Part shown: positions 1 to 38,657 of the stretch, one piece after another
Layout: every line of letters begins with the position of its first letter
Numbering within the stretch: position 1 is the first letter of the stretch
Source: Bacteriovorax sp.
Lineage (GTDB): Bacteria; Bdellovibrionota; Bacteriovoracia; Bacteriovoracales; Bacteriovoracaceae
DNA length: 38,657 nucleotides
Direction of reading: 5' to 3'
Assembly: GCA_014378525.1 (NCBI GenBank)
Contig: JACMNL010000009.1
Location: 1-38,657, forward strand
Program-made: the position numbers and the translations under genes
The notes under the pieces: model-generated
Told to the model about the DNA's origin: nothing
The model's input: only the letters and a program-made list of their open reading frames with translations
Databases searched by the model: none

Positions 1-2735
1 GCAACGATTTCTCCACCACCTGATCCACCTTCTGGTCCAAGGTCGATTACGTGATCGGCAGTTTTAATTACGTCGAGGTTATGCTCAATTACTAAAAGCG
101 TATTTCCTTGATCAACGAGTTGTTGAAGGGCCACTAAAAGAATTTTAATATCCTGGAAGTGTAATCCGGTTGTTGGTTCATCGAGAACATACAAACAATG
201 GCCTTTAGTTCTTTTTGAAAGTTCACGTGAAAGTTTTAAACGTTGAGCTTCACCACCCGAAAGTGTAGTTGCTGGCTGTCCGAGTTTCATATAACCGAGA
301 CCAACTGATCTCATTGTTTCAAGGATGCGTGACATCTTTGTATGGTTTTTGAAAAATTCACAACCGTCTTCAATCGACATCTGTAAAACTTCAGCGATGT
401 TTTTTCCTTTATACAAGACTGATAATGTTTCAGGGTTGTAACGGGAGCCATTACATTCCGTACAAGTAATATAAACGTCAGGAAGGAAGTGCATTTCGAT
501 TTTCTTTACACCATTACCTTCACACTCTTCACAGCGTCCGCCTTTTACGTTGAAACTAAATCTTCCGGTTTTGTATCCGCGGATTTGAGATTCATTCGTT
601 GAAGCATAGATATCTCTCACTTCATCAAATAATCCTGTATACGTTGCAGGGTTTGAATGTGGAGTTCTTCCGATTGGAGACTGGTCGAGTTCGATGATTG
701 TTTTGATTTCATCGATACCCGAAAGTGAGTTGTAGTTTGCTTTTGAGTAAAGAGTCTTGTGTGTGTTTGTTAAATAAGTTTTAACCGCAGGGACAAGAAT
801 CTTGTGAATCAGGGTTGATTTTCCAGAACCTGAAACACCAGTGACTGTGACAAGGCCACCAAGTGGAATTGTGACATCAAGTTTATTGATGTTGTGTTCT
901 GTAGCACCAGTCAGTTTTAAAAACTTCGTGGCCTTTTTTCTTTTTGCTGGAATTTGTATCTTATCCGTACCATTTAAAAATCTTGCAGTTAAAGATTTTT
1001 TATCAGCAAGAATCTTTTCCAGAGTTCCGTGAGCAACAATTGTTCCTCCGTGAATTCCGGCGCCAGGTCCCATGTCGATAATGTAATCGCTGGCGTTCAT
1101 AGTATCTTCATCATGTTCAACAACAAGAACAGTGTTTCCCAAATCTCTTAATGTATGAAGAGTTTTGATAAGTCTGTCGTTGTCGCGCTGGTGAAGACCA
1201 ATACTCGGCTCATCCAGAACGTAAAGAACTCCAGACAGAGCTGAACCTATCTGTGTTGCAAGACGGATTCGCTGAGACTCACCACCAGAAAGAGTCATGG
1301 CACCTCTATTGAGAGTCAAATAATTTAATCCAACATCTAATAAGAATCTTAAACGTGAAACAATCTCTTTCAGAAGTTTGTCAGCGATGATTTTCTTTTC
1401 ACCGTCGAGTTTAATGCTGTTTAAATATGTAAAACATTCTGCGATTGAAAGAGTACAAAGATCCATGATGTTTCTCTCGCCGATTTTTGTAGCGAGAGCA
1501 ACTTTGTTAAGACGAAGGCCCTTGCAGGAAGGACAAGTCTTGATGTTCATGAATTTTTCAAGTTCAATACGAACTTTATCTGAACCTGATTCTAAATATT
1601 TCTTTTCAAGCCAAGGAGATAATCCAGGGAAAGCTTTTGAGAATTCAAAGTGAGAGTTTTCTGAAGTGAATGAGTATCTGTAAACTTTCTCTGATCCGTT
1701 AAAGAGAATGTTGGTCATTTTCTTTGGAAGTTTCTTGAAAGGAACTGAAACATCAACGCCTTCAGCATCTGCAATCGATTCAACCATTTTAAACAGGAAT
1801 GAATTTCGTTTTGATAATGGTGTGATGGCCCCTTCTAACAACGGTAGGTTTTCATCGAATAACATTAGATCAACATCGAAGATTTTGGTTTCACCAAGGC
1901 CGTTACAAACTTCACACGCACCAATTGGCGAGTTGAAAGAAAATAATCTTGGTTCAAGTTCAGGGTAAATTACACCCTTTGCTGATTTGTTATGTTCAGA
2001 GAAATTTAAAACTTTTTTATCATCGACAAGAATCTGAACATTACCTTCAGCAAGTTTTAATGCGTACTCAACAGAGTCTGCTAAACGTTTTTCGATATCT
2101 TCTTTAAGGACGATACGGTCAACGATAATGTCTAGCTGGAACTTTCCTTTGGGAGCTTTTATTCCATCTTCTAATTGAACCATTTCACCATCAAGTCTCG
2201 CACGTGAAAATCCCATCGTCTGGAATTTTGCAGATTGATCCTTGAACTTCATATTTTCTTTGTAAGGAATCGGTGCCAGGATTTGAAGTTTGGTTTTATC
2301 ACCAAGCTTCATCAACTCTCTTACGATTTGTGTAGGAGTATAGCGTCTGACCTCTACTCCGGTATCCGGATCGTAAAGTGTTCCGATGCGTGCATATAAC
2401 ACACGAAGATAATCGTAAATTTCTGTCGTCGTTCCAACAGTTGATCTTGGATTTTTGCTCGATGTTTTTTGATCGATAGCAATCGCGGGGCTTAACCCTG
2501 TAATCGATTCAACTTCAGGAGGTTGATACTGGCCTAAAAATTGTCTGGCGTAACTTGAAAGTGATTCGATGTAGCGGCGCTGACCTTCAACGTAGATCGT
2601 ATCAAATGCTAACGAAGACTTACCCGACCCCGAAGGGCCGGTGATAACAGTCAGTGTATTTTTTGGAATACAAATTGAGACGTCTTTTAAATTATGAACA
2701 GCTGCTTTAACAACGTTAATTTCGTTTATCGACAT
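1..2735 (-). CDS. uvrA: UvrABC system protein A (excinuclease ATPase), 3' end cut by window
   Basis: UvrA is the damage-sensing ATPase of nucleotide excision repair; it loads UvrB and receives stalled-polymerase sites from Mfd. The reverse strand reads from an ATG at 2735 (MSINEINVVKAAVHNL) through a first Walker A GPSGSGKSS at residues 33-41, a CEVC...CPSC zinc module, an ABC signature LSGGESQRIRL, a second Walker A (SGVSGSGKST context), a second zinc finger CEEC...CTEC, a second signature LSGGEAQRLKL and the Walker B region LYVLDEPTTGLH. About 911 codons are present and the frame is open to base 1; the family is about 940 residues, so only some 30 C-terminal residues are missing. The start lies inside pdxA (20-base overlap), implying translational coupling. 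It is the last visible gene of the mfd-ppi-surA-pdxA-uvrA run. Identity is certain; only the end is unseen. Confidence 0.97.
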   Translation of the reverse strand, partial: MSINEINVVKAAVHNLKDVSICIPKNTLTVITGPSGSGKSSLAFDTIYVEGQRRYIESLSSYARQFLGQYQPPEVESITGLSPAIAIDQKTSSKNPRSTVGTTTEIYDYLRVLYARIGTLYDPDTGVEVRRYTPTQIVRELMKLGDKTKLQILAPIPYKENMKFKDQSAKFQTMGFSRARLDGEMVQLEDGIKAPKGKFQLDIIVDRIVLKEDIEKRLADSVEYALKLAEGNVQILVDDKKVLNFSEHNKSAKGVIYPELEPRLFSFNSPIGACEVCNGLGETKIFDVDLMLFDENLPLLEGAITPLSKRNSFLFKMVESIADAEGVDVSVPFKKLPKKMTNILFNGSEKVYRYSFTSENSHFEFSKAFPGLSPWLEKKYLESGSDKVRIELEKFMNIKTCPSCKGLRLNKVALATKIGERNIMDLCTLSIAECFTYLNSIKLDGEKKIIADKLLKEIVSRLRFLLDVGLNYLTLNRGAMTLSGGESQRIRLATQIGSALSGVLYVLDEPSIGLHQRDNDRLIKTLHTLRDLGNTVLVVEHDEDTMNASDYIIDMGPGAGIHGGTIVAHGTLEKILADKKSLTARFLNGTDKIQIPAKRKKATKFLKLTGATEHNINKLDVTIPLGGLVTVTGVSGSGKSTLIHKILVPAVKTYLTNTHKTLYSKANYNSLSGIDEIKTIIELDQSPIGRTPHSNPATYTGLFDEVRDIYASTNESQIRGYKTGRFSFNVKGGRCEECEGNGVKKIEMHFLPDVYITCTECNGSRYNPETLSVLYKGKNIAEVLQMSIEDGCEFFKNHTKMSRILETMRSVGLGYMKLGQPATTLSGGEAQRLKLSRELSKRTKGHCLYVLDEPTTGLHFQDIKILLVALQQLVDQGNTLLVIEHNLDVIKTADHVIDLGPEGGSGGGEIV

Positions 2736-3630
2736 ATTTCGTAACCTCAAAAGCTTGTTTAAATAGAAAGATCATTCCAGTGGCATTGGCTCTATTTTTA
2801 CCATACAAATCAAAGGCCGTGCCGTGGTCAACGCTTAGACGCAGAAACGGAAGTCCCATTGATATATTTAAACCGATCAAACCGTGGTGTGATTTGAATT
2901 GTGCGAGTCCCTGGTCGTGATACATGTAAACGAAAAGTTGTTTTTTGTTTTCATCTGTATGCATGTGAAGAGTGTCGCCGGAGTATGGTCCACTAAATTG
3001 TAATATGTGTTTGTTTTTTAATTCGTCAATGGCGTCTTGAATAATAAAATCTTCTTTTCCCAGAATTCCGTTTTCTCCAACGTGCGGATTAATTCCCGAG
3101 AAAACAACTTCATCAAATGTTGAAAAGTATTTTTTATAAAACTCAATTGTCGTATCAGTTTTATCTACAATTAATTTTTTAGTAATTGTTGTCGTGACAT
3201 CTTTAAGTGCAACGTGATCGGTGATGAGTAAAACATTTTGAGTGAGACCCTTAAAAGTCATCGCGATGTTTACATTCTTGAAATAATCTCTAAAGAACTC
3301 TGTGTAGCCTGCCATGTTCTTGTTATCGAGGATCAATTGATCTTTTGATGTGGGAAGCGTGATTAAAATATCTGCCGGCTTAATAAGCTCCAGGGCCGTT
3401 AGAAGTGAAGATGTCGAAGAGGGAACTTTTGCGGGCATCTTCGGATGAATCGTTTTTAGATCTTTAAAATTACTTTTTGAAAGGCGCAGGTCTGATAAAT
3501 TAGTATCAAGGTCCTTCTCTTCAACAATAAGAGTGACGTCTGCTTTTTCTTCTTTAGATAAAAGGAGAAACGATTTGAGGAAGATTTCTAGTCCAATCCC
3601 TCTTTCGTGGCCTTGGGTAACGTAGATCAT
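2716..3630 (-). CDS. pdxA: 4-hydroxythreonine-4-phosphate dehydrogenase
   Basis: PdxA oxidises 4-phosphohydroxy-L-threonine in the DXP-dependent pyridoxal phosphate pathway, as a cytosolic metal-dependent dimer. The 304-residue protein is slightly short for the family (about 330). The three metal-ligand histidines of the family are visible: H139 in DHVALKD, H183 in NPHVGE and H269 in DHGTAFD, along with the YHDQGL motif at about 237-242. The N-terminal family motif, usually GDPAGIGPE, reads GHERGIGLE here, so it is a divergent member. It starts 12 bases after the SurA-like gene and its 3' end overlaps the uvrA start by 20 bases. A surA-pdxA pairing also exists in E. coli. A PdxA2-type paralogue with another substrate cannot be excluded from sequence alone. 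Confidence 0.88.
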   Translation of the reverse strand: MIYVTQGHERGIGLEIFLKSFLLLSKEEKADVTLIVEEKDLDTNLSDLRLSKSNFKDLKTIHPKMPAKVPSSTSSLLTALELIKPADILITLPTSKDQLILDNKNMAGYTEFFRDYFKNVNIAMTFKGLTQNVLLITDHVALKDVTTTITKKLIVDKTDTTIEFYKKYFSTFDEVVFSGINPHVGENGILGKEDFIIQDAIDELKNKHILQFSGPYSGDTLHMHTDENKKQLFVYMYHDQGLAQFKSHHGLIGLNISMGLPFLRLSVDHGTAFDLYGKNRANATGMIFLFKQAFEVTKYVDKRN

Positions 3631-3642
3631 CTTTTAAATCCA

Positions 3643-4563
3643 TTAGAGAGAGATTTTAATATAATGTTTGTTTCTTTCTCTCTCGAACCATACTGCGATT
3701 TCAGCTTTAACTTGTTTTTCAAAAAGCTCATCTTTGATTTTATCTTTTTGAGAAGCGAAAGCTTCAGTTTCAACCAAGTCTTTTTTTGCCAGGTAAAAAA
3801 TATGATAGTGGCCGTTTAATAAAATCGGCGTTGTCATTGCACCTTCATCTGTTTCTTTCAAAAGAGATTTCATTTCAGGAGCAATACCCTCTTCAGTGAT
3901 GTCATCAAGATTTGAAACAGTCATTGTTGAGTAAGCTTCCGGAAGGTTGCTGTTCACTCTGTATTGTTTTACGACTTCTTCCATCTGACCTTTACCTGGC
4001 TTGGCAATCTGGTCTTTTGAAATAGCGTAATCAATCAGCGCGTATTTAAAGTTCATGCGCGAGTCTTTGATGTTGTTTTTGTAGTAAGTGTTTTTTACAT
4101 CCTGCTCAGAGATTGAAATCATCGGTGAGATTACACGGTTAACAAAATAACTGTACTCGATAGCTTCGCGAAGAGTTTCGAAATATTCATCAAACGAAGT
4201 TCCTTGTTGTTTTAGAAATCCCATCAGGGCCTTTCTATCCACACCAAGACGTTCCTGGTTTGTTTTGATCTGTGCTTCAACCTGGTCATCTGTAATCGTA
4301 TAACCAATGTCTGTAAGTTTTGAGCGCACTAAAAATTTATTAATTGAGATGTTTAAGATTTCAGCATTTGTGAAAGAAGATTTATCGTAGATCATTGGAG
4401 CTACGTTTTTCTTGATCGCAATATTGTTATTTGTACGAATCACTTGAGAAAGTGAAATGATGTTATCGTCGACTACGGCAGCAATTTTATCGAGAAGTTT
4501 AGCTTCAACATTAAAACTTGAAAGTAGAACGAAGACAAAAAAAAAGCGACTTGCGAGTTTCAT
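3643..4563 (-). CDS. SurA-like periplasmic chaperone
   Basis: Probable periplasmic chaperone for outer-membrane proteins. Residues 1-21 form a signal peptide (basic start, hydrophobic core, cleavage near VEA-K). Residues about 22-160 resemble the SurA N-terminal domain: LDKIAAVVDDNIISLSQV, then a helical stretch ending in a QGTSFDEYFETLREAI-type segment. Residues 170-290 look like a degenerate parvulin domain; a YHIFYLAKK strand is recognisable, but the usual HIL start and GDLG motif are not, so isomerase activity is doubtful. At 306 residues it is shorter than E. coli SurA (about 430), consistent with one parvulin domain instead of two. TAGG lies 5 bases before the chosen ATG. It sits between a true parvulin gene and pdxA. 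I leave the symbol empty because orthology to surA is inferred from fold and context. Confidence 0.8.
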   Translation of the reverse strand: MKLASRFFFVFVLLSSFNVEAKLLDKIAAVVDDNIISLSQVIRTNNNIAIKKNVAPMIYDKSSFTNAEILNISINKFLVRSKLTDIGYTITDDQVEAQIKTNQERLGVDRKALMGFLKQQGTSFDEYFETLREAIEYSYFVNRVISPMISISEQDVKNTYYKNNIKDSRMNFKYALIDYAISKDQIAKPGKGQMEEVVKQYRVNSNLPEAYSTMTVSNLDDITEEGIAPEMKSLLKETDEGAMTTPILLNGHYHIFYLAKKDLVETEAFASQKDKIKDELFEKQVKAEIAVWFERERNKHYIKISL

Positions 4564-4664
4564 TTTAACCTACACATATGGATAGCTTTATTGGCTATTT
4601 AGAGTAAGTTATATGATTCTTCTACGCAAGTCGCAAGAGCTAAGATCTATTCTAAAAAACTAAA

Positions 4665-5528
4665 CTATTTTAAGTATTCTTTGTTAATTTTTACCTGAGC
4701 GGATTTACGTAGGTCAGCAAAATACTCTTCAAGAATCTTGTCACGTTTCTGGTCGTAAACAATCTTCTTATATAGTGCCGGGTCAACGTCTTTCCAATCT
4801 TTAACCCCTAGAACTTTAATGATGTGATAACCAAATTGAGTTCTTACAGGTGAAGAAATGTATCCAACTGCTTTCCCGTTGATTGCTTTGAAATATTCCG
4901 GAGCATATTTAATAGCTGGAAGGTAACCTAAGTCCCCTGCCGCTGGTGCAGTTGAGGATTGAGAATACTTGTTAGCAAGTTCCGGCCACATTTGAGGTTT
5001 TGCCTGAATTTGTTTGTAAACTTCAAGGGCCTTTTTCATTGCTTCTTCAGTCTCTTCTTTTTGCGGAGCTACTCTCACGCGGAAAAGAATGTGAGCTGTT
5101 CTGTATTCTTTATTTTTTGAGTAATACTCTTGTGCTTCTTTATCAGAAACCTGAATGGCCTGAAGTTTCTTTTCAAGGTCTTTAGAAATTTGAGCGTGGT
5201 AAAGAACATCTTCCATTTTTGCTTTAACGATTGGATCATTTTGAAGATTAGAATCTTTCGCTTTTTTAATTCCTACTTCGCGGGCAATAATATCGTTAAG
5301 AACTTTTTCTTTTGTTACGATTTTATCAGAGACATACATTAAGTTGTCTTCGAATGCCTGATCCAGTTGGTTCTTTTTAATTTCAACACCGTTAACAGTT
5401 GCAACGACTGCTTCACCGTTTGTGTTTCTTGGGTTAGTTGCTGGCGCTGCTGGTGCTACTTTATCCTGTGCAAAAGTAGCAAAAGAAAAAGTCAGGGCAA
5501 GAATTGCTAAGAAATTTGATGTTTTCAT
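4665..5528 (-). CDS. Exported parvulin-type peptidyl-prolyl isomerase
   Basis: Peptidyl-prolyl cis-trans isomerase of the PrsA/SurA/PpiC class, predicted to help fold exported proteins in the periplasm. Residues 1-20 form a signal peptide ending ATFA-Q, with no lipobox, followed by an Ala/Pro-rich linker. A SurA_N-like segment starts at VVATVNGVEIKKNQL. The parvulin domain spans roughly 140-240, with YRTAHILFRV at its start, GDLGYLP in the middle and the FGYHIIKVLG signature at its end. The open frame allows a GTG at 5531, but the ATG at 5528 puts AGGA 8 bases upstream and gives a cleaner signal peptide (287 aa). It lies between mfd (96-base gap) and the SurA-like gene (101-base gap), so it is probably in one transcript with them, though an internal promoter is possible. 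Confidence 0.9.
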   Translation of the reverse strand: MKTSNFLAILALTFSFATFAQDKVAPAAPATNPRNTNGEAVVATVNGVEIKKNQLDQAFEDNLMYVSDKIVTKEKVLNDIIAREVGIKKAKDSNLQNDPIVKAKMEDVLYHAQISKDLEKKLQAIQVSDKEAQEYYSKNKEYRTAHILFRVRVAPQKEETEEAMKKALEVYKQIQAKPQMWPELANKYSQSSTAPAAGDLGYLPAIKYAPEYFKAINGKAVGYISSPVRTQFGYHIIKVLGVKDWKDVDPALYKKIVYDQKRDKILEEYFADLRKSAQVKINKEYLK

Positions 5529-5624
5529 CACTGTTATCCTCAGAAAAGTTAATTCTTCATCTAGTAGATCAATATATTTACTCTTTAATGATATCAGAAT
5601 TTATAAAAAGGAATAATGAAATCG

Positions 5625-8600
5625 CTATGATGGAATTAAATGCTCACTAATCGATTTAGAGAACTTGAGTAAATCATTTTGAGTGACGGCCGTTTTTTGA
5701 TTGAAGATCACACGATAATCCGGAGTAAATTGATAGATTTTTGGTCTAGAGATAAAAAAGTTAACAACTTTATCGCGAAGTTCAGTGTTGGATTCTAAAA
5801 ATTGCTTATCAAATTTTAAATTAATCGCTGTTCCACCTACCTGAACAGATTTCAGGCCGAGAGTTTGAAGATATATTCTGGTTTCAAGAACCACAAATAA
5901 GTTTGTAAGTTCGTCGCTGAAAATTCCGTACACATCCTGGAATTCATCGCGGATGCTTTCAAGAAGTGACTGCGATTCGCAGTTCGATAAACGTTTATAC
6001 TGTTTAAGTCTCTCACTTGCATCGCTGATGTAGTGATTCGGAATAAATGCCGGAAATGGTGTGACAATTTCGATGTCTTTTTTAAGCATCTTTCTTTCGC
6101 CGCGAAGTTCATGGATGGCATCTTTTAAGAGTTCCATATAAAGTTCGAGACCGACGGCTTCGACATGGCCCGACTGAGTGGCACCTAAAATATCTCCGGC
6201 CCCTCTGATTTCGAGATCGACTGAAGCGATGTTAAAACCTGAACCCATATCTGCATATGTTTGAAGGGCATGTAATCTTTTTTGCGCGATTGTTGAGATC
6301 TCTCTCATTCGAGGAACAACAAAATAGGCGTAAGCTTTTTTATCAGAGCGTCCAATTCGTCCGCGAAGCTGATGAAGTTGAGCGAGTCCGTATGTATCGG
6401 CGCGGTCAATGATCATAGTGTTGGCGTTTGGAATATCAATTCCTGATTCAATGATCGTTGTTGCGATCAGAATCTGGTAATTTCCAGCGTAAAAAGAATT
6501 GATTCTGTCTTCGAGTTCGCGCTCACCCATTTGTCCGTGTGCAAATGTGATTCTGGCTTCAGGAACCAGCTCTCTGATGTAGGCAGCATATTGTTCAATA
6601 TCGTTAACTTTATTGTGAACTACAAAAATCTGGCCGCCACGCTGAAGTTCTTTTTGAAGGGCCATCTGAATTGTTAATTCATCTTCCTTAATAACGTAAG
6701 TTTTAATTGATTGTCTGCGAGGTGGAGCAGTCTTTATTAGCGATAAATCGCGAAGACCTAAAAACGCCATTTGTAATGTACGTGGAATTGGTGTCGCTGT
6801 TAATGTTAAAAAATCTACGGATGCTTTCATCAGTTTTAGTTTTTCTTTGTGACCAACACCAAAGCGCTGCTCTTCATCGACAATAACTAAACCAAGATCG
6901 CTGAATTTTAATTTATCTGAAAGAAGTTTATGAGTTCCGATTAAAATATCAATTTCCCCACGGGCAGCTTTCTCTAAAATTTCTTTTGATTCTTTTGCGG
7001 ATTTGAAACGCGAAATAAATTCAATTCTCACTGGGAAATCTTTGAATCTTTTGGTGAATGAATTGTAATGTTGAAGAGCTAAAATTGTTGTAGGTACCAA
7101 TACCGCAACCTGTTTATGATCTTCGACTGCTTTAAAGGCCGCTCTCATTGCAACTTCTGTCTTACCAAATCCAACGTCACCACAAACCAGGAAATCCATT
7201 GGTACAGGTTTTTGCATGCATTCTAAAACTTCTTCAATTGCACGTGCCTGATCTGGAGTTTCTTCAAATGGAAATGCGAGCTCAAATTCTTTGTATAAGT
7301 GGTCCGGCGGAGAAAAAGCATAGGCCACAGATGACTGTCTTTCGGCCTGCAGTTTTAACAGGTCAAAAGCGAGGATTTTTGCCGAATTTCTTGCGCGTGC
7401 TTTAAGCAGTGTAAATTTATTTGTTCGAAGACTGTCTGACTTTAAAGAAGCGGTAGCATCGGCGTGTTTTTGAATCAGATTTAACTTATAAACGGGAACA
7501 TATACTTTATCGTTGTCAGCGTATTTTAAAACTAGAAAGTCTGATTTATCCCCGGCTATATCGAGCGCTTCAAGTCCCAAATATTCACCCACACCAAATT
7601 CACTGTGAATGACATAGTCACCGGCCTTAAGGGTTGCGATTTGTTCAGCAAAAAGATCGAGGTCCACTTTTTTATATTTTTGCGGCTTATTTTTTTTGGC
7701 AGCAAATAAATCCCCGTCACTGATGATGAGAAATTTTTCACCTTCGTAGTAAAAACCCTCCGTCACACGGAATGGTAAAAACTCAATCCTGTTTTTTAAT
7801 TCAGACGGAAAATTCTGAAGATCAATTAAATGTTTAATCTCATTTTTTGATGATTCACTATATGAAGAAAAGTAAATTTTCCCCTGGAACATAAAGAATT
7901 TCTGGATGAAGTCCAATGCTGCTGTAATGTATTCTGGCTTTGATAAAGTCGGGTTAATGTGCTCGTTTAAAAATGTTTTAGTTTTAATCAAACGCAGATC
8001 AACGGAATCAGAAATATCGCCAAAAACCATATTTAAATTGATTTGATCTACCAGCACTACTTTTCGATCTCTCAGATCACTTAAATAAGAAAAATCATAA
8101 ATTTTATTAAAATGAGGAAGAATATTTTCGTTGTTTAAATTCTCTTCACTTTGTTCAAATTCAAAACGCAAACTTTCTACGAGTTCAAGATATGAGCGTT
8201 CAGTTTCATTGGCGTTTAAAACAAAAACTCTGGTGGTATCTATATTTAAATAACTAAAAATTGTTTCCGGGTCTTTGAAAAAAAGCGGAATATAAACGGG
8301 ATAATTTTCAAACAACAGTCCATCACTCAAACGTGAGAACAGTGCTTTTCTAAATTCAAATTTCTGTTTGAACTGTGGCCCTAGTTGCGGAAGATTTTCT
8401 CTTAATGTTACAGGAAAATCATGATGAGCTAAAACACCAGCAGCTGGCGTGATACAAACACTCGTCATCGGTTGATCGCGTAGAGTTTTTTGTGTGTCTA
8501 AATCGATTGGGAAAATTGTTTCAATCAAATCGTCAAAATATGAAAGCCTCACAGGGCCTGCACCGACGGGGTAAATATCAAAAATTTGGCCTTTCTGAAT

Positions 8601-9137
8601 AAATGTCCCAGGCTCTTCAACAGATGTCGCAGAAGAATATCCCATGCTCACTAATTTTTTTGCAAGGTCTAGCGGTGCGATGATGTCTTCTGTCTGTATC
8701 GCAAAACTAAATTCCTTGAAGAAAGAACGTGGCGGAGTTTTGAGTGAGATCGCTTCAAAAGTTGTGACTATAATAAATTTTGTTTTATTCTGGTCTGCTC
8801 TGTTGAGCTTGCTTAACACCTCGAAGCGGTCATAAAAACTTTTCTCCGACGAGATAACTCCGGAATATAGAGATGCATCAAGGCCGGGATATAATAGAAC
8901 TTCAACGTCAGTGTTGCTGTGAGTAAATTGAATTGAATTAAAAAATTCTTCAGCTTCATCGTTCGTAGATGTGATGATTAGTTGTGAGCGGTCTAAAAAT
9001 AATTTCGTATTTTCTCTGAGAAAAGAATTGAAAATGAACGACCACTGCTCTGTACTTGCACCGTATAAATTTAGTGGCGATGAAGCGTGTTCATCCCATT
9101 CTAAAATTTTTTGAAGCAGAGAATTAAAGTGACTCAT
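5625..9137 (-). CDS. mfd: Transcription-repair coupling factor Mfd
   Basis: Mfd is a DNA translocase that pushes stalled RNA polymerase off DNA and recruits UvrA. The 1170-residue length is typical. The N-terminal third is the UvrB-like region. Around residues 500-560 is the CarD-like RNA polymerase interaction domain (KAGDYVIHSEFGVGEYLG). The helicase core has Walker A GDVGFGKTEVAMRA near 653-666, DEEQ Walker B at 754-757, the TATPIPRTLQMAFLGLRDL motif, IATTIIESGIDIPNANT, and QLHQLRGRIGRS followed by the translocase (TRG) region. The C-terminal domain follows and is complete. It is the first gene of the minus-strand run that ends in uvrA, so both partners of transcription-coupled repair may share a transcript. 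It is divergent from nuoA, with a 95-base gap. Its ribosome binding site is weak (GGTGA about 11 bases upstream). Confidence 0.98.
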   Translation of the reverse strand: MSHFNSLLQKILEWDEHASSPLNLYGASTEQWSFIFNSFLRENTKLFLDRSQLIITSTNDEAEEFFNSIQFTHSNTDVEVLLYPGLDASLYSGVISSEKSFYDRFEVLSKLNRADQNKTKFIIVTTFEAISLKTPPRSFFKEFSFAIQTEDIIAPLDLAKKLVSMGYSSATSVEEPGTFIQKGQIFDIYPVGAGPVRLSYFDDLIETIFPIDLDTQKTLRDQPMTSVCITPAAGVLAHHDFPVTLRENLPQLGPQFKQKFEFRKALFSRLSDGLLFENYPVYIPLFFKDPETIFSYLNIDTTRVFVLNANETERSYLELVESLRFEFEQSEENLNNENILPHFNKIYDFSYLSDLRDRKVVLVDQINLNMVFGDISDSVDLRLIKTKTFLNEHINPTLSKPEYITAALDFIQKFFMFQGKIYFSSYSESSKNEIKHLIDLQNFPSELKNRIEFLPFRVTEGFYYEGEKFLIISDGDLFAAKKNKPQKYKKVDLDLFAEQIATLKAGDYVIHSEFGVGEYLGLEALDIAGDKSDFLVLKYADNDKVYVPVYKLNLIQKHADATASLKSDSLRTNKFTLLKARARNSAKILAFDLLKLQAERQSSVAYAFSPPDHLYKEFELAFPFEETPDQARAIEEVLECMQKPVPMDFLVCGDVGFGKTEVAMRAAFKAVEDHKQVAVLVPTTILALQHYNSFTKRFKDFPVRIEFISRFKSAKESKEILEKAARGEIDILIGTHKLLSDKLKFSDLGLVIVDEEQRFGVGHKEKLKLMKASVDFLTLTATPIPRTLQMAFLGLRDLSLIKTAPPRRQSIKTYVIKEDELTIQMALQKELQRGGQIFVVHNKVNDIEQYAAYIRELVPEARITFAHGQMGERELEDRINSFYAGNYQILIATTIIESGIDIPNANTMIIDRADTYGLAQLHQLRGRIGRSDKKAYAYFVVPRMREISTIAQKRLHALQTYADMGSGFNIASVDLEIRGAGDILGATQSGHVEAVGLELYMELLKDAIHELRGERKMLKKDIEIVTPFPAFIPNHYISDASERLKQYKRLSNCESQSLLESIRDEFQDVYGIFSDELTNLFVVLETRIYLQTLGLKSVQVGGTAINLKFDKQFLESNTELRDKVVNFFISRPKIYQFTPDYRVIFNQKTAVTQNDLLKFSKSISEHLIPS

Positions 9138-9232
9138 ATATTATCATTTCACCAATTAAAATATTTCCAAGATATTATATTTTCGTGTAGTCTAAAGAAA
9201 CTAAAAAATGATTTTTTATCTCGGAGATTTTA
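9138..9232. promoter_or_regulatory. Divergent mfd / nuo operon control region
   Basis: This very AT-rich 95-base gap separates two divergent operons and must hold at least the nuo promoter. A TATTAT at 9173-9178 is a reasonable -10 box for the plus strand, but no good -35 stands 16-18 bases before it, so the assignment is weak. A CTCGGAGATTTTA stretch just before 9233 supplies the Shine-Dalgarno sequence for nuoA. I see no clear dyad operator. Confidence 0.35.
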
Positions 9233-9667
9233 ATGTCGACATTAAATCTAGACGTCTACATGCCGGTCGTAATTTTGATCGTGCTCGCTCTACTAGTAGC
9301 AGGCGGATCACTATTTCTAGGAAGCTTAATTCGTCCTCAACATCCAAACAAACTAAAAGAAACTGCCTACGAGTGTGGTGAAGAGCCAATTGGAACAGCA
9401 TGGGCCAACTTCAACATTCGTTTCTACGTTATCGCTCTTATCTTCATCATTTTTGATGTTGAAAGTGCATTGATGTTTCCGGTAGCTGCAGTCTTTAAAA
9501 GATTCAATGAAATCGGTCTCGGTGGAACACTGCTGATGTCGATATTTACTTTCGTTCTTATTCTTGTGGCAGGAATTGTATACTGCTGGAAAAAAGGCGA
9601 TCTTGACTGGGTTAAAAGTTTTAACCAGGTCGCTCCTACTCAACCTTCTTTCGGCAAAAAGGATTAG
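9233..9667 (+). CDS. nuoA: NADH-quinone oxidoreductase subunit A, copy 1
   Basis: NuoA (ND3 type) is a three-helix membrane subunit at the junction of the peripheral and membrane arms of complex I; its loop shapes the quinone site. Helix 1 spans residues about 10-33. The loop carries ECG at 47-49, the version with the conserved cysteine, followed by GTAWANFNIRFYVIAL and the acidic FDVE motif in helix 2. A charged tail of about 15 residues (DWVKSFNQVAPTQPS) makes this copy longer (144 aa) than copy 2 (119 aa). A GGAG Shine-Dalgarno supports the start. It is first in the 14-gene nuo run and is followed after 2 bases by nuoH. It is not a recent duplicate of copy 2, since the loop motif and tail differ. 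Confidence 0.93.
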   Translation: MSTLNLDVYMPVVILIVLALLVAGGSLFLGSLIRPQHPNKLKETAYECGEEPIGTAWANFNIRFYVIALIFIIFDVESALMFPVAAVFKRFNEIGLGGTLLMSIFTFVLILVAGIVYCWKKGDLDWVKSFNQVAPTQPSFGKKD

Positions 9668-9669
9668 GC

Positions 9670-10866
9670 ATGAATTCAACTGTCGTTTCATATCTTTCAC
9701 AATCAAATGAATTTCAAAATATCCACGCTTGGTTATCAAAAGCTTTAGGTTTTGATGCATCGTCGTTAATGGCCTTCGTAATTTTTGCAATCGTTGCATT
9801 AATCATCGTTGGTGTTATGGCAACAATCGGTGGTGCTGGAACGTACGCGGAAAGAAAAATTTCTGCCGATCTTCAAGCGCGTGTCGGTCCAAACCGCGTT
9901 GGTCCTTTCGGTCTTCTTCAGTTCCTTGCAGACGGTGTGAAGATGATTTTGAAAGAAGATATTATTACAACTAACGCTGATAAATTTGTTTTCAATTTAG
10001 CGCCGGTAATGTGTCTTGTTGGTGTATTCGCAACTCTTGCAGTTGTGCCTTACTCGAGCGGATTTATCTTAGCTGATTTAAACGTTGGTATTTTTTATCT
10101 TGTTGGTATGGCCTCACTTGTTGGTGTTGGTGTTTTCCTTGGTGGATACGCTTCAAACTCAAAGTGGTCACTACTTGGTGGTATGAGAGGAGCTTCTCAA
10201 ATTATTTCTTACGAAATTCCTGCGACAATTACGATTATCTCAATCGTTCTACTTGCAGGTGGTCTTTCAATGAAAACATTGATTGGTGCTCAAGGTGGTG
10301 GGATGCAGGACTGGTTCATCCTTCACAATCCATTCGCATTCATCGGATTTTTCGTTTACTTCATTTCTGCTCTTGCAGAAACAAACCGCGCTCCATTCGA
10401 TTTACCTGAAGCTGAGTCTGAACTAGTTTCTGGTTACCATACAGAATATACAGGTATGAAATTCGGTTTATTTGCTCTTGCTGAATACATCGAAGTTTTC
10501 GTTGTATGTGGTGTTGCTGTTGCTCTTTTCCTTGGTGGATACAACGTACCTTTCGATCTTGGAACTGGTGCACTTTTCTCTAAGAGTTTAGGTCTTGATA
10601 GCATGTTATCTCAAAACATTGGACAGCTTTTACAACTTGGTGCTTTCTTCACAAAGACACTTGCACTTTACTACGTTGTAATCTGGGTTCGCTGGACGCT
10701 TCCACGTCTTCGCGTCGATCAACTTATGACATTATGTTGGAAATATTTAACTCCAATCGCAATCTTCAATTTATTAGGTTGTGCAGTTTGGATGTACGCA
10801 TTTGATGGAAAATCAATTTTCGCTTTAATTATGGCAGCTACCGCAGGTGGCGGAGCTCACCACTAA
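9670..10866 (+). CDS. nuoH: NADH-quinone oxidoreductase subunit H, copy 1
   Basis: NuoH (ND1 type) is the multi-helix membrane subunit that forms the quinone chamber entrance and contacts the B/D subunits. Visible signatures are the first-loop motif ARVGPNRVGPFGLLQFLADG near 70-90 and the acidic loop ETNRAPFDLPEAESE near 237-251, then GYHTEYTGMKF, and WVRWTLPRLRVDQLM near the C-terminus. At 398 residues it is about 50-70 longer than common NuoH proteins. The extra length is a 30-residue amphipathic N-terminal segment before helix 1 and a loop around residues 300-320. Start: ATG 2 bases after the nuoA stop, with AAGGA just upstream inside nuoA. Its peripheral partners B, C, D and I are not encoded next to it. 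Confidence 0.95.
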   Translation: MNSTVVSYLSQSNEFQNIHAWLSKALGFDASSLMAFVIFAIVALIIVGVMATIGGAGTYAERKISADLQARVGPNRVGPFGLLQFLADGVKMILKEDIITTNADKFVFNLAPVMCLVGVFATLAVVPYSSGFILADLNVGIFYLVGMASLVGVGVFLGGYASNSKWSLLGGMRGASQIISYEIPATITIISIVLLAGGLSMKTLIGAQGGGMQDWFILHNPFAFIGFFVYFISALAETNRAPFDLPEAESELVSGYHTEYTGMKFGLFALAEYIEVFVVCGVAVALFLGGYNVPFDLGTGALFSKSLGLDSMLSQNIGQLLQLGAFFTKTLALYYVVIWVRWTLPRLRVDQLMTLCWKYLTPIAIFNLLGCAVWMYAFDGKSIFALIMAATAGGGAHH

Positions 10867-10888
10867 ATTAAAGAATAGGGAGTATACT

Positions 10889-11425
10889 GTGTTTGCAAAT
10901 ACACTTTTTTTATTATCGGCAGTACTTACGCTTGCAGGAGCAGTTCTGGTTGTTTACAGCCAAAACTTAATGCACGCATGTATCTACCTTCTTGCTTCAC
11001 TTTTCGGTGTTGCAGGTCTTTACGCTTGTATCGGTGCAGACTTTTTAGCTGCAACTCAGCTGGTGGTTTACGCTGGTGGGGTTATCATTCTTATGTTGTT
11101 TGCAATCATGCTTACAGGTGGAACTGGTAACAGAACAAACAAGTATGGCCTTGAAAAAATCCCGGCAATGGGAAATAAGAAAACTTTTATGATCGCGGCG
11201 TTTGCTGCCATCGTATCTGCTCTTATCGTTATTAAAGTAACGATCCCGGTTTTCCAAAACAACAAAAATTTAATCGTAGCTGCTAACGCGCCAACAGTTG
11301 AAAGAATCGGAACGCTTCTCGCGACTGATCACATTTTAGCTTTTGAAATTTCGTCGGTTATGCTTTTAGGTGCGCTTATCGGTGCAGCTGTAATTTCTAG
11401 ACCAAGGAAAGAAATCCATGATTAG
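10889..11425 (+). CDS. nuoJ: NADH-quinone oxidoreductase subunit J, copy 1
   Basis: NuoJ (ND6 type) is a five-helix membrane subunit whose third helix contains a pi-bulge thought to move during coupling. The family core LLASLFGVAGLYACIGADFLAATQLVVYAGGVIILMLF is visible in overlapping pieces around residues 35-75, here with VVYAGGVIILMLF. The open frame extends back to 10847 inside nuoH, but the GTG at 10889 is preferred: AGGGAG stands 6 bases before it and the protein then begins with a hydrophobic helix, as NuoJ does (178 aa). Its last 8 bases overlap nuoK. The second copy at 18406 has the same 8-base overlap with its own nuoK, a shared architecture. Confidence 0.93.
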   Translation: MFANTLFLLSAVLTLAGAVLVVYSQNLMHACIYLLASLFGVAGLYACIGADFLAATQLVVYAGGVIILMLFAIMLTGGTGNRTNKYGLEKIPAMGNKKTFMIAAFAAIVSALIVIKVTIPVFQNNKNLIVAANAPTVERIGTLLATDHILAFEISSVMLLGALIGAAVISRPRKEIHD

Positions 11426-11723
11426 TTTAGGCGCCTACTTAGGCATTTCATTCATTCTATTTATCTGCGGGATCATGGTTATGATAGCCCGAAAAAATAT
11501 CATCGCTATCCTTCTGGGTATCGAGCTTATTTTAAATGCTTCAGCACTTAACTTCGCGGCCTATACAAAATTCGTTAACGGTAATCTTGAAGGTCATATT
11601 ATGGCCCTATTTATTATCATTACGGCAGCTGCTGAATCAGCTGTTGGCTTAGGGATCGTTATTCGATTCTTCCAGTTAAGAGAAAGTATCCATATAGATG
11701 ATGCTTCAACATTACAGAACTAA
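11418..11723 (+). CDS. nuoK: NADH-quinone oxidoreductase subunit K, copy 1
   Basis: NuoK (ND4L type) is a three-helix subunit carrying two buried glutamates of the proton path. Both are present: E36 in GIELILNAS and E73 in AAAESAVGLGIVI. Length is 101 residues, the family norm. It overlaps the end of nuoJ by 8 bases (ATGATTAG), suggesting coupled translation, and is followed by nuoL after 23 bases. Nothing suggests loss of function. Confidence 0.95.
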   Translation: MISLGAYLGISFILFICGIMVMIARKNIIAILLGIELILNASALNFAAYTKFVNGNLEGHIMALFIIITAAAESAVGLGIVIRFFQLRESIHIDDASTLQN

Positions 11724-11746
11724 TACTAAGGTAAGGATATAGAGAC

Positions 11747-13912
11747 ATGGATTACACAATCTCAACCGTAGCTCCGATCGTACTATTGCCGTTCTTCGCA
11801 TTTGTGATCAACGTTTTTTTAGCAAAACGTGTTCCGCTTGCAGCAGTTGCAATAAGTACATTAGCTATCTTCGGGTCATTTATTTGCGCATTCAGAATCT
11901 TTTTAGATTTCCAGAATGTGTACGCAGTTGGTTACCACATTCACAAAGTCTTCACTTGGTTTGACTTAAGTGCCGGTGAACACCTGTTTAAAGTAAACAT
12001 GGGTATCTATATAGATAACATGACTGCCGTAATGCTTTTAATGGTTACAGCAGTAGCAACTTTGATTCACGTTTTCTCTACGTGGTACATGCACGATGAT
12101 GAGCGTTTTGCTCGTTTCTTCGTTTATATGTCACTCTTCACATCTGCAATGTTAGGCCTTGTTCTTTCAGATAACTTACTTTCAATGTTTATCTTCTGGG
12201 AGTTAATGGGATTCTGTTCATACTCTCTAATCGGTTTCTACTACGAAAAAGAAGGTGCTGGAAATGCATCGATGAAAGCGTTCATGACAACAAGAGTGGG
12301 AGATGTATTTTTCCTTCTTGGAATTTTGATCTGCTGGATGATCGTAGGAAGCACAACTTTTGTTGATATTTATGCGGCAATTGGTGCAGGAAAATTCGCA
12401 GGATCATTTAACGTATTCGGCATCGCTCTACCAATCGCAACTGTTGCAGCTTTCTCAGTGTTCATGGGAACAATGGGTAAATCTGCACAATTCCCGATTC
12501 ACGTCTGGTTACCAGATGCGATGTTTGGTCCAACTCCATGTTCTGCCCTCATCCACGCTGCGACGATGGTTGCTGCCGGAGTTTATTTATCATTAAGAAT
12601 GTTCCCTTTAATGGAAGCAGGACATTTATTAACTTTCATCGCTTATATCGGTGCGATCACGGCATTTGGTGCCGCCACAATCGCTCTTATTCAAACGGAT
12701 ATTAAAGCAGTACTTGCGTACTCTACAATTTCTCAACTTGGTTACATGGTTATCGGTATCGGTGTTGGTTCATACAACGCTTCATTCATGCACTTAATTA
12801 CTCACGCTGTGTTTAAGGCGTGTTTATTCCTTTCAGCTGGATCTGTCATTCACTCGATTCACTGCCAGGAAATGCCACAGATGGGTGGCCTTCGTAAAAA
12901 ACTTCCGTACACATTCTTTGCAATGTTACTTTGTTGTTTCGCAATCGCTGGTGTTCCTTTTTTCTCGGGATTCGTATCTAAAGATAGAATTCTTGGAGAT
13001 GCATTAGTTCTTGCTCTTGAAAATCCTTCATACTGGGGAGTTGCAATTCTTGGCTTCGGTGGAGCTCTGTTAACAGCGTTCTACATGTTCAGAATGTTAT
13101 TCTTAACTTTCTTTGGTGAGCCACGCGACCACCATATTTACGATCACGCTCACGAAGAACACATTGGATGGAACTCAAATGTTCCACTTTTAATTCTTTC
13201 TGTTTTCACATTAGGTTTATTTTACTCTGGATCATTCACTGGTCAGGGCGAGATCAATCTTTTTGGATCTAAGAATGAGTGGTTCTCAACTTTAATTCAC
13301 AAGCCTGAAGCTTCTCACCTTGAGCACTTTGCTCATTATGAACACGAAGATTTTGGCGCGACGGATACACGTGACAAAGTTGAACTTCCAAAAGCTCAAT
13401 ACGATGAAAATCACGGAATGGATGAGCACCACGCTCATTGGGTTCACCAGATTCACCATCTTGGTGCAATTCTTTCTATCCTTATCGCATTCTCTGGAAT
13501 TTTCATGGCGTACTTAATGTACATCAAAAAATCAGTTAACCCGGGATGGTGGGCAGAAACTTTTGCAGGATGGAGAAGAGCTCTTCAGAACAAGTATTAT
13601 TTCGACGATTTATACATAAATAAAATTATTCAGAAGGGACTTCTGCCATTCAACGATATGCTGGCAAAATTCGACTCTCAATATTATGACAAGTATGTTG
13701 TCGATGGAACTGCAGTTCTGAATCGTTGGGCCTTCAACGTAGCTCGCTGGTTTGATAATAATATTATCGACAGCGGAATGGTTGATGGAACTGGTGCAAG
13801 TGTTAGAGCAGTGAACTTGATTCTAAGAACTATTCAATCAGGGAAGATACAGTTGTACTTCATTGTATTGATCGTGGTTCTTGGAAGCTACATTTTAACG
13901 TTAAGATTTTAA
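11747..13912 (+). CDS. nuoL: NADH-quinone oxidoreductase subunit L, copy 1 (long, His-rich loops)
   Basis: NuoL (ND5 type) is the distal antiporter-like proton-pumping subunit with a long lateral helix. The core is intact: the helix 5 glutamate E152 in FWELMGFCSY, the helix 7 lysine K245 in GKSAQFP followed by WLPDAMFGPTP, LAYSTISQLGYM, the helix 8 lysine in THAVFKACLFL, and the SKDRIL lysine of helix 12. The WELMGFCSY motif differs from the commoner WEGVGLCSY seen in copy 2. At 721 residues it is about 55 longer than copy 2, mostly from two His/Glu/Asp-rich loops around residues 455-475 and 518-571 (for example ASHLEHFAHYEHEDFG and DEHHAHWVHQIHH). The C-terminal lateral helix and anchor (RTIQSGKIQLYFIVLIV) are present. 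A GGTAAGGATATAGAGAC leader precedes the ATG. Confidence 0.95.
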   Translation: MDYTISTVAPIVLLPFFAFVINVFLAKRVPLAAVAISTLAIFGSFICAFRIFLDFQNVYAVGYHIHKVFTWFDLSAGEHLFKVNMGIYIDNMTAVMLLMVTAVATLIHVFSTWYMHDDERFARFFVYMSLFTSAMLGLVLSDNLLSMFIFWELMGFCSYSLIGFYYEKEGAGNASMKAFMTTRVGDVFFLLGILICWMIVGSTTFVDIYAAIGAGKFAGSFNVFGIALPIATVAAFSVFMGTMGKSAQFPIHVWLPDAMFGPTPCSALIHAATMVAAGVYLSLRMFPLMEAGHLLTFIAYIGAITAFGAATIALIQTDIKAVLAYSTISQLGYMVIGIGVGSYNASFMHLITHAVFKACLFLSAGSVIHSIHCQEMPQMGGLRKKLPYTFFAMLLCCFAIAGVPFFSGFVSKDRILGDALVLALENPSYWGVAILGFGGALLTAFYMFRMLFLTFFGEPRDHHIYDHAHEEHIGWNSNVPLLILSVFTLGLFYSGSFTGQGEINLFGSKNEWFSTLIHKPEASHLEHFAHYEHEDFGATDTRDKVELPKAQYDENHGMDEHHAHWVHQIHHLGAILSILIAFSGIFMAYLMYIKKSVNPGWWAETFAGWRRALQNKYYFDDLYINKIIQKGLLPFNDMLAKFDSQYYDKYVVDGTAVLNRWAFNVARWFDNNIIDSGMVDGTGASVRAVNLILRTIQSGKIQLYFIVLIVVLGSYILTLRF

Positions 13913-13946
13913 TTAATTATATAGTAACTTTTCGAAGGAGATACCG

Positions 13947-15482
13947 GTGGCCGGTTCAAATTGTTTATTAAGTTTAATTTTGTGGATGCCTATTGTTGGT
14001 GTGCTGGGTGTATTACTCATGCCAAAAGACAAGACAACTTGGATTAAAGCTTGGGCGCTTATCAACACAGTTATTACTTTTGCTCTAACTTTAGTTTTAT
14101 ACGCTAAGTTTGATCAGACTCAGGCAGGAATGCAAAATGCGTTTAATGTGTCGATCCCATGGATCTCACAATTTAACATTTTCTACCGTCTTGGAGTTGA
14201 TGGTATTTCACTTCCAATGGTTCTTCTTACAGGGCTTCTTTTCATGCTTTGTATTTTGAGTTCATGGACTCAAATTAAGAAATCAATTAAAGCATACTTC
14301 GCTTTATTACTTCTTCTTCAGACGTGTGTATTTGGAGTATTTTTCGCATTAGACTTCTTCTTGTTCTACGTTTACTGGGAAGTAATGCTAATTCCGATGT
14401 TCTTCCTTATCGGTGTTTGGGGTGGAGAAAACAGAGAGTACGCAGCTGTTAAGTTCTTCCTTTATACATTCTTCGGATCGATTCTAATGTTAGTTGGTAT
14501 CGTTGCTCTTTACTTCGCAACAAACCAATCAGTTGATTCATTCAATATCCTTGCTCTTTCAGGCGGGAAATTTTCTCAACTTAACGTTCACATGTTCGGC
14601 CAGACTTTATCTTTCTCGAAATTATTTTTTATCTTTATGTTTATCGGATTCGCGATCAAGGTTCCGGTTTTCCCATTCCACACATGGTTACCACACGCTC
14701 ACGTTCAGGCGCCTACTGCGATTTCAGTAATCCTGGCCGGTGTTTTGCTTAAGATGGGTACATACGGATTTTTAAGAATTGCATTCCCGATCTTTCCTGA
14801 CTCTGCAAAATATTTCTCTACTGCAATTGCCTGGTTAGGATTAATCAACGTAATTTACGGTGCACTATGTGCGATGGCACAGACGGACGTGAAGAAACTA
14901 ATCGCTTACTCTTCAGTATCTCACATGGGATTCGTAATGCTTGGACTTTCAGCAATGACTGTTCAGGGATTAAACGGAGCAGTTCTTCAAATGTTCAACC
15001 ACGGAACATCGACAGCTATGATGTTCTTTATGATCGGTCTTCTTTACGAGCGATCTCACCACAGATGGATTGTTAAACCAGATGGTTCACGTGGATACGG
15101 TGGTCTTTATACACAACTTCCAGTTTACTCGATTATTTTCATCATCGGTATGTTCGCTTCAATGGGACTACCAGGTATGTCAGGATTTATTTCTGAAGCT
15201 CTAATTTTCCTTGGTATCTACCAAAAGTTCACAACAATCACTGTCCTTGCTCTGTTCGGACTTCTGATTGGTGCTGCTTACCTTCTTTGGATGTTCAAGA
15301 GAATGTTCTTCGGTGACGTGAATCCGGAAATTAAAGGTTATGAAGATATGACGAAGCTTGAGATCACTTACATGATTCCACTTTGTGTTGCTGTAATTCT
15401 ATTCGGGATCTGGCCTTCGCCAATTCTGAACATGATGAAAGCATCAGTGGGTCAGCTTGCTTCGTTACTAGCAACATTCTAA
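13947..15482 (+). CDS. nuoM: NADH-quinone oxidoreductase subunit M, copy 1
   Basis: NuoM (ND4 type) is the middle antiporter-like pump subunit. Key residues are in place: E145 in YWEVMLIPMFFLIG, K238 in IKVPVFPFHTWLP, the second lysine in LLKMGTYGFLRI, MAQTDVKKLIAYSSVSHMG, and the helix 12 glutamate in MSGFISEALIF. One loop is unusual: the common LPDAHVEAPTAGS reads LPHAHVQAPTAIS, so an Asp and a Glu are replaced, while copy 2 keeps the common form. The start is GTG, with GAAGGAG 6 bases upstream. Length is 511, normal for the family. The 34-base gap after nuoL is the largest inside the nuo run. Confidence 0.95.
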   Translation: MAGSNCLLSLILWMPIVGVLGVLLMPKDKTTWIKAWALINTVITFALTLVLYAKFDQTQAGMQNAFNVSIPWISQFNIFYRLGVDGISLPMVLLTGLLFMLCILSSWTQIKKSIKAYFALLLLLQTCVFGVFFALDFFLFYVYWEVMLIPMFFLIGVWGGENREYAAVKFFLYTFFGSILMLVGIVALYFATNQSVDSFNILALSGGKFSQLNVHMFGQTLSFSKLFFIFMFIGFAIKVPVFPFHTWLPHAHVQAPTAISVILAGVLLKMGTYGFLRIAFPIFPDSAKYFSTAIAWLGLINVIYGALCAMAQTDVKKLIAYSSVSHMGFVMLGLSAMTVQGLNGAVLQMFNHGTSTAMMFFMIGLLYERSHHRWIVKPDGSRGYGGLYTQLPVYSIIFIIGMFASMGLPGMSGFISEALIFLGIYQKFTTITVLALFGLLIGAAYLLWMFKRMFFGDVNPEIKGYEDMTKLEITYMIPLCVAVILFGIWPSPILNMMKASVGQLASLLATF

Positions 15483-15514
15483 GAAACGATTGATTAGGAC
15501 TAGGACATAGAAAT

Positions 15515-16981
15515 ATGCATTTAAATTATTTGGCAAACATTGGCCGCTACATCCCGGAAATCCTTTTAACGATTTTAATGGTGGGCCTTATTCTTCTTGA
15601 AACAACTTATAAAGAAGATGAGAAAAATAGAAGATACATCTTCATCACGGCCATCATTGGTTTAGTTGCAACTTTTGCAGCTCTACTGGCGAACATGGGC
15701 GGGAAAGCAGAAGCTATCTTCAGCAACGCAATTGTCATCGACGACTTCAGTACTTTACTAAAAATGGTAATGGTACTTGGAACAATCGGTGCGGTTTACC
15801 TGAGCAGATTTTCACGTGACGTTTACGAATCACTTAAAACTGAATTCGTAATCATGGCGATCGGAATTTTGATCGGTGGATTCCTGCTTGCTTCAGCAAA
15901 CAACATGCTGACGTTTTACTTAGGGATCGAAACACTTTCAATTTTATCTTACGTGATGGCATCACTTAAAAAGAATGATGAGAGATCAAGTGAAGCTGGT
16001 TTGAAGTACGCTCTTTACGGAGGTATTTCTGCAGGACTTATGCTTTTTGGTATGTCACATATCTTCGGTGTAATTGGAACTATCCAGTTTACCGGAATCG
16101 CAAAAATGGTTCCGACATTATCGCCGGTTCAAATCGCGATCTTAATGCCTTCATTTTTACTTTTCTTTGCAGGTATCGGATACAAGATCGCATCGGTTCC
16201 ATTCCATATGTGGTCACCGGATGTTTATGAAGGATCTCCTACTCCGGTAACAACATTTTTTGCCATCGTTCCAAAGCTTGCAGGTATTGCAGGATTAGTA
16301 AGAATCACAGCTATTTTCTTCGCTGTAGATTCTCCACTTAAAATTGGTTGGGTTGGATTAATGATCGTGATCTCTGCTCTGACTATGACAGTTGGTAACG
16401 TGACAGCGATCGGACAAAAATCAGTTAAAAGAATGCTCGCCTACTCTTCAATTTCTCACGCAGGTATTATGCTTGCTGGTTTAATTGTTATGAACAACGT
16501 TGGTATTCGTGCAGTTGTTTTCTATGCAATCACTTATGTCTTCATGACTCTTGTCGCTTTCTACATCGTGAGCATCGTTCAGGATAAATACGGCAATGAT
16601 AACTTCGACCGTTTCTCAGGGTTAATTTACAGATACCCGTTCATGGCCGTGATGATGACTGTTGTAATGTTCTCGTTAACTGGTCTTCCGCCATTGGCCG
16701 GATTCGTTGCTAAGTACAACATTATTCAGTCTTTAATCAACACAAGAAATTATTCATTAGCAGTTGTTCTGGGATTAAACTCAGTTGTGTCTGCTTATTA
16801 CTATTTAAAAATTGTTCGTATCATGGTTCTGAAGCCACAAGAAAACAACGAAACTATCGAAGGTTTCGGATTCCTGAATCAGATGGTGATCGTTGTTATG
16901 ACTATCCCGGTTTTCACACTTGGGATTTTCTGGGAAACGGTTATGTCATGGGCAGGAAACGCTAAGTTATTTATTCAGTAA
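15515..16981 (+). CDS. nuoN: NADH-quinone oxidoreductase subunit N, copy 1
   Basis: NuoN (ND2 type) is the antiporter-like subunit nearest the quinone end. Copy 1 is canonical: the helix 5 glutamate in YLGIETLSILSYVMASL, a paired basic loop, the helix 7 lysine K224 in YKIASVPFHMWSPDVYEGSP, SVKRMLAYSSISHAG, and the helix 12 lysine in LPPLAGFVAKYNII. Length is 488 residues with about 14 membrane helices. ATG at 15515 with TAGGACATAGAAAT in front. It ends the first AHJKLMN set; the second nuoA begins 15 bases later, so both sets are likely one transcript. Confidence 0.95.
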   Translation: MHLNYLANIGRYIPEILLTILMVGLILLETTYKEDEKNRRYIFITAIIGLVATFAALLANMGGKAEAIFSNAIVIDDFSTLLKMVMVLGTIGAVYLSRFSRDVYESLKTEFVIMAIGILIGGFLLASANNMLTFYLGIETLSILSYVMASLKKNDERSSEAGLKYALYGGISAGLMLFGMSHIFGVIGTIQFTGIAKMVPTLSPVQIAILMPSFLLFFAGIGYKIASVPFHMWSPDVYEGSPTPVTTFFAIVPKLAGIAGLVRITAIFFAVDSPLKIGWVGLMIVISALTMTVGNVTAIGQKSVKRMLAYSSISHAGIMLAGLIVMNNVGIRAVVFYAITYVFMTLVAFYIVSIVQDKYGNDNFDRFSGLIYRYPFMAVMMTVVMFSLTGLPPLAGFVAKYNIIQSLINTRNYSLAVVLGLNSVVSAYYYLKIVRIMVLKPQENNETIEGFGFLNQMVIVVMTIPVFTLGIFWETVMSWAGNAKLFIQ

Positions 16982-16996
16982 CATAAGAAGGATTAG

Positions 16997-17356
16997 ATGG
17001 AATTTTTATCATTCGTTATTTTCTTAATTATCGCCACTGTCCTTGGCGTTGTTCTGATGTTGATCTCAAATTTTCTTGGCCAGAAAAAGAAAATTGTTAG
17101 AACGAACGACGTTTACGAGTCGGGTGTAAATCCGGTCGGAAGTGCAACGAGACAATACGATATTAAGTTCTACCTTACTGCGATTCTCTTTCTTCTTTTT
17201 GACGTAGAGATCGTGTTTTTACTTCCATGGGCACTTGCTTATAACAATACTCAGAACACTGGCTTCATGGTGGCAGGTTTTGTTTTCTTCATGGTTGTTC
17301 TTCTTGTCGGGTACATCTTTGTTATCAATTCTAAGTCACTAAAGTGGGAAGAATAA
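16997..17356 (+). CDS. nuoA: NADH-quinone oxidoreductase subunit A, copy 2
   Basis: Second NuoA. The loop motif is YESG at 40-43 with serine where copy 1 has the conserved cysteine; ESG is also the E. coli version as I recall it, so it is a known natural variant and not damage. It continues NPVGSATRQYDIKFYLTAIL and FDVEIVFLLPW, keeping the acidic helix 2 motif. Length is 119, the shorter normal form without the tail of copy 1. AAGGATTAG just before the ATG serves as ribosome binding site. It opens the second AHJKLMN set directly after nuoN copy 1, with no new promoter space (15 bases). Confidence 0.92.
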   Translation: MEFLSFVIFLIIATVLGVVLMLISNFLGQKKKIVRTNDVYESGVNPVGSATRQYDIKFYLTAILFLLFDVEIVFLLPWALAYNNTQNTGFMVAGFVFFMVVLLVGYIFVINSKSLKWEE

Positions 17357-17357
17357 A

Positions 17358-18404
17358 ATGTTAGAAGGAATTCTAGAAATCTTAATTAAGACCGTTGTAA
17401 TTTTAGGCATCCCTTTAGGTGCTCTACCTATTATCATTCACGTAGAAAGAAGAGGCGCTGGATTTATTCAAAGACGTCTTGGACCAAACAGAGTCGGGCC
17501 ATTTGGTTTACTACAACCACTTGCAGACGTTGCAAAGTTCATGTTCAAAGAAGAAGTTCACCCTACTCACGTTCGTCCGTTTTTTTATTCGTTAGCTCCG
17601 CTAGTTGCACTTACTGTTGCCCTACTTCCACTTGCATGTATTCCAATCATGGCGCCACTTGAAATCAACGGAAGAACTATTTATCCGGAAGTTTTTAGAA
17701 GTGACATGGGGATCTTCTATGCATTCGCTGTTTCAGCATTAGGATCTTACGGAATTCTTCTTGGTGGATGGGCCTCTAATAATAAATTCTCAATGCTGGG
17801 TGCTCTTCGTGCCTGTGCACAAATGGTTTCATACGAACTTTCACTTTCAACTTCAATCGTTGCGATGATCTTTCTTTATGGAACAAACGACATTCACTTA
17901 ATGGTGGCCGCTCAAACTGGTTACTGGTTTGGCTTTTTACCGAAATGGGGATTTTTCATTCAGCCTTTAGCTGCAATGTTATTTCTAGTGGGAATCTTTG
18001 CTGAATCAAACCGTCTTCCATTCGATCTTGCTGAAGGTGAGTCGGAAATCGTTGCTGGTTATCACTTAGAGTACTCTTCAATGAAGTTTGCGATCTTTTT
18101 CATGGCGGAGTATATCCACATGATCGCGCTTTCTGCTCTTTTCATTATTTTATTCTTCGGTGGATACAGTATTCTTCCGGGACTTGATTTGATTCCTCAA
18201 TCTCCAATCATCACACCAATTCTTCAAATGGGATCTTTAATTTTTAAAATCGCATTCATGATCTGGTTCTTCGTTTGGGTTCGCTGGACTCTTCCTCGTT
18301 TCCGTTACGATCAATTAATGGACATTGGATGGCAGCGCCTGTTGCCTCTGGGAATTATAAATCTTATCGCGACAGTTCTCATTACGTATTTTAGGAATCA
18401 ATAA
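17358..18404 (+). CDS. nuoH: NADH-quinone oxidoreductase subunit H, copy 2
   Basis: Second NuoH, 348 residues, close to the usual family size and lacking the N-terminal extension of copy 1. Signatures: RRLGPNRVGPFGLLQPLADV near 37-56, the acidic quinone-chamber loop ESNRLPFDLAEGESE from about 216, GYHLEYSSMKF, and VWVRWTLPRFRYDQLM near the end. The loop reads AEGESE where copy 1 has PEAESE, again showing that the two sets belong to different NuoH branches. It starts one base after the nuoA stop. Both copies keep the arginine- and acid-rich loops needed to dock the B/D/I subunits, so either could bind a peripheral arm encoded elsewhere. Confidence 0.95.
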   Translation: MLEGILEILIKTVVILGIPLGALPIIIHVERRGAGFIQRRLGPNRVGPFGLLQPLADVAKFMFKEEVHPTHVRPFFYSLAPLVALTVALLPLACIPIMAPLEINGRTIYPEVFRSDMGIFYAFAVSALGSYGILLGGWASNNKFSMLGALRACAQMVSYELSLSTSIVAMIFLYGTNDIHLMVAAQTGYWFGFLPKWGFFIQPLAAMLFLVGIFAESNRLPFDLAEGESEIVAGYHLEYSSMKFAIFFMAEYIHMIALSALFIILFFGGYSILPGLDLIPQSPIITPILQMGSLIFKIAFMIWFFVWVRWTLPRFRYDQLMDIGWQRLLPLGIINLIATVLITYFRNQ

Positions 18405-18405
18405 T

Positions 18406-18924
18406 ATGATTAGTGATATTTTACTGACCATCATCACGATGGTTTTTGCCTTAATGGTCGTCTTCTCAAAAAAGACAGTCGTATCAGCACTTGCGCTGCT
18501 TATGACTTTGCTTTCGATTGCAATGATCTACTTCCAGCTTGGAACTTTGTTCCTGGCGGCCATCCAGGTTTTGGTTAACGCCGGAGCGGTTGCGATTTTA
18601 TTCGTATTCGTGATGATGCTTATCAATCTTGAGCAGTTTGAAAACAACCGTGAAAAAGGAAAAGTAAAACTGGTTATCTCAGTTCTAGCTGTTCTTGTGA
18701 TCATGGGAATTTTTGCATTAATCATCAACAACAACATCGAAGTGTTAACAGCGAATAATATTCCTGATAACTCGATGAAGTTATTGTTCGATAAATTATT
18801 CTCTGTTTATTATCTGCCGTTCGAAATGGCGACAGTTCTACTATTGGCAGCTCTTGTTGCATGTATCGTGATCACTGGTCACGAAAAAGCGCACAAGGTT
18901 GAGCTGGAGGAATCACATGAGTAG
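18406..18924 (+). CDS. nuoJ: NADH-quinone oxidoreductase subunit J, copy 2
   Basis: Second NuoJ, 172 residues. The diagnostic helix 3 region reads FLAAIQVLVNAGAVAILFVFV: the usual tyrosine of VVYAGA is replaced by asparagine (VNAGA), whereas copy 1 has VVYAGG. Five hydrophobic helices are visible. It starts one base after nuoH and ends with an 8-base overlap into nuoK, the same junction as in set 1. The tail is charged (GHEKAHKVELEESHE). Function as a complex I J subunit is clear from position and core motif. Confidence 0.9.
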   Translation: MISDILLTIITMVFALMVVFSKKTVVSALALLMTLLSIAMIYFQLGTLFLAAIQVLVNAGAVAILFVFVMMLINLEQFENNREKGKVKLVISVLAVLVIMGIFALIINNNIEVLTANNIPDNSMKLLFDKLFSVYYLPFEMATVLLLAALVACIVITGHEKAHKVELEESHE

Positions 18925-19213
18925 TATTTATTATTACCTTTCCGCTTTTTTATTCTGCTTAGGTCTGCTTGGAACTATTTTCAAAAAAGATTTAATCTCA
19001 ATTCTTCTATGCCTTGAACTTATGATGGGTGGAGTAAGTTTACTTATGATTCTTATGTCGCGTGCGACGGGAGTTCTTGAGTCTCAGTTAATCGTGTTTT
19101 TCATGATCATCATCTCTGCTTGCGAAGTTGCAATCGGCCTGAGCTTGATCATAGCGCTCTATAGAAAGAAACAAACAATTTATACTGACGATATTAAAAT
19201 CATAACAGAGTAA
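18917..19213 (+). CDS. nuoK: NADH-quinone oxidoreductase subunit K, copy 2
   Basis: Second NuoK. Its two buried glutamates are E34 in CLELMMGGVS and E70 in SACEVAIGLSLI. An upstream TTG at 18899 is open in frame, but the ATG at 18917 is the better start: GGAGG stands at 18906-18910, 6 bases before it, and the resulting 98 residues fit the family size and begin with a helix. It overlaps nuoJ by 8 bases. nuoL copy 2 follows after 8 bases. Confidence 0.93.
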   Translation: MSSIYYYLSAFLFCLGLLGTIFKKDLISILLCLELMMGGVSLLMILMSRATGVLESQLIVFFMIIISACEVAIGLSLIIALYRKKQTIYTDDIKIITE

Positions 19214-19221
19214 GAGTTAAT

Positions 19222-21222
19222 ATGTACGAAAACTACCTGGCACTCATTCCATTTTTCCCTTTACTGGCCTTCTTACTTAACTCTGTTTTAATCAAAAATA
19301 AGTTAACTAATGTTCAAGCTGGTTTAATAACTTTCATGTCATTGTTTATCTCATTTATTTTAGTCATCATGACTTCTCTACATGTTTTAGACAAAGGCCC
19401 GGTTAGTGTTCACCTTTGGGAGTGGATGTCTTACGGAAACATCAAGTTCGATATCAGCTTCGTGATGGACGAACTTTCAGTTATTTTATCTTTAATGGTT
19501 ACTGGTATCGGAAGTGCAATTGCATTCTTCTCTATCGGATATATGGACCACGAAGAAAAAGTTGGAAAATTTTTCGGCTTCTTCGCTCTATTTGCTTTCT
19601 CAATGTTACTTCTTGTTCACGGAGCAAACTTCTTAGTTCTATTTATGGGATGGGAAGGTGTTGGTCTGAGTTCATATTTATTAATCGGGTTTTGGTATGA
19701 ACATACTAAAAACGGGAACGCTGCTAAAAAAGCATTTCTTGCAAACCGTGTTGGTGACTTTGGTTTAGTTCTTGGGATGATCGGATTTGCTCTGGTGTTC
19801 AACACAATTTCATTCGCTGATCTTCAACATCCAGATATGGCCTTATTGGTTGCCAATAAAAATATGTTAATTCTTTCTAGCTTGCTTCTTGTATTAGGAG
19901 CTGCCGGAAAGTCTGCACAGATCCCTTTATTCATCTGGCTACCGGATGCAATGATGGGCCCGACTCCAGTGTCGGCATTAATGCACGCGGCGACGATGGT
20001 TACTGCAGGTATCTTTTTACTTTGTAGAGTTTCAAACGTTATCGTTCACTTCCCGATTGTTCTGGATGTGATTGCATGGGTTGGAGCTCTTACTGCACTT
20101 CTTGCTTCACTGATTGCGATGACTCAAACGGATATCAAAAAGATTCTTGCTTACTCTACCGTATCTCAGCTTGGGTACATGGTTTTAGCTTGCGGAGTTG
20201 GTGCATTCTCAACTGGTATGTTCCACGTTTTCACTCACGCATTTTTCAAAGCACTTTTATTCCTTTGTGCTGCTTCTGTAATTTACGGATGCCACCACGA
20301 ACAGAATATTTTTAAGATGGGTGGACTAAAGAAAAAAATGCCGATTACTTTCTGGACGTTCATGGTTGGATTCCTTGCGATCTCAGGGATCCCGGGATTT
20401 TCAGGATTCTTTTCAAAAGATGAAATCCTTTCAATGGCCTTAACGAATCCAGGAAACGGAATCTGGTTATATTCAATCGCACTTATCACTGCTCTTTTAA
20501 CGGCTTTCTACATGACGAGAATGCTTGTTTTAGTTTTTATCGTTCCACCTGCTGCGAAAGTTGAAGATCATTCACACGCTCACGATAAAAAACACAAAAA
20601 AAATAAACACAATGACCATGCTCATGATGATCACACTCATGAAATCCATGAATCACCAAGTGTAATGACAATTCCTCTAATCATTCTTGCGATCTGTTCA
20701 TTCGCTGCCGGATATATTGGTCTTCCACATATCATCGGCGGACATGAAAACTCTCGTTTGTTCCAGGGTTTCCTTGAAAGATTCGTAGCCAAGACTTCAG
20801 GACACACAGAACTTTCAGCTCAAACTGAAATCATCATGATGGGAGTGACAACACTTCTTATTCTGGGATCGATGGGACTTGCTTATTACATTTATGTAAA
20901 AAATGATCACGTTAAAATGCGCGATTCACTTAAAGCAAAATTTCACACACTATGGCTCATCAGTTTCAACAAATTTAAAGTTGATGAGTTCTATGAACTA
21001 ACAATCATCAAGCCTCTATTTCAATTCGGCCACTTCCTGGTTGATGTTGTTGAAACTCACGTGATCAACGGCGTAGTAAAAGTTGTAACAAAATTTACAA
21101 CTTCAAGCGGGCAGATTTTAGATGACAATAAACCGGAAAGATTAGAGATGGGAATTCTCTACATCGTGATCGGTTTAACCGGCATCATTATTTTTATTTT
21201 TAACGCATTTATTTTTAGATAA
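19222..21222 (+). CDS. nuoL: NADH-quinone oxidoreductase subunit L, copy 2
   Basis: Second NuoL, 666 residues, canonical. It has E145 in GWEGVGLSSYLLIGFWY, K230 in GKSAQIPLFIWLPDAMMGP, LAYSTVSQLGYMVLACG, the helix 8 lysine in THAFFKALLFL, and the SKDEIL lysine in helix 12, followed by a long lateral helix and terminal anchor. Between helices 13 and 14 lies a striking His/Lys/Asp-rich loop at about 445-478 (pieces such as DHSHAHDKKHKK and HDDHTHEIHE). Histidine-rich loops at this place occur in some other NuoL proteins, but both copies here have one of unrelated sequence. Start ATG is 8 bases after nuoK. Confidence 0.95.
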   Translation: MYENYLALIPFFPLLAFLLNSVLIKNKLTNVQAGLITFMSLFISFILVIMTSLHVLDKGPVSVHLWEWMSYGNIKFDISFVMDELSVILSLMVTGIGSAIAFFSIGYMDHEEKVGKFFGFFALFAFSMLLLVHGANFLVLFMGWEGVGLSSYLLIGFWYEHTKNGNAAKKAFLANRVGDFGLVLGMIGFALVFNTISFADLQHPDMALLVANKNMLILSSLLLVLGAAGKSAQIPLFIWLPDAMMGPTPVSALMHAATMVTAGIFLLCRVSNVIVHFPIVLDVIAWVGALTALLASLIAMTQTDIKKILAYSTVSQLGYMVLACGVGAFSTGMFHVFTHAFFKALLFLCAASVIYGCHHEQNIFKMGGLKKKMPITFWTFMVGFLAISGIPGFSGFFSKDEILSMALTNPGNGIWLYSIALITALLTAFYMTRMLVLVFIVPPAAKVEDHSHAHDKKHKKNKHNDHAHDDHTHEIHESPSVMTIPLIILAICSFAAGYIGLPHIIGGHENSRLFQGFLERFVAKTSGHTELSAQTEIIMMGVTTLLILGSMGLAYYIYVKNDHVKMRDSLKAKFHTLWLISFNKFKVDEFYELTIIKPLFQFGHFLVDVVETHVINGVVKVVTKFTTSSGQILDDNKPERLEMGILYIVIGLTGIIIFIFNAFIFR

Positions 21223-21235
21223 AACTGGATAGAAA

Positions 21236-22720
21236 ATGGATCAATTATTTCTCGTAAAATTTTTAATACCTCTTTTGTGGGCGATTGGTTTTTTGTTCGC
21301 TCCAAAGAACAATGAAAAATCGATCAGACTCTATGCTTTAATTGGCGCGTTCGTAACACTCGCATACTCGATTAAAATGTACATGGACCTTCCGGATCCA
21401 GGAGTCCTGACAACACTTTTTAAATTCGACATGCCTTTGTTCTTCAATATCTCGTACACATTCGCAATGGATGGACTCTCTGGTCTACTTCTAATGCTGA
21501 ACGCTTTTTTAATGTTGGTTGTTGTAATCGCAACATGGGAATTTAAAACAGATAAGCTTCGTCTTTATTACTTTTTAATTTTCTTACTAACATGGGCAGT
21601 AAACGGATCACTTCTTTCTACATCATTATATGGCTTCTATGTTTTCTGGGAACTAATGCTGATTCCACTATTTATTTTAGTGGGAGTATTTGGTGGAGAA
21701 AACAGAAGATACGCTTCATTTAAGTTCTTCATGATGACTGCAGCTGGATCAATCCTGATGCTGGCCTCAATGTGCTACATGTCTGCACTTGCTTATAAAT
21801 TTAACGGATCTTACGACCTGAACTATGAAGTTATTAAATCATTAGGTTTAAGATACGACGGATTCGGTTCACCTCAGTCGCTAATATTCTGGTCATTCGC
21901 AATCGCCTTCTTCTTAAAAGTTCCGGTATTTCCATTTCACTCATGGTTACCTGATGCTCACGTTGAAGCACCTACCGCCGGTTCAATTATTTTAGCTGGT
22001 ATTTTATTAAAGCTTGGTATCTACGGTTTCCTTCGTTTCGTAATTCCATTATTTCCTGAAGCTGTTTCAGCTAACAGAGATATTGTTATGTACCTCGGAG
22101 CAACGGGGGTTATCTACGGAGCACTGACTGCGTGGGTACAAACAGATATTAAAAAACTTGTAGCGTTCTCTTCAATCTCACACATGGGTTATATCATCAT
22201 GGGTGTTTTCTCTCAGAACCCGCTTGCTGTTAAAGGAGCTATCTTTCAAATGATCGCTCACGGTATTTCAACACCAGGTCTCTTCATCGGTGTTCATTAT
22301 CTTTACCAGAGAACACATACTAAAAAGATGGATATGTACGGCGGACTGGCAGCAGTTATGCCAAAGTTTGCGATTTTATTTTTCATCATCACTGCAGGAT
22401 CAATGGCAGTGCCAATGACTTGTGGATTCGTTGGTGAGTTCATGATCATCATGGGTTCGTATCAGGTAAACACTATTGCAGCTTTTTTAGCAGCGACAGG
22501 GATTATCCTTTCACCGATCTATTTGTTAAAAATGTATCACCTGACAGCACTTGGCGAGATGAAACACGAAGAAAACAAATCTCTGAAAGATTTATCACTT
22601 CTTGAAGCAACACCAATGATCGTACTTTCTATTATGACGATTGGTTTTGGTCTTTATCCAAAAGCAATCATGGCCCTGTATGATGGAACAATTAATTTCC
22701 TGGTAAATAAAGGTTTATAA
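21236..22720 (+). CDS. nuoM: NADH-quinone oxidoreductase subunit M, copy 2
   Basis: Second NuoM, 494 residues, canonical. E139 lies in FWELMLIPLFILVG, GGENRRYASFKFF follows, K228 in LKVPVFPFHSWLPDAHVEAP, the second lysine in LLKLGIYGFLRF, VQTDIKKLVAFSSISHMG, and the helix 12 glutamate in CGFVGEFMII. Unlike copy 1 it keeps the common DAHVEAPTAGS loop. It starts 13 bases after nuoL and is followed by nuoN after one base. Confidence 0.95.
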   Translation: MDQLFLVKFLIPLLWAIGFLFAPKNNEKSIRLYALIGAFVTLAYSIKMYMDLPDPGVLTTLFKFDMPLFFNISYTFAMDGLSGLLLMLNAFLMLVVVIATWEFKTDKLRLYYFLIFLLTWAVNGSLLSTSLYGFYVFWELMLIPLFILVGVFGGENRRYASFKFFMMTAAGSILMLASMCYMSALAYKFNGSYDLNYEVIKSLGLRYDGFGSPQSLIFWSFAIAFFLKVPVFPFHSWLPDAHVEAPTAGSIILAGILLKLGIYGFLRFVIPLFPEAVSANRDIVMYLGATGVIYGALTAWVQTDIKKLVAFSSISHMGYIIMGVFSQNPLAVKGAIFQMIAHGISTPGLFIGVHYLYQRTHTKKMDMYGGLAAVMPKFAILFFIITAGSMAVPMTCGFVGEFMIIMGSYQVNTIAAFLAATGIILSPIYLLKMYHLTALGEMKHEENKSLKDLSLLEATPMIVLSIMTIGFGLYPKAIMALYDGTINFLVNKGL

Positions 22721-22721
22721 G

Positions 22722-24104
22722 ATGGATAACTTAACATTCGTTCAAAACGTTTTAATATTTTTAGGTCTAAACGGGGTTGCCCTTTTAGGTTTAAACATTA
22801 AGAAAAACGGAAAGTATATTTCGTTTGCAGCAACACTAATTGCTGCGATCACATTCTTTGCAATGCTCTTCAGCCGAGATTCATTCACGCTAAGTGAGTT
22901 ATTCAGTCTTGAAGGAAATAAAATTCTGCTTCTTAAAATTGTTTCAGTTTTAAATGTACTGATGATTTTAATAAACGGTTATTACTCACTGGAAAAAGTT
23001 AAGAACTCAGTTCTTATGTCTTATATGTTTATGGGAGGGGTTTTCCTTCTTGGTGCAAACGACCTGATGACTTTTTACGTAGCGATGGAAACAATCGCTC
23101 TGGTTGGATATGCACTGGTTGCAACTTCTGACTTAGAAAACTCACGTGAAGCAGCGGTAAAATATTTAATCCAGGGCGCTGTCATCTCGGTTATTTTTTT
23201 ACTCGGTGTAGCTTTCTACTTAGGCGCAACAAACGGTCTGACATTAGTTGGTGCCACAGTTGTTAACCAGGAATTCTACGCAATCGCATTGGGGATTTTC
23301 ATACTAACTGCTTGCTTCAAACTTGGTGCATTTCCATTCCATGCGTGGATTGCTGATGTTTACTCAAACGTAAGCTCAGGTAACCTTGCAACGAACTTCT
23401 TCATTTCAAAAATCATTATCGGATTTAAGTTCATCACACTTCTTCAGTTGCTTCTTTTAGAATGTGACCCGCACTTCCAGGACATTTTAGTTATGATTAT
23501 CCAGTGGATTGCAGTTATGTCTGCTTTTTACGGAAACATCATGGCCGTGGTTCAGGGACAATTCAAAAGAATCATCGCTTACTCATCAGTGGCCCACACT
23601 GGTTACATGTTGATGATGATCTGTTTAAACCCGGACGAAAATCTGGAAAAACAACTTATCGCTTACCTGGTTCTTTATTCGTTAACAGCAACAGGAGTGA
23701 TCCTGATACTCAACCAATTTGCTTCGCTTAACAAAGATAAGGATGGAAGAAACATTCTTAAATCGGGCTTCTATAGAAATAAAGGCCTATCGATTATGTT
23801 GGTTATCTTTGTTTTAAGTTTGGGATCGATCCCGCTTACTTCGGGTTTCTCAATGAAGTACATGCTTTTCACTAACTATTTCAGAGAGGGCTTCACTAAA
23901 GAAGCTACTTCAATTTTCATAAGTTCTATTGTGGGTCTTGCTTATTATATCCGTTTCGTCAGTGATTTATTTACTGAGGATGAAGTGGCAATGAAGCTGC
24001 CAGCAATAAAAACCCGATTTAGCGAATCGCTAGTTCATGTTATCATTTTAGTGTCTATCTTCACTTTTGGAATTGCTCCATCACTCTTTTTAGGGTTGAA
24101 GTAG
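22722..24104 (+). CDS. nuoN: NADH-quinone oxidoreductase subunit N, copy 2 (divergent)
   Basis: Second NuoN, 460 residues and clearly more divergent than copy 1. The helix 5 glutamate remains in YVAMETIALVGYAL and the helix 7 lysine K200 in FKLGAFPFHAWIADVYSN, but the normal PDVYEGSPTPVT stretch reads ADVYSNVSSGNLAT, so the Glu-Gly-Pro-Thr-Pro turn is gone. FKRIIAYSSVAHTGYM is recognisable, and the helix 12 lysine survives in LTSGFSMKYMLF. The pump residues are therefore kept while the surrounding loops changed. It ends the nuo run; the next gene starts 10 bases later. Confidence 0.9.
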   Translation: MDNLTFVQNVLIFLGLNGVALLGLNIKKNGKYISFAATLIAAITFFAMLFSRDSFTLSELFSLEGNKILLLKIVSVLNVLMILINGYYSLEKVKNSVLMSYMFMGGVFLLGANDLMTFYVAMETIALVGYALVATSDLENSREAAVKYLIQGAVISVIFLLGVAFYLGATNGLTLVGATVVNQEFYAIALGIFILTACFKLGAFPFHAWIADVYSNVSSGNLATNFFISKIIIGFKFITLLQLLLLECDPHFQDILVMIIQWIAVMSAFYGNIMAVVQGQFKRIIAYSSVAHTGYMLMMICLNPDENLEKQLIAYLVLYSLTATGVILILNQFASLNKDKDGRNILKSGFYRNKGLSIMLVIFVLSLGSIPLTSGFSMKYMLFTNYFREGFTKEATSIFISSIVGLAYYIRFVSDLFTEDEVAMKLPAIKTRFSESLVHVIILVSIFTFGIAPSLFLGLK

Positions 24105-24114
24105 ACAGGAATTA

Positions 24115-27100
24115 ATGGACGTTAAGTACCGGATCCGACTCAAGAACGAGCGGGTCATTGGACCTTTTTCAACTGAAGAAATTGGTGAATTATTTCTTAA
24201 GGGTCACATCGATGGCGCAGAAATGTGTCAGCAGTTTCCTATTGGTGACTGGAAGCCAATCCAGTCTTTTGCTAATCTTGCGACGATCATTCAAAAAATT
24301 CAGGAAAAAAACTTACGCGTTGATGAGCCTGAAGCTACACTTCCAAAAAATGCAAAATCAAAGTCTGATGAAACAAAAGCAAATCATGTAAAACCTAAAT
24401 CAGATGAAGTTGGTAAAGATGCAACAAAAAACCAAACCTTCCTGGAATTCAAATTCGGTAAAGATGTAAAAATCGACGTCAACTACGTCGAGCTTGAAAA
24501 AAAATATCAGGCAGAAAATCCGGACATGCCTTATGAAGACGGAATGGAAAAAACCGTGGTCATTAAGCGACCTGGTTCCGGAAGCCCTTCTAGGCCATCA
24601 TCAACTACCGAAATGGAAAAAACAGTTGTTGTAAAAAAATTCGAACCACCTAAACCTGTTCCTGAAAAAAAAGAATTCAAAGAATCGGTTAAGTCTGTTG
24701 TTGAACTAAAAGCAGTCGTGCCTGAAAAGTCTCACGAAGAAATGGTGAACGAAAGAACAGAGTTCATTAATCTTAAAGAAGTTCTTCCAACGATCAATGC
24801 GCAGTTAAGTGTTTCAGAAGTCGAACTTGAAAAACAAGCAAAAATCGAAGAGAACATTGAGAAAAAACGCCTGCGTGATCTTCAGGAGATCATGATCCGC
24901 GAGCAGGCCATTGAAGATGGTGAAGACGAAGATGAAGTTGAAGTTATCGAAGAATACTCGCGCGATAAAAAAGATTTTGAACCAAAGATTGTAATCAAGA
25001 AAAAGAAAAAAGGAATGTCGATCGTCGCCATTCTAGCTTTTTTAGGGATTACATATTTTTTCCTTCAACCGGAGGAAAAACCCAAAGTCACCGGACCGTT
25101 ATTTCTGGAAGTAAATTTTCCAATTACAGCACCGAATGAAAACATTACTGCTGCTAACGCAGCTTTACAGGAAGCGCGTACACTATACTCACAAGGTTCT
25201 TACAAAAACAGGGCTCGTGCTTCGGGGTTCTATGTAAACTCACTCGCACAAAGATTTAGCGGAAGCGAAGCTCTCGGTGAAACCATCCTGACTTATGCTG
25301 AATTAATCGACAACACCAGGGATCGCCATCAGTCGGCCAATACACTTTATAAATTTATACAGATTGCAGATTCGAAACTTTTAAATGATGCCAGCGCCGC
25401 AACAGGTACTGCTCATTTTTATGGAAAGATCGGAAAATATCAGACAGGTATCTACACAATTAAAAATTACCTGCGTGCAGGAAATAAACCAAATCCTAAA
25501 ATGCTGACTTATTATCTCGACCTGCTTCAAAATGCAGGAGAACTGAGTGAAGCCCGCAAAACATTCGATGTACTTCAGAAAATTCCAAAAAAGCCTTTTG
25601 AGTCTTATTATTATCTGGCCCAATTTGATCTGGCCGATGATAAAACGGCAGAAGCAAAAACTATCCTGGGTGAAGGGTTAAAATATTTTCCCGCGAGTGC
25701 GCTGCTGCTTCTTCAATATTCAGAAATTCTTTTAAAAGAGCAGGCCATGAAAGCTTTTGAAGAAACTCTGTTAAAAGTAAAAAATATTGATGCTGAAGGC
25801 TCACCTGAGTTTATGGCAAATTATTATAAACAAATGGGATACCTTGCGGCCTTAAAAAATAAAAATAAAGAGGCATCTCTACTTTTCAAAAATTCACTGG
25901 CATTAAAAGAATCTGACGAATTGAGAGATACACTTTCAAAGCTTGATGTGGCCGGAGATAAAATTTCACAATCGTTGATCCTTGAAAGTAAGGTCCTTGG
26001 TTTGTTGAAAAAAGCTAAACAAGAATACAAAAATAAAAACATGGATCTTGCTTTTCAGTATGCGATTGAAGCAGTTGATGCAAGTCCGGATTATATTCCC
26101 GCAGTTTTATTCCAGGCTAAGTTAAATACAGACCGCGGATTTTTTGAATCGGCGATCTACTCCCTTCAAAGAATTATAGGACTATACCAGCAAAACAATC
26201 AGCTGAAAAAAATGCTGGTTGAAGTTTATATCAAGTCATATAAGTTTGAAGATGCAGAAAGAATGCTGGCGGAAATGGCACAGACAAAATTTGCGACAAG
26301 TCCTGAGTATGCTTCACTAATGGCCCAGTTTTCTGAAGCTAAGAAAAATCCAGTTCTCGCAATCAAGTGGTATGACCGTGCACTTTCGCGCGATCCACTT
26401 AGTGATGATGACATGTTCAAGATGGCAAAAATTCTTGTAAAAAATAAAAAATTTCCGGAAGCAAGAAGTCGTTTATCAAAAGCACTACTTCTCGATCCAA
26501 AAAATGTAAACTATCACGCGCTTTATTCTGAAATTCTTTATGAACAGGACGGAACAGATACTGCGATCGGATATCTGAGAGATATTATTTCTGAAATCGG
26601 AGAAGACCCGATTTTAATTTCAGCAATTACGACTGCGTATTTTAAAAGCGGTCAGTTGAAAGAATTCCAGGCCTATTATAAAAAAGTTCAATCAATGCCG
26701 AAAAAAGACGAAGCTTTTTACGAATTCCTCGCTGCTGCTGCAAAACTTGAAGGAAGAAAAGAAGACTACGTTCAATCGAGCCGTGATTTATTAAAACTAA
26801 ATCCAGGTAACCTACGCGTACGAATGGAGCTTGGTGCTCTTTTGTATGATGAAAAACGCTACGACGAAGCGATTATGGAATTTACTGAAGTGAAGGACAA
26901 ACTCGTCTCTTACCCGCGAGTTCACTATGAACTGGCCCGCGTTTACCTGGCCAAAAATGACATGGTGAAAGCAAAAGAGATGGCACAAAAAGAACTCGAC
27001 CTCAATCCTAATCTTGATGCGGCCCATTTTATTGTGGGTGAGGTTTTCCGTCTCAATAAAGACTATCGCGAAGCTGTAATTAAGTATGAGAAGGCCATCA

Positions 27101-27366
27101 GTTTAAACCCAAAATCGGTTGATGCTCTCATGGCGATGGGTTGGATTCGTCTCAATCAAAACTACGCCAATGAGGCCATTGAACTCTTCTCGCGTGCAAT
27201 GAAAGAAGACCCTGCGAATCCGCTCATCCATAAACAGATGGGAGATGCATATCGTGCAGCGGGACAAAGAGCTCAGGCCAAAGAAAAATACGAAGACTAT
27301 TTGAAGTTGAGCCCAGTGGCGCAGGATAAAGACTTGATTGAGTCATTAATTAGAAATCTGAAATAG
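24115..27366 (+). CDS. GYF-domain / single-TM / TPR-repeat protein
   Basis: Large (1083 aa) predicted inner-membrane protein of unknown role. Residues 3-60 resemble a GYF_2 domain (RLKNERVIGPFSTEEIGELF, then GDWKPIQSFANLA). Residues 60-300 are charged and low in complexity and carry the short repeat MEKTVVIK at 144 and MEKTVVVK at 167, with Thr147 and Thr170. A basic stretch KKKKKG precedes one membrane helix at about 300-320 (MSIVAILAFLGITYFFLQ), so the N-terminal part should be cytosolic and the rest periplasmic. Residues 340-1080 are many TPR-like helical pairs, clearest near the end (PRVHYELARVYLAKND, ALMAMGWIRLNQNY). It starts 10 bases after nuoN with AGGA upstream, so it may be read from the nuo transcript, though a functional tie is unproven. 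It recalls scaffold proteins of gliding or cell-envelope machines, which is only analogy. Confidence 0.8.
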   Translation: MDVKYRIRLKNERVIGPFSTEEIGELFLKGHIDGAEMCQQFPIGDWKPIQSFANLATIIQKIQEKNLRVDEPEATLPKNAKSKSDETKANHVKPKSDEVGKDATKNQTFLEFKFGKDVKIDVNYVELEKKYQAENPDMPYEDGMEKTVVIKRPGSGSPSRPSSTTEMEKTVVVKKFEPPKPVPEKKEFKESVKSVVELKAVVPEKSHEEMVNERTEFINLKEVLPTINAQLSVSEVELEKQAKIEENIEKKRLRDLQEIMIREQAIEDGEDEDEVEVIEEYSRDKKDFEPKIVIKKKKKGMSIVAILAFLGITYFFLQPEEKPKVTGPLFLEVNFPITAPNENITAANAALQEARTLYSQGSYKNRARASGFYVNSLAQRFSGSEALGETILTYAELIDNTRDRHQSANTLYKFIQIADSKLLNDASAATGTAHFYGKIGKYQTGIYTIKNYLRAGNKPNPKMLTYYLDLLQNAGELSEARKTFDVLQKIPKKPFESYYYLAQFDLADDKTAEAKTILGEGLKYFPASALLLLQYSEILLKEQAMKAFEETLLKVKNIDAEGSPEFMANYYKQMGYLAALKNKNKEASLLFKNSLALKESDELRDTLSKLDVAGDKISQSLILESKVLGLLKKAKQEYKNKNMDLAFQYAIEAVDASPDYIPAVLFQAKLNTDRGFFESAIYSLQRIIGLYQQNNQLKKMLVEVYIKSYKFEDAERMLAEMAQTKFATSPEYASLMAQFSEAKKNPVLAIKWYDRALSRDPLSDDDMFKMAKILVKNKKFPEARSRLSKALLLDPKNVNYHALYSEILYEQDGTDTAIGYLRDIISEIGEDPILISAITTAYFKSGQLKEFQAYYKKVQSMPKKDEAFYEFLAAAAKLEGRKEDYVQSSRDLLKLNPGNLRVRMELGALLYDEKRYDEAIMEFTEVKDKLVSYPRVHYELARVYLAKNDMVKAKEMAQKELDLNPNLDAAHFIVGEVFRLNKDYREAVIKYEKAISLNPKSVDALMAMGWIRLNQNYANEAIELFSRAMKEDPANPLIHKQMGDAYRAAGQRAQAKEKYEDYLKLSPVAQDKDLIESLIRNLK

Positions 27367-27375
27367 AATTCCCGC

Positions 27376-27404
27376 TTGTCATTTTTGATGAAAACACTTA
27401 GTAT
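27376..27404 (+). promoter_or_regulatory. Promoter of the tRNA-Ser genes
   Basis: TTGTCA at 27376-27381, a 17-base spacer and TAGTAT at 27399-27404 make a near-consensus sigma70-type promoter. The expected start, near 27411, is about 10 bases before the first tRNA. It lies just downstream of the TPR gene stop. Confidence 0.65.
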
Positions 27405-27421
27405 GACCTTCTAAGTTTTGC

Positions 27422-27509
27422 GGAGGATTGGCGGAGTGGTCGATCGCGGCGGTTTTGAAAACCGTTGAACCGAAAGGTTCCGCAGGTTCGAATCCTGTGT
27501 CCTCCGCCA
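27422..27509 (+). tRNA. tRNA-Ser (anticodon UGA)
   Basis: 88-base class II tRNA. The acceptor stem GGAGGAT (27422-27428) pairs with GTCCTCC (27499-27505), followed by discriminator G and an encoded CCA. The anticodon loop is TTTGAAA with anticodon TGA, which reads UCA and UCG. A long variable arm (GAACCGAAAGGTTCC) and the T loop TTCGAAT are present, as expected for serine. Confidence 0.97.
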
Positions 27510-27554
27510 TATTTAGAAACGCCAACGATCCCGAAATTTAGATTCTGTCTTTAT

Positions 27555-27645
27555 GGAGATGTGGGAGAGTGGCCTAATCCATTCCCTTGCTAAGGGAACG
27601 TGCCTCAAAAGGGCACCGTGAGTTCGAATCTCACCGTCTCCGCCA
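27555..27645 (+). tRNA. tRNA-Ser (anticodon GCU)
   Basis: 91-base class II tRNA. Acceptor GGAGATG (27555-27561) pairs with CGTCTCC (27635-27641); discriminator G and encoded CCA follow. The anticodon loop TTGCTAA gives GCT, reading AGC and AGU. The long variable arm fits serine. It is 45 bases after tRNA-Ser(UGA) with no good promoter between, so the two are probably processed from one transcript. Confidence 0.97.
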
Positions 27646-27694
27646 TTTTTAATCATACATTTACCCTTACAACCTATTAAAGTTACCCATGTGA

Positions 27695-27723
27695 TTGACG
27701 ATTTCTATTCGTCCCGTTATAAA
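27695..27723 (+). promoter_or_regulatory. Promoter of tRNA-Arg
   Basis: TTGACG at 27695-27700, a 17-base spacer and TATAAA at 27718-27723 form a near-consensus promoter. Initiation would fall about 10 bases before the tRNA-Arg start at 27741, so this tRNA can be transcribed independently of the two tRNA-Ser genes. Confidence 0.7.
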
Positions 27724-27740
27724 GATAGTTCTTAAAATGC

Positions 27741-27817
27741 GCAGTCGTAGCTCAGCTGGATAGAGTACTTGACTACGAATCAAGTGGTCGCAGGTTCGAC
27801 TCCTGCCGATTGCGCCA
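27741..27817 (+). tRNA. tRNA-Arg (anticodon ACG)
   Basis: 77-base tRNA. Acceptor GCAGTCG (27741-27747) pairs with CGATTGC (27807-27813); discriminator G and encoded CCA follow. The TAGCTCAGCTGGATAGAG D-arm closely matches the usual arginine tRNA. The anticodon loop CTACGAA gives ACG, the one normally edited to ICG by TadA to read CGU, CGC and CGA. Confidence 0.97.
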
Positions 27818-27922
27818 TTTTAAAGATCTTTTTTTCCAACAATCCATTCATTTAAAAAAAATTCTTCAATTAGTGTTGAGACGTCGTTAGTCTTATAAAA
27901 AATAATCTTAAAAGGAATGACG

Positions 27923-28483
27923 ATGAAACTAAAAACAATACTTCTCTCTACAATGTTAATAACTCTTGCAAGCTGTGCAACTGGTGGCCCTAAATTGGGA
28001 ACAGGAATGGGCTTTGGTACTCACAAACCGCCGCTTGATAATACTCTTGTGATCAATAAAAGAGACGGCCTGTTTAGAATTGGCTCTGTTAAAGCTGAAA
28101 ACACAGCGATGGATAAAGTCCTTAACGGAAATTTGATGCCGTGTAATTCGACTACGTTTAGCATGCCGAGAAGTAATACGGTTGGCTCTTTCATGAGAGA
28201 AGTTTTTGAAAATGAAATTTCAACGGCGAAAAAATATTCTGTGAACGGAACGAGCATTAACGTTAATGTGAAGTCAATCGTTGGTGATCAGTCGAAATTA
28301 AACAGCGGATCGTGGAAAATTATTATCGATTATACGGAAGATGATAAAACGATGACGGTTGAAACGACGACCACTTACGAATCTAAAGCAAGTATGTTCT
28401 CTGGTTGTACGAACACTGCTGATGTATTCGAAGAGGCACTGGCGGATAACCTGGTTAGTTACTTCAAGAAAAATACAAAGTAA
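27923..28483 (+). CDS. Small lipoprotein of unknown function
   Basis: Predicted lipoprotein of 186 residues. MKLKTILLSTMLITLASC is a classic signal with lipobox LASC and acylated Cys18. The mature part begins Gly-rich (GGPKLGTGMGFG) and then has alternating polar beta-type segments with a cysteine pair (PCNS and FSGCTN). I do not recognise a family. An ATG at 27917 is also in frame, but its Shine-Dalgarno would touch the start codon; AAAGGA ending at 27916 gives a 6-base spacing to 27923, which I prefer. It is 87 bases upstream of the slipin gene, so co-transcription is possible but not shown. Confidence 0.8.
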   Translation: MKLKTILLSTMLITLASCATGGPKLGTGMGFGTHKPPLDNTLVINKRDGLFRIGSVKAENTAMDKVLNGNLMPCNSTTFSMPRSNTVGSFMREVFENEISTAKKYSVNGTSINVNVKSIVGDQSKLNSGSWKIIIDYTEDDKTMTVETTTTYESKASMFSGCTNTADVFEEALADNLVSYFKKNTK

Positions 28484-28570
28484 CAAACCATCATTTTTCA
28501 CCAAGAGTCTTGCTTTATGTGAGGCCATGGGATTACTGTTTTTTTAATATAAAAATACCAAGGAATTACA

Positions 28571-29329
28571 ATGCCATTTTTTATCATCATTATGTTTTTG
28601 CTTTTCTTCGTTGCAACGGCAGCACTAAAAGTTGTTAAAGAGTATGACCGTGGAGTTATTTTCTTTTTAGGTAAATGTACAGGGGTTCGCGGACCGGGAT
28701 TAATTATTCTGGTTCCATTCCTTGAGCAGATGACAAAAGTTACGTTAAGAACGATTACGATGAATATTCCATCGCAAAAAATTATTACAAAAGACAACGT
28801 ATCGATTGATATTGCGGCCGTTGCTTATTATCACATTGTTGATCCTAAAAAATCAGTTCTGGCCATTGAGCAAGTGTACGATGCTGTTAGCCAGATCAGC
28901 CAGACAACAGTTCGAAATGTTGTCGGCCAATTTTCACTCGATCAACTTCTTTCTCAGACAATTGAAATCAACACACAAATTAAAACTGTTATTGATGCAC
29001 ATACTGAACCATGGGGAGTGCAGGTTACGGCGGTAGAAATCAAGGACATCACTCTTCCGGACAACATGCAAAGAGCGATGGCAAAAGAAGCTGAAGCTGA
29101 GCGTGAACGTAGAGCAAAAATTGTTGCTGCTCAGGGAGAGTTTGAAGCAGCAGTCAAGCTTGGTGAGGCCGCAGATATTATCGCAGCTCATCCAGTAGCA
29201 CTTCAACTTCGTACACTTCAGACAATGGCAGAAATCAGCGTGGAAAAAAATTCAACGATTATCTTCCCTGCTCATTTTATGACGACTGTTAATGAAGCGA
29301 TTTCAATGATTCGCTCTGACAGACAATAA
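28571..29329 (+). CDS. Slipin / stomatin-like SPFH membrane protein
   Basis: SPFH (band 7) protein of 252 residues. One N-terminal membrane helix (about 3-20) is followed by the slipin core: EYDRGVIFFLGK, GPGLIILVPF, the strand IPSQKIITKDNVSIDIAAVAYY (seen as overlapping pieces), VRNVVGQFSLDQLLS, WGVQVTAVEIKDITLP and a C-terminal helix rich in Glu/Arg/Ala (KEAEAERERRAKIVAAQGE). Slipins oligomerise on the membrane and are often beside an NfeD protease-anchor gene; none is visible here. Instead a lipoprotein gene begins 15 bases downstream. AAGGAATTACA before the ATG is a good ribosome binding site. Function of this copy is unknown beyond membrane-domain scaffolding. Confidence 0.93.
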   Translation: MPFFIIIMFLLFFVATAALKVVKEYDRGVIFFLGKCTGVRGPGLIILVPFLEQMTKVTLRTITMNIPSQKIITKDNVSIDIAAVAYYHIVDPKKSVLAIEQVYDAVSQISQTTVRNVVGQFSLDQLLSQTIEINTQIKTVIDAHTEPWGVQVTAVEIKDITLPDNMQRAMAKEAEAERERRAKIVAAQGEFEAAVKLGEAADIIAAHPVALQLRTLQTMAEISVEKNSTIIFPAHFMTTVNEAISMIRSDRQ

Positions 29330-29344
29330 GAGAGAGTCTTCTGA

Positions 29345-30235
29345 ATGATGAATAAATTATTGTTCACAATTCTAATTTCTTTAGCGGCAGTCTCTTGTTC
29401 GACCTATGTTCCAGTAGAATATAGAACGGCAGGAGAATATGTTGTCGCTAAAAATACGGCCTTGAAAATTTCTGATGCAGAAAAAAAAGACTTAACGTCG
29501 AAGCTTCAAAAGGAAATTATTAAGGACGGCTGGTGGAAATATGGAAGCAATGACAAATCATTTTATGAAATAACAATCACTGAGGTCACACGAAATGGCG
29601 CTGAAACAAGTTCCAGCAATCAAGTGCGCGATGGAAAGACTTTCAGAAAATCCAATTACAAAGCAAGTGGTACAGTCGTTTTCAATATAAAAAGAAATGA
29701 TGGAAAAAACGCCAGAACGTTTTCTCTTGAAACATCTGGTTATGCTGAATCAGAAAAAGAAATGCCGAAAGAATATGGGGCAAACAGCCTCTGGCCAATT
29801 TTAAATGCACTCGTTGGTGCAGATCCAACTCAGGAAGCAATATCCAGTCAGGTCACATTTGTTTCACTTGATGCCTATAACAATCTCGATCAGAATATGG
29901 CTGTCGCAATCGTGAATAAAATATCTCCTGAAAAGAAAATTGTTAATATTGAATTTGAAGATGGAAATAATGATCTTGAACCGGCCGAGAAATTTGTTAA
30001 ACTTCAGGATTACCTTTCAGCATTTAATTATCTACTAGGCTTACCAAACAGTGATACGAGAAGTGACGTCCAGTATAATTTAGGTGTTGTTCAGGAAGCC
30101 AGACATCTTTATAAAGAGGCCTGCAGCTATTATCAAAAGGCCTATGGGATTGAAGGTAAAAGAATGTATCTGGAACAAATGAGCGGTTGTGAGACTAGAA
30201 AAACAGAAAGTGAAAAGCTGGACAAAATAATTTAG
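29345..30235 (+). CDS. Lipoprotein with C-terminal TPR-like segment
   Basis: Predicted lipoprotein (296 aa). Two ATG codons stand in tandem; from the first, the lipobox AVSC puts acylated cysteine at residue 18. Residues 25-180 read as a mixed beta domain (YEITITEVTRNGAETSS, ASGTVVFNIKRNDG). Residues about 220-285 hold a TPR-like pair (SDVQYNLGVVQEARHLYKEA, CSYYQKAYGIEGKRMYLEQM). It follows the slipin after 15 bases and is very likely co-transcribed, which hints at a shared job at the envelope. I do not recognise a characterised homologue. Confidence 0.8.
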   Translation: MMNKLLFTILISLAAVSCSTYVPVEYRTAGEYVVAKNTALKISDAEKKDLTSKLQKEIIKDGWWKYGSNDKSFYEITITEVTRNGAETSSSNQVRDGKTFRKSNYKASGTVVFNIKRNDGKNARTFSLETSGYAESEKEMPKEYGANSLWPILNALVGADPTQEAISSQVTFVSLDAYNNLDQNMAVAIVNKISPEKKIVNIEFEDGNNDLEPAEKFVKLQDYLSAFNYLLGLPNSDTRSDVQYNLGVVQEARHLYKEACSYYQKAYGIEGKRMYLEQMSGCETRKTESEKLDKII

Positions 30236-30356
30236 GAATTTATATAAACAAGTTTTATCAGATCAGGTTTGAAAGATAGTCTGAACAAGAGATAAGTTTT
30301 ATTTAACTCAAAATATTCCCTGTTTGTGGATTTGCTAGAATGTTATAGGATTAATA

Positions 30357-30761
30357 ATGACTAAAATTTATAGTAGCAAAAAAATCCTCGTCGCTGATGA
30401 CACTGCTTTTTTAAGAACTTCTCTTATTAAAGACCTGGTAGATTTAGGTTTTGATAAAGGAAATATTCTTGAATGTGAGAATGGCAGAGTTGCTTATGAT
30501 AATTTAATTGCTTCAGCTGAAAAAAATGATCATTTTGATTTAATTTTATCTGACTGGAACATGCCTAAGCTCAACGGACTTGAATTTCTAAAATTAGTGA
30601 GAGGATCAAAAAAGTACTTTTCCGATATACCTTTTATTTTAATTACGACTGTCTCTGAAAAAGAAAAAATAGTCGAAGCTCTTTCTTATAATGTCTCTTC
30701 TTACATCATTAAACCTATACAACTCAAAAAATTGCAGGAAACTATAGTGCGATTTATTTAA
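30357..30761 (+). CDS. Stand-alone response-regulator receiver protein, CheY-like
   Basis: Single receiver domain of 134 residues with no output domain. The acidic pair D14/D15 (LVADDTAF), phosphoacceptor D66 (LILSDWNMP), switch threonine T98 (LITTVSE) and lysine K119 (IIKPIQ) are all present, so it should be phosphorylatable. It could act by protein interaction, as CheY does. The next gene is a second receiver 12 bases away; the facing minus-strand operon encodes a CheA-like kinase with no receiver, a plausible phosphodonor. The start ATG has TAGGATTAATA upstream, a fair ribosome binding site. Confidence 0.92.
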   Translation: MTKIYSSKKILVADDTAFLRTSLIKDLVDLGFDKGNILECENGRVAYDNLIASAEKNDHFDLILSDWNMPKLNGLEFLKLVRGSKKYFSDIPFILITTVSEKEKIVEALSYNVSSYIIKPIQLKKLQETIVRFI

Positions 30762-30773
30762 CACCGGACATAT

Positions 30774-31208
30774 ATGGCAATGCTAACCCTTGATGAATTT
30801 TCAATACCGGATAACATTCATATTTTTATTTTAGAAGATACTGGTGTATTTCAAAGAAAACTTCAGGCAGATCTAAAATCACTGGGATTCAAAGGTAAAA
30901 TCACTTTAACTGCAACTGTAAAAGATGCGCTTGTTAATGTTGTGGCCGATCGTCCGAGTTTAATTTTATCGGACTGGAACTTACCAGATGGTCTTGGGAT
31001 TGAGTTTTTAAGAATGGTGAGAAATGATGATATTTATAAAAATATCCCATTTGTAATGATTACTACAGTCGATGAGATTGATAATATTCTAGAAGCAGTA
31101 GAAAGCGGCGTTGATGGCTATATAATTAAGCCGTGGACTATAAAAGAGCTTGAAGAAAAAATTTCATTCGCCTATAAAAAAAGAAATACTATCTCACTCC
31201 ACTTTTAA
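30774..31208 (+). CDS. Stand-alone response-regulator receiver protein, CheY-like (second)
   Basis: Second single receiver domain, 144 residues. Acidic pair E21/D22 (FILEDTGVF), phosphoacceptor D67 (LILSDWNLP), T98 (MITTVDE) and K119 (IIKPW). It is a paralogue of the gene before it (same SDWN and MVRN/LVRG surroundings), with a roughly 7-residue longer N-terminus; an in-frame ATG two codons later is an alternative start. The ribosome binding site is weak, and the 12-base gap suggests coupling with the first receiver. Its last 15 bases overlap the tail of the convergent cupredoxin gene, with no room for a terminator between them. Confidence 0.9.
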   Translation: MAMLTLDEFSIPDNIHIFILEDTGVFQRKLQADLKSLGFKGKITLTATVKDALVNVVADRPSLILSDWNLPDGLGIEFLRMVRNDDIYKNIPFVMITTVDEIDNILEAVESGVDGYIIKPWTIKELEEKISFAYKKRNTISLHF

Positions 31209-31574
31209 TTTAATTTTCATCTTGGGATGAATTGCACACTGAATAATGTATTCACCTTTTGTTTTTAATTCAATTACTCGATCGTTAGTTGCGCCGGGTG
31301 CCTGAATTTTCACATCGAAAATGTTTTTTTCATTCACCCAGCCACTAACATTATGGCTAACTTCGTCGCGATTAATAAATTGAATACTATCGCCTACTTT
31401 TACATTTAAATTTTCAATTTTATGCTTTTCTTCAAAGTCATTATCATCAGACGCAGCCGCAGCTTCTTTGTCTGTAATGTTTCCTAAAAAAGTTTTATCG
31501 GCCTGAACCATTCGAAAAACTTCTGCATGGGTTACAGCACTAAAGGTCAGGAGTAATATTAGACATGTTTTCAT
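31194..31574 (-). CDS. Exported cupredoxin (plastocyanin-like copper protein)
   Basis: Small periplasmic copper protein of 126 residues. Signal peptide 1-17 (cleavage VTHA-E). A type 1 copper site can be read off: H74 in EVSHNVSGW, then C113, H116 and M119 in CAIHPKMK, the usual Cys-x2-His-x2-Met loop. The fold resembles proteins often labelled plastocyanin or methylamine-utilisation type. An acidic linker (about 35-50) follows the first strand. AGGAG lies 5 bases before the ATG. It is the last gene of the operon with DUF3034 protein, truncated haemoglobin and kinase, 7 bases after the kinase stop. It may carry electrons or report copper/redox state; the direct role is not known. Confidence 0.87.
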   Translation of the reverse strand: MKTCLILLLTFSAVTHAEVFRMVQADKTFLGNITDKEAAAASDDNDFEEKHKIENLNVKVGDSIQFINRDEVSHNVSGWVNEKNIFDVKIQAPGATNDRVIELKTKGEYIIQCAIHPKMKIKLKVE

Positions 31575-31581
31575 AGAGCTC

Positions 31582-33801
31582 CTAAGTCATATCTGTAGCA
31601 GGTATTTTTAAAGAAAAAGTTGTTCCAAGTCCAAGTTTCGTAAAAAGATTAATCGTACCACCAATAGACTCGATATAATGCTTAACCGCATCCATCCCAA
31701 CCCCACGCCCAGATGTTTCAGATGCTTCGTCTTTTGAAGAAAGGCCAGAGATAAAAATTAAATCAAGTTTATCTTTTTCAGATATAGAATCAGCTTGTGA
31801 TTTATTAACTAACCCAAGCTTAATAGCTTTTTCCAGCAAGTATTCAGCATTTATCCCTTGTCCATCATCCGCAATTTTAAACTCCAATGACTGATCAGGG
31901 TATCGTTTACACGAAATACGAATCTCGCCTGTTTCATTTTTATTTTTACCGGCCCGTTCGGTTTGATTTTCAATTCCGTGATCAATTGAATTATTTAAAA
32001 TATGAATAATCGCTGAGTCTATCCTATGAGCTTCTTCAAATGAAATTTCATCAGAAGGATCAAATATTAGATGAACTTTTTTATCTTCAAGTTTTTTGGC
32101 GATAGTGGCCGCATGATTGGAATATTTAGCTAGAACTTTACTAATTGGAAATTTATCTAAATCAGTAATAGCATTGAGCATTTCAATATTATTATTTTTC
32201 TTAACGATCTGTTTAATGTGATCGATTTTTTTAGAGTTATAATACTTCAAACCACTTTCAGTATTAAGTGCAAGTAGCTTGGTTAAGTCATCTGCTTGCT
32301 CTTCAAATAAAGCATGGGCCGATTGTAATTTTATCAAAATTTCAGAAATATTATGATCCAGGTCATTGTCAATAAAATCTTCCAGCTCATGGATTAATGT
32401 TGAGCAAGAGTTGAAAGAAAAAATTCCAAGCAATCCTTTTATAGAGTGAAGATTACGTTTAAAGTCAGATCCTAAATCTGATGAAGGCCCGGAAAGAATA
32501 GATATATTTAAAATGAATAAACTTCTAATCGCTGGCAAAAATTCTTTAAAACCAGGAATGTCATACGAAACTTTAGAAACTCTTTCAACTCTTTCTGTCA
32601 AAGCACTGCTTTCAGCAAGGGCCTTATTCTTTTCTGTAACGTCTTCAGCGATAAGAATAACTCTTTCTAATTTTTCGTTTATTCCATATTTCGGTTTAAA
32701 ACTAAGTTGAATAAATTTCTTTTCATCTTGAGTCTTTGTTTCAATTAAATCTGGAAATAAAAAAACAGCAGATTCGAATGGGATAAGTTCTTTAAAGGTA
32801 GCATCAATAACATTTTGAATTTTTCTTTTGGTACAATTATGATCATTGTAAAAATCAATTAGGGTCACATATTTTGAGAAGTCCTTAAAGATAATATCAG
32901 TTGCTTGTGACCTTTCTTTAGAGATAATTCCTTTTTCATCAAAATAAAAAAGTCCGAAAGGAAGCGAAGCCAAAAGTGAAGAAATATTCTTATCTTTTTC
33001 TTCAATGGTATTAAGCATGAAGTTGAAAGATTTCGCGAGTGTTCCAAATTCATCGCGCGAGTCAATGTCGGATCTGGTTTCATAATCGCCTTCACCAACT
33101 TTCTTGCAAACATTTTGAAGTTTAAACAATGGAGTAATGACCAGATAAGAAATGACAATAGACAATATAAGTCCGATAGCAATACATAAAGCAAGTATAT
33201 AGATAATGCGATTAAGATTTTTTTTGTTTGTTTCTTCTGAACTAAGCCTGAAGTGATACCCAACTTCTGCTGCATCATCAGAAAGAGCAGTAAGATTTTT
33301 ATAAAGAGAATTTTTTAATTTACCAGCCTCCCAGTTTTTTCTCATCTCAATAGATAGATCTAATTTATTACTGGCCAGCTGTTGGGCCTTTAAAGCAAAA
33401 GCATTATTTTTTTCAACTTCAACCAGTTTAAGATTTTCAATGATTTCATGAATCAATCCAGCACTTTTAGGACTAAGCGCACGCTCCTCTACAACTTTTA
33501 AATCTTCAAGCAAAGTACTATAAATTCTAGTGCTTCTTGCTTGAAATTTTGAAAGTTCATCTTGTTGGTGAGAAAGCAAACCACCCTTAATGGAAGAATC
33601 GTATTGAGAGTAATCAAATTTAGCTGCCTGTGCAAAGGTGCCAGACATAAGAGCTTTGTCATACGTTAAATTAACTAAGTCACCAAGTTGCTTCATGATG
33701 TTTACGCTCATGATGCCTGAAATTGAATTGATAGTTATAATAAGAACAAAGCCAATAATTAATTTGAACCTTATCGGAATATTATTTATTTTTTTAAACA
33801 T
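31582..33801 (-). CDS. CheA-like membrane sensor histidine kinase (HAMP, Hpt, HATPase)
   Basis: Two-helix membrane sensor kinase, 739 residues. TM1 about 13-34; a helical, MCP-like periplasmic sensor region 35-195; TM2 about 197-221; HAMP 222-275; a PAS-like region about 280-400; a histidine phosphotransfer (Hpt) domain with LHSIKG and H452; then a CheA-type ATPase with N-box HILNNSIDHGIE (H600 region), G1 DDGQGI near 645 and G2 GRGVGMDAV near 700. It ends right after the ATPase: no CheW-like domain and no receiver, unlike CheA or typical hybrids. Phosphate would pass from H452 to a separate receiver, and two such genes lie just beyond the cupredoxin gene. Gaps to neighbours are 5 and 7 bases, so it is firmly in the globin/cupredoxin operon. 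Confidence 0.9.
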   Translation of the reverse strand: MFKKINNIPIRFKLIIGFVLIITINSISGIMSVNIMKQLGDLVNLTYDKALMSGTFAQAAKFDYSQYDSSIKGGLLSHQQDELSKFQARSTRIYSTLLEDLKVVEERALSPKSAGLIHEIIENLKLVEVEKNNAFALKAQQLASNKLDLSIEMRKNWEAGKLKNSLYKNLTALSDDAAEVGYHFRLSSEETNKKNLNRIIYILALCIAIGLILSIVISYLVITPLFKLQNVCKKVGEGDYETRSDIDSRDEFGTLAKSFNFMLNTIEEKDKNISSLLASLPFGLFYFDEKGIISKERSQATDIIFKDFSKYVTLIDFYNDHNCTKRKIQNVIDATFKELIPFESAVFLFPDLIETKTQDEKKFIQLSFKPKYGINEKLERVILIAEDVTEKNKALAESSALTERVERVSKVSYDIPGFKEFLPAIRSLFILNISILSGPSSDLGSDFKRNLHSIKGLLGIFSFNSCSTLIHELEDFIDNDLDHNISEILIKLQSAHALFEEQADDLTKLLALNTESGLKYYNSKKIDHIKQIVKKNNNIEMLNAITDLDKFPISKVLAKYSNHAATIAKKLEDKKVHLIFDPSDEISFEEAHRIDSAIIHILNNSIDHGIENQTERAGKNKNETGEIRISCKRYPDQSLEFKIADDGQGINAEYLLEKAIKLGLVNKSQADSISEKDKLDLIFISGLSSKDEASETSGRGVGMDAVKHYIESIGGTINLFTKLGLGTTFSLKIPATDMT

Positions 33802-33806
33802 ATATT

Positions 33807-34220
33807 CTACTTATTGATGATGTCTTTATGCATAGGTGCGAGTTTCGCTAAAAGTTTATTTTGCGCTCTTTGTGGAATTTTATTTTTATTCATTGATTCC
33901 TGAAGTGCTTCAACTAAAGCATAAAACTCAGACGTGTCGATATCGTGCCCTTTATGTGCTTTTTTCATTGTCTGGCCGGTGTAAGTGCATGGCCCGTCAA
34001 TTTGAACACAAAATTGTTCAACAAGTTTTTCTTTTATGTGTACCTGATCAGCTTTTTCAAAAAACGGTCTGGTCTTTTCGTTAGCAAGAAGATTAACCAT
34101 GAGATCATCTACGACTTTAGTGAGCCCAGGTTTTTCGCCAAAATCCTGATATGTAGATAAGTCCGCAGCGAAAGAAGAAGTTGAAAAAATAAATAGTAGA
34201 GTAAAAGCTATTTTTAACAT
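33807..34220 (-). CDS. Exported group 1 truncated haemoglobin
   Basis: Haem protein of the truncated 2-over-2 globin family, 137 residues. Family marks: VVDDLMVNLLANEKTRPFF, FCVQIDGPCTYTGQTM, proximal histidine H89 in AHKGHDI, and the final LLAKLAPMHKDII helix. Most truncated globins are cytosolic, but this one begins with a signal peptide (MLKIAFTLLFIFSTSSFA, cleavage near residue 18-19), so it should work in the periplasm. Cys71 and Cys78 flank the GPCTYTG turn and could form a disulphide there. AAGG stands 8 bases before the ATG. It is 18 bases after the DUF3034 gene and 5 bases before the kinase gene, suggesting that O2, NO or another ligand is relevant to the kinase. Confidence 0.92.
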   Translation of the reverse strand: MLKIAFTLLFIFSTSSFAADLSTYQDFGEKPGLTKVVDDLMVNLLANEKTRPFFEKADQVHIKEKLVEQFCVQIDGPCTYTGQTMKKAHKGHDIDTSEFYALVEALQESMNKNKIPQRAQNKLLAKLAPMHKDIINK

Positions 34221-34238
34221 TGTCTGAACCTTGATTAA

Positions 34239-35096
34239 TTAGAAACCAATTTGTATTGAATTATAAAATCCTTTTTGATCATCTTTAAGTGCAATATTTC
34301 CAAGAGTTGTATAGGCCGTTGTAATAGAAATGTTTTTTGTAGGGGCCCAGGCTAAAAATGCATCAGACCAGTTTTGTTCTCTGGCCACTTTTAAGTTGTC
34401 AGGCTTTGAACGAAATTCAAAGCCAACTGCAAGATTGCGACAAATTAAATAGGCCAGGGATCCTTCCATTTCATATTTGTATTTATCGTTGCCATCACCA
34501 CCAAAGCCTAAAATCCCTAGTTGATTAGCTTTTGTTCTACGTAAAGTTGCATTGACCAGAATACTTTGGCTGAGAATAATTTTTGTAGCTGTCAGGTAAG
34601 TATCAAGTCCATGGTCTTCAGTCGCTTTTAAAGATTTAACAACTTCACCCATAAGATTTTTTTTGTACTGAGCGCCAAATGAAATTTGTGGTAGCCACGA
34701 ATCCTGATCGAGAACACCATCTCCAATAATTTTTACCTTCAATCCAAAAATATTTTGTCTGATCTTAAATCCAGAACCTAGGCCCAGGAGCCTTCCAACA
34801 TCTTCGGTATCAAAAGTTTGTTTTGCTACAGAAATTTCTGCGCGGTCTAAAATTCCTATCAGTGCACCAAATGTCTCCAGACGATAGTCCGTAATATTTA
34901 CATTTGTATAAAAAGCATTGGCCGCTATTTGATCTTTAGTTCCGTATCCACCAATGAAGGCCCATGGTGTAAGCCCCCCTCCAGCGGCCCCTTCTATTTG
35001 AGAAACGCCACCAGTCAGTAGCAGTTTCCCGGAAGTATCAATTGCAAATGCATTGGATAAGGTTAAGAAAATAAATAGCAGAGAAAATTTAATCAT
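34239..35096 (-). CDS. DUF3034-type outer-membrane beta-barrel protein
   Basis: Predicted outer-membrane protein, 285 residues. Signal peptide 1-18 (cleavage NAFA-I). The mature start GKLLLTGGVSQIEGAAGG followed by GLTPWAFIGGYGTKDQIAAN is the recognisable DUF3034 opening. Alternating hydrophobic/polar strands follow and the protein ends in an aromatic residue (SIQIGF), as barrel proteins do. The function of the family is unknown. It leads the operon with truncated haemoglobin, kinase and cupredoxin; AAGG sits 7 bases before the ATG. I recall DUF3034 genes near truncated globins and cupredoxins in other Proteobacteria, but have not verified that. Confidence 0.85.
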   Translation of the reverse strand: MIKFSLLFIFLTLSNAFAIDTSGKLLLTGGVSQIEGAAGGGLTPWAFIGGYGTKDQIAANAFYTNVNITDYRLETFGALIGILDRAEISVAKQTFDTEDVGRLLGLGSGFKIRQNIFGLKVKIIGDGVLDQDSWLPQISFGAQYKKNLMGEVVKSLKATEDHGLDTYLTATKIILSQSILVNATLRRTKANQLGILGFGGDGNDKYKYEMEGSLAYLICRNLAVGFEFRSKPDNLKVAREQNWSDAFLAWAPTKNISITTAYTTLGNIALKDDQKGFYNSIQIGF

Positions 35097-35123
35097 AGTT
35101 ATGCCTTAATAGAGTTCTAACTA

Positions 35124-35152
35124 AAGTTTCTCATCTAGAATACTAATGTCAA
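35124..35152 (-). promoter_or_regulatory. Possible promoter of the DUF3034-globin-kinase-cupredoxin operon
   Basis: On the reverse strand a perfect -35 box TTGACA (35152-35147) is followed after 17 bases by AAACTT (35129-35124), a poor -10. The position, about 30-55 bases before the DUF3034 start, is right for a promoter. The weak -10 could mean that an activator is needed, or that the real promoter is elsewhere in the 225-base gap 35097-35321, where I see no other clear element. Confidence 0.25.
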
Positions 35153-35321
35153 GGATAGTTAAATGCTTTAGACAATTACAATAAACTCAGTGTAAAAAAG
35201 TCATAAAATAGGTGAGCGATGTAGAAGGGAATATCGTTTTATCATCGTTTTTTTAAATATAATTTTGTTATGAGGTATCATTCTGAGTACATCTGTAGAG
35301 CAAATTATCTAGGCCCTATAT

Positions 35322-37028
35322 TTACTCGTAAGCGAGTTCATTGGGGTTATTTTTTGATTCAAAATAAAAGTTTTTATATAGTTCAGGTCTCCAGTTATTA
35401 AACTTTACGACCTTTGAAAACGCTTCATATTGATTTTTACATTCAACTTCAATTTTATTTTTTTCACATCCAACCTTTATGAGCGCCACGACCTGTTCAT
35501 TGCGAAGATATGAATTACGAATATATCCCTGCGGATCAGAAAAAATTTTATCAACATTATCCTTAAAGCCAGCAGTATTGCCCTGGTTAGAATGAAGCAG
35601 AGCGAGTCTCAGGTAAACGACCGGAGCTTTTGGCTTAATCAGTTCGAGACCTTTAATCTTCTCTTCATTTTTAACCAGAGGATCTTTATAAATAACATCC
35701 GACATTAGTTTCGGATAAAATCTGTTATCTGGCTCCATCACTTCAAGTTGCGATACCAGCGTTTTGGCATTAGCATACTTCCCTTGCTTAACAAGACTGT
35801 CTGCCACATTTACGATACTCATTGGTGTTGCTTCTTTTGCATAAGCATAGCTAAAAATACTTTCCGTTGACTCAAAAATATTAATGTAACCAAGATTTAT
35901 GTAAAAAAGAATTCCGGCATAAGCAAATACAAGCGCAGCCGAATATTTAAACTTCGCATTTTTAAAAATTAAAAATAAAGCAGCATACAACCCCAGACTT
36001 GCATTCAACAAATAAGTATCGCTGCAGAAGATTCTCGTAATTTTATAAGTAACAGGTATCAATGGAAGAAAAAAGTAAGCGATGAAACAGAAAACAACAG
36101 CGGCACCAACTCTTCTTTTATATACCCAGAAAAGAAAAATTATCATGAGGACCATTCCCACCATGTTTTCCCACGATCCCTGATAGTGAGAAACCGGAAG
36201 TGAATCAAAAGGAAAAAGAGTCAGATAAAAATATCTTCCGAGGGCCAGAAGAGATAAACCAGGACCATAGGCAGAATCATATTTACCGTCACCGGCCGTA
36301 ATTTGCTCATAAAGTGAGCCATAATAATAAAGATTAATGGCCAGTCCGATGACAGCAATCACGGCGAGAGAAATCAAAAGTTTTTTTCGTTCACTGATTT
36401 TTTTATCAAAATATGAATAAATGAAAACAAATAACGGCCACAAAATGTTAATTGGTTGTGAAAAAACCGCTAAAATATAAAGAATAATTATTCCAGACGA
36501 GTTTTTAAGTGGAGCAGGTGAACTTCTCATCTTTAAAAATAAATAAGTCGCCCACACTGTAAAAAATGTCGATAATAAATGTTTTCTTCCAGCGATCCAG
36601 GCTACCGAGGAAGTGAACACCGGACTTAAGGCATAGAGAAAAACCACACTCCATATCAACCATTGATGATCTTCTTTTTTATCATCAATTAAATCCAGGA
36701 TGCGTTTAAAGAAAAAACAAATCCCTATCCACAACAAAAGATTTGTTAAATGAAATGAATGTAACGGGAAAAATGATTGAAGTTTGAAATCTATAATGTA
36801 ACTAAGATCTCTTACCGGTTGAACATCAAGAATTTTTCCTGCTAAAATTTTTTCTTTATATTCAGTAAACGAATGAAGATTATCAACGCCACCTAAAAGC
36901 AATTGATCATCATAACTAGTAATCGGATCACTCGAAAGTAATGGATAAAAACTAAAGAGCAGCAATGCCGCCAGAAGTATGTAGAGAAAGCGTTGAACCT
37001 TTTGGTTATCTATAAAAAATAATTTCAT
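35322..37028 (-). CDS. Multi-spanning GT-C-like membrane protein with soluble C-terminal tail
   Basis: Integral membrane protein of 568 residues with about ten helices over residues 14-385. After helix 1 comes an acidic pair D40/D41 (TSYDDQLLLGG), the place where GT-C glycosyltransferases keep their catalytic acid. RDLSYIIDFKL followed by HSFHLTNLLLW, and WIAGRKHLLSTFF, match the pattern of TMTC/PMT-like GT-C proteins that transfer sugars from polyprenyl-phosphate donors. Residues 400-560 form a soluble, TPR-like helical tail (SLVKQGKYANAKTLVSQLEV). It is a single-gene unit, divergent from the RRM gene at 37282. The Shine-Dalgarno (GAGG) is 14 bases from the ATG, so the start is less sure. 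Substrate cannot be told from sequence. Confidence 0.75.
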   Translation of the reverse strand: MKLFFIDNQKVQRFLYILLAALLLFSFYPLLSSDPITSYDDQLLLGGVDNLHSFTEYKEKILAGKILDVQPVRDLSYIIDFKLQSFFPLHSFHLTNLLLWIGICFFFKRILDLIDDKKEDHQWLIWSVVFLYALSPVFTSSVAWIAGRKHLLSTFFTVWATYLFLKMRSSPAPLKNSSGIIILYILAVFSQPINILWPLFVFIYSYFDKKISERKKLLISLAVIAVIGLAINLYYYGSLYEQITAGDGKYDSAYGPGLSLLALGRYFYLTLFPFDSLPVSHYQGSWENMVGMVLMIIFLFWVYKRRVGAAVVFCFIAYFFLPLIPVTYKITRIFCSDTYLLNASLGLYAALFLIFKNAKFKYSAALVFAYAGILFYINLGYINIFESTESIFSYAYAKEATPMSIVNVADSLVKQGKYANAKTLVSQLEVMEPDNRFYPKLMSDVIYKDPLVKNEEKIKGLELIKPKAPVVYLRLALLHSNQGNTAGFKDNVDKIFSDPQGYIRNSYLRNEQVVALIKVGCEKNKIEVECKNQYEAFSKVVKFNNWRPELYKNFYFESKNNPNELAYE

Positions 37029-37068
37029 TCATTTAATTATAACCTCAAACCCCTAATTCTATACAAAC

Positions 37069-37088
37069 TTATTCATATTTATGAATAA
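37069..37088. promoter_or_regulatory. Perfect 9-bp inverted repeat, possible operator
   Basis: TTATTCATA (37069-37077), TT, TATGAATAA (37080-37088): a perfect dyad with a 2-base centre in the gap between the divergent GT-C-like gene and the RRM gene. It sits about 40 bases before the GT-C start and overlaps the likely spacer/-35 area of that promoter (TATAGA as candidate -10 on the reverse strand). A dimeric repressor site is the simplest reading. Confidence 0.4.
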
Positions 37089-37119
37089 TCGTCTTTTTTG
37101 AGCTTGCCATGAGGGTCGT

Positions 37120-37251
37120 GTGCCATTTAGAGTCAGGACATCTGATCTAGATCTTGAATTAAAGCAGATTTTCCAAAACGAATTTGTTTTTTTAGTAAGA
37201 TCTCACCATCCTATCCTCAAAACCAAATCAAAATTAACAGTTTTATCACTC
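37120..37251 (+). pseudogene. Possible remnant of a LysR-type regulator effector domain
   Basis: About 44 codons directly upstream of, and in frame with, the RRM gene read PFRVRTSDLDLELKQIF, QNEFVFLVRSHHPILK, TKSKLTVLSL. This resembles the middle of a LysR substrate-binding domain (weakly acidic lead-in, then F-[DE]-E-x-[LF]-V-x-[LV], then [HD]HP-[LI] and a Leu-Thr-x-x-x-Leu ending). No helix-turn-helix or remainder of a LysR gene is present on either side; a stop lies just upstream at 37099. I read it as a gene relic now serving as the RRM leader. Chance similarity or a true N-terminal extension of the RRM protein remain possible. Confidence 0.3.
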
Positions 37252-37281
37252 ACAGTAGTGATGAATATTTTAGGAGTATTT

Positions 37282-37560
37282 ATGTCATCAAAAATTTACG
37301 TAGGAAACCTTGGTTACTCAGTTGAAAACAACATGCTTGCAGATAAATTTGCACAGTTTGGTACAGTTGAATCAGCAAAAGTTATCATGGACCGCGATAC
37401 AAACCGTTCAAAAGGTTTCGGATTCGTAGAAATGTCATCTTCATCTGAAGCTGAAGCTGCGATCGCTGAACTTAACGGAACTGAGTTCGGTGGACGTCAA
37501 ATCAACGTTACTGAAGCGAAGCCAATGGCCCCTCGTGACAACTCAAGCAGACGTTACTAG
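37282..37560 (+). CDS. Small RNA-binding protein, single RRM (1)
   Basis: Single RRM domain of 92 residues. RNP2 is IYVGNL (4-9) and RNP1 is SKGFGFVEM (about 43-51), both with the aromatic RNA-stacking residues; the tail PRDNSSRRY is basic. The frame is open upstream to 37120, but AGGAG at 37272-37276 lies 5 bases before the ATG at 37282 and the paralogues start at the same place (MS-KIYVGNL), so I choose 37282. Bacterial proteins of this type are often cold-induced and may act on RNA folding or decay. It is followed by a strong terminator, so it is a one-gene unit. Confidence 0.95.
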   Translation: MSSKIYVGNLGYSVENNMLADKFAQFGTVESAKVIMDRDTNRSKGFGFVEMSSSSEAEAAIAELNGTEFGGRQINVTEAKPMAPRDNSSRRY

Positions 37561-37580
37561 TTATTAAATAACTTAATAAA

Positions 37581-37620
37581 GAGCGCTTCGGTTGGTGAGA
37601 CTGAAGCGCTCTTTTTTTTT
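37581..37620 (+). terminator. Intrinsic terminator after RRM gene 1
   Basis: GAGCGCTTCGG (37581-37591) pairs with CTGAAGCGCTC (37601-37611), 11 pairs with one G-T, around a 9-base loop, followed by nine T residues. A textbook Rho-independent terminator 20 bases past the stop codon. Confidence 0.93.
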
Positions 37621-37688
37621 ACATTCTGTGAATGTAATAGACAAAAACACGACAACCTTCAATCAACTTTAATTTCCTATGAATTTAC

Positions 37689-37724
37689 TTAAGCCCTATT
37701 GAAATGTTGAGTTTCAAGGCTTAA
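37689..37724 (+). promoter_or_regulatory. Bulged 13-bp hairpin upstream of RRM gene 2
   Basis: TTAAGCC (37689-37695), bulge CTA, TTGAAA (37699-37704), loop TGTTGAG, then TTTCAA (37712-37717) and GGCTTAA (37718-37724). Thirteen perfect pairs with one 3-base bulge, 58 bases before the ATG and with no T-tract after it, so not a terminator. It could be an RNA structure in the leader (for example autoregulation by the RRM protein) or a DNA operator. Confidence 0.45.
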
Positions 37725-37729
37725 TGTTC

Positions 37730-37748
37730 ATTCCGATTCGAATGGAAT
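37730..37748. promoter_or_regulatory. Near-perfect palindrome upstream of RRM gene 2
   Basis: ATTCC-G-ATTCGAAT-GGAAT at 37730-37748 is palindromic apart from one inserted G. It lies 33 bases before the RRM gene 2 start, between the bulged hairpin and the ribosome binding site. It may be an operator or a second leader hairpin. Confidence 0.3.
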
Positions 37749-37781
37749 TGAATCATTTATTTTTTTGCTGATGGAGTCTCA

Positions 37782-38039
37782 ATGTCACAAAAAATTTACG
37801 TCGGAAACTTAGCATCTTCAGTTGTAAATGAAGCACTCGCTGAGAAATTTTCAAAATATGGTTTAGTGTATTCTGCAAAAGTTATTACAGATCGTGAAAC
37901 GAAACGCTCAATGGGTTTTGCTTTTGTTGAGATGGCCTCTAAAGAGGAAGCAGAAAAAGCAATCATGAGTTTAAATGGTTCAGTGATTGAAGGAAAATTA
38001 ATAAACGTTACAGAGGCTCAGAAACCTTTTCTGCACTAG
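37782..38039 (+). CDS. Small RNA-binding protein, single RRM (2), altered RNP1
   Basis: Second single-RRM protein, 85 residues, clearly paralogous to its neighbours. RNP2 IYVGNL is intact. RNP1 reads SMGFAFVEM instead of SKGFGFVEM: the lysine/arginine and the second glycine of the usual motif are replaced, which could weaken or change RNA binding, although the two stacking phenylalanines remain. There is no basic or Gly-rich tail (ends AQKPFLH). GGAG stands about 6 bases before the ATG. Its leader contains two dyads (37689-37748). The convergent CPXCG gene ends 3 bases after its stop, with no terminator visible between. Confidence 0.93.
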   Translation: MSQKIYVGNLASSVVNEALAEKFSKYGLVYSAKVITDRETKRSMGFAFVEMASKEEAEKAIMSLNGSVIEGKLINVTEAQKPFLH

Positions 38040-38041
38040 AC

Positions 38042-38215
38042 TTAACCAGCATCGACTTCCACATCAAATTCTTCCTCCTCATCATTCCATTCGGCGATTA
38101 TGTGCAACGGGTGACAACATACTTCACAATCTATAATGAAGTCCTGCTTCTCGCCTTCTTCGATAAAAATTTCTAATGGGATAGTTTCGAAACAAAAATG
38201 GCATTTGATATTCAT
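38042..38215 (-). CDS. CPXCG-type cysteine-rich zinc-ribbon-like protein
   Basis: Small (57 aa) cytosolic protein with CHFC near the N-terminus and CEVCCHP in the middle, the pattern of the CPXCG cysteine-rich family, here with CHFC in place of CPYC; the acidic tail (NDEEEEFDVEVDAG) is also typical. Likely binds one zinc; function unknown. The frame opens at 38257, but that upstream part is the hairpin and T-tract of a terminator (38243-38270), so the ATG at 38215 is the real start. Its Shine-Dalgarno is weak. Expression needs either read-through from RRM gene 3 or its own promoter in about 27 bases. Confidence 0.82.
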   Translation of the reverse strand: MNIKCHFCFETIPLEIFIEEGEKQDFIIDCEVCCHPLHIIAEWNDEEEEFDVEVDAG

Positions 38216-38242
38216 AGAGTGATCGTAGTCAGAAAAATAGAC

Positions 38243-38270
38243 AAAAAAAAGGGCCATCTTTCGATGACCC
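38243..38270 (-). terminator. Intrinsic terminator after RRM gene 3
   Basis: On the reverse strand GGGTCATC (38270-38263), GAAA tetraloop, GATGGCCC (38258-38251), then eight T residues (38250-38243). Eight pairs including one G-T, closed by a stable GNRA loop: a clear Rho-independent terminator 26 bases past the RRM gene 3 stop. Confidence 0.9.
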
Positions 38271-38296
38271 CATTAATTTTTTTGTTGGTGAAACAA

Positions 38297-38623
38297 TTAG
38301 TAACGGTTTCTTCCGCCACCACCGCCGCCGCCGCCAAATCCACCACGTGATCCACCGCCACGAGAGTCATTTGGAGTCATTGGTTTTGCTTCAGATACAG
38401 TCATTGGACGACCGTCAAATTCTGAACCATTGAATTTGCTGATTGCTTCTTCAGCTTCTTCATCAGTTGACATTTCAATGAATCCGAAACCTTTTGAACG
38501 GCCAGTTTCGCGATCTGTAATAACTTTTGACGAATCAACAGTTCCTACTTCTTCGAATTTTTGTTTTAGGATTGCATCGTTAGCTGAGTACGGAAGATTT
38601 CCGACATAAAGTTTTCTACCCAT
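38297..38623 (-). CDS. Glycine-rich single-RRM RNA-binding protein (3)
   Basis: Third RRM protein, 108 residues. RNP2 LYVGNL (5-10), RNP1 SKGFGFIEM (about 43-51), then a Gly/Arg tail (GGGSRGGF, a run of Gly, GRNRY), as in cold-inducible glycine-rich RNA-binding proteins. AAGGAGG 6 bases before the ATG is a near-perfect ribosome binding site, suggesting high expression. The Gly run is encoded by a tandem GGC/GGT tract at about 38315-38336, prone to length change. It is followed by its own terminator. Upstream control lies mostly beyond the window. Confidence 0.95.
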   Translation of the reverse strand: MGRKLYVGNLPYSANDAILKQKFEEVGTVDSSKVITDRETGRSKGFGFIEMSTDEEAEEAISKFNGSEFDGRPMTVSEAKPMTPNDSRGGGSRGGFGGGGGGGGRNRY

Positions 38624-38657
38624 AATTACCTCCTTAAGGCGTTGGGGCCGCTAAAGA

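Follow-up and report, generated by a model that had tools for sequence, protein, structure and literature searches.

An 11-subunit type of complex I without the NADH module is known from Campylobacter and from cyanobacterial NDH-1, and "2M" variants of complex I with an extra antiporter-like subunit were reportedly described by Chadwick et al. in 2018. For Desulfitobacterium hafniense, PMC11238625 presents an 11-subunit complex I without NADH module. In Vibrio, Na+-NQR stands in place of complex I (PMC4014592), and possession of NQR by Bacteriovorax marinus is mentioned in PMC4014512. Judged by titles and the beginnings of abstracts, none of the papers that literature searches listed describes tandem membrane arms or the remnant presented below.

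The sequence studied here, referred to as the window, is a stretch of 38,657 nucleotides from Bacteriovorax sp. (contig JACMNL010000009.1). We read it, with a probability of roughly 0.8, as carrying the membrane arms of two complexes I whose peripheral arms are encoded at two other loci; elsewhere, one of these complexes would have been displaced and have decayed, often being kept in place.

Two membrane arms in tandem

Fourteen intact nuo ORFs, all above Pfam cut-offs, occupy positions 9233-24104 of the + strand in the order A-H-J-K-L-M-N, repeated twice. E-values are 1e-111 and 2e-105 for NADHdh, 3e-36 to 2e-82 for Proton_antipo_M, and 4e-21 to 2e-31 for Oxidored_q2, _q3 and _q4. The first arm (9233-16981) is termed M1 and the second (16997-24104) M2. 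The ORFs overlap at three points, and the widest gap is 34 bases (13912 to 13947). Together with the genes bordering the slot, they are as follows:

5625..9137, - strand: mfd, left border of the slot (Pfam TRCF, CarD_TRCF_RID, DEAD; synteny)
9233..9667, + strand: M1 NuoA (Pfam Oxidored_q4, 2e-31)
9670..10866, + strand: M1 NuoH (Pfam NADHdh, 1e-111)
10847..11425, + strand: M1 NuoJ, GTG start as listed (Pfam Oxidored_q3, 3e-31)
11418..11723, + strand: M1 NuoK (Pfam Oxidored_q2, 4e-21)
11747..13912, + strand: M1 NuoL (Pfam Proton_antipo_M, 5e-75; _N, 7e-19)
13947..15482, + strand: M1 NuoM (Pfam Proton_antipo_M, 1e-70)
15515..16981, + strand: M1 NuoN (Pfam Proton_antipo_M, 4e-71)
16997..17356, + strand: M2 NuoA (Pfam Oxidored_q4, 7e-28)
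17358..18404, + strand: M2 NuoH (Pfam NADHdh, 2e-105)
18406..18924, + strand: M2 NuoJ, conserved Tyr replaced by Asn (Pfam Oxidored_q3, 9e-30; residue table)
18899..19213, + strand: M2 NuoK, with the listed TTG start at 18899 (Pfam Oxidored_q2, 1e-26)
19222..21222, + strand: M2 NuoL (Pfam Proton_antipo_M, 2e-82; _N, 2e-14)
21236..22720, + strand: M2 NuoM (Pfam Proton_antipo_M, 9e-74)
22722..24104, + strand: M2 NuoN (Pfam Proton_antipo_M, 3e-36)
24115..27366, + strand: TPR/GYF protein, right border of the slot in Bacteriovoracales (Pfam TPR families, GYF_2; synteny)

For M2 NuoK, the ATG at 18917 is the more likely start, because NuoK is 97-98 amino acids long in five other members of the genus. 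Gene mfd adjoins the membrane arm in most Bacteriovoracales loci fetched, and in several loci from other families of the phylum.

Transmembrane Glu and Lys residues of L, M and N, both Glu of K, and the inspected acidic residues of NuoA and NuoH are intact in M1 and M2 alike. Deviations in M2 comprise NuoJ Tyr59 to Asn, one NuoL His to Phe, and Cys to Ser in the NuoA loop; residue names follow E. coli numbering. The doubled order of 14 same-strand genes with a largest gap of 34 bases, and the retention of pump residues in both sets, were already proposed in the preliminary description, and domain searches, coordinates and the residue table agree with it on both points. Two NuoH genes and six Proton_antipo_M genes were counted in the whole genome, the latter all inside the window.

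The genome is assembled in 144 contigs, and a wrong assembly join of two loci, considered in the preliminary description, would also produce a tandem. However, two NuoH genes occur in all eight sampled genomes of the genus, and in six of them, including G005 with its 6 contigs, both lie on one contig about 7.6 kb apart. In addition, the same slot is found in relatives assembled in few contigs. An artefactual join was therefore rejected, and its chance is negligible.

Peripheral sets and their probable pairing with the arms

Peripheral-arm genes are missing from the window, as initially noted, but not from the genome, in which two sets were located on other contigs. The set P1 (contig C79) consists of B-CD-E-F-G-I, and P2 (contig C65) of B-C-D-I, with no E, F or G beside it. 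The single NuoF of this genome (93% complete) adjoins P1. The E and G proteins of P1 match NuoE and NuoG best although they stay below NCBIfam cut-offs, and the same applies to C and I of P2 (with NuoC and NuoI as best names). Motifs for NADH/FMN and Fe-S binding are present in E, F and G of P1. The existence of two peripheral sets elsewhere means that the tandem represents two split complexes, an outcome named in the preliminary description as refuting, although the second set has no E, F and G.

Combined, M2 and P1 supply the full complement of core subunits from A to N, with C fused to D, and have the N2 cysteines (B), quinone-site His38 and Tyr87 (D), and pump Glu and Lys residues (K, L, M, N) all present. 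They would form a 13-subunit, NADH-oxidising and proton-pumping complex. M1 and P2 together have B, C, D and I as well as A, H, J, K, L, M and N, while dedicated E, F and G are missing, as determined beside P2 and, for NuoF, genome-wide. The predicted product is an 11-subunit complex without NADH module which, by analogy with the donors of relatives, probably takes its electrons from ferredoxin, flavodoxin or some other donor. The early suggestion that the arms serve different electron-input modules is thus favoured, with E-F-G in one set only and a single NuoF.

The two other options raised at that stage did not fare as well. Docking of both membrane arms on one common peripheral arm could draw on the single NuoF, from which it follows that the 11-subunit complex might borrow E-F-G. 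Nevertheless, two separate and full B, C, D and I sets with cluster and quinone motifs led us to reject a shared arm, and several relatives retain one arm and one set only, making this arrangement very unlikely. An Mrp-like ion translocator working without a peripheral arm has in its favour only the lack of peripheral genes in the window; it is extremely improbable and was likewise rejected, as both arms include A, H and K and, with exceptions given below, each has a candidate partner set elsewhere.

Co-occurrence, co-divergence and grouping in trees suggest that M1 belongs with P2 and M2 with P1. The M2 slot is kept in seven genomes that have no canonical NuoH and no P2-type NuoD among the matches listed (G004, G028, G029, G030, G052, G053, and G061). 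In genus g9, all four sampled genomes have P2-type D and no fused CD among the matches listed, and both genomes fetched contain M1 and lack M2. Divergence of CD correlates with that of M2 (Spearman 0.64, n=21; 0.52, n=19 without the window's genus), a coarse measure because mean M2 identity in most remnants is 21-26%, near background; the corresponding value for CD and M1 is 0.09 (n=19). M1 and P2 D both group with the single 11-gene operon of G040, with support of 99.8/100 and 100/100, respectively.

Exceptions to the pairing were also observed. Nine genomes have fused CD of the P1 kind but lack M2 at the slot (G002, G017, G033, G047, G056, G059, G063, G068, and G071), and such absence of the membrane arm while CD remains speaks against the arm-less translocator as well. 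Genome G006 has an M2 slot and no fused CD among the matches listed, and G051 has M1 without P2-type D. Two genomes of the window's genus, G044 and G073, carry a second canonical NuoH, with no P1 CD or NuoF in the assembly. In the tree, M2 of the window is on a long branch and its position among NADH-type arms is weakly supported (28.8/49), while the NADH-looking single arms of G082 and G087 are placed on the same side of the midpoint as M1.

Fate of the M2 slot and its putative peripheral partner in Bacteriovoracales

Canonical M2 is kept in only two of the 33 Bacteriovoracales genera in which the slot was read. In the others, the slot either contains nothing or, in the commoner case, seven tightly packed ORFs for membrane proteins. 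Their rate of evolution is several times that of M1, and they lose pump residues and, in many genera, any similarity that could still be recognised. Seven ORFs were found in 40 of 59 slots (34/52, 5/6 with one ending at a contig end, and the window), no ORFs in 15/52, and only 5 in the slot of G032. These counts were made after setting aside loci L098, L105, L136 and L147, truncated by contig ends, and L122; the scan of named genomes covered at least seven Bacteriovoracales loci.

Profile comparison of nine pooled intermediate loci (eight for K) assigned each protein best to its correct slot (97-100%), L, M and N also matching one another. For 21 pooled loci of highest divergence, only H is clear, with 96% to canonical and 99% to intermediate profiles; the remaining values against intermediates are 74% for K, 48% for N, 46% for J and 12% for A, with no match for L and M. 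In a clade-by-clade comparison covering A, H, J and K, profiles built from one highly divergent genus mostly found no match in those of another. The L-slot protein of intermediate L154 matches Proton_antipo_M, and seven slot proteins from L153 and L158 have no Pfam match over cut-off. AlphaFold models of Halobacteriovorax L-slot and N-slot proteins, built on three-row alignments, reached mean pLDDT of 36 and 41 and do not bear on homology either way.

In these relatives, E, F and G of the corresponding P1 set are lost or degraded. Quinone-site His38 is present in 0/25 remnant CD sequences vs 11/11 canonical ones. Of the four NuoB cysteines, all are kept in 12 of 25 loci, three in 4 and fewer in 9; NuoI, retrieved from 19 of the 25 remnant loci, has all 8 Fe-S cysteines in 15. 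The residue table includes G079, from the same family as Bdellovibrio G105, in place of G105 itself.

NqrA is present in 53 of 77 genomes surveyed. It is missing in 19/23 genomes with canonical NADH-type CD or D and present in 49/54 others (Fisher p 5e-10, a value that overstates independence since the 77 genomes are related and kinship is uncorrected). Both the canonical NADH-type complex and NqrA occur in G021, G026, G032 and G071; neither is in the assemblies of G044, G049, G064, G066 and G073. NCBIfam confirmed the complete nqrABCDEF set of G001 and the nqrA gene of three further genomes; for G028, NqrA is assigned by the NqrA survey, the ORF picked there for NCBIfam being DnaB. NqrA was not found in the window's genus.

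The interpretation we favour is that Na+-NQR took over the oxidation of NADH while the former complex survives as an Fe-S-bearing remnant, displacement by Na+-NQR being the presumed cause of M2/P1 decay. Elsewhere in Bacteriovoracales, the role of M2/P1 as NADH:quinone oxidoreductase would have gone to another enzyme, in most cases Na+-NQR or one encoded by an extra nuo operon. Once displaced, the complex would have given up the NADH/FMN site together with NuoE/F/G, the quinone His and pump residues, as well as entire subunits in some lineages, its other genes often remaining open, in order and in place. In the window's genus, the complex would have stayed intact.

What maintains the remnant can be addressed tentatively. 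It is possible, though less likely than not, that many Bacteriovoracales, including Halobacteriovorax, possess a complex I of ten genes (B, CD, I, A, H, J, K, L, M, N) that no longer oxidises NADH, binds quinone or pumps protons, and that selection maintains it as an Fe-S-bearing assembly in the membrane with a new role outside respiration. Hydrophobicity and order would be the main constraints on the membrane subunits, and the window's genus would represent the ancestral working form; any function of the remnant is in this sense putative. Alternatively, the window may contain two ordinary complexes that are merely adjacent, and decay in relatives may be slow pseudogenisation without remaining function, an explanation worth weighing that also falls short of being probable. 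Stepwise loss, seen in the slots with five or no ORFs, fits pseudogenisation, as do the lack of both M2 and P1 CD in g9 and residue losses that vary by lineage. Against it stand the predominance of seven-ORF slots and the complete cysteine sets of most NuoI. Furthermore, in 200 simulations of random mutation on the seven Halobacteriovorax genes, 0.2 changes per site already produced about 45 in-frame stops and never fewer than 30, whereas dS of M2 among the five Halobacteriovorax genomes is at least 0.9 or saturated.

Significance and comparison with known systems

Decay or absence of the second arm in most genera read goes beyond what the window alone reveals. The slots grade naturally from those of a working complex I to remnants that have become invisible to sequence searches, and the intact second complex beside the remnant in most of these genomes provides an internal clock. 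This makes it possible to test which parts are kept after catalysis is lost, how a Na+ pump displaces an H+ pump, and how far membrane proteins can drift with open frames. Profile-based gene surveys will miss many M2-slot genes of these predators.

Compared with the 13-subunit, NADH-type NDH-1 with fused NuoCD, M2 and B-CD-E-F-G-I have every subunit and the key residues inspected. In contrast to that enzyme, the genes lie here in two clusters on different contigs, seven for the membrane part and six for the peripheral part, and M2 directly follows the membrane cluster of the other complex. With the D. hafniense type, M1 and its candidate partner share the composition B-C-D-I plus A-H-J-K-L-M-N and no E-F-G at the locus, but are distributed over two loci and coexist with an NADH-type complex. 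As in "2M" complex I, antiporter-type genes exceed the need of one complex; the surplus is a whole second arm instead of one added NuoM.

Bdellovibrio-like relatives possess one arm of the NADH type, adjoining mfd. The single complex I of Bdellovibrio G105 has mfd beside A-H-J-(K)-L-M-N, and fused CD with B, E and G at another locus; it differs in having one NuoH only and no M1. The putative orthology of M2 with the Bdellovibrio arm draws on gene neighbourhood at mfd, the split layout and fused CD. Finally, NQR and an NADH-type complex I almost exclude each other among these genomes, as where Na+-NQR is found in place of complex I; unlike in such replacement, the displaced complex is here often retained as a fast-evolving gene set.

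Two membrane arms and two peripheral sets

The complex I genes of the window and those found elsewhere in the same genome are arranged as follows.

9233-24104, plus strand: 14 intact nuo genes in the order A-H-J-K-L-M-N, twice (first arm, M1, 9233-16981; second arm, M2, 16997-24104)
Contig C79, locus L010: peripheral set P1, B-CD(fused)-E-F-G-I
Contig C65, locus L011: peripheral set P2, B-C-D-I, without E, F and G

The two tightly packed A-H-J-K-L-M-N sets of the preliminary description are borne out by 14 intact genes with a largest gap of 34 bases and three overlaps, bordered by mfd on the minus strand and by the gene for a TPR/GYF protein. Retention of pump residues in both sets, also proposed there, holds for the residues that could be placed in the comparison; M2 deviates from M1 at NuoJ Tyr59 (E. 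coli numbering), one NuoL histidine and a NuoA loop cysteine. The genome assembly, 93% complete, comprises 144 contigs and 3.6 Mb; both of its NuoH and all six of its NuoL/M/N-type genes lie within the tandem. Elsewhere in the window, three small RRM-type RNA-binding proteins, recognised by eye, cluster on both strands at 37120-38623.

Two NuoD genes, the second matched as two pieces, and a single NuoF copy were found in this genome. A complex I subunit is the best NCBIfam name for all ten P1 and P2 proteins, six of them above a cut-off, with P1 E, P1 G, P2 C and P2 I below their own. The Fe-S, NADH/FMN and quinone motifs searched for were found in the P1 and P2 sets. Two full peripheral sets elsewhere had been named as the finding that would reduce the tandem to two ordinary split complexes; because two sets exist, this is largely the case, P1 being NADH-linked and P2 lacking such a link. 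We think that both pumps are functional in this organism and receive their electrons by different routes.

Four lines of sequence evidence point to pairing of M1 with P2 and of M2 with P1. One operon of genome G040 (A-B-C-D-H-I-J-K-L-M-N) matches M1 and P2 best, except in L, and its other operon, as far as fetched (B-CD-E-F-G-H-I-J-K-L-M-N), matches P1 and M2 best, except in K and N. The 11-gene operon is joined by M1 in the membrane-subunit tree (support 99.8/100) and by P2 D in the D tree (100/100). M2 lies on the opposite side of the former tree with most NADH-type arms, its position there supported at only 28.8/49; the single arms of G082 and G087 are placed on the M1 side. The M2 slot, bounded by M1 NuoN (or mfd) on one side and by the TPR gene on the other, is retained in seven genomes without canonical NuoH and without a listed P2-type D (G004, G028, G029, G030, G052, G053, G061). 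All four sampled genomes of genus g9 have P2-type D and none a listed fused CD; M1 is present and M2 absent in both g9 loci fetched. Divergence of CD from that of the window's genome correlates with M2 divergence (Spearman 0.64, n = 21; without the window's genus 0.52, p 0.02, n = 19), coarsely, because most M2 values are 21-26% identity, near background, and does not track M1 divergence (0.09, n = 19). Exceptions to the pairing are nine genomes with P1-like CD but an empty M2 slot (G002, G017, G033, G047, G056, G059, G063, G068, G071), G006 (slot present, fused CD not listed), G051 (M1 present, P2-type D absent), and G044 and G073, whose assemblies lack P1.

The M2 slot and P1 in Bacteriovoracales

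The sample comprised 77 genomes of the order, all from one family. Two canonical NuoH are present in all eight genomes of the window's genus, with the tandem on one contig in six. A canonical M2, truncated where the contig ends, occurs in G051 of a different genus as well. In the main set of 52 loci the slot holds seven ORFs in 34, six in 2, five in 1 (G032) and none in 15; among six further loci, five hold seven and one none (G067). Seven-ORF counts include G004, where the contig ends behind A, and G061, where the TPR gene was located by a separate search. With the window, 40 of 59 slots have seven ORFs, canonical in six (the window and five others of its genus) and divergent in 34. Slot loci and G051 span 33 of 37 genera, the other four being cut by contig ends or differently laid out.

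Divergent ORFs keep the small-large pattern of A-H-J-K-L-M-N at reduced sizes, as in G001, presumably H. marinus SJ (107-298-155-93-505-268-334 aa), and G004 (89-269-140-75-292-344-357 aa). On a simple hydrophobicity scale, the first four ORFs of G001 have 3, 8, 5 and 3 hydrophobic helices. Pooled profiles of nine intermediates match canonical families, the right slot being best at 97-100%, with additional cross-matches among L, M and N. For the 21 most divergent loci, a clear match is confined to H, at 96% against canonical families and 99% against intermediates. The right slot is the best match among intermediates for 74% of K, 48% of N, 46% of J and 12% of A, and for no L or M, whose homology is therefore claimed solely from position, size order and coupling.

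Two Halobacteriovorax loci, L100 and L108, share 90-97% identity in M1 proteins and 34-73% in M2-slot proteins, M2 dN being 5 to 25 times M1 dN. In 10 pairwise comparisons of five other genomes from the window's genus, the two arms diverge to a similar extent (M1 74-93%, M2 67-93%). M2 dN is below dS wherever dS is estimable, and the slot's frames are being kept open, since simulated random mutation at 0.2 changes per site puts ~45 stops into its seven genes. Intermediates have lost varying combinations of the NuoK glutamates, the acidic pair of NuoA and the lysines of the antiporter subunits.

Of 25 remnant P1 loci inspected in the order, 23 have no recognisable E, F or G. Part of the NADH module is still recognisable in G031 and G020. 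In G031, the NADH and FMN motifs of NuoF (L285 5085) are gone and its N3-like cysteine cluster is still there, and NuoG retains several cluster cysteines. At the NuoF position of G020 (L086 8002), an ORF of 297 aa without a phmmer match has a similar cluster and no NADH/FMN motifs, and adjoins a recognisable NuoG. The NuoF catalytic site thus seems to have been lost ahead of the Fe-S ligands. Quinone-site His38 is missing in 25/25 remnant CD and present in 11/11 canonical CD; Tyr87 is kept in 3/25 remnants. The four N2 cysteines of NuoB are complete in 12/25 remnant loci, and the eight NuoI cysteines in 15 of 19 retrieved proteins. In NuoD, a number of E, R, H and D residues of the core are almost invariant. 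A lipoprotein-like protein of ~500 aa, without a Pfam match, is encoded upstream of P1 B in the window's genome (L010:150-1604). Of 28 other loci of the order, 26 have a relative of it immediately ahead of B, and a contig end accounts for one of the two misses; all eight loci of other families lack it there.

Judging from these sequences, we think that M2/P1 of many relatives is a non-catalytic remnant, mostly Fe-S-bearing. It may retain a job, as open frames and kept NuoI cysteines would suggest, although its repeated losses argue against one.

Na+-NQR and the loss of NADH oxidation

Of the 77 genomes sampled in the order, 53 have NqrA, with a complete nqrABCDEF run in G001 and confirmation in three further genomes; it was not found in any of the eight genomes of the window's genus nor in G051. 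With the canonical NADH-type complex defined by a PF00346 match at 1e-103 or better, 19 of 23 genomes having the complex lack NqrA, whereas 49 of the 54 others possess it (Fisher 5e-10, kinship among genomes uncorrected). Within the 14 genomes of genus g12, G059, G063 and G068 have NqrA without NuoF, eight have NuoF without NqrA, G071 has both, G066 has neither, and G064 lacks NqrA but shows a weak NuoF. Displacement of NADH oxidation is the likeliest cause of M2/P1 decay, because NqrA and NADH-type complex I are nearly exclusive and the swap is visible within g12.

By comparison of positions by eye, nqrA lies on the contig of the remnant CD, ~8-32 kb off, in 17 genomes (G001, G007, G009, G010, G012, G013, G016, G020, G021, G031, G034, G046, G052, G058, G063, G068, G074).

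Origin of the two arms

The window's genus is nested in the M1 tree and G051 is close to its base, which implies that M2/P1 decayed several times, unless long branches mislead. The CD tree separates Bacteriovoracales CD, canonical and remnant, from Bdellovibrio-like and other canonical CD/D (100/100); three very long-branched P2-like D from other families group on the Bacteriovoracales side, probably by attraction.

Canonical M1-type and M2-type arms lie ~3.5 kb apart in L307 (G084), from another family of the phylum. Immediately behind a canonical B-CD-E-F-G-I set, G096 (L279 1-2800), G140 (L280 1-2700) and G151 (L281 1-2700) carry a second, strongly diverged B-(C)-D-I set, with D matches to P2 D between 1e-7 and 1e-22. 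These may be the mirror case, with the 11-subunit type as the decaying complex.

In Bdellovibrio-like genomes, among them G105, which we take to be Bdellovibrio bacteriovorus Tiberius, a single arm adjoins mfd and the fused CD is at a separate place. M1 would have come to sit between mfd and M2. Because Bdellovibrio-like genomes have this layout, an arm beside mfd and a fused CD are apparently the ancestral state in the phylum.
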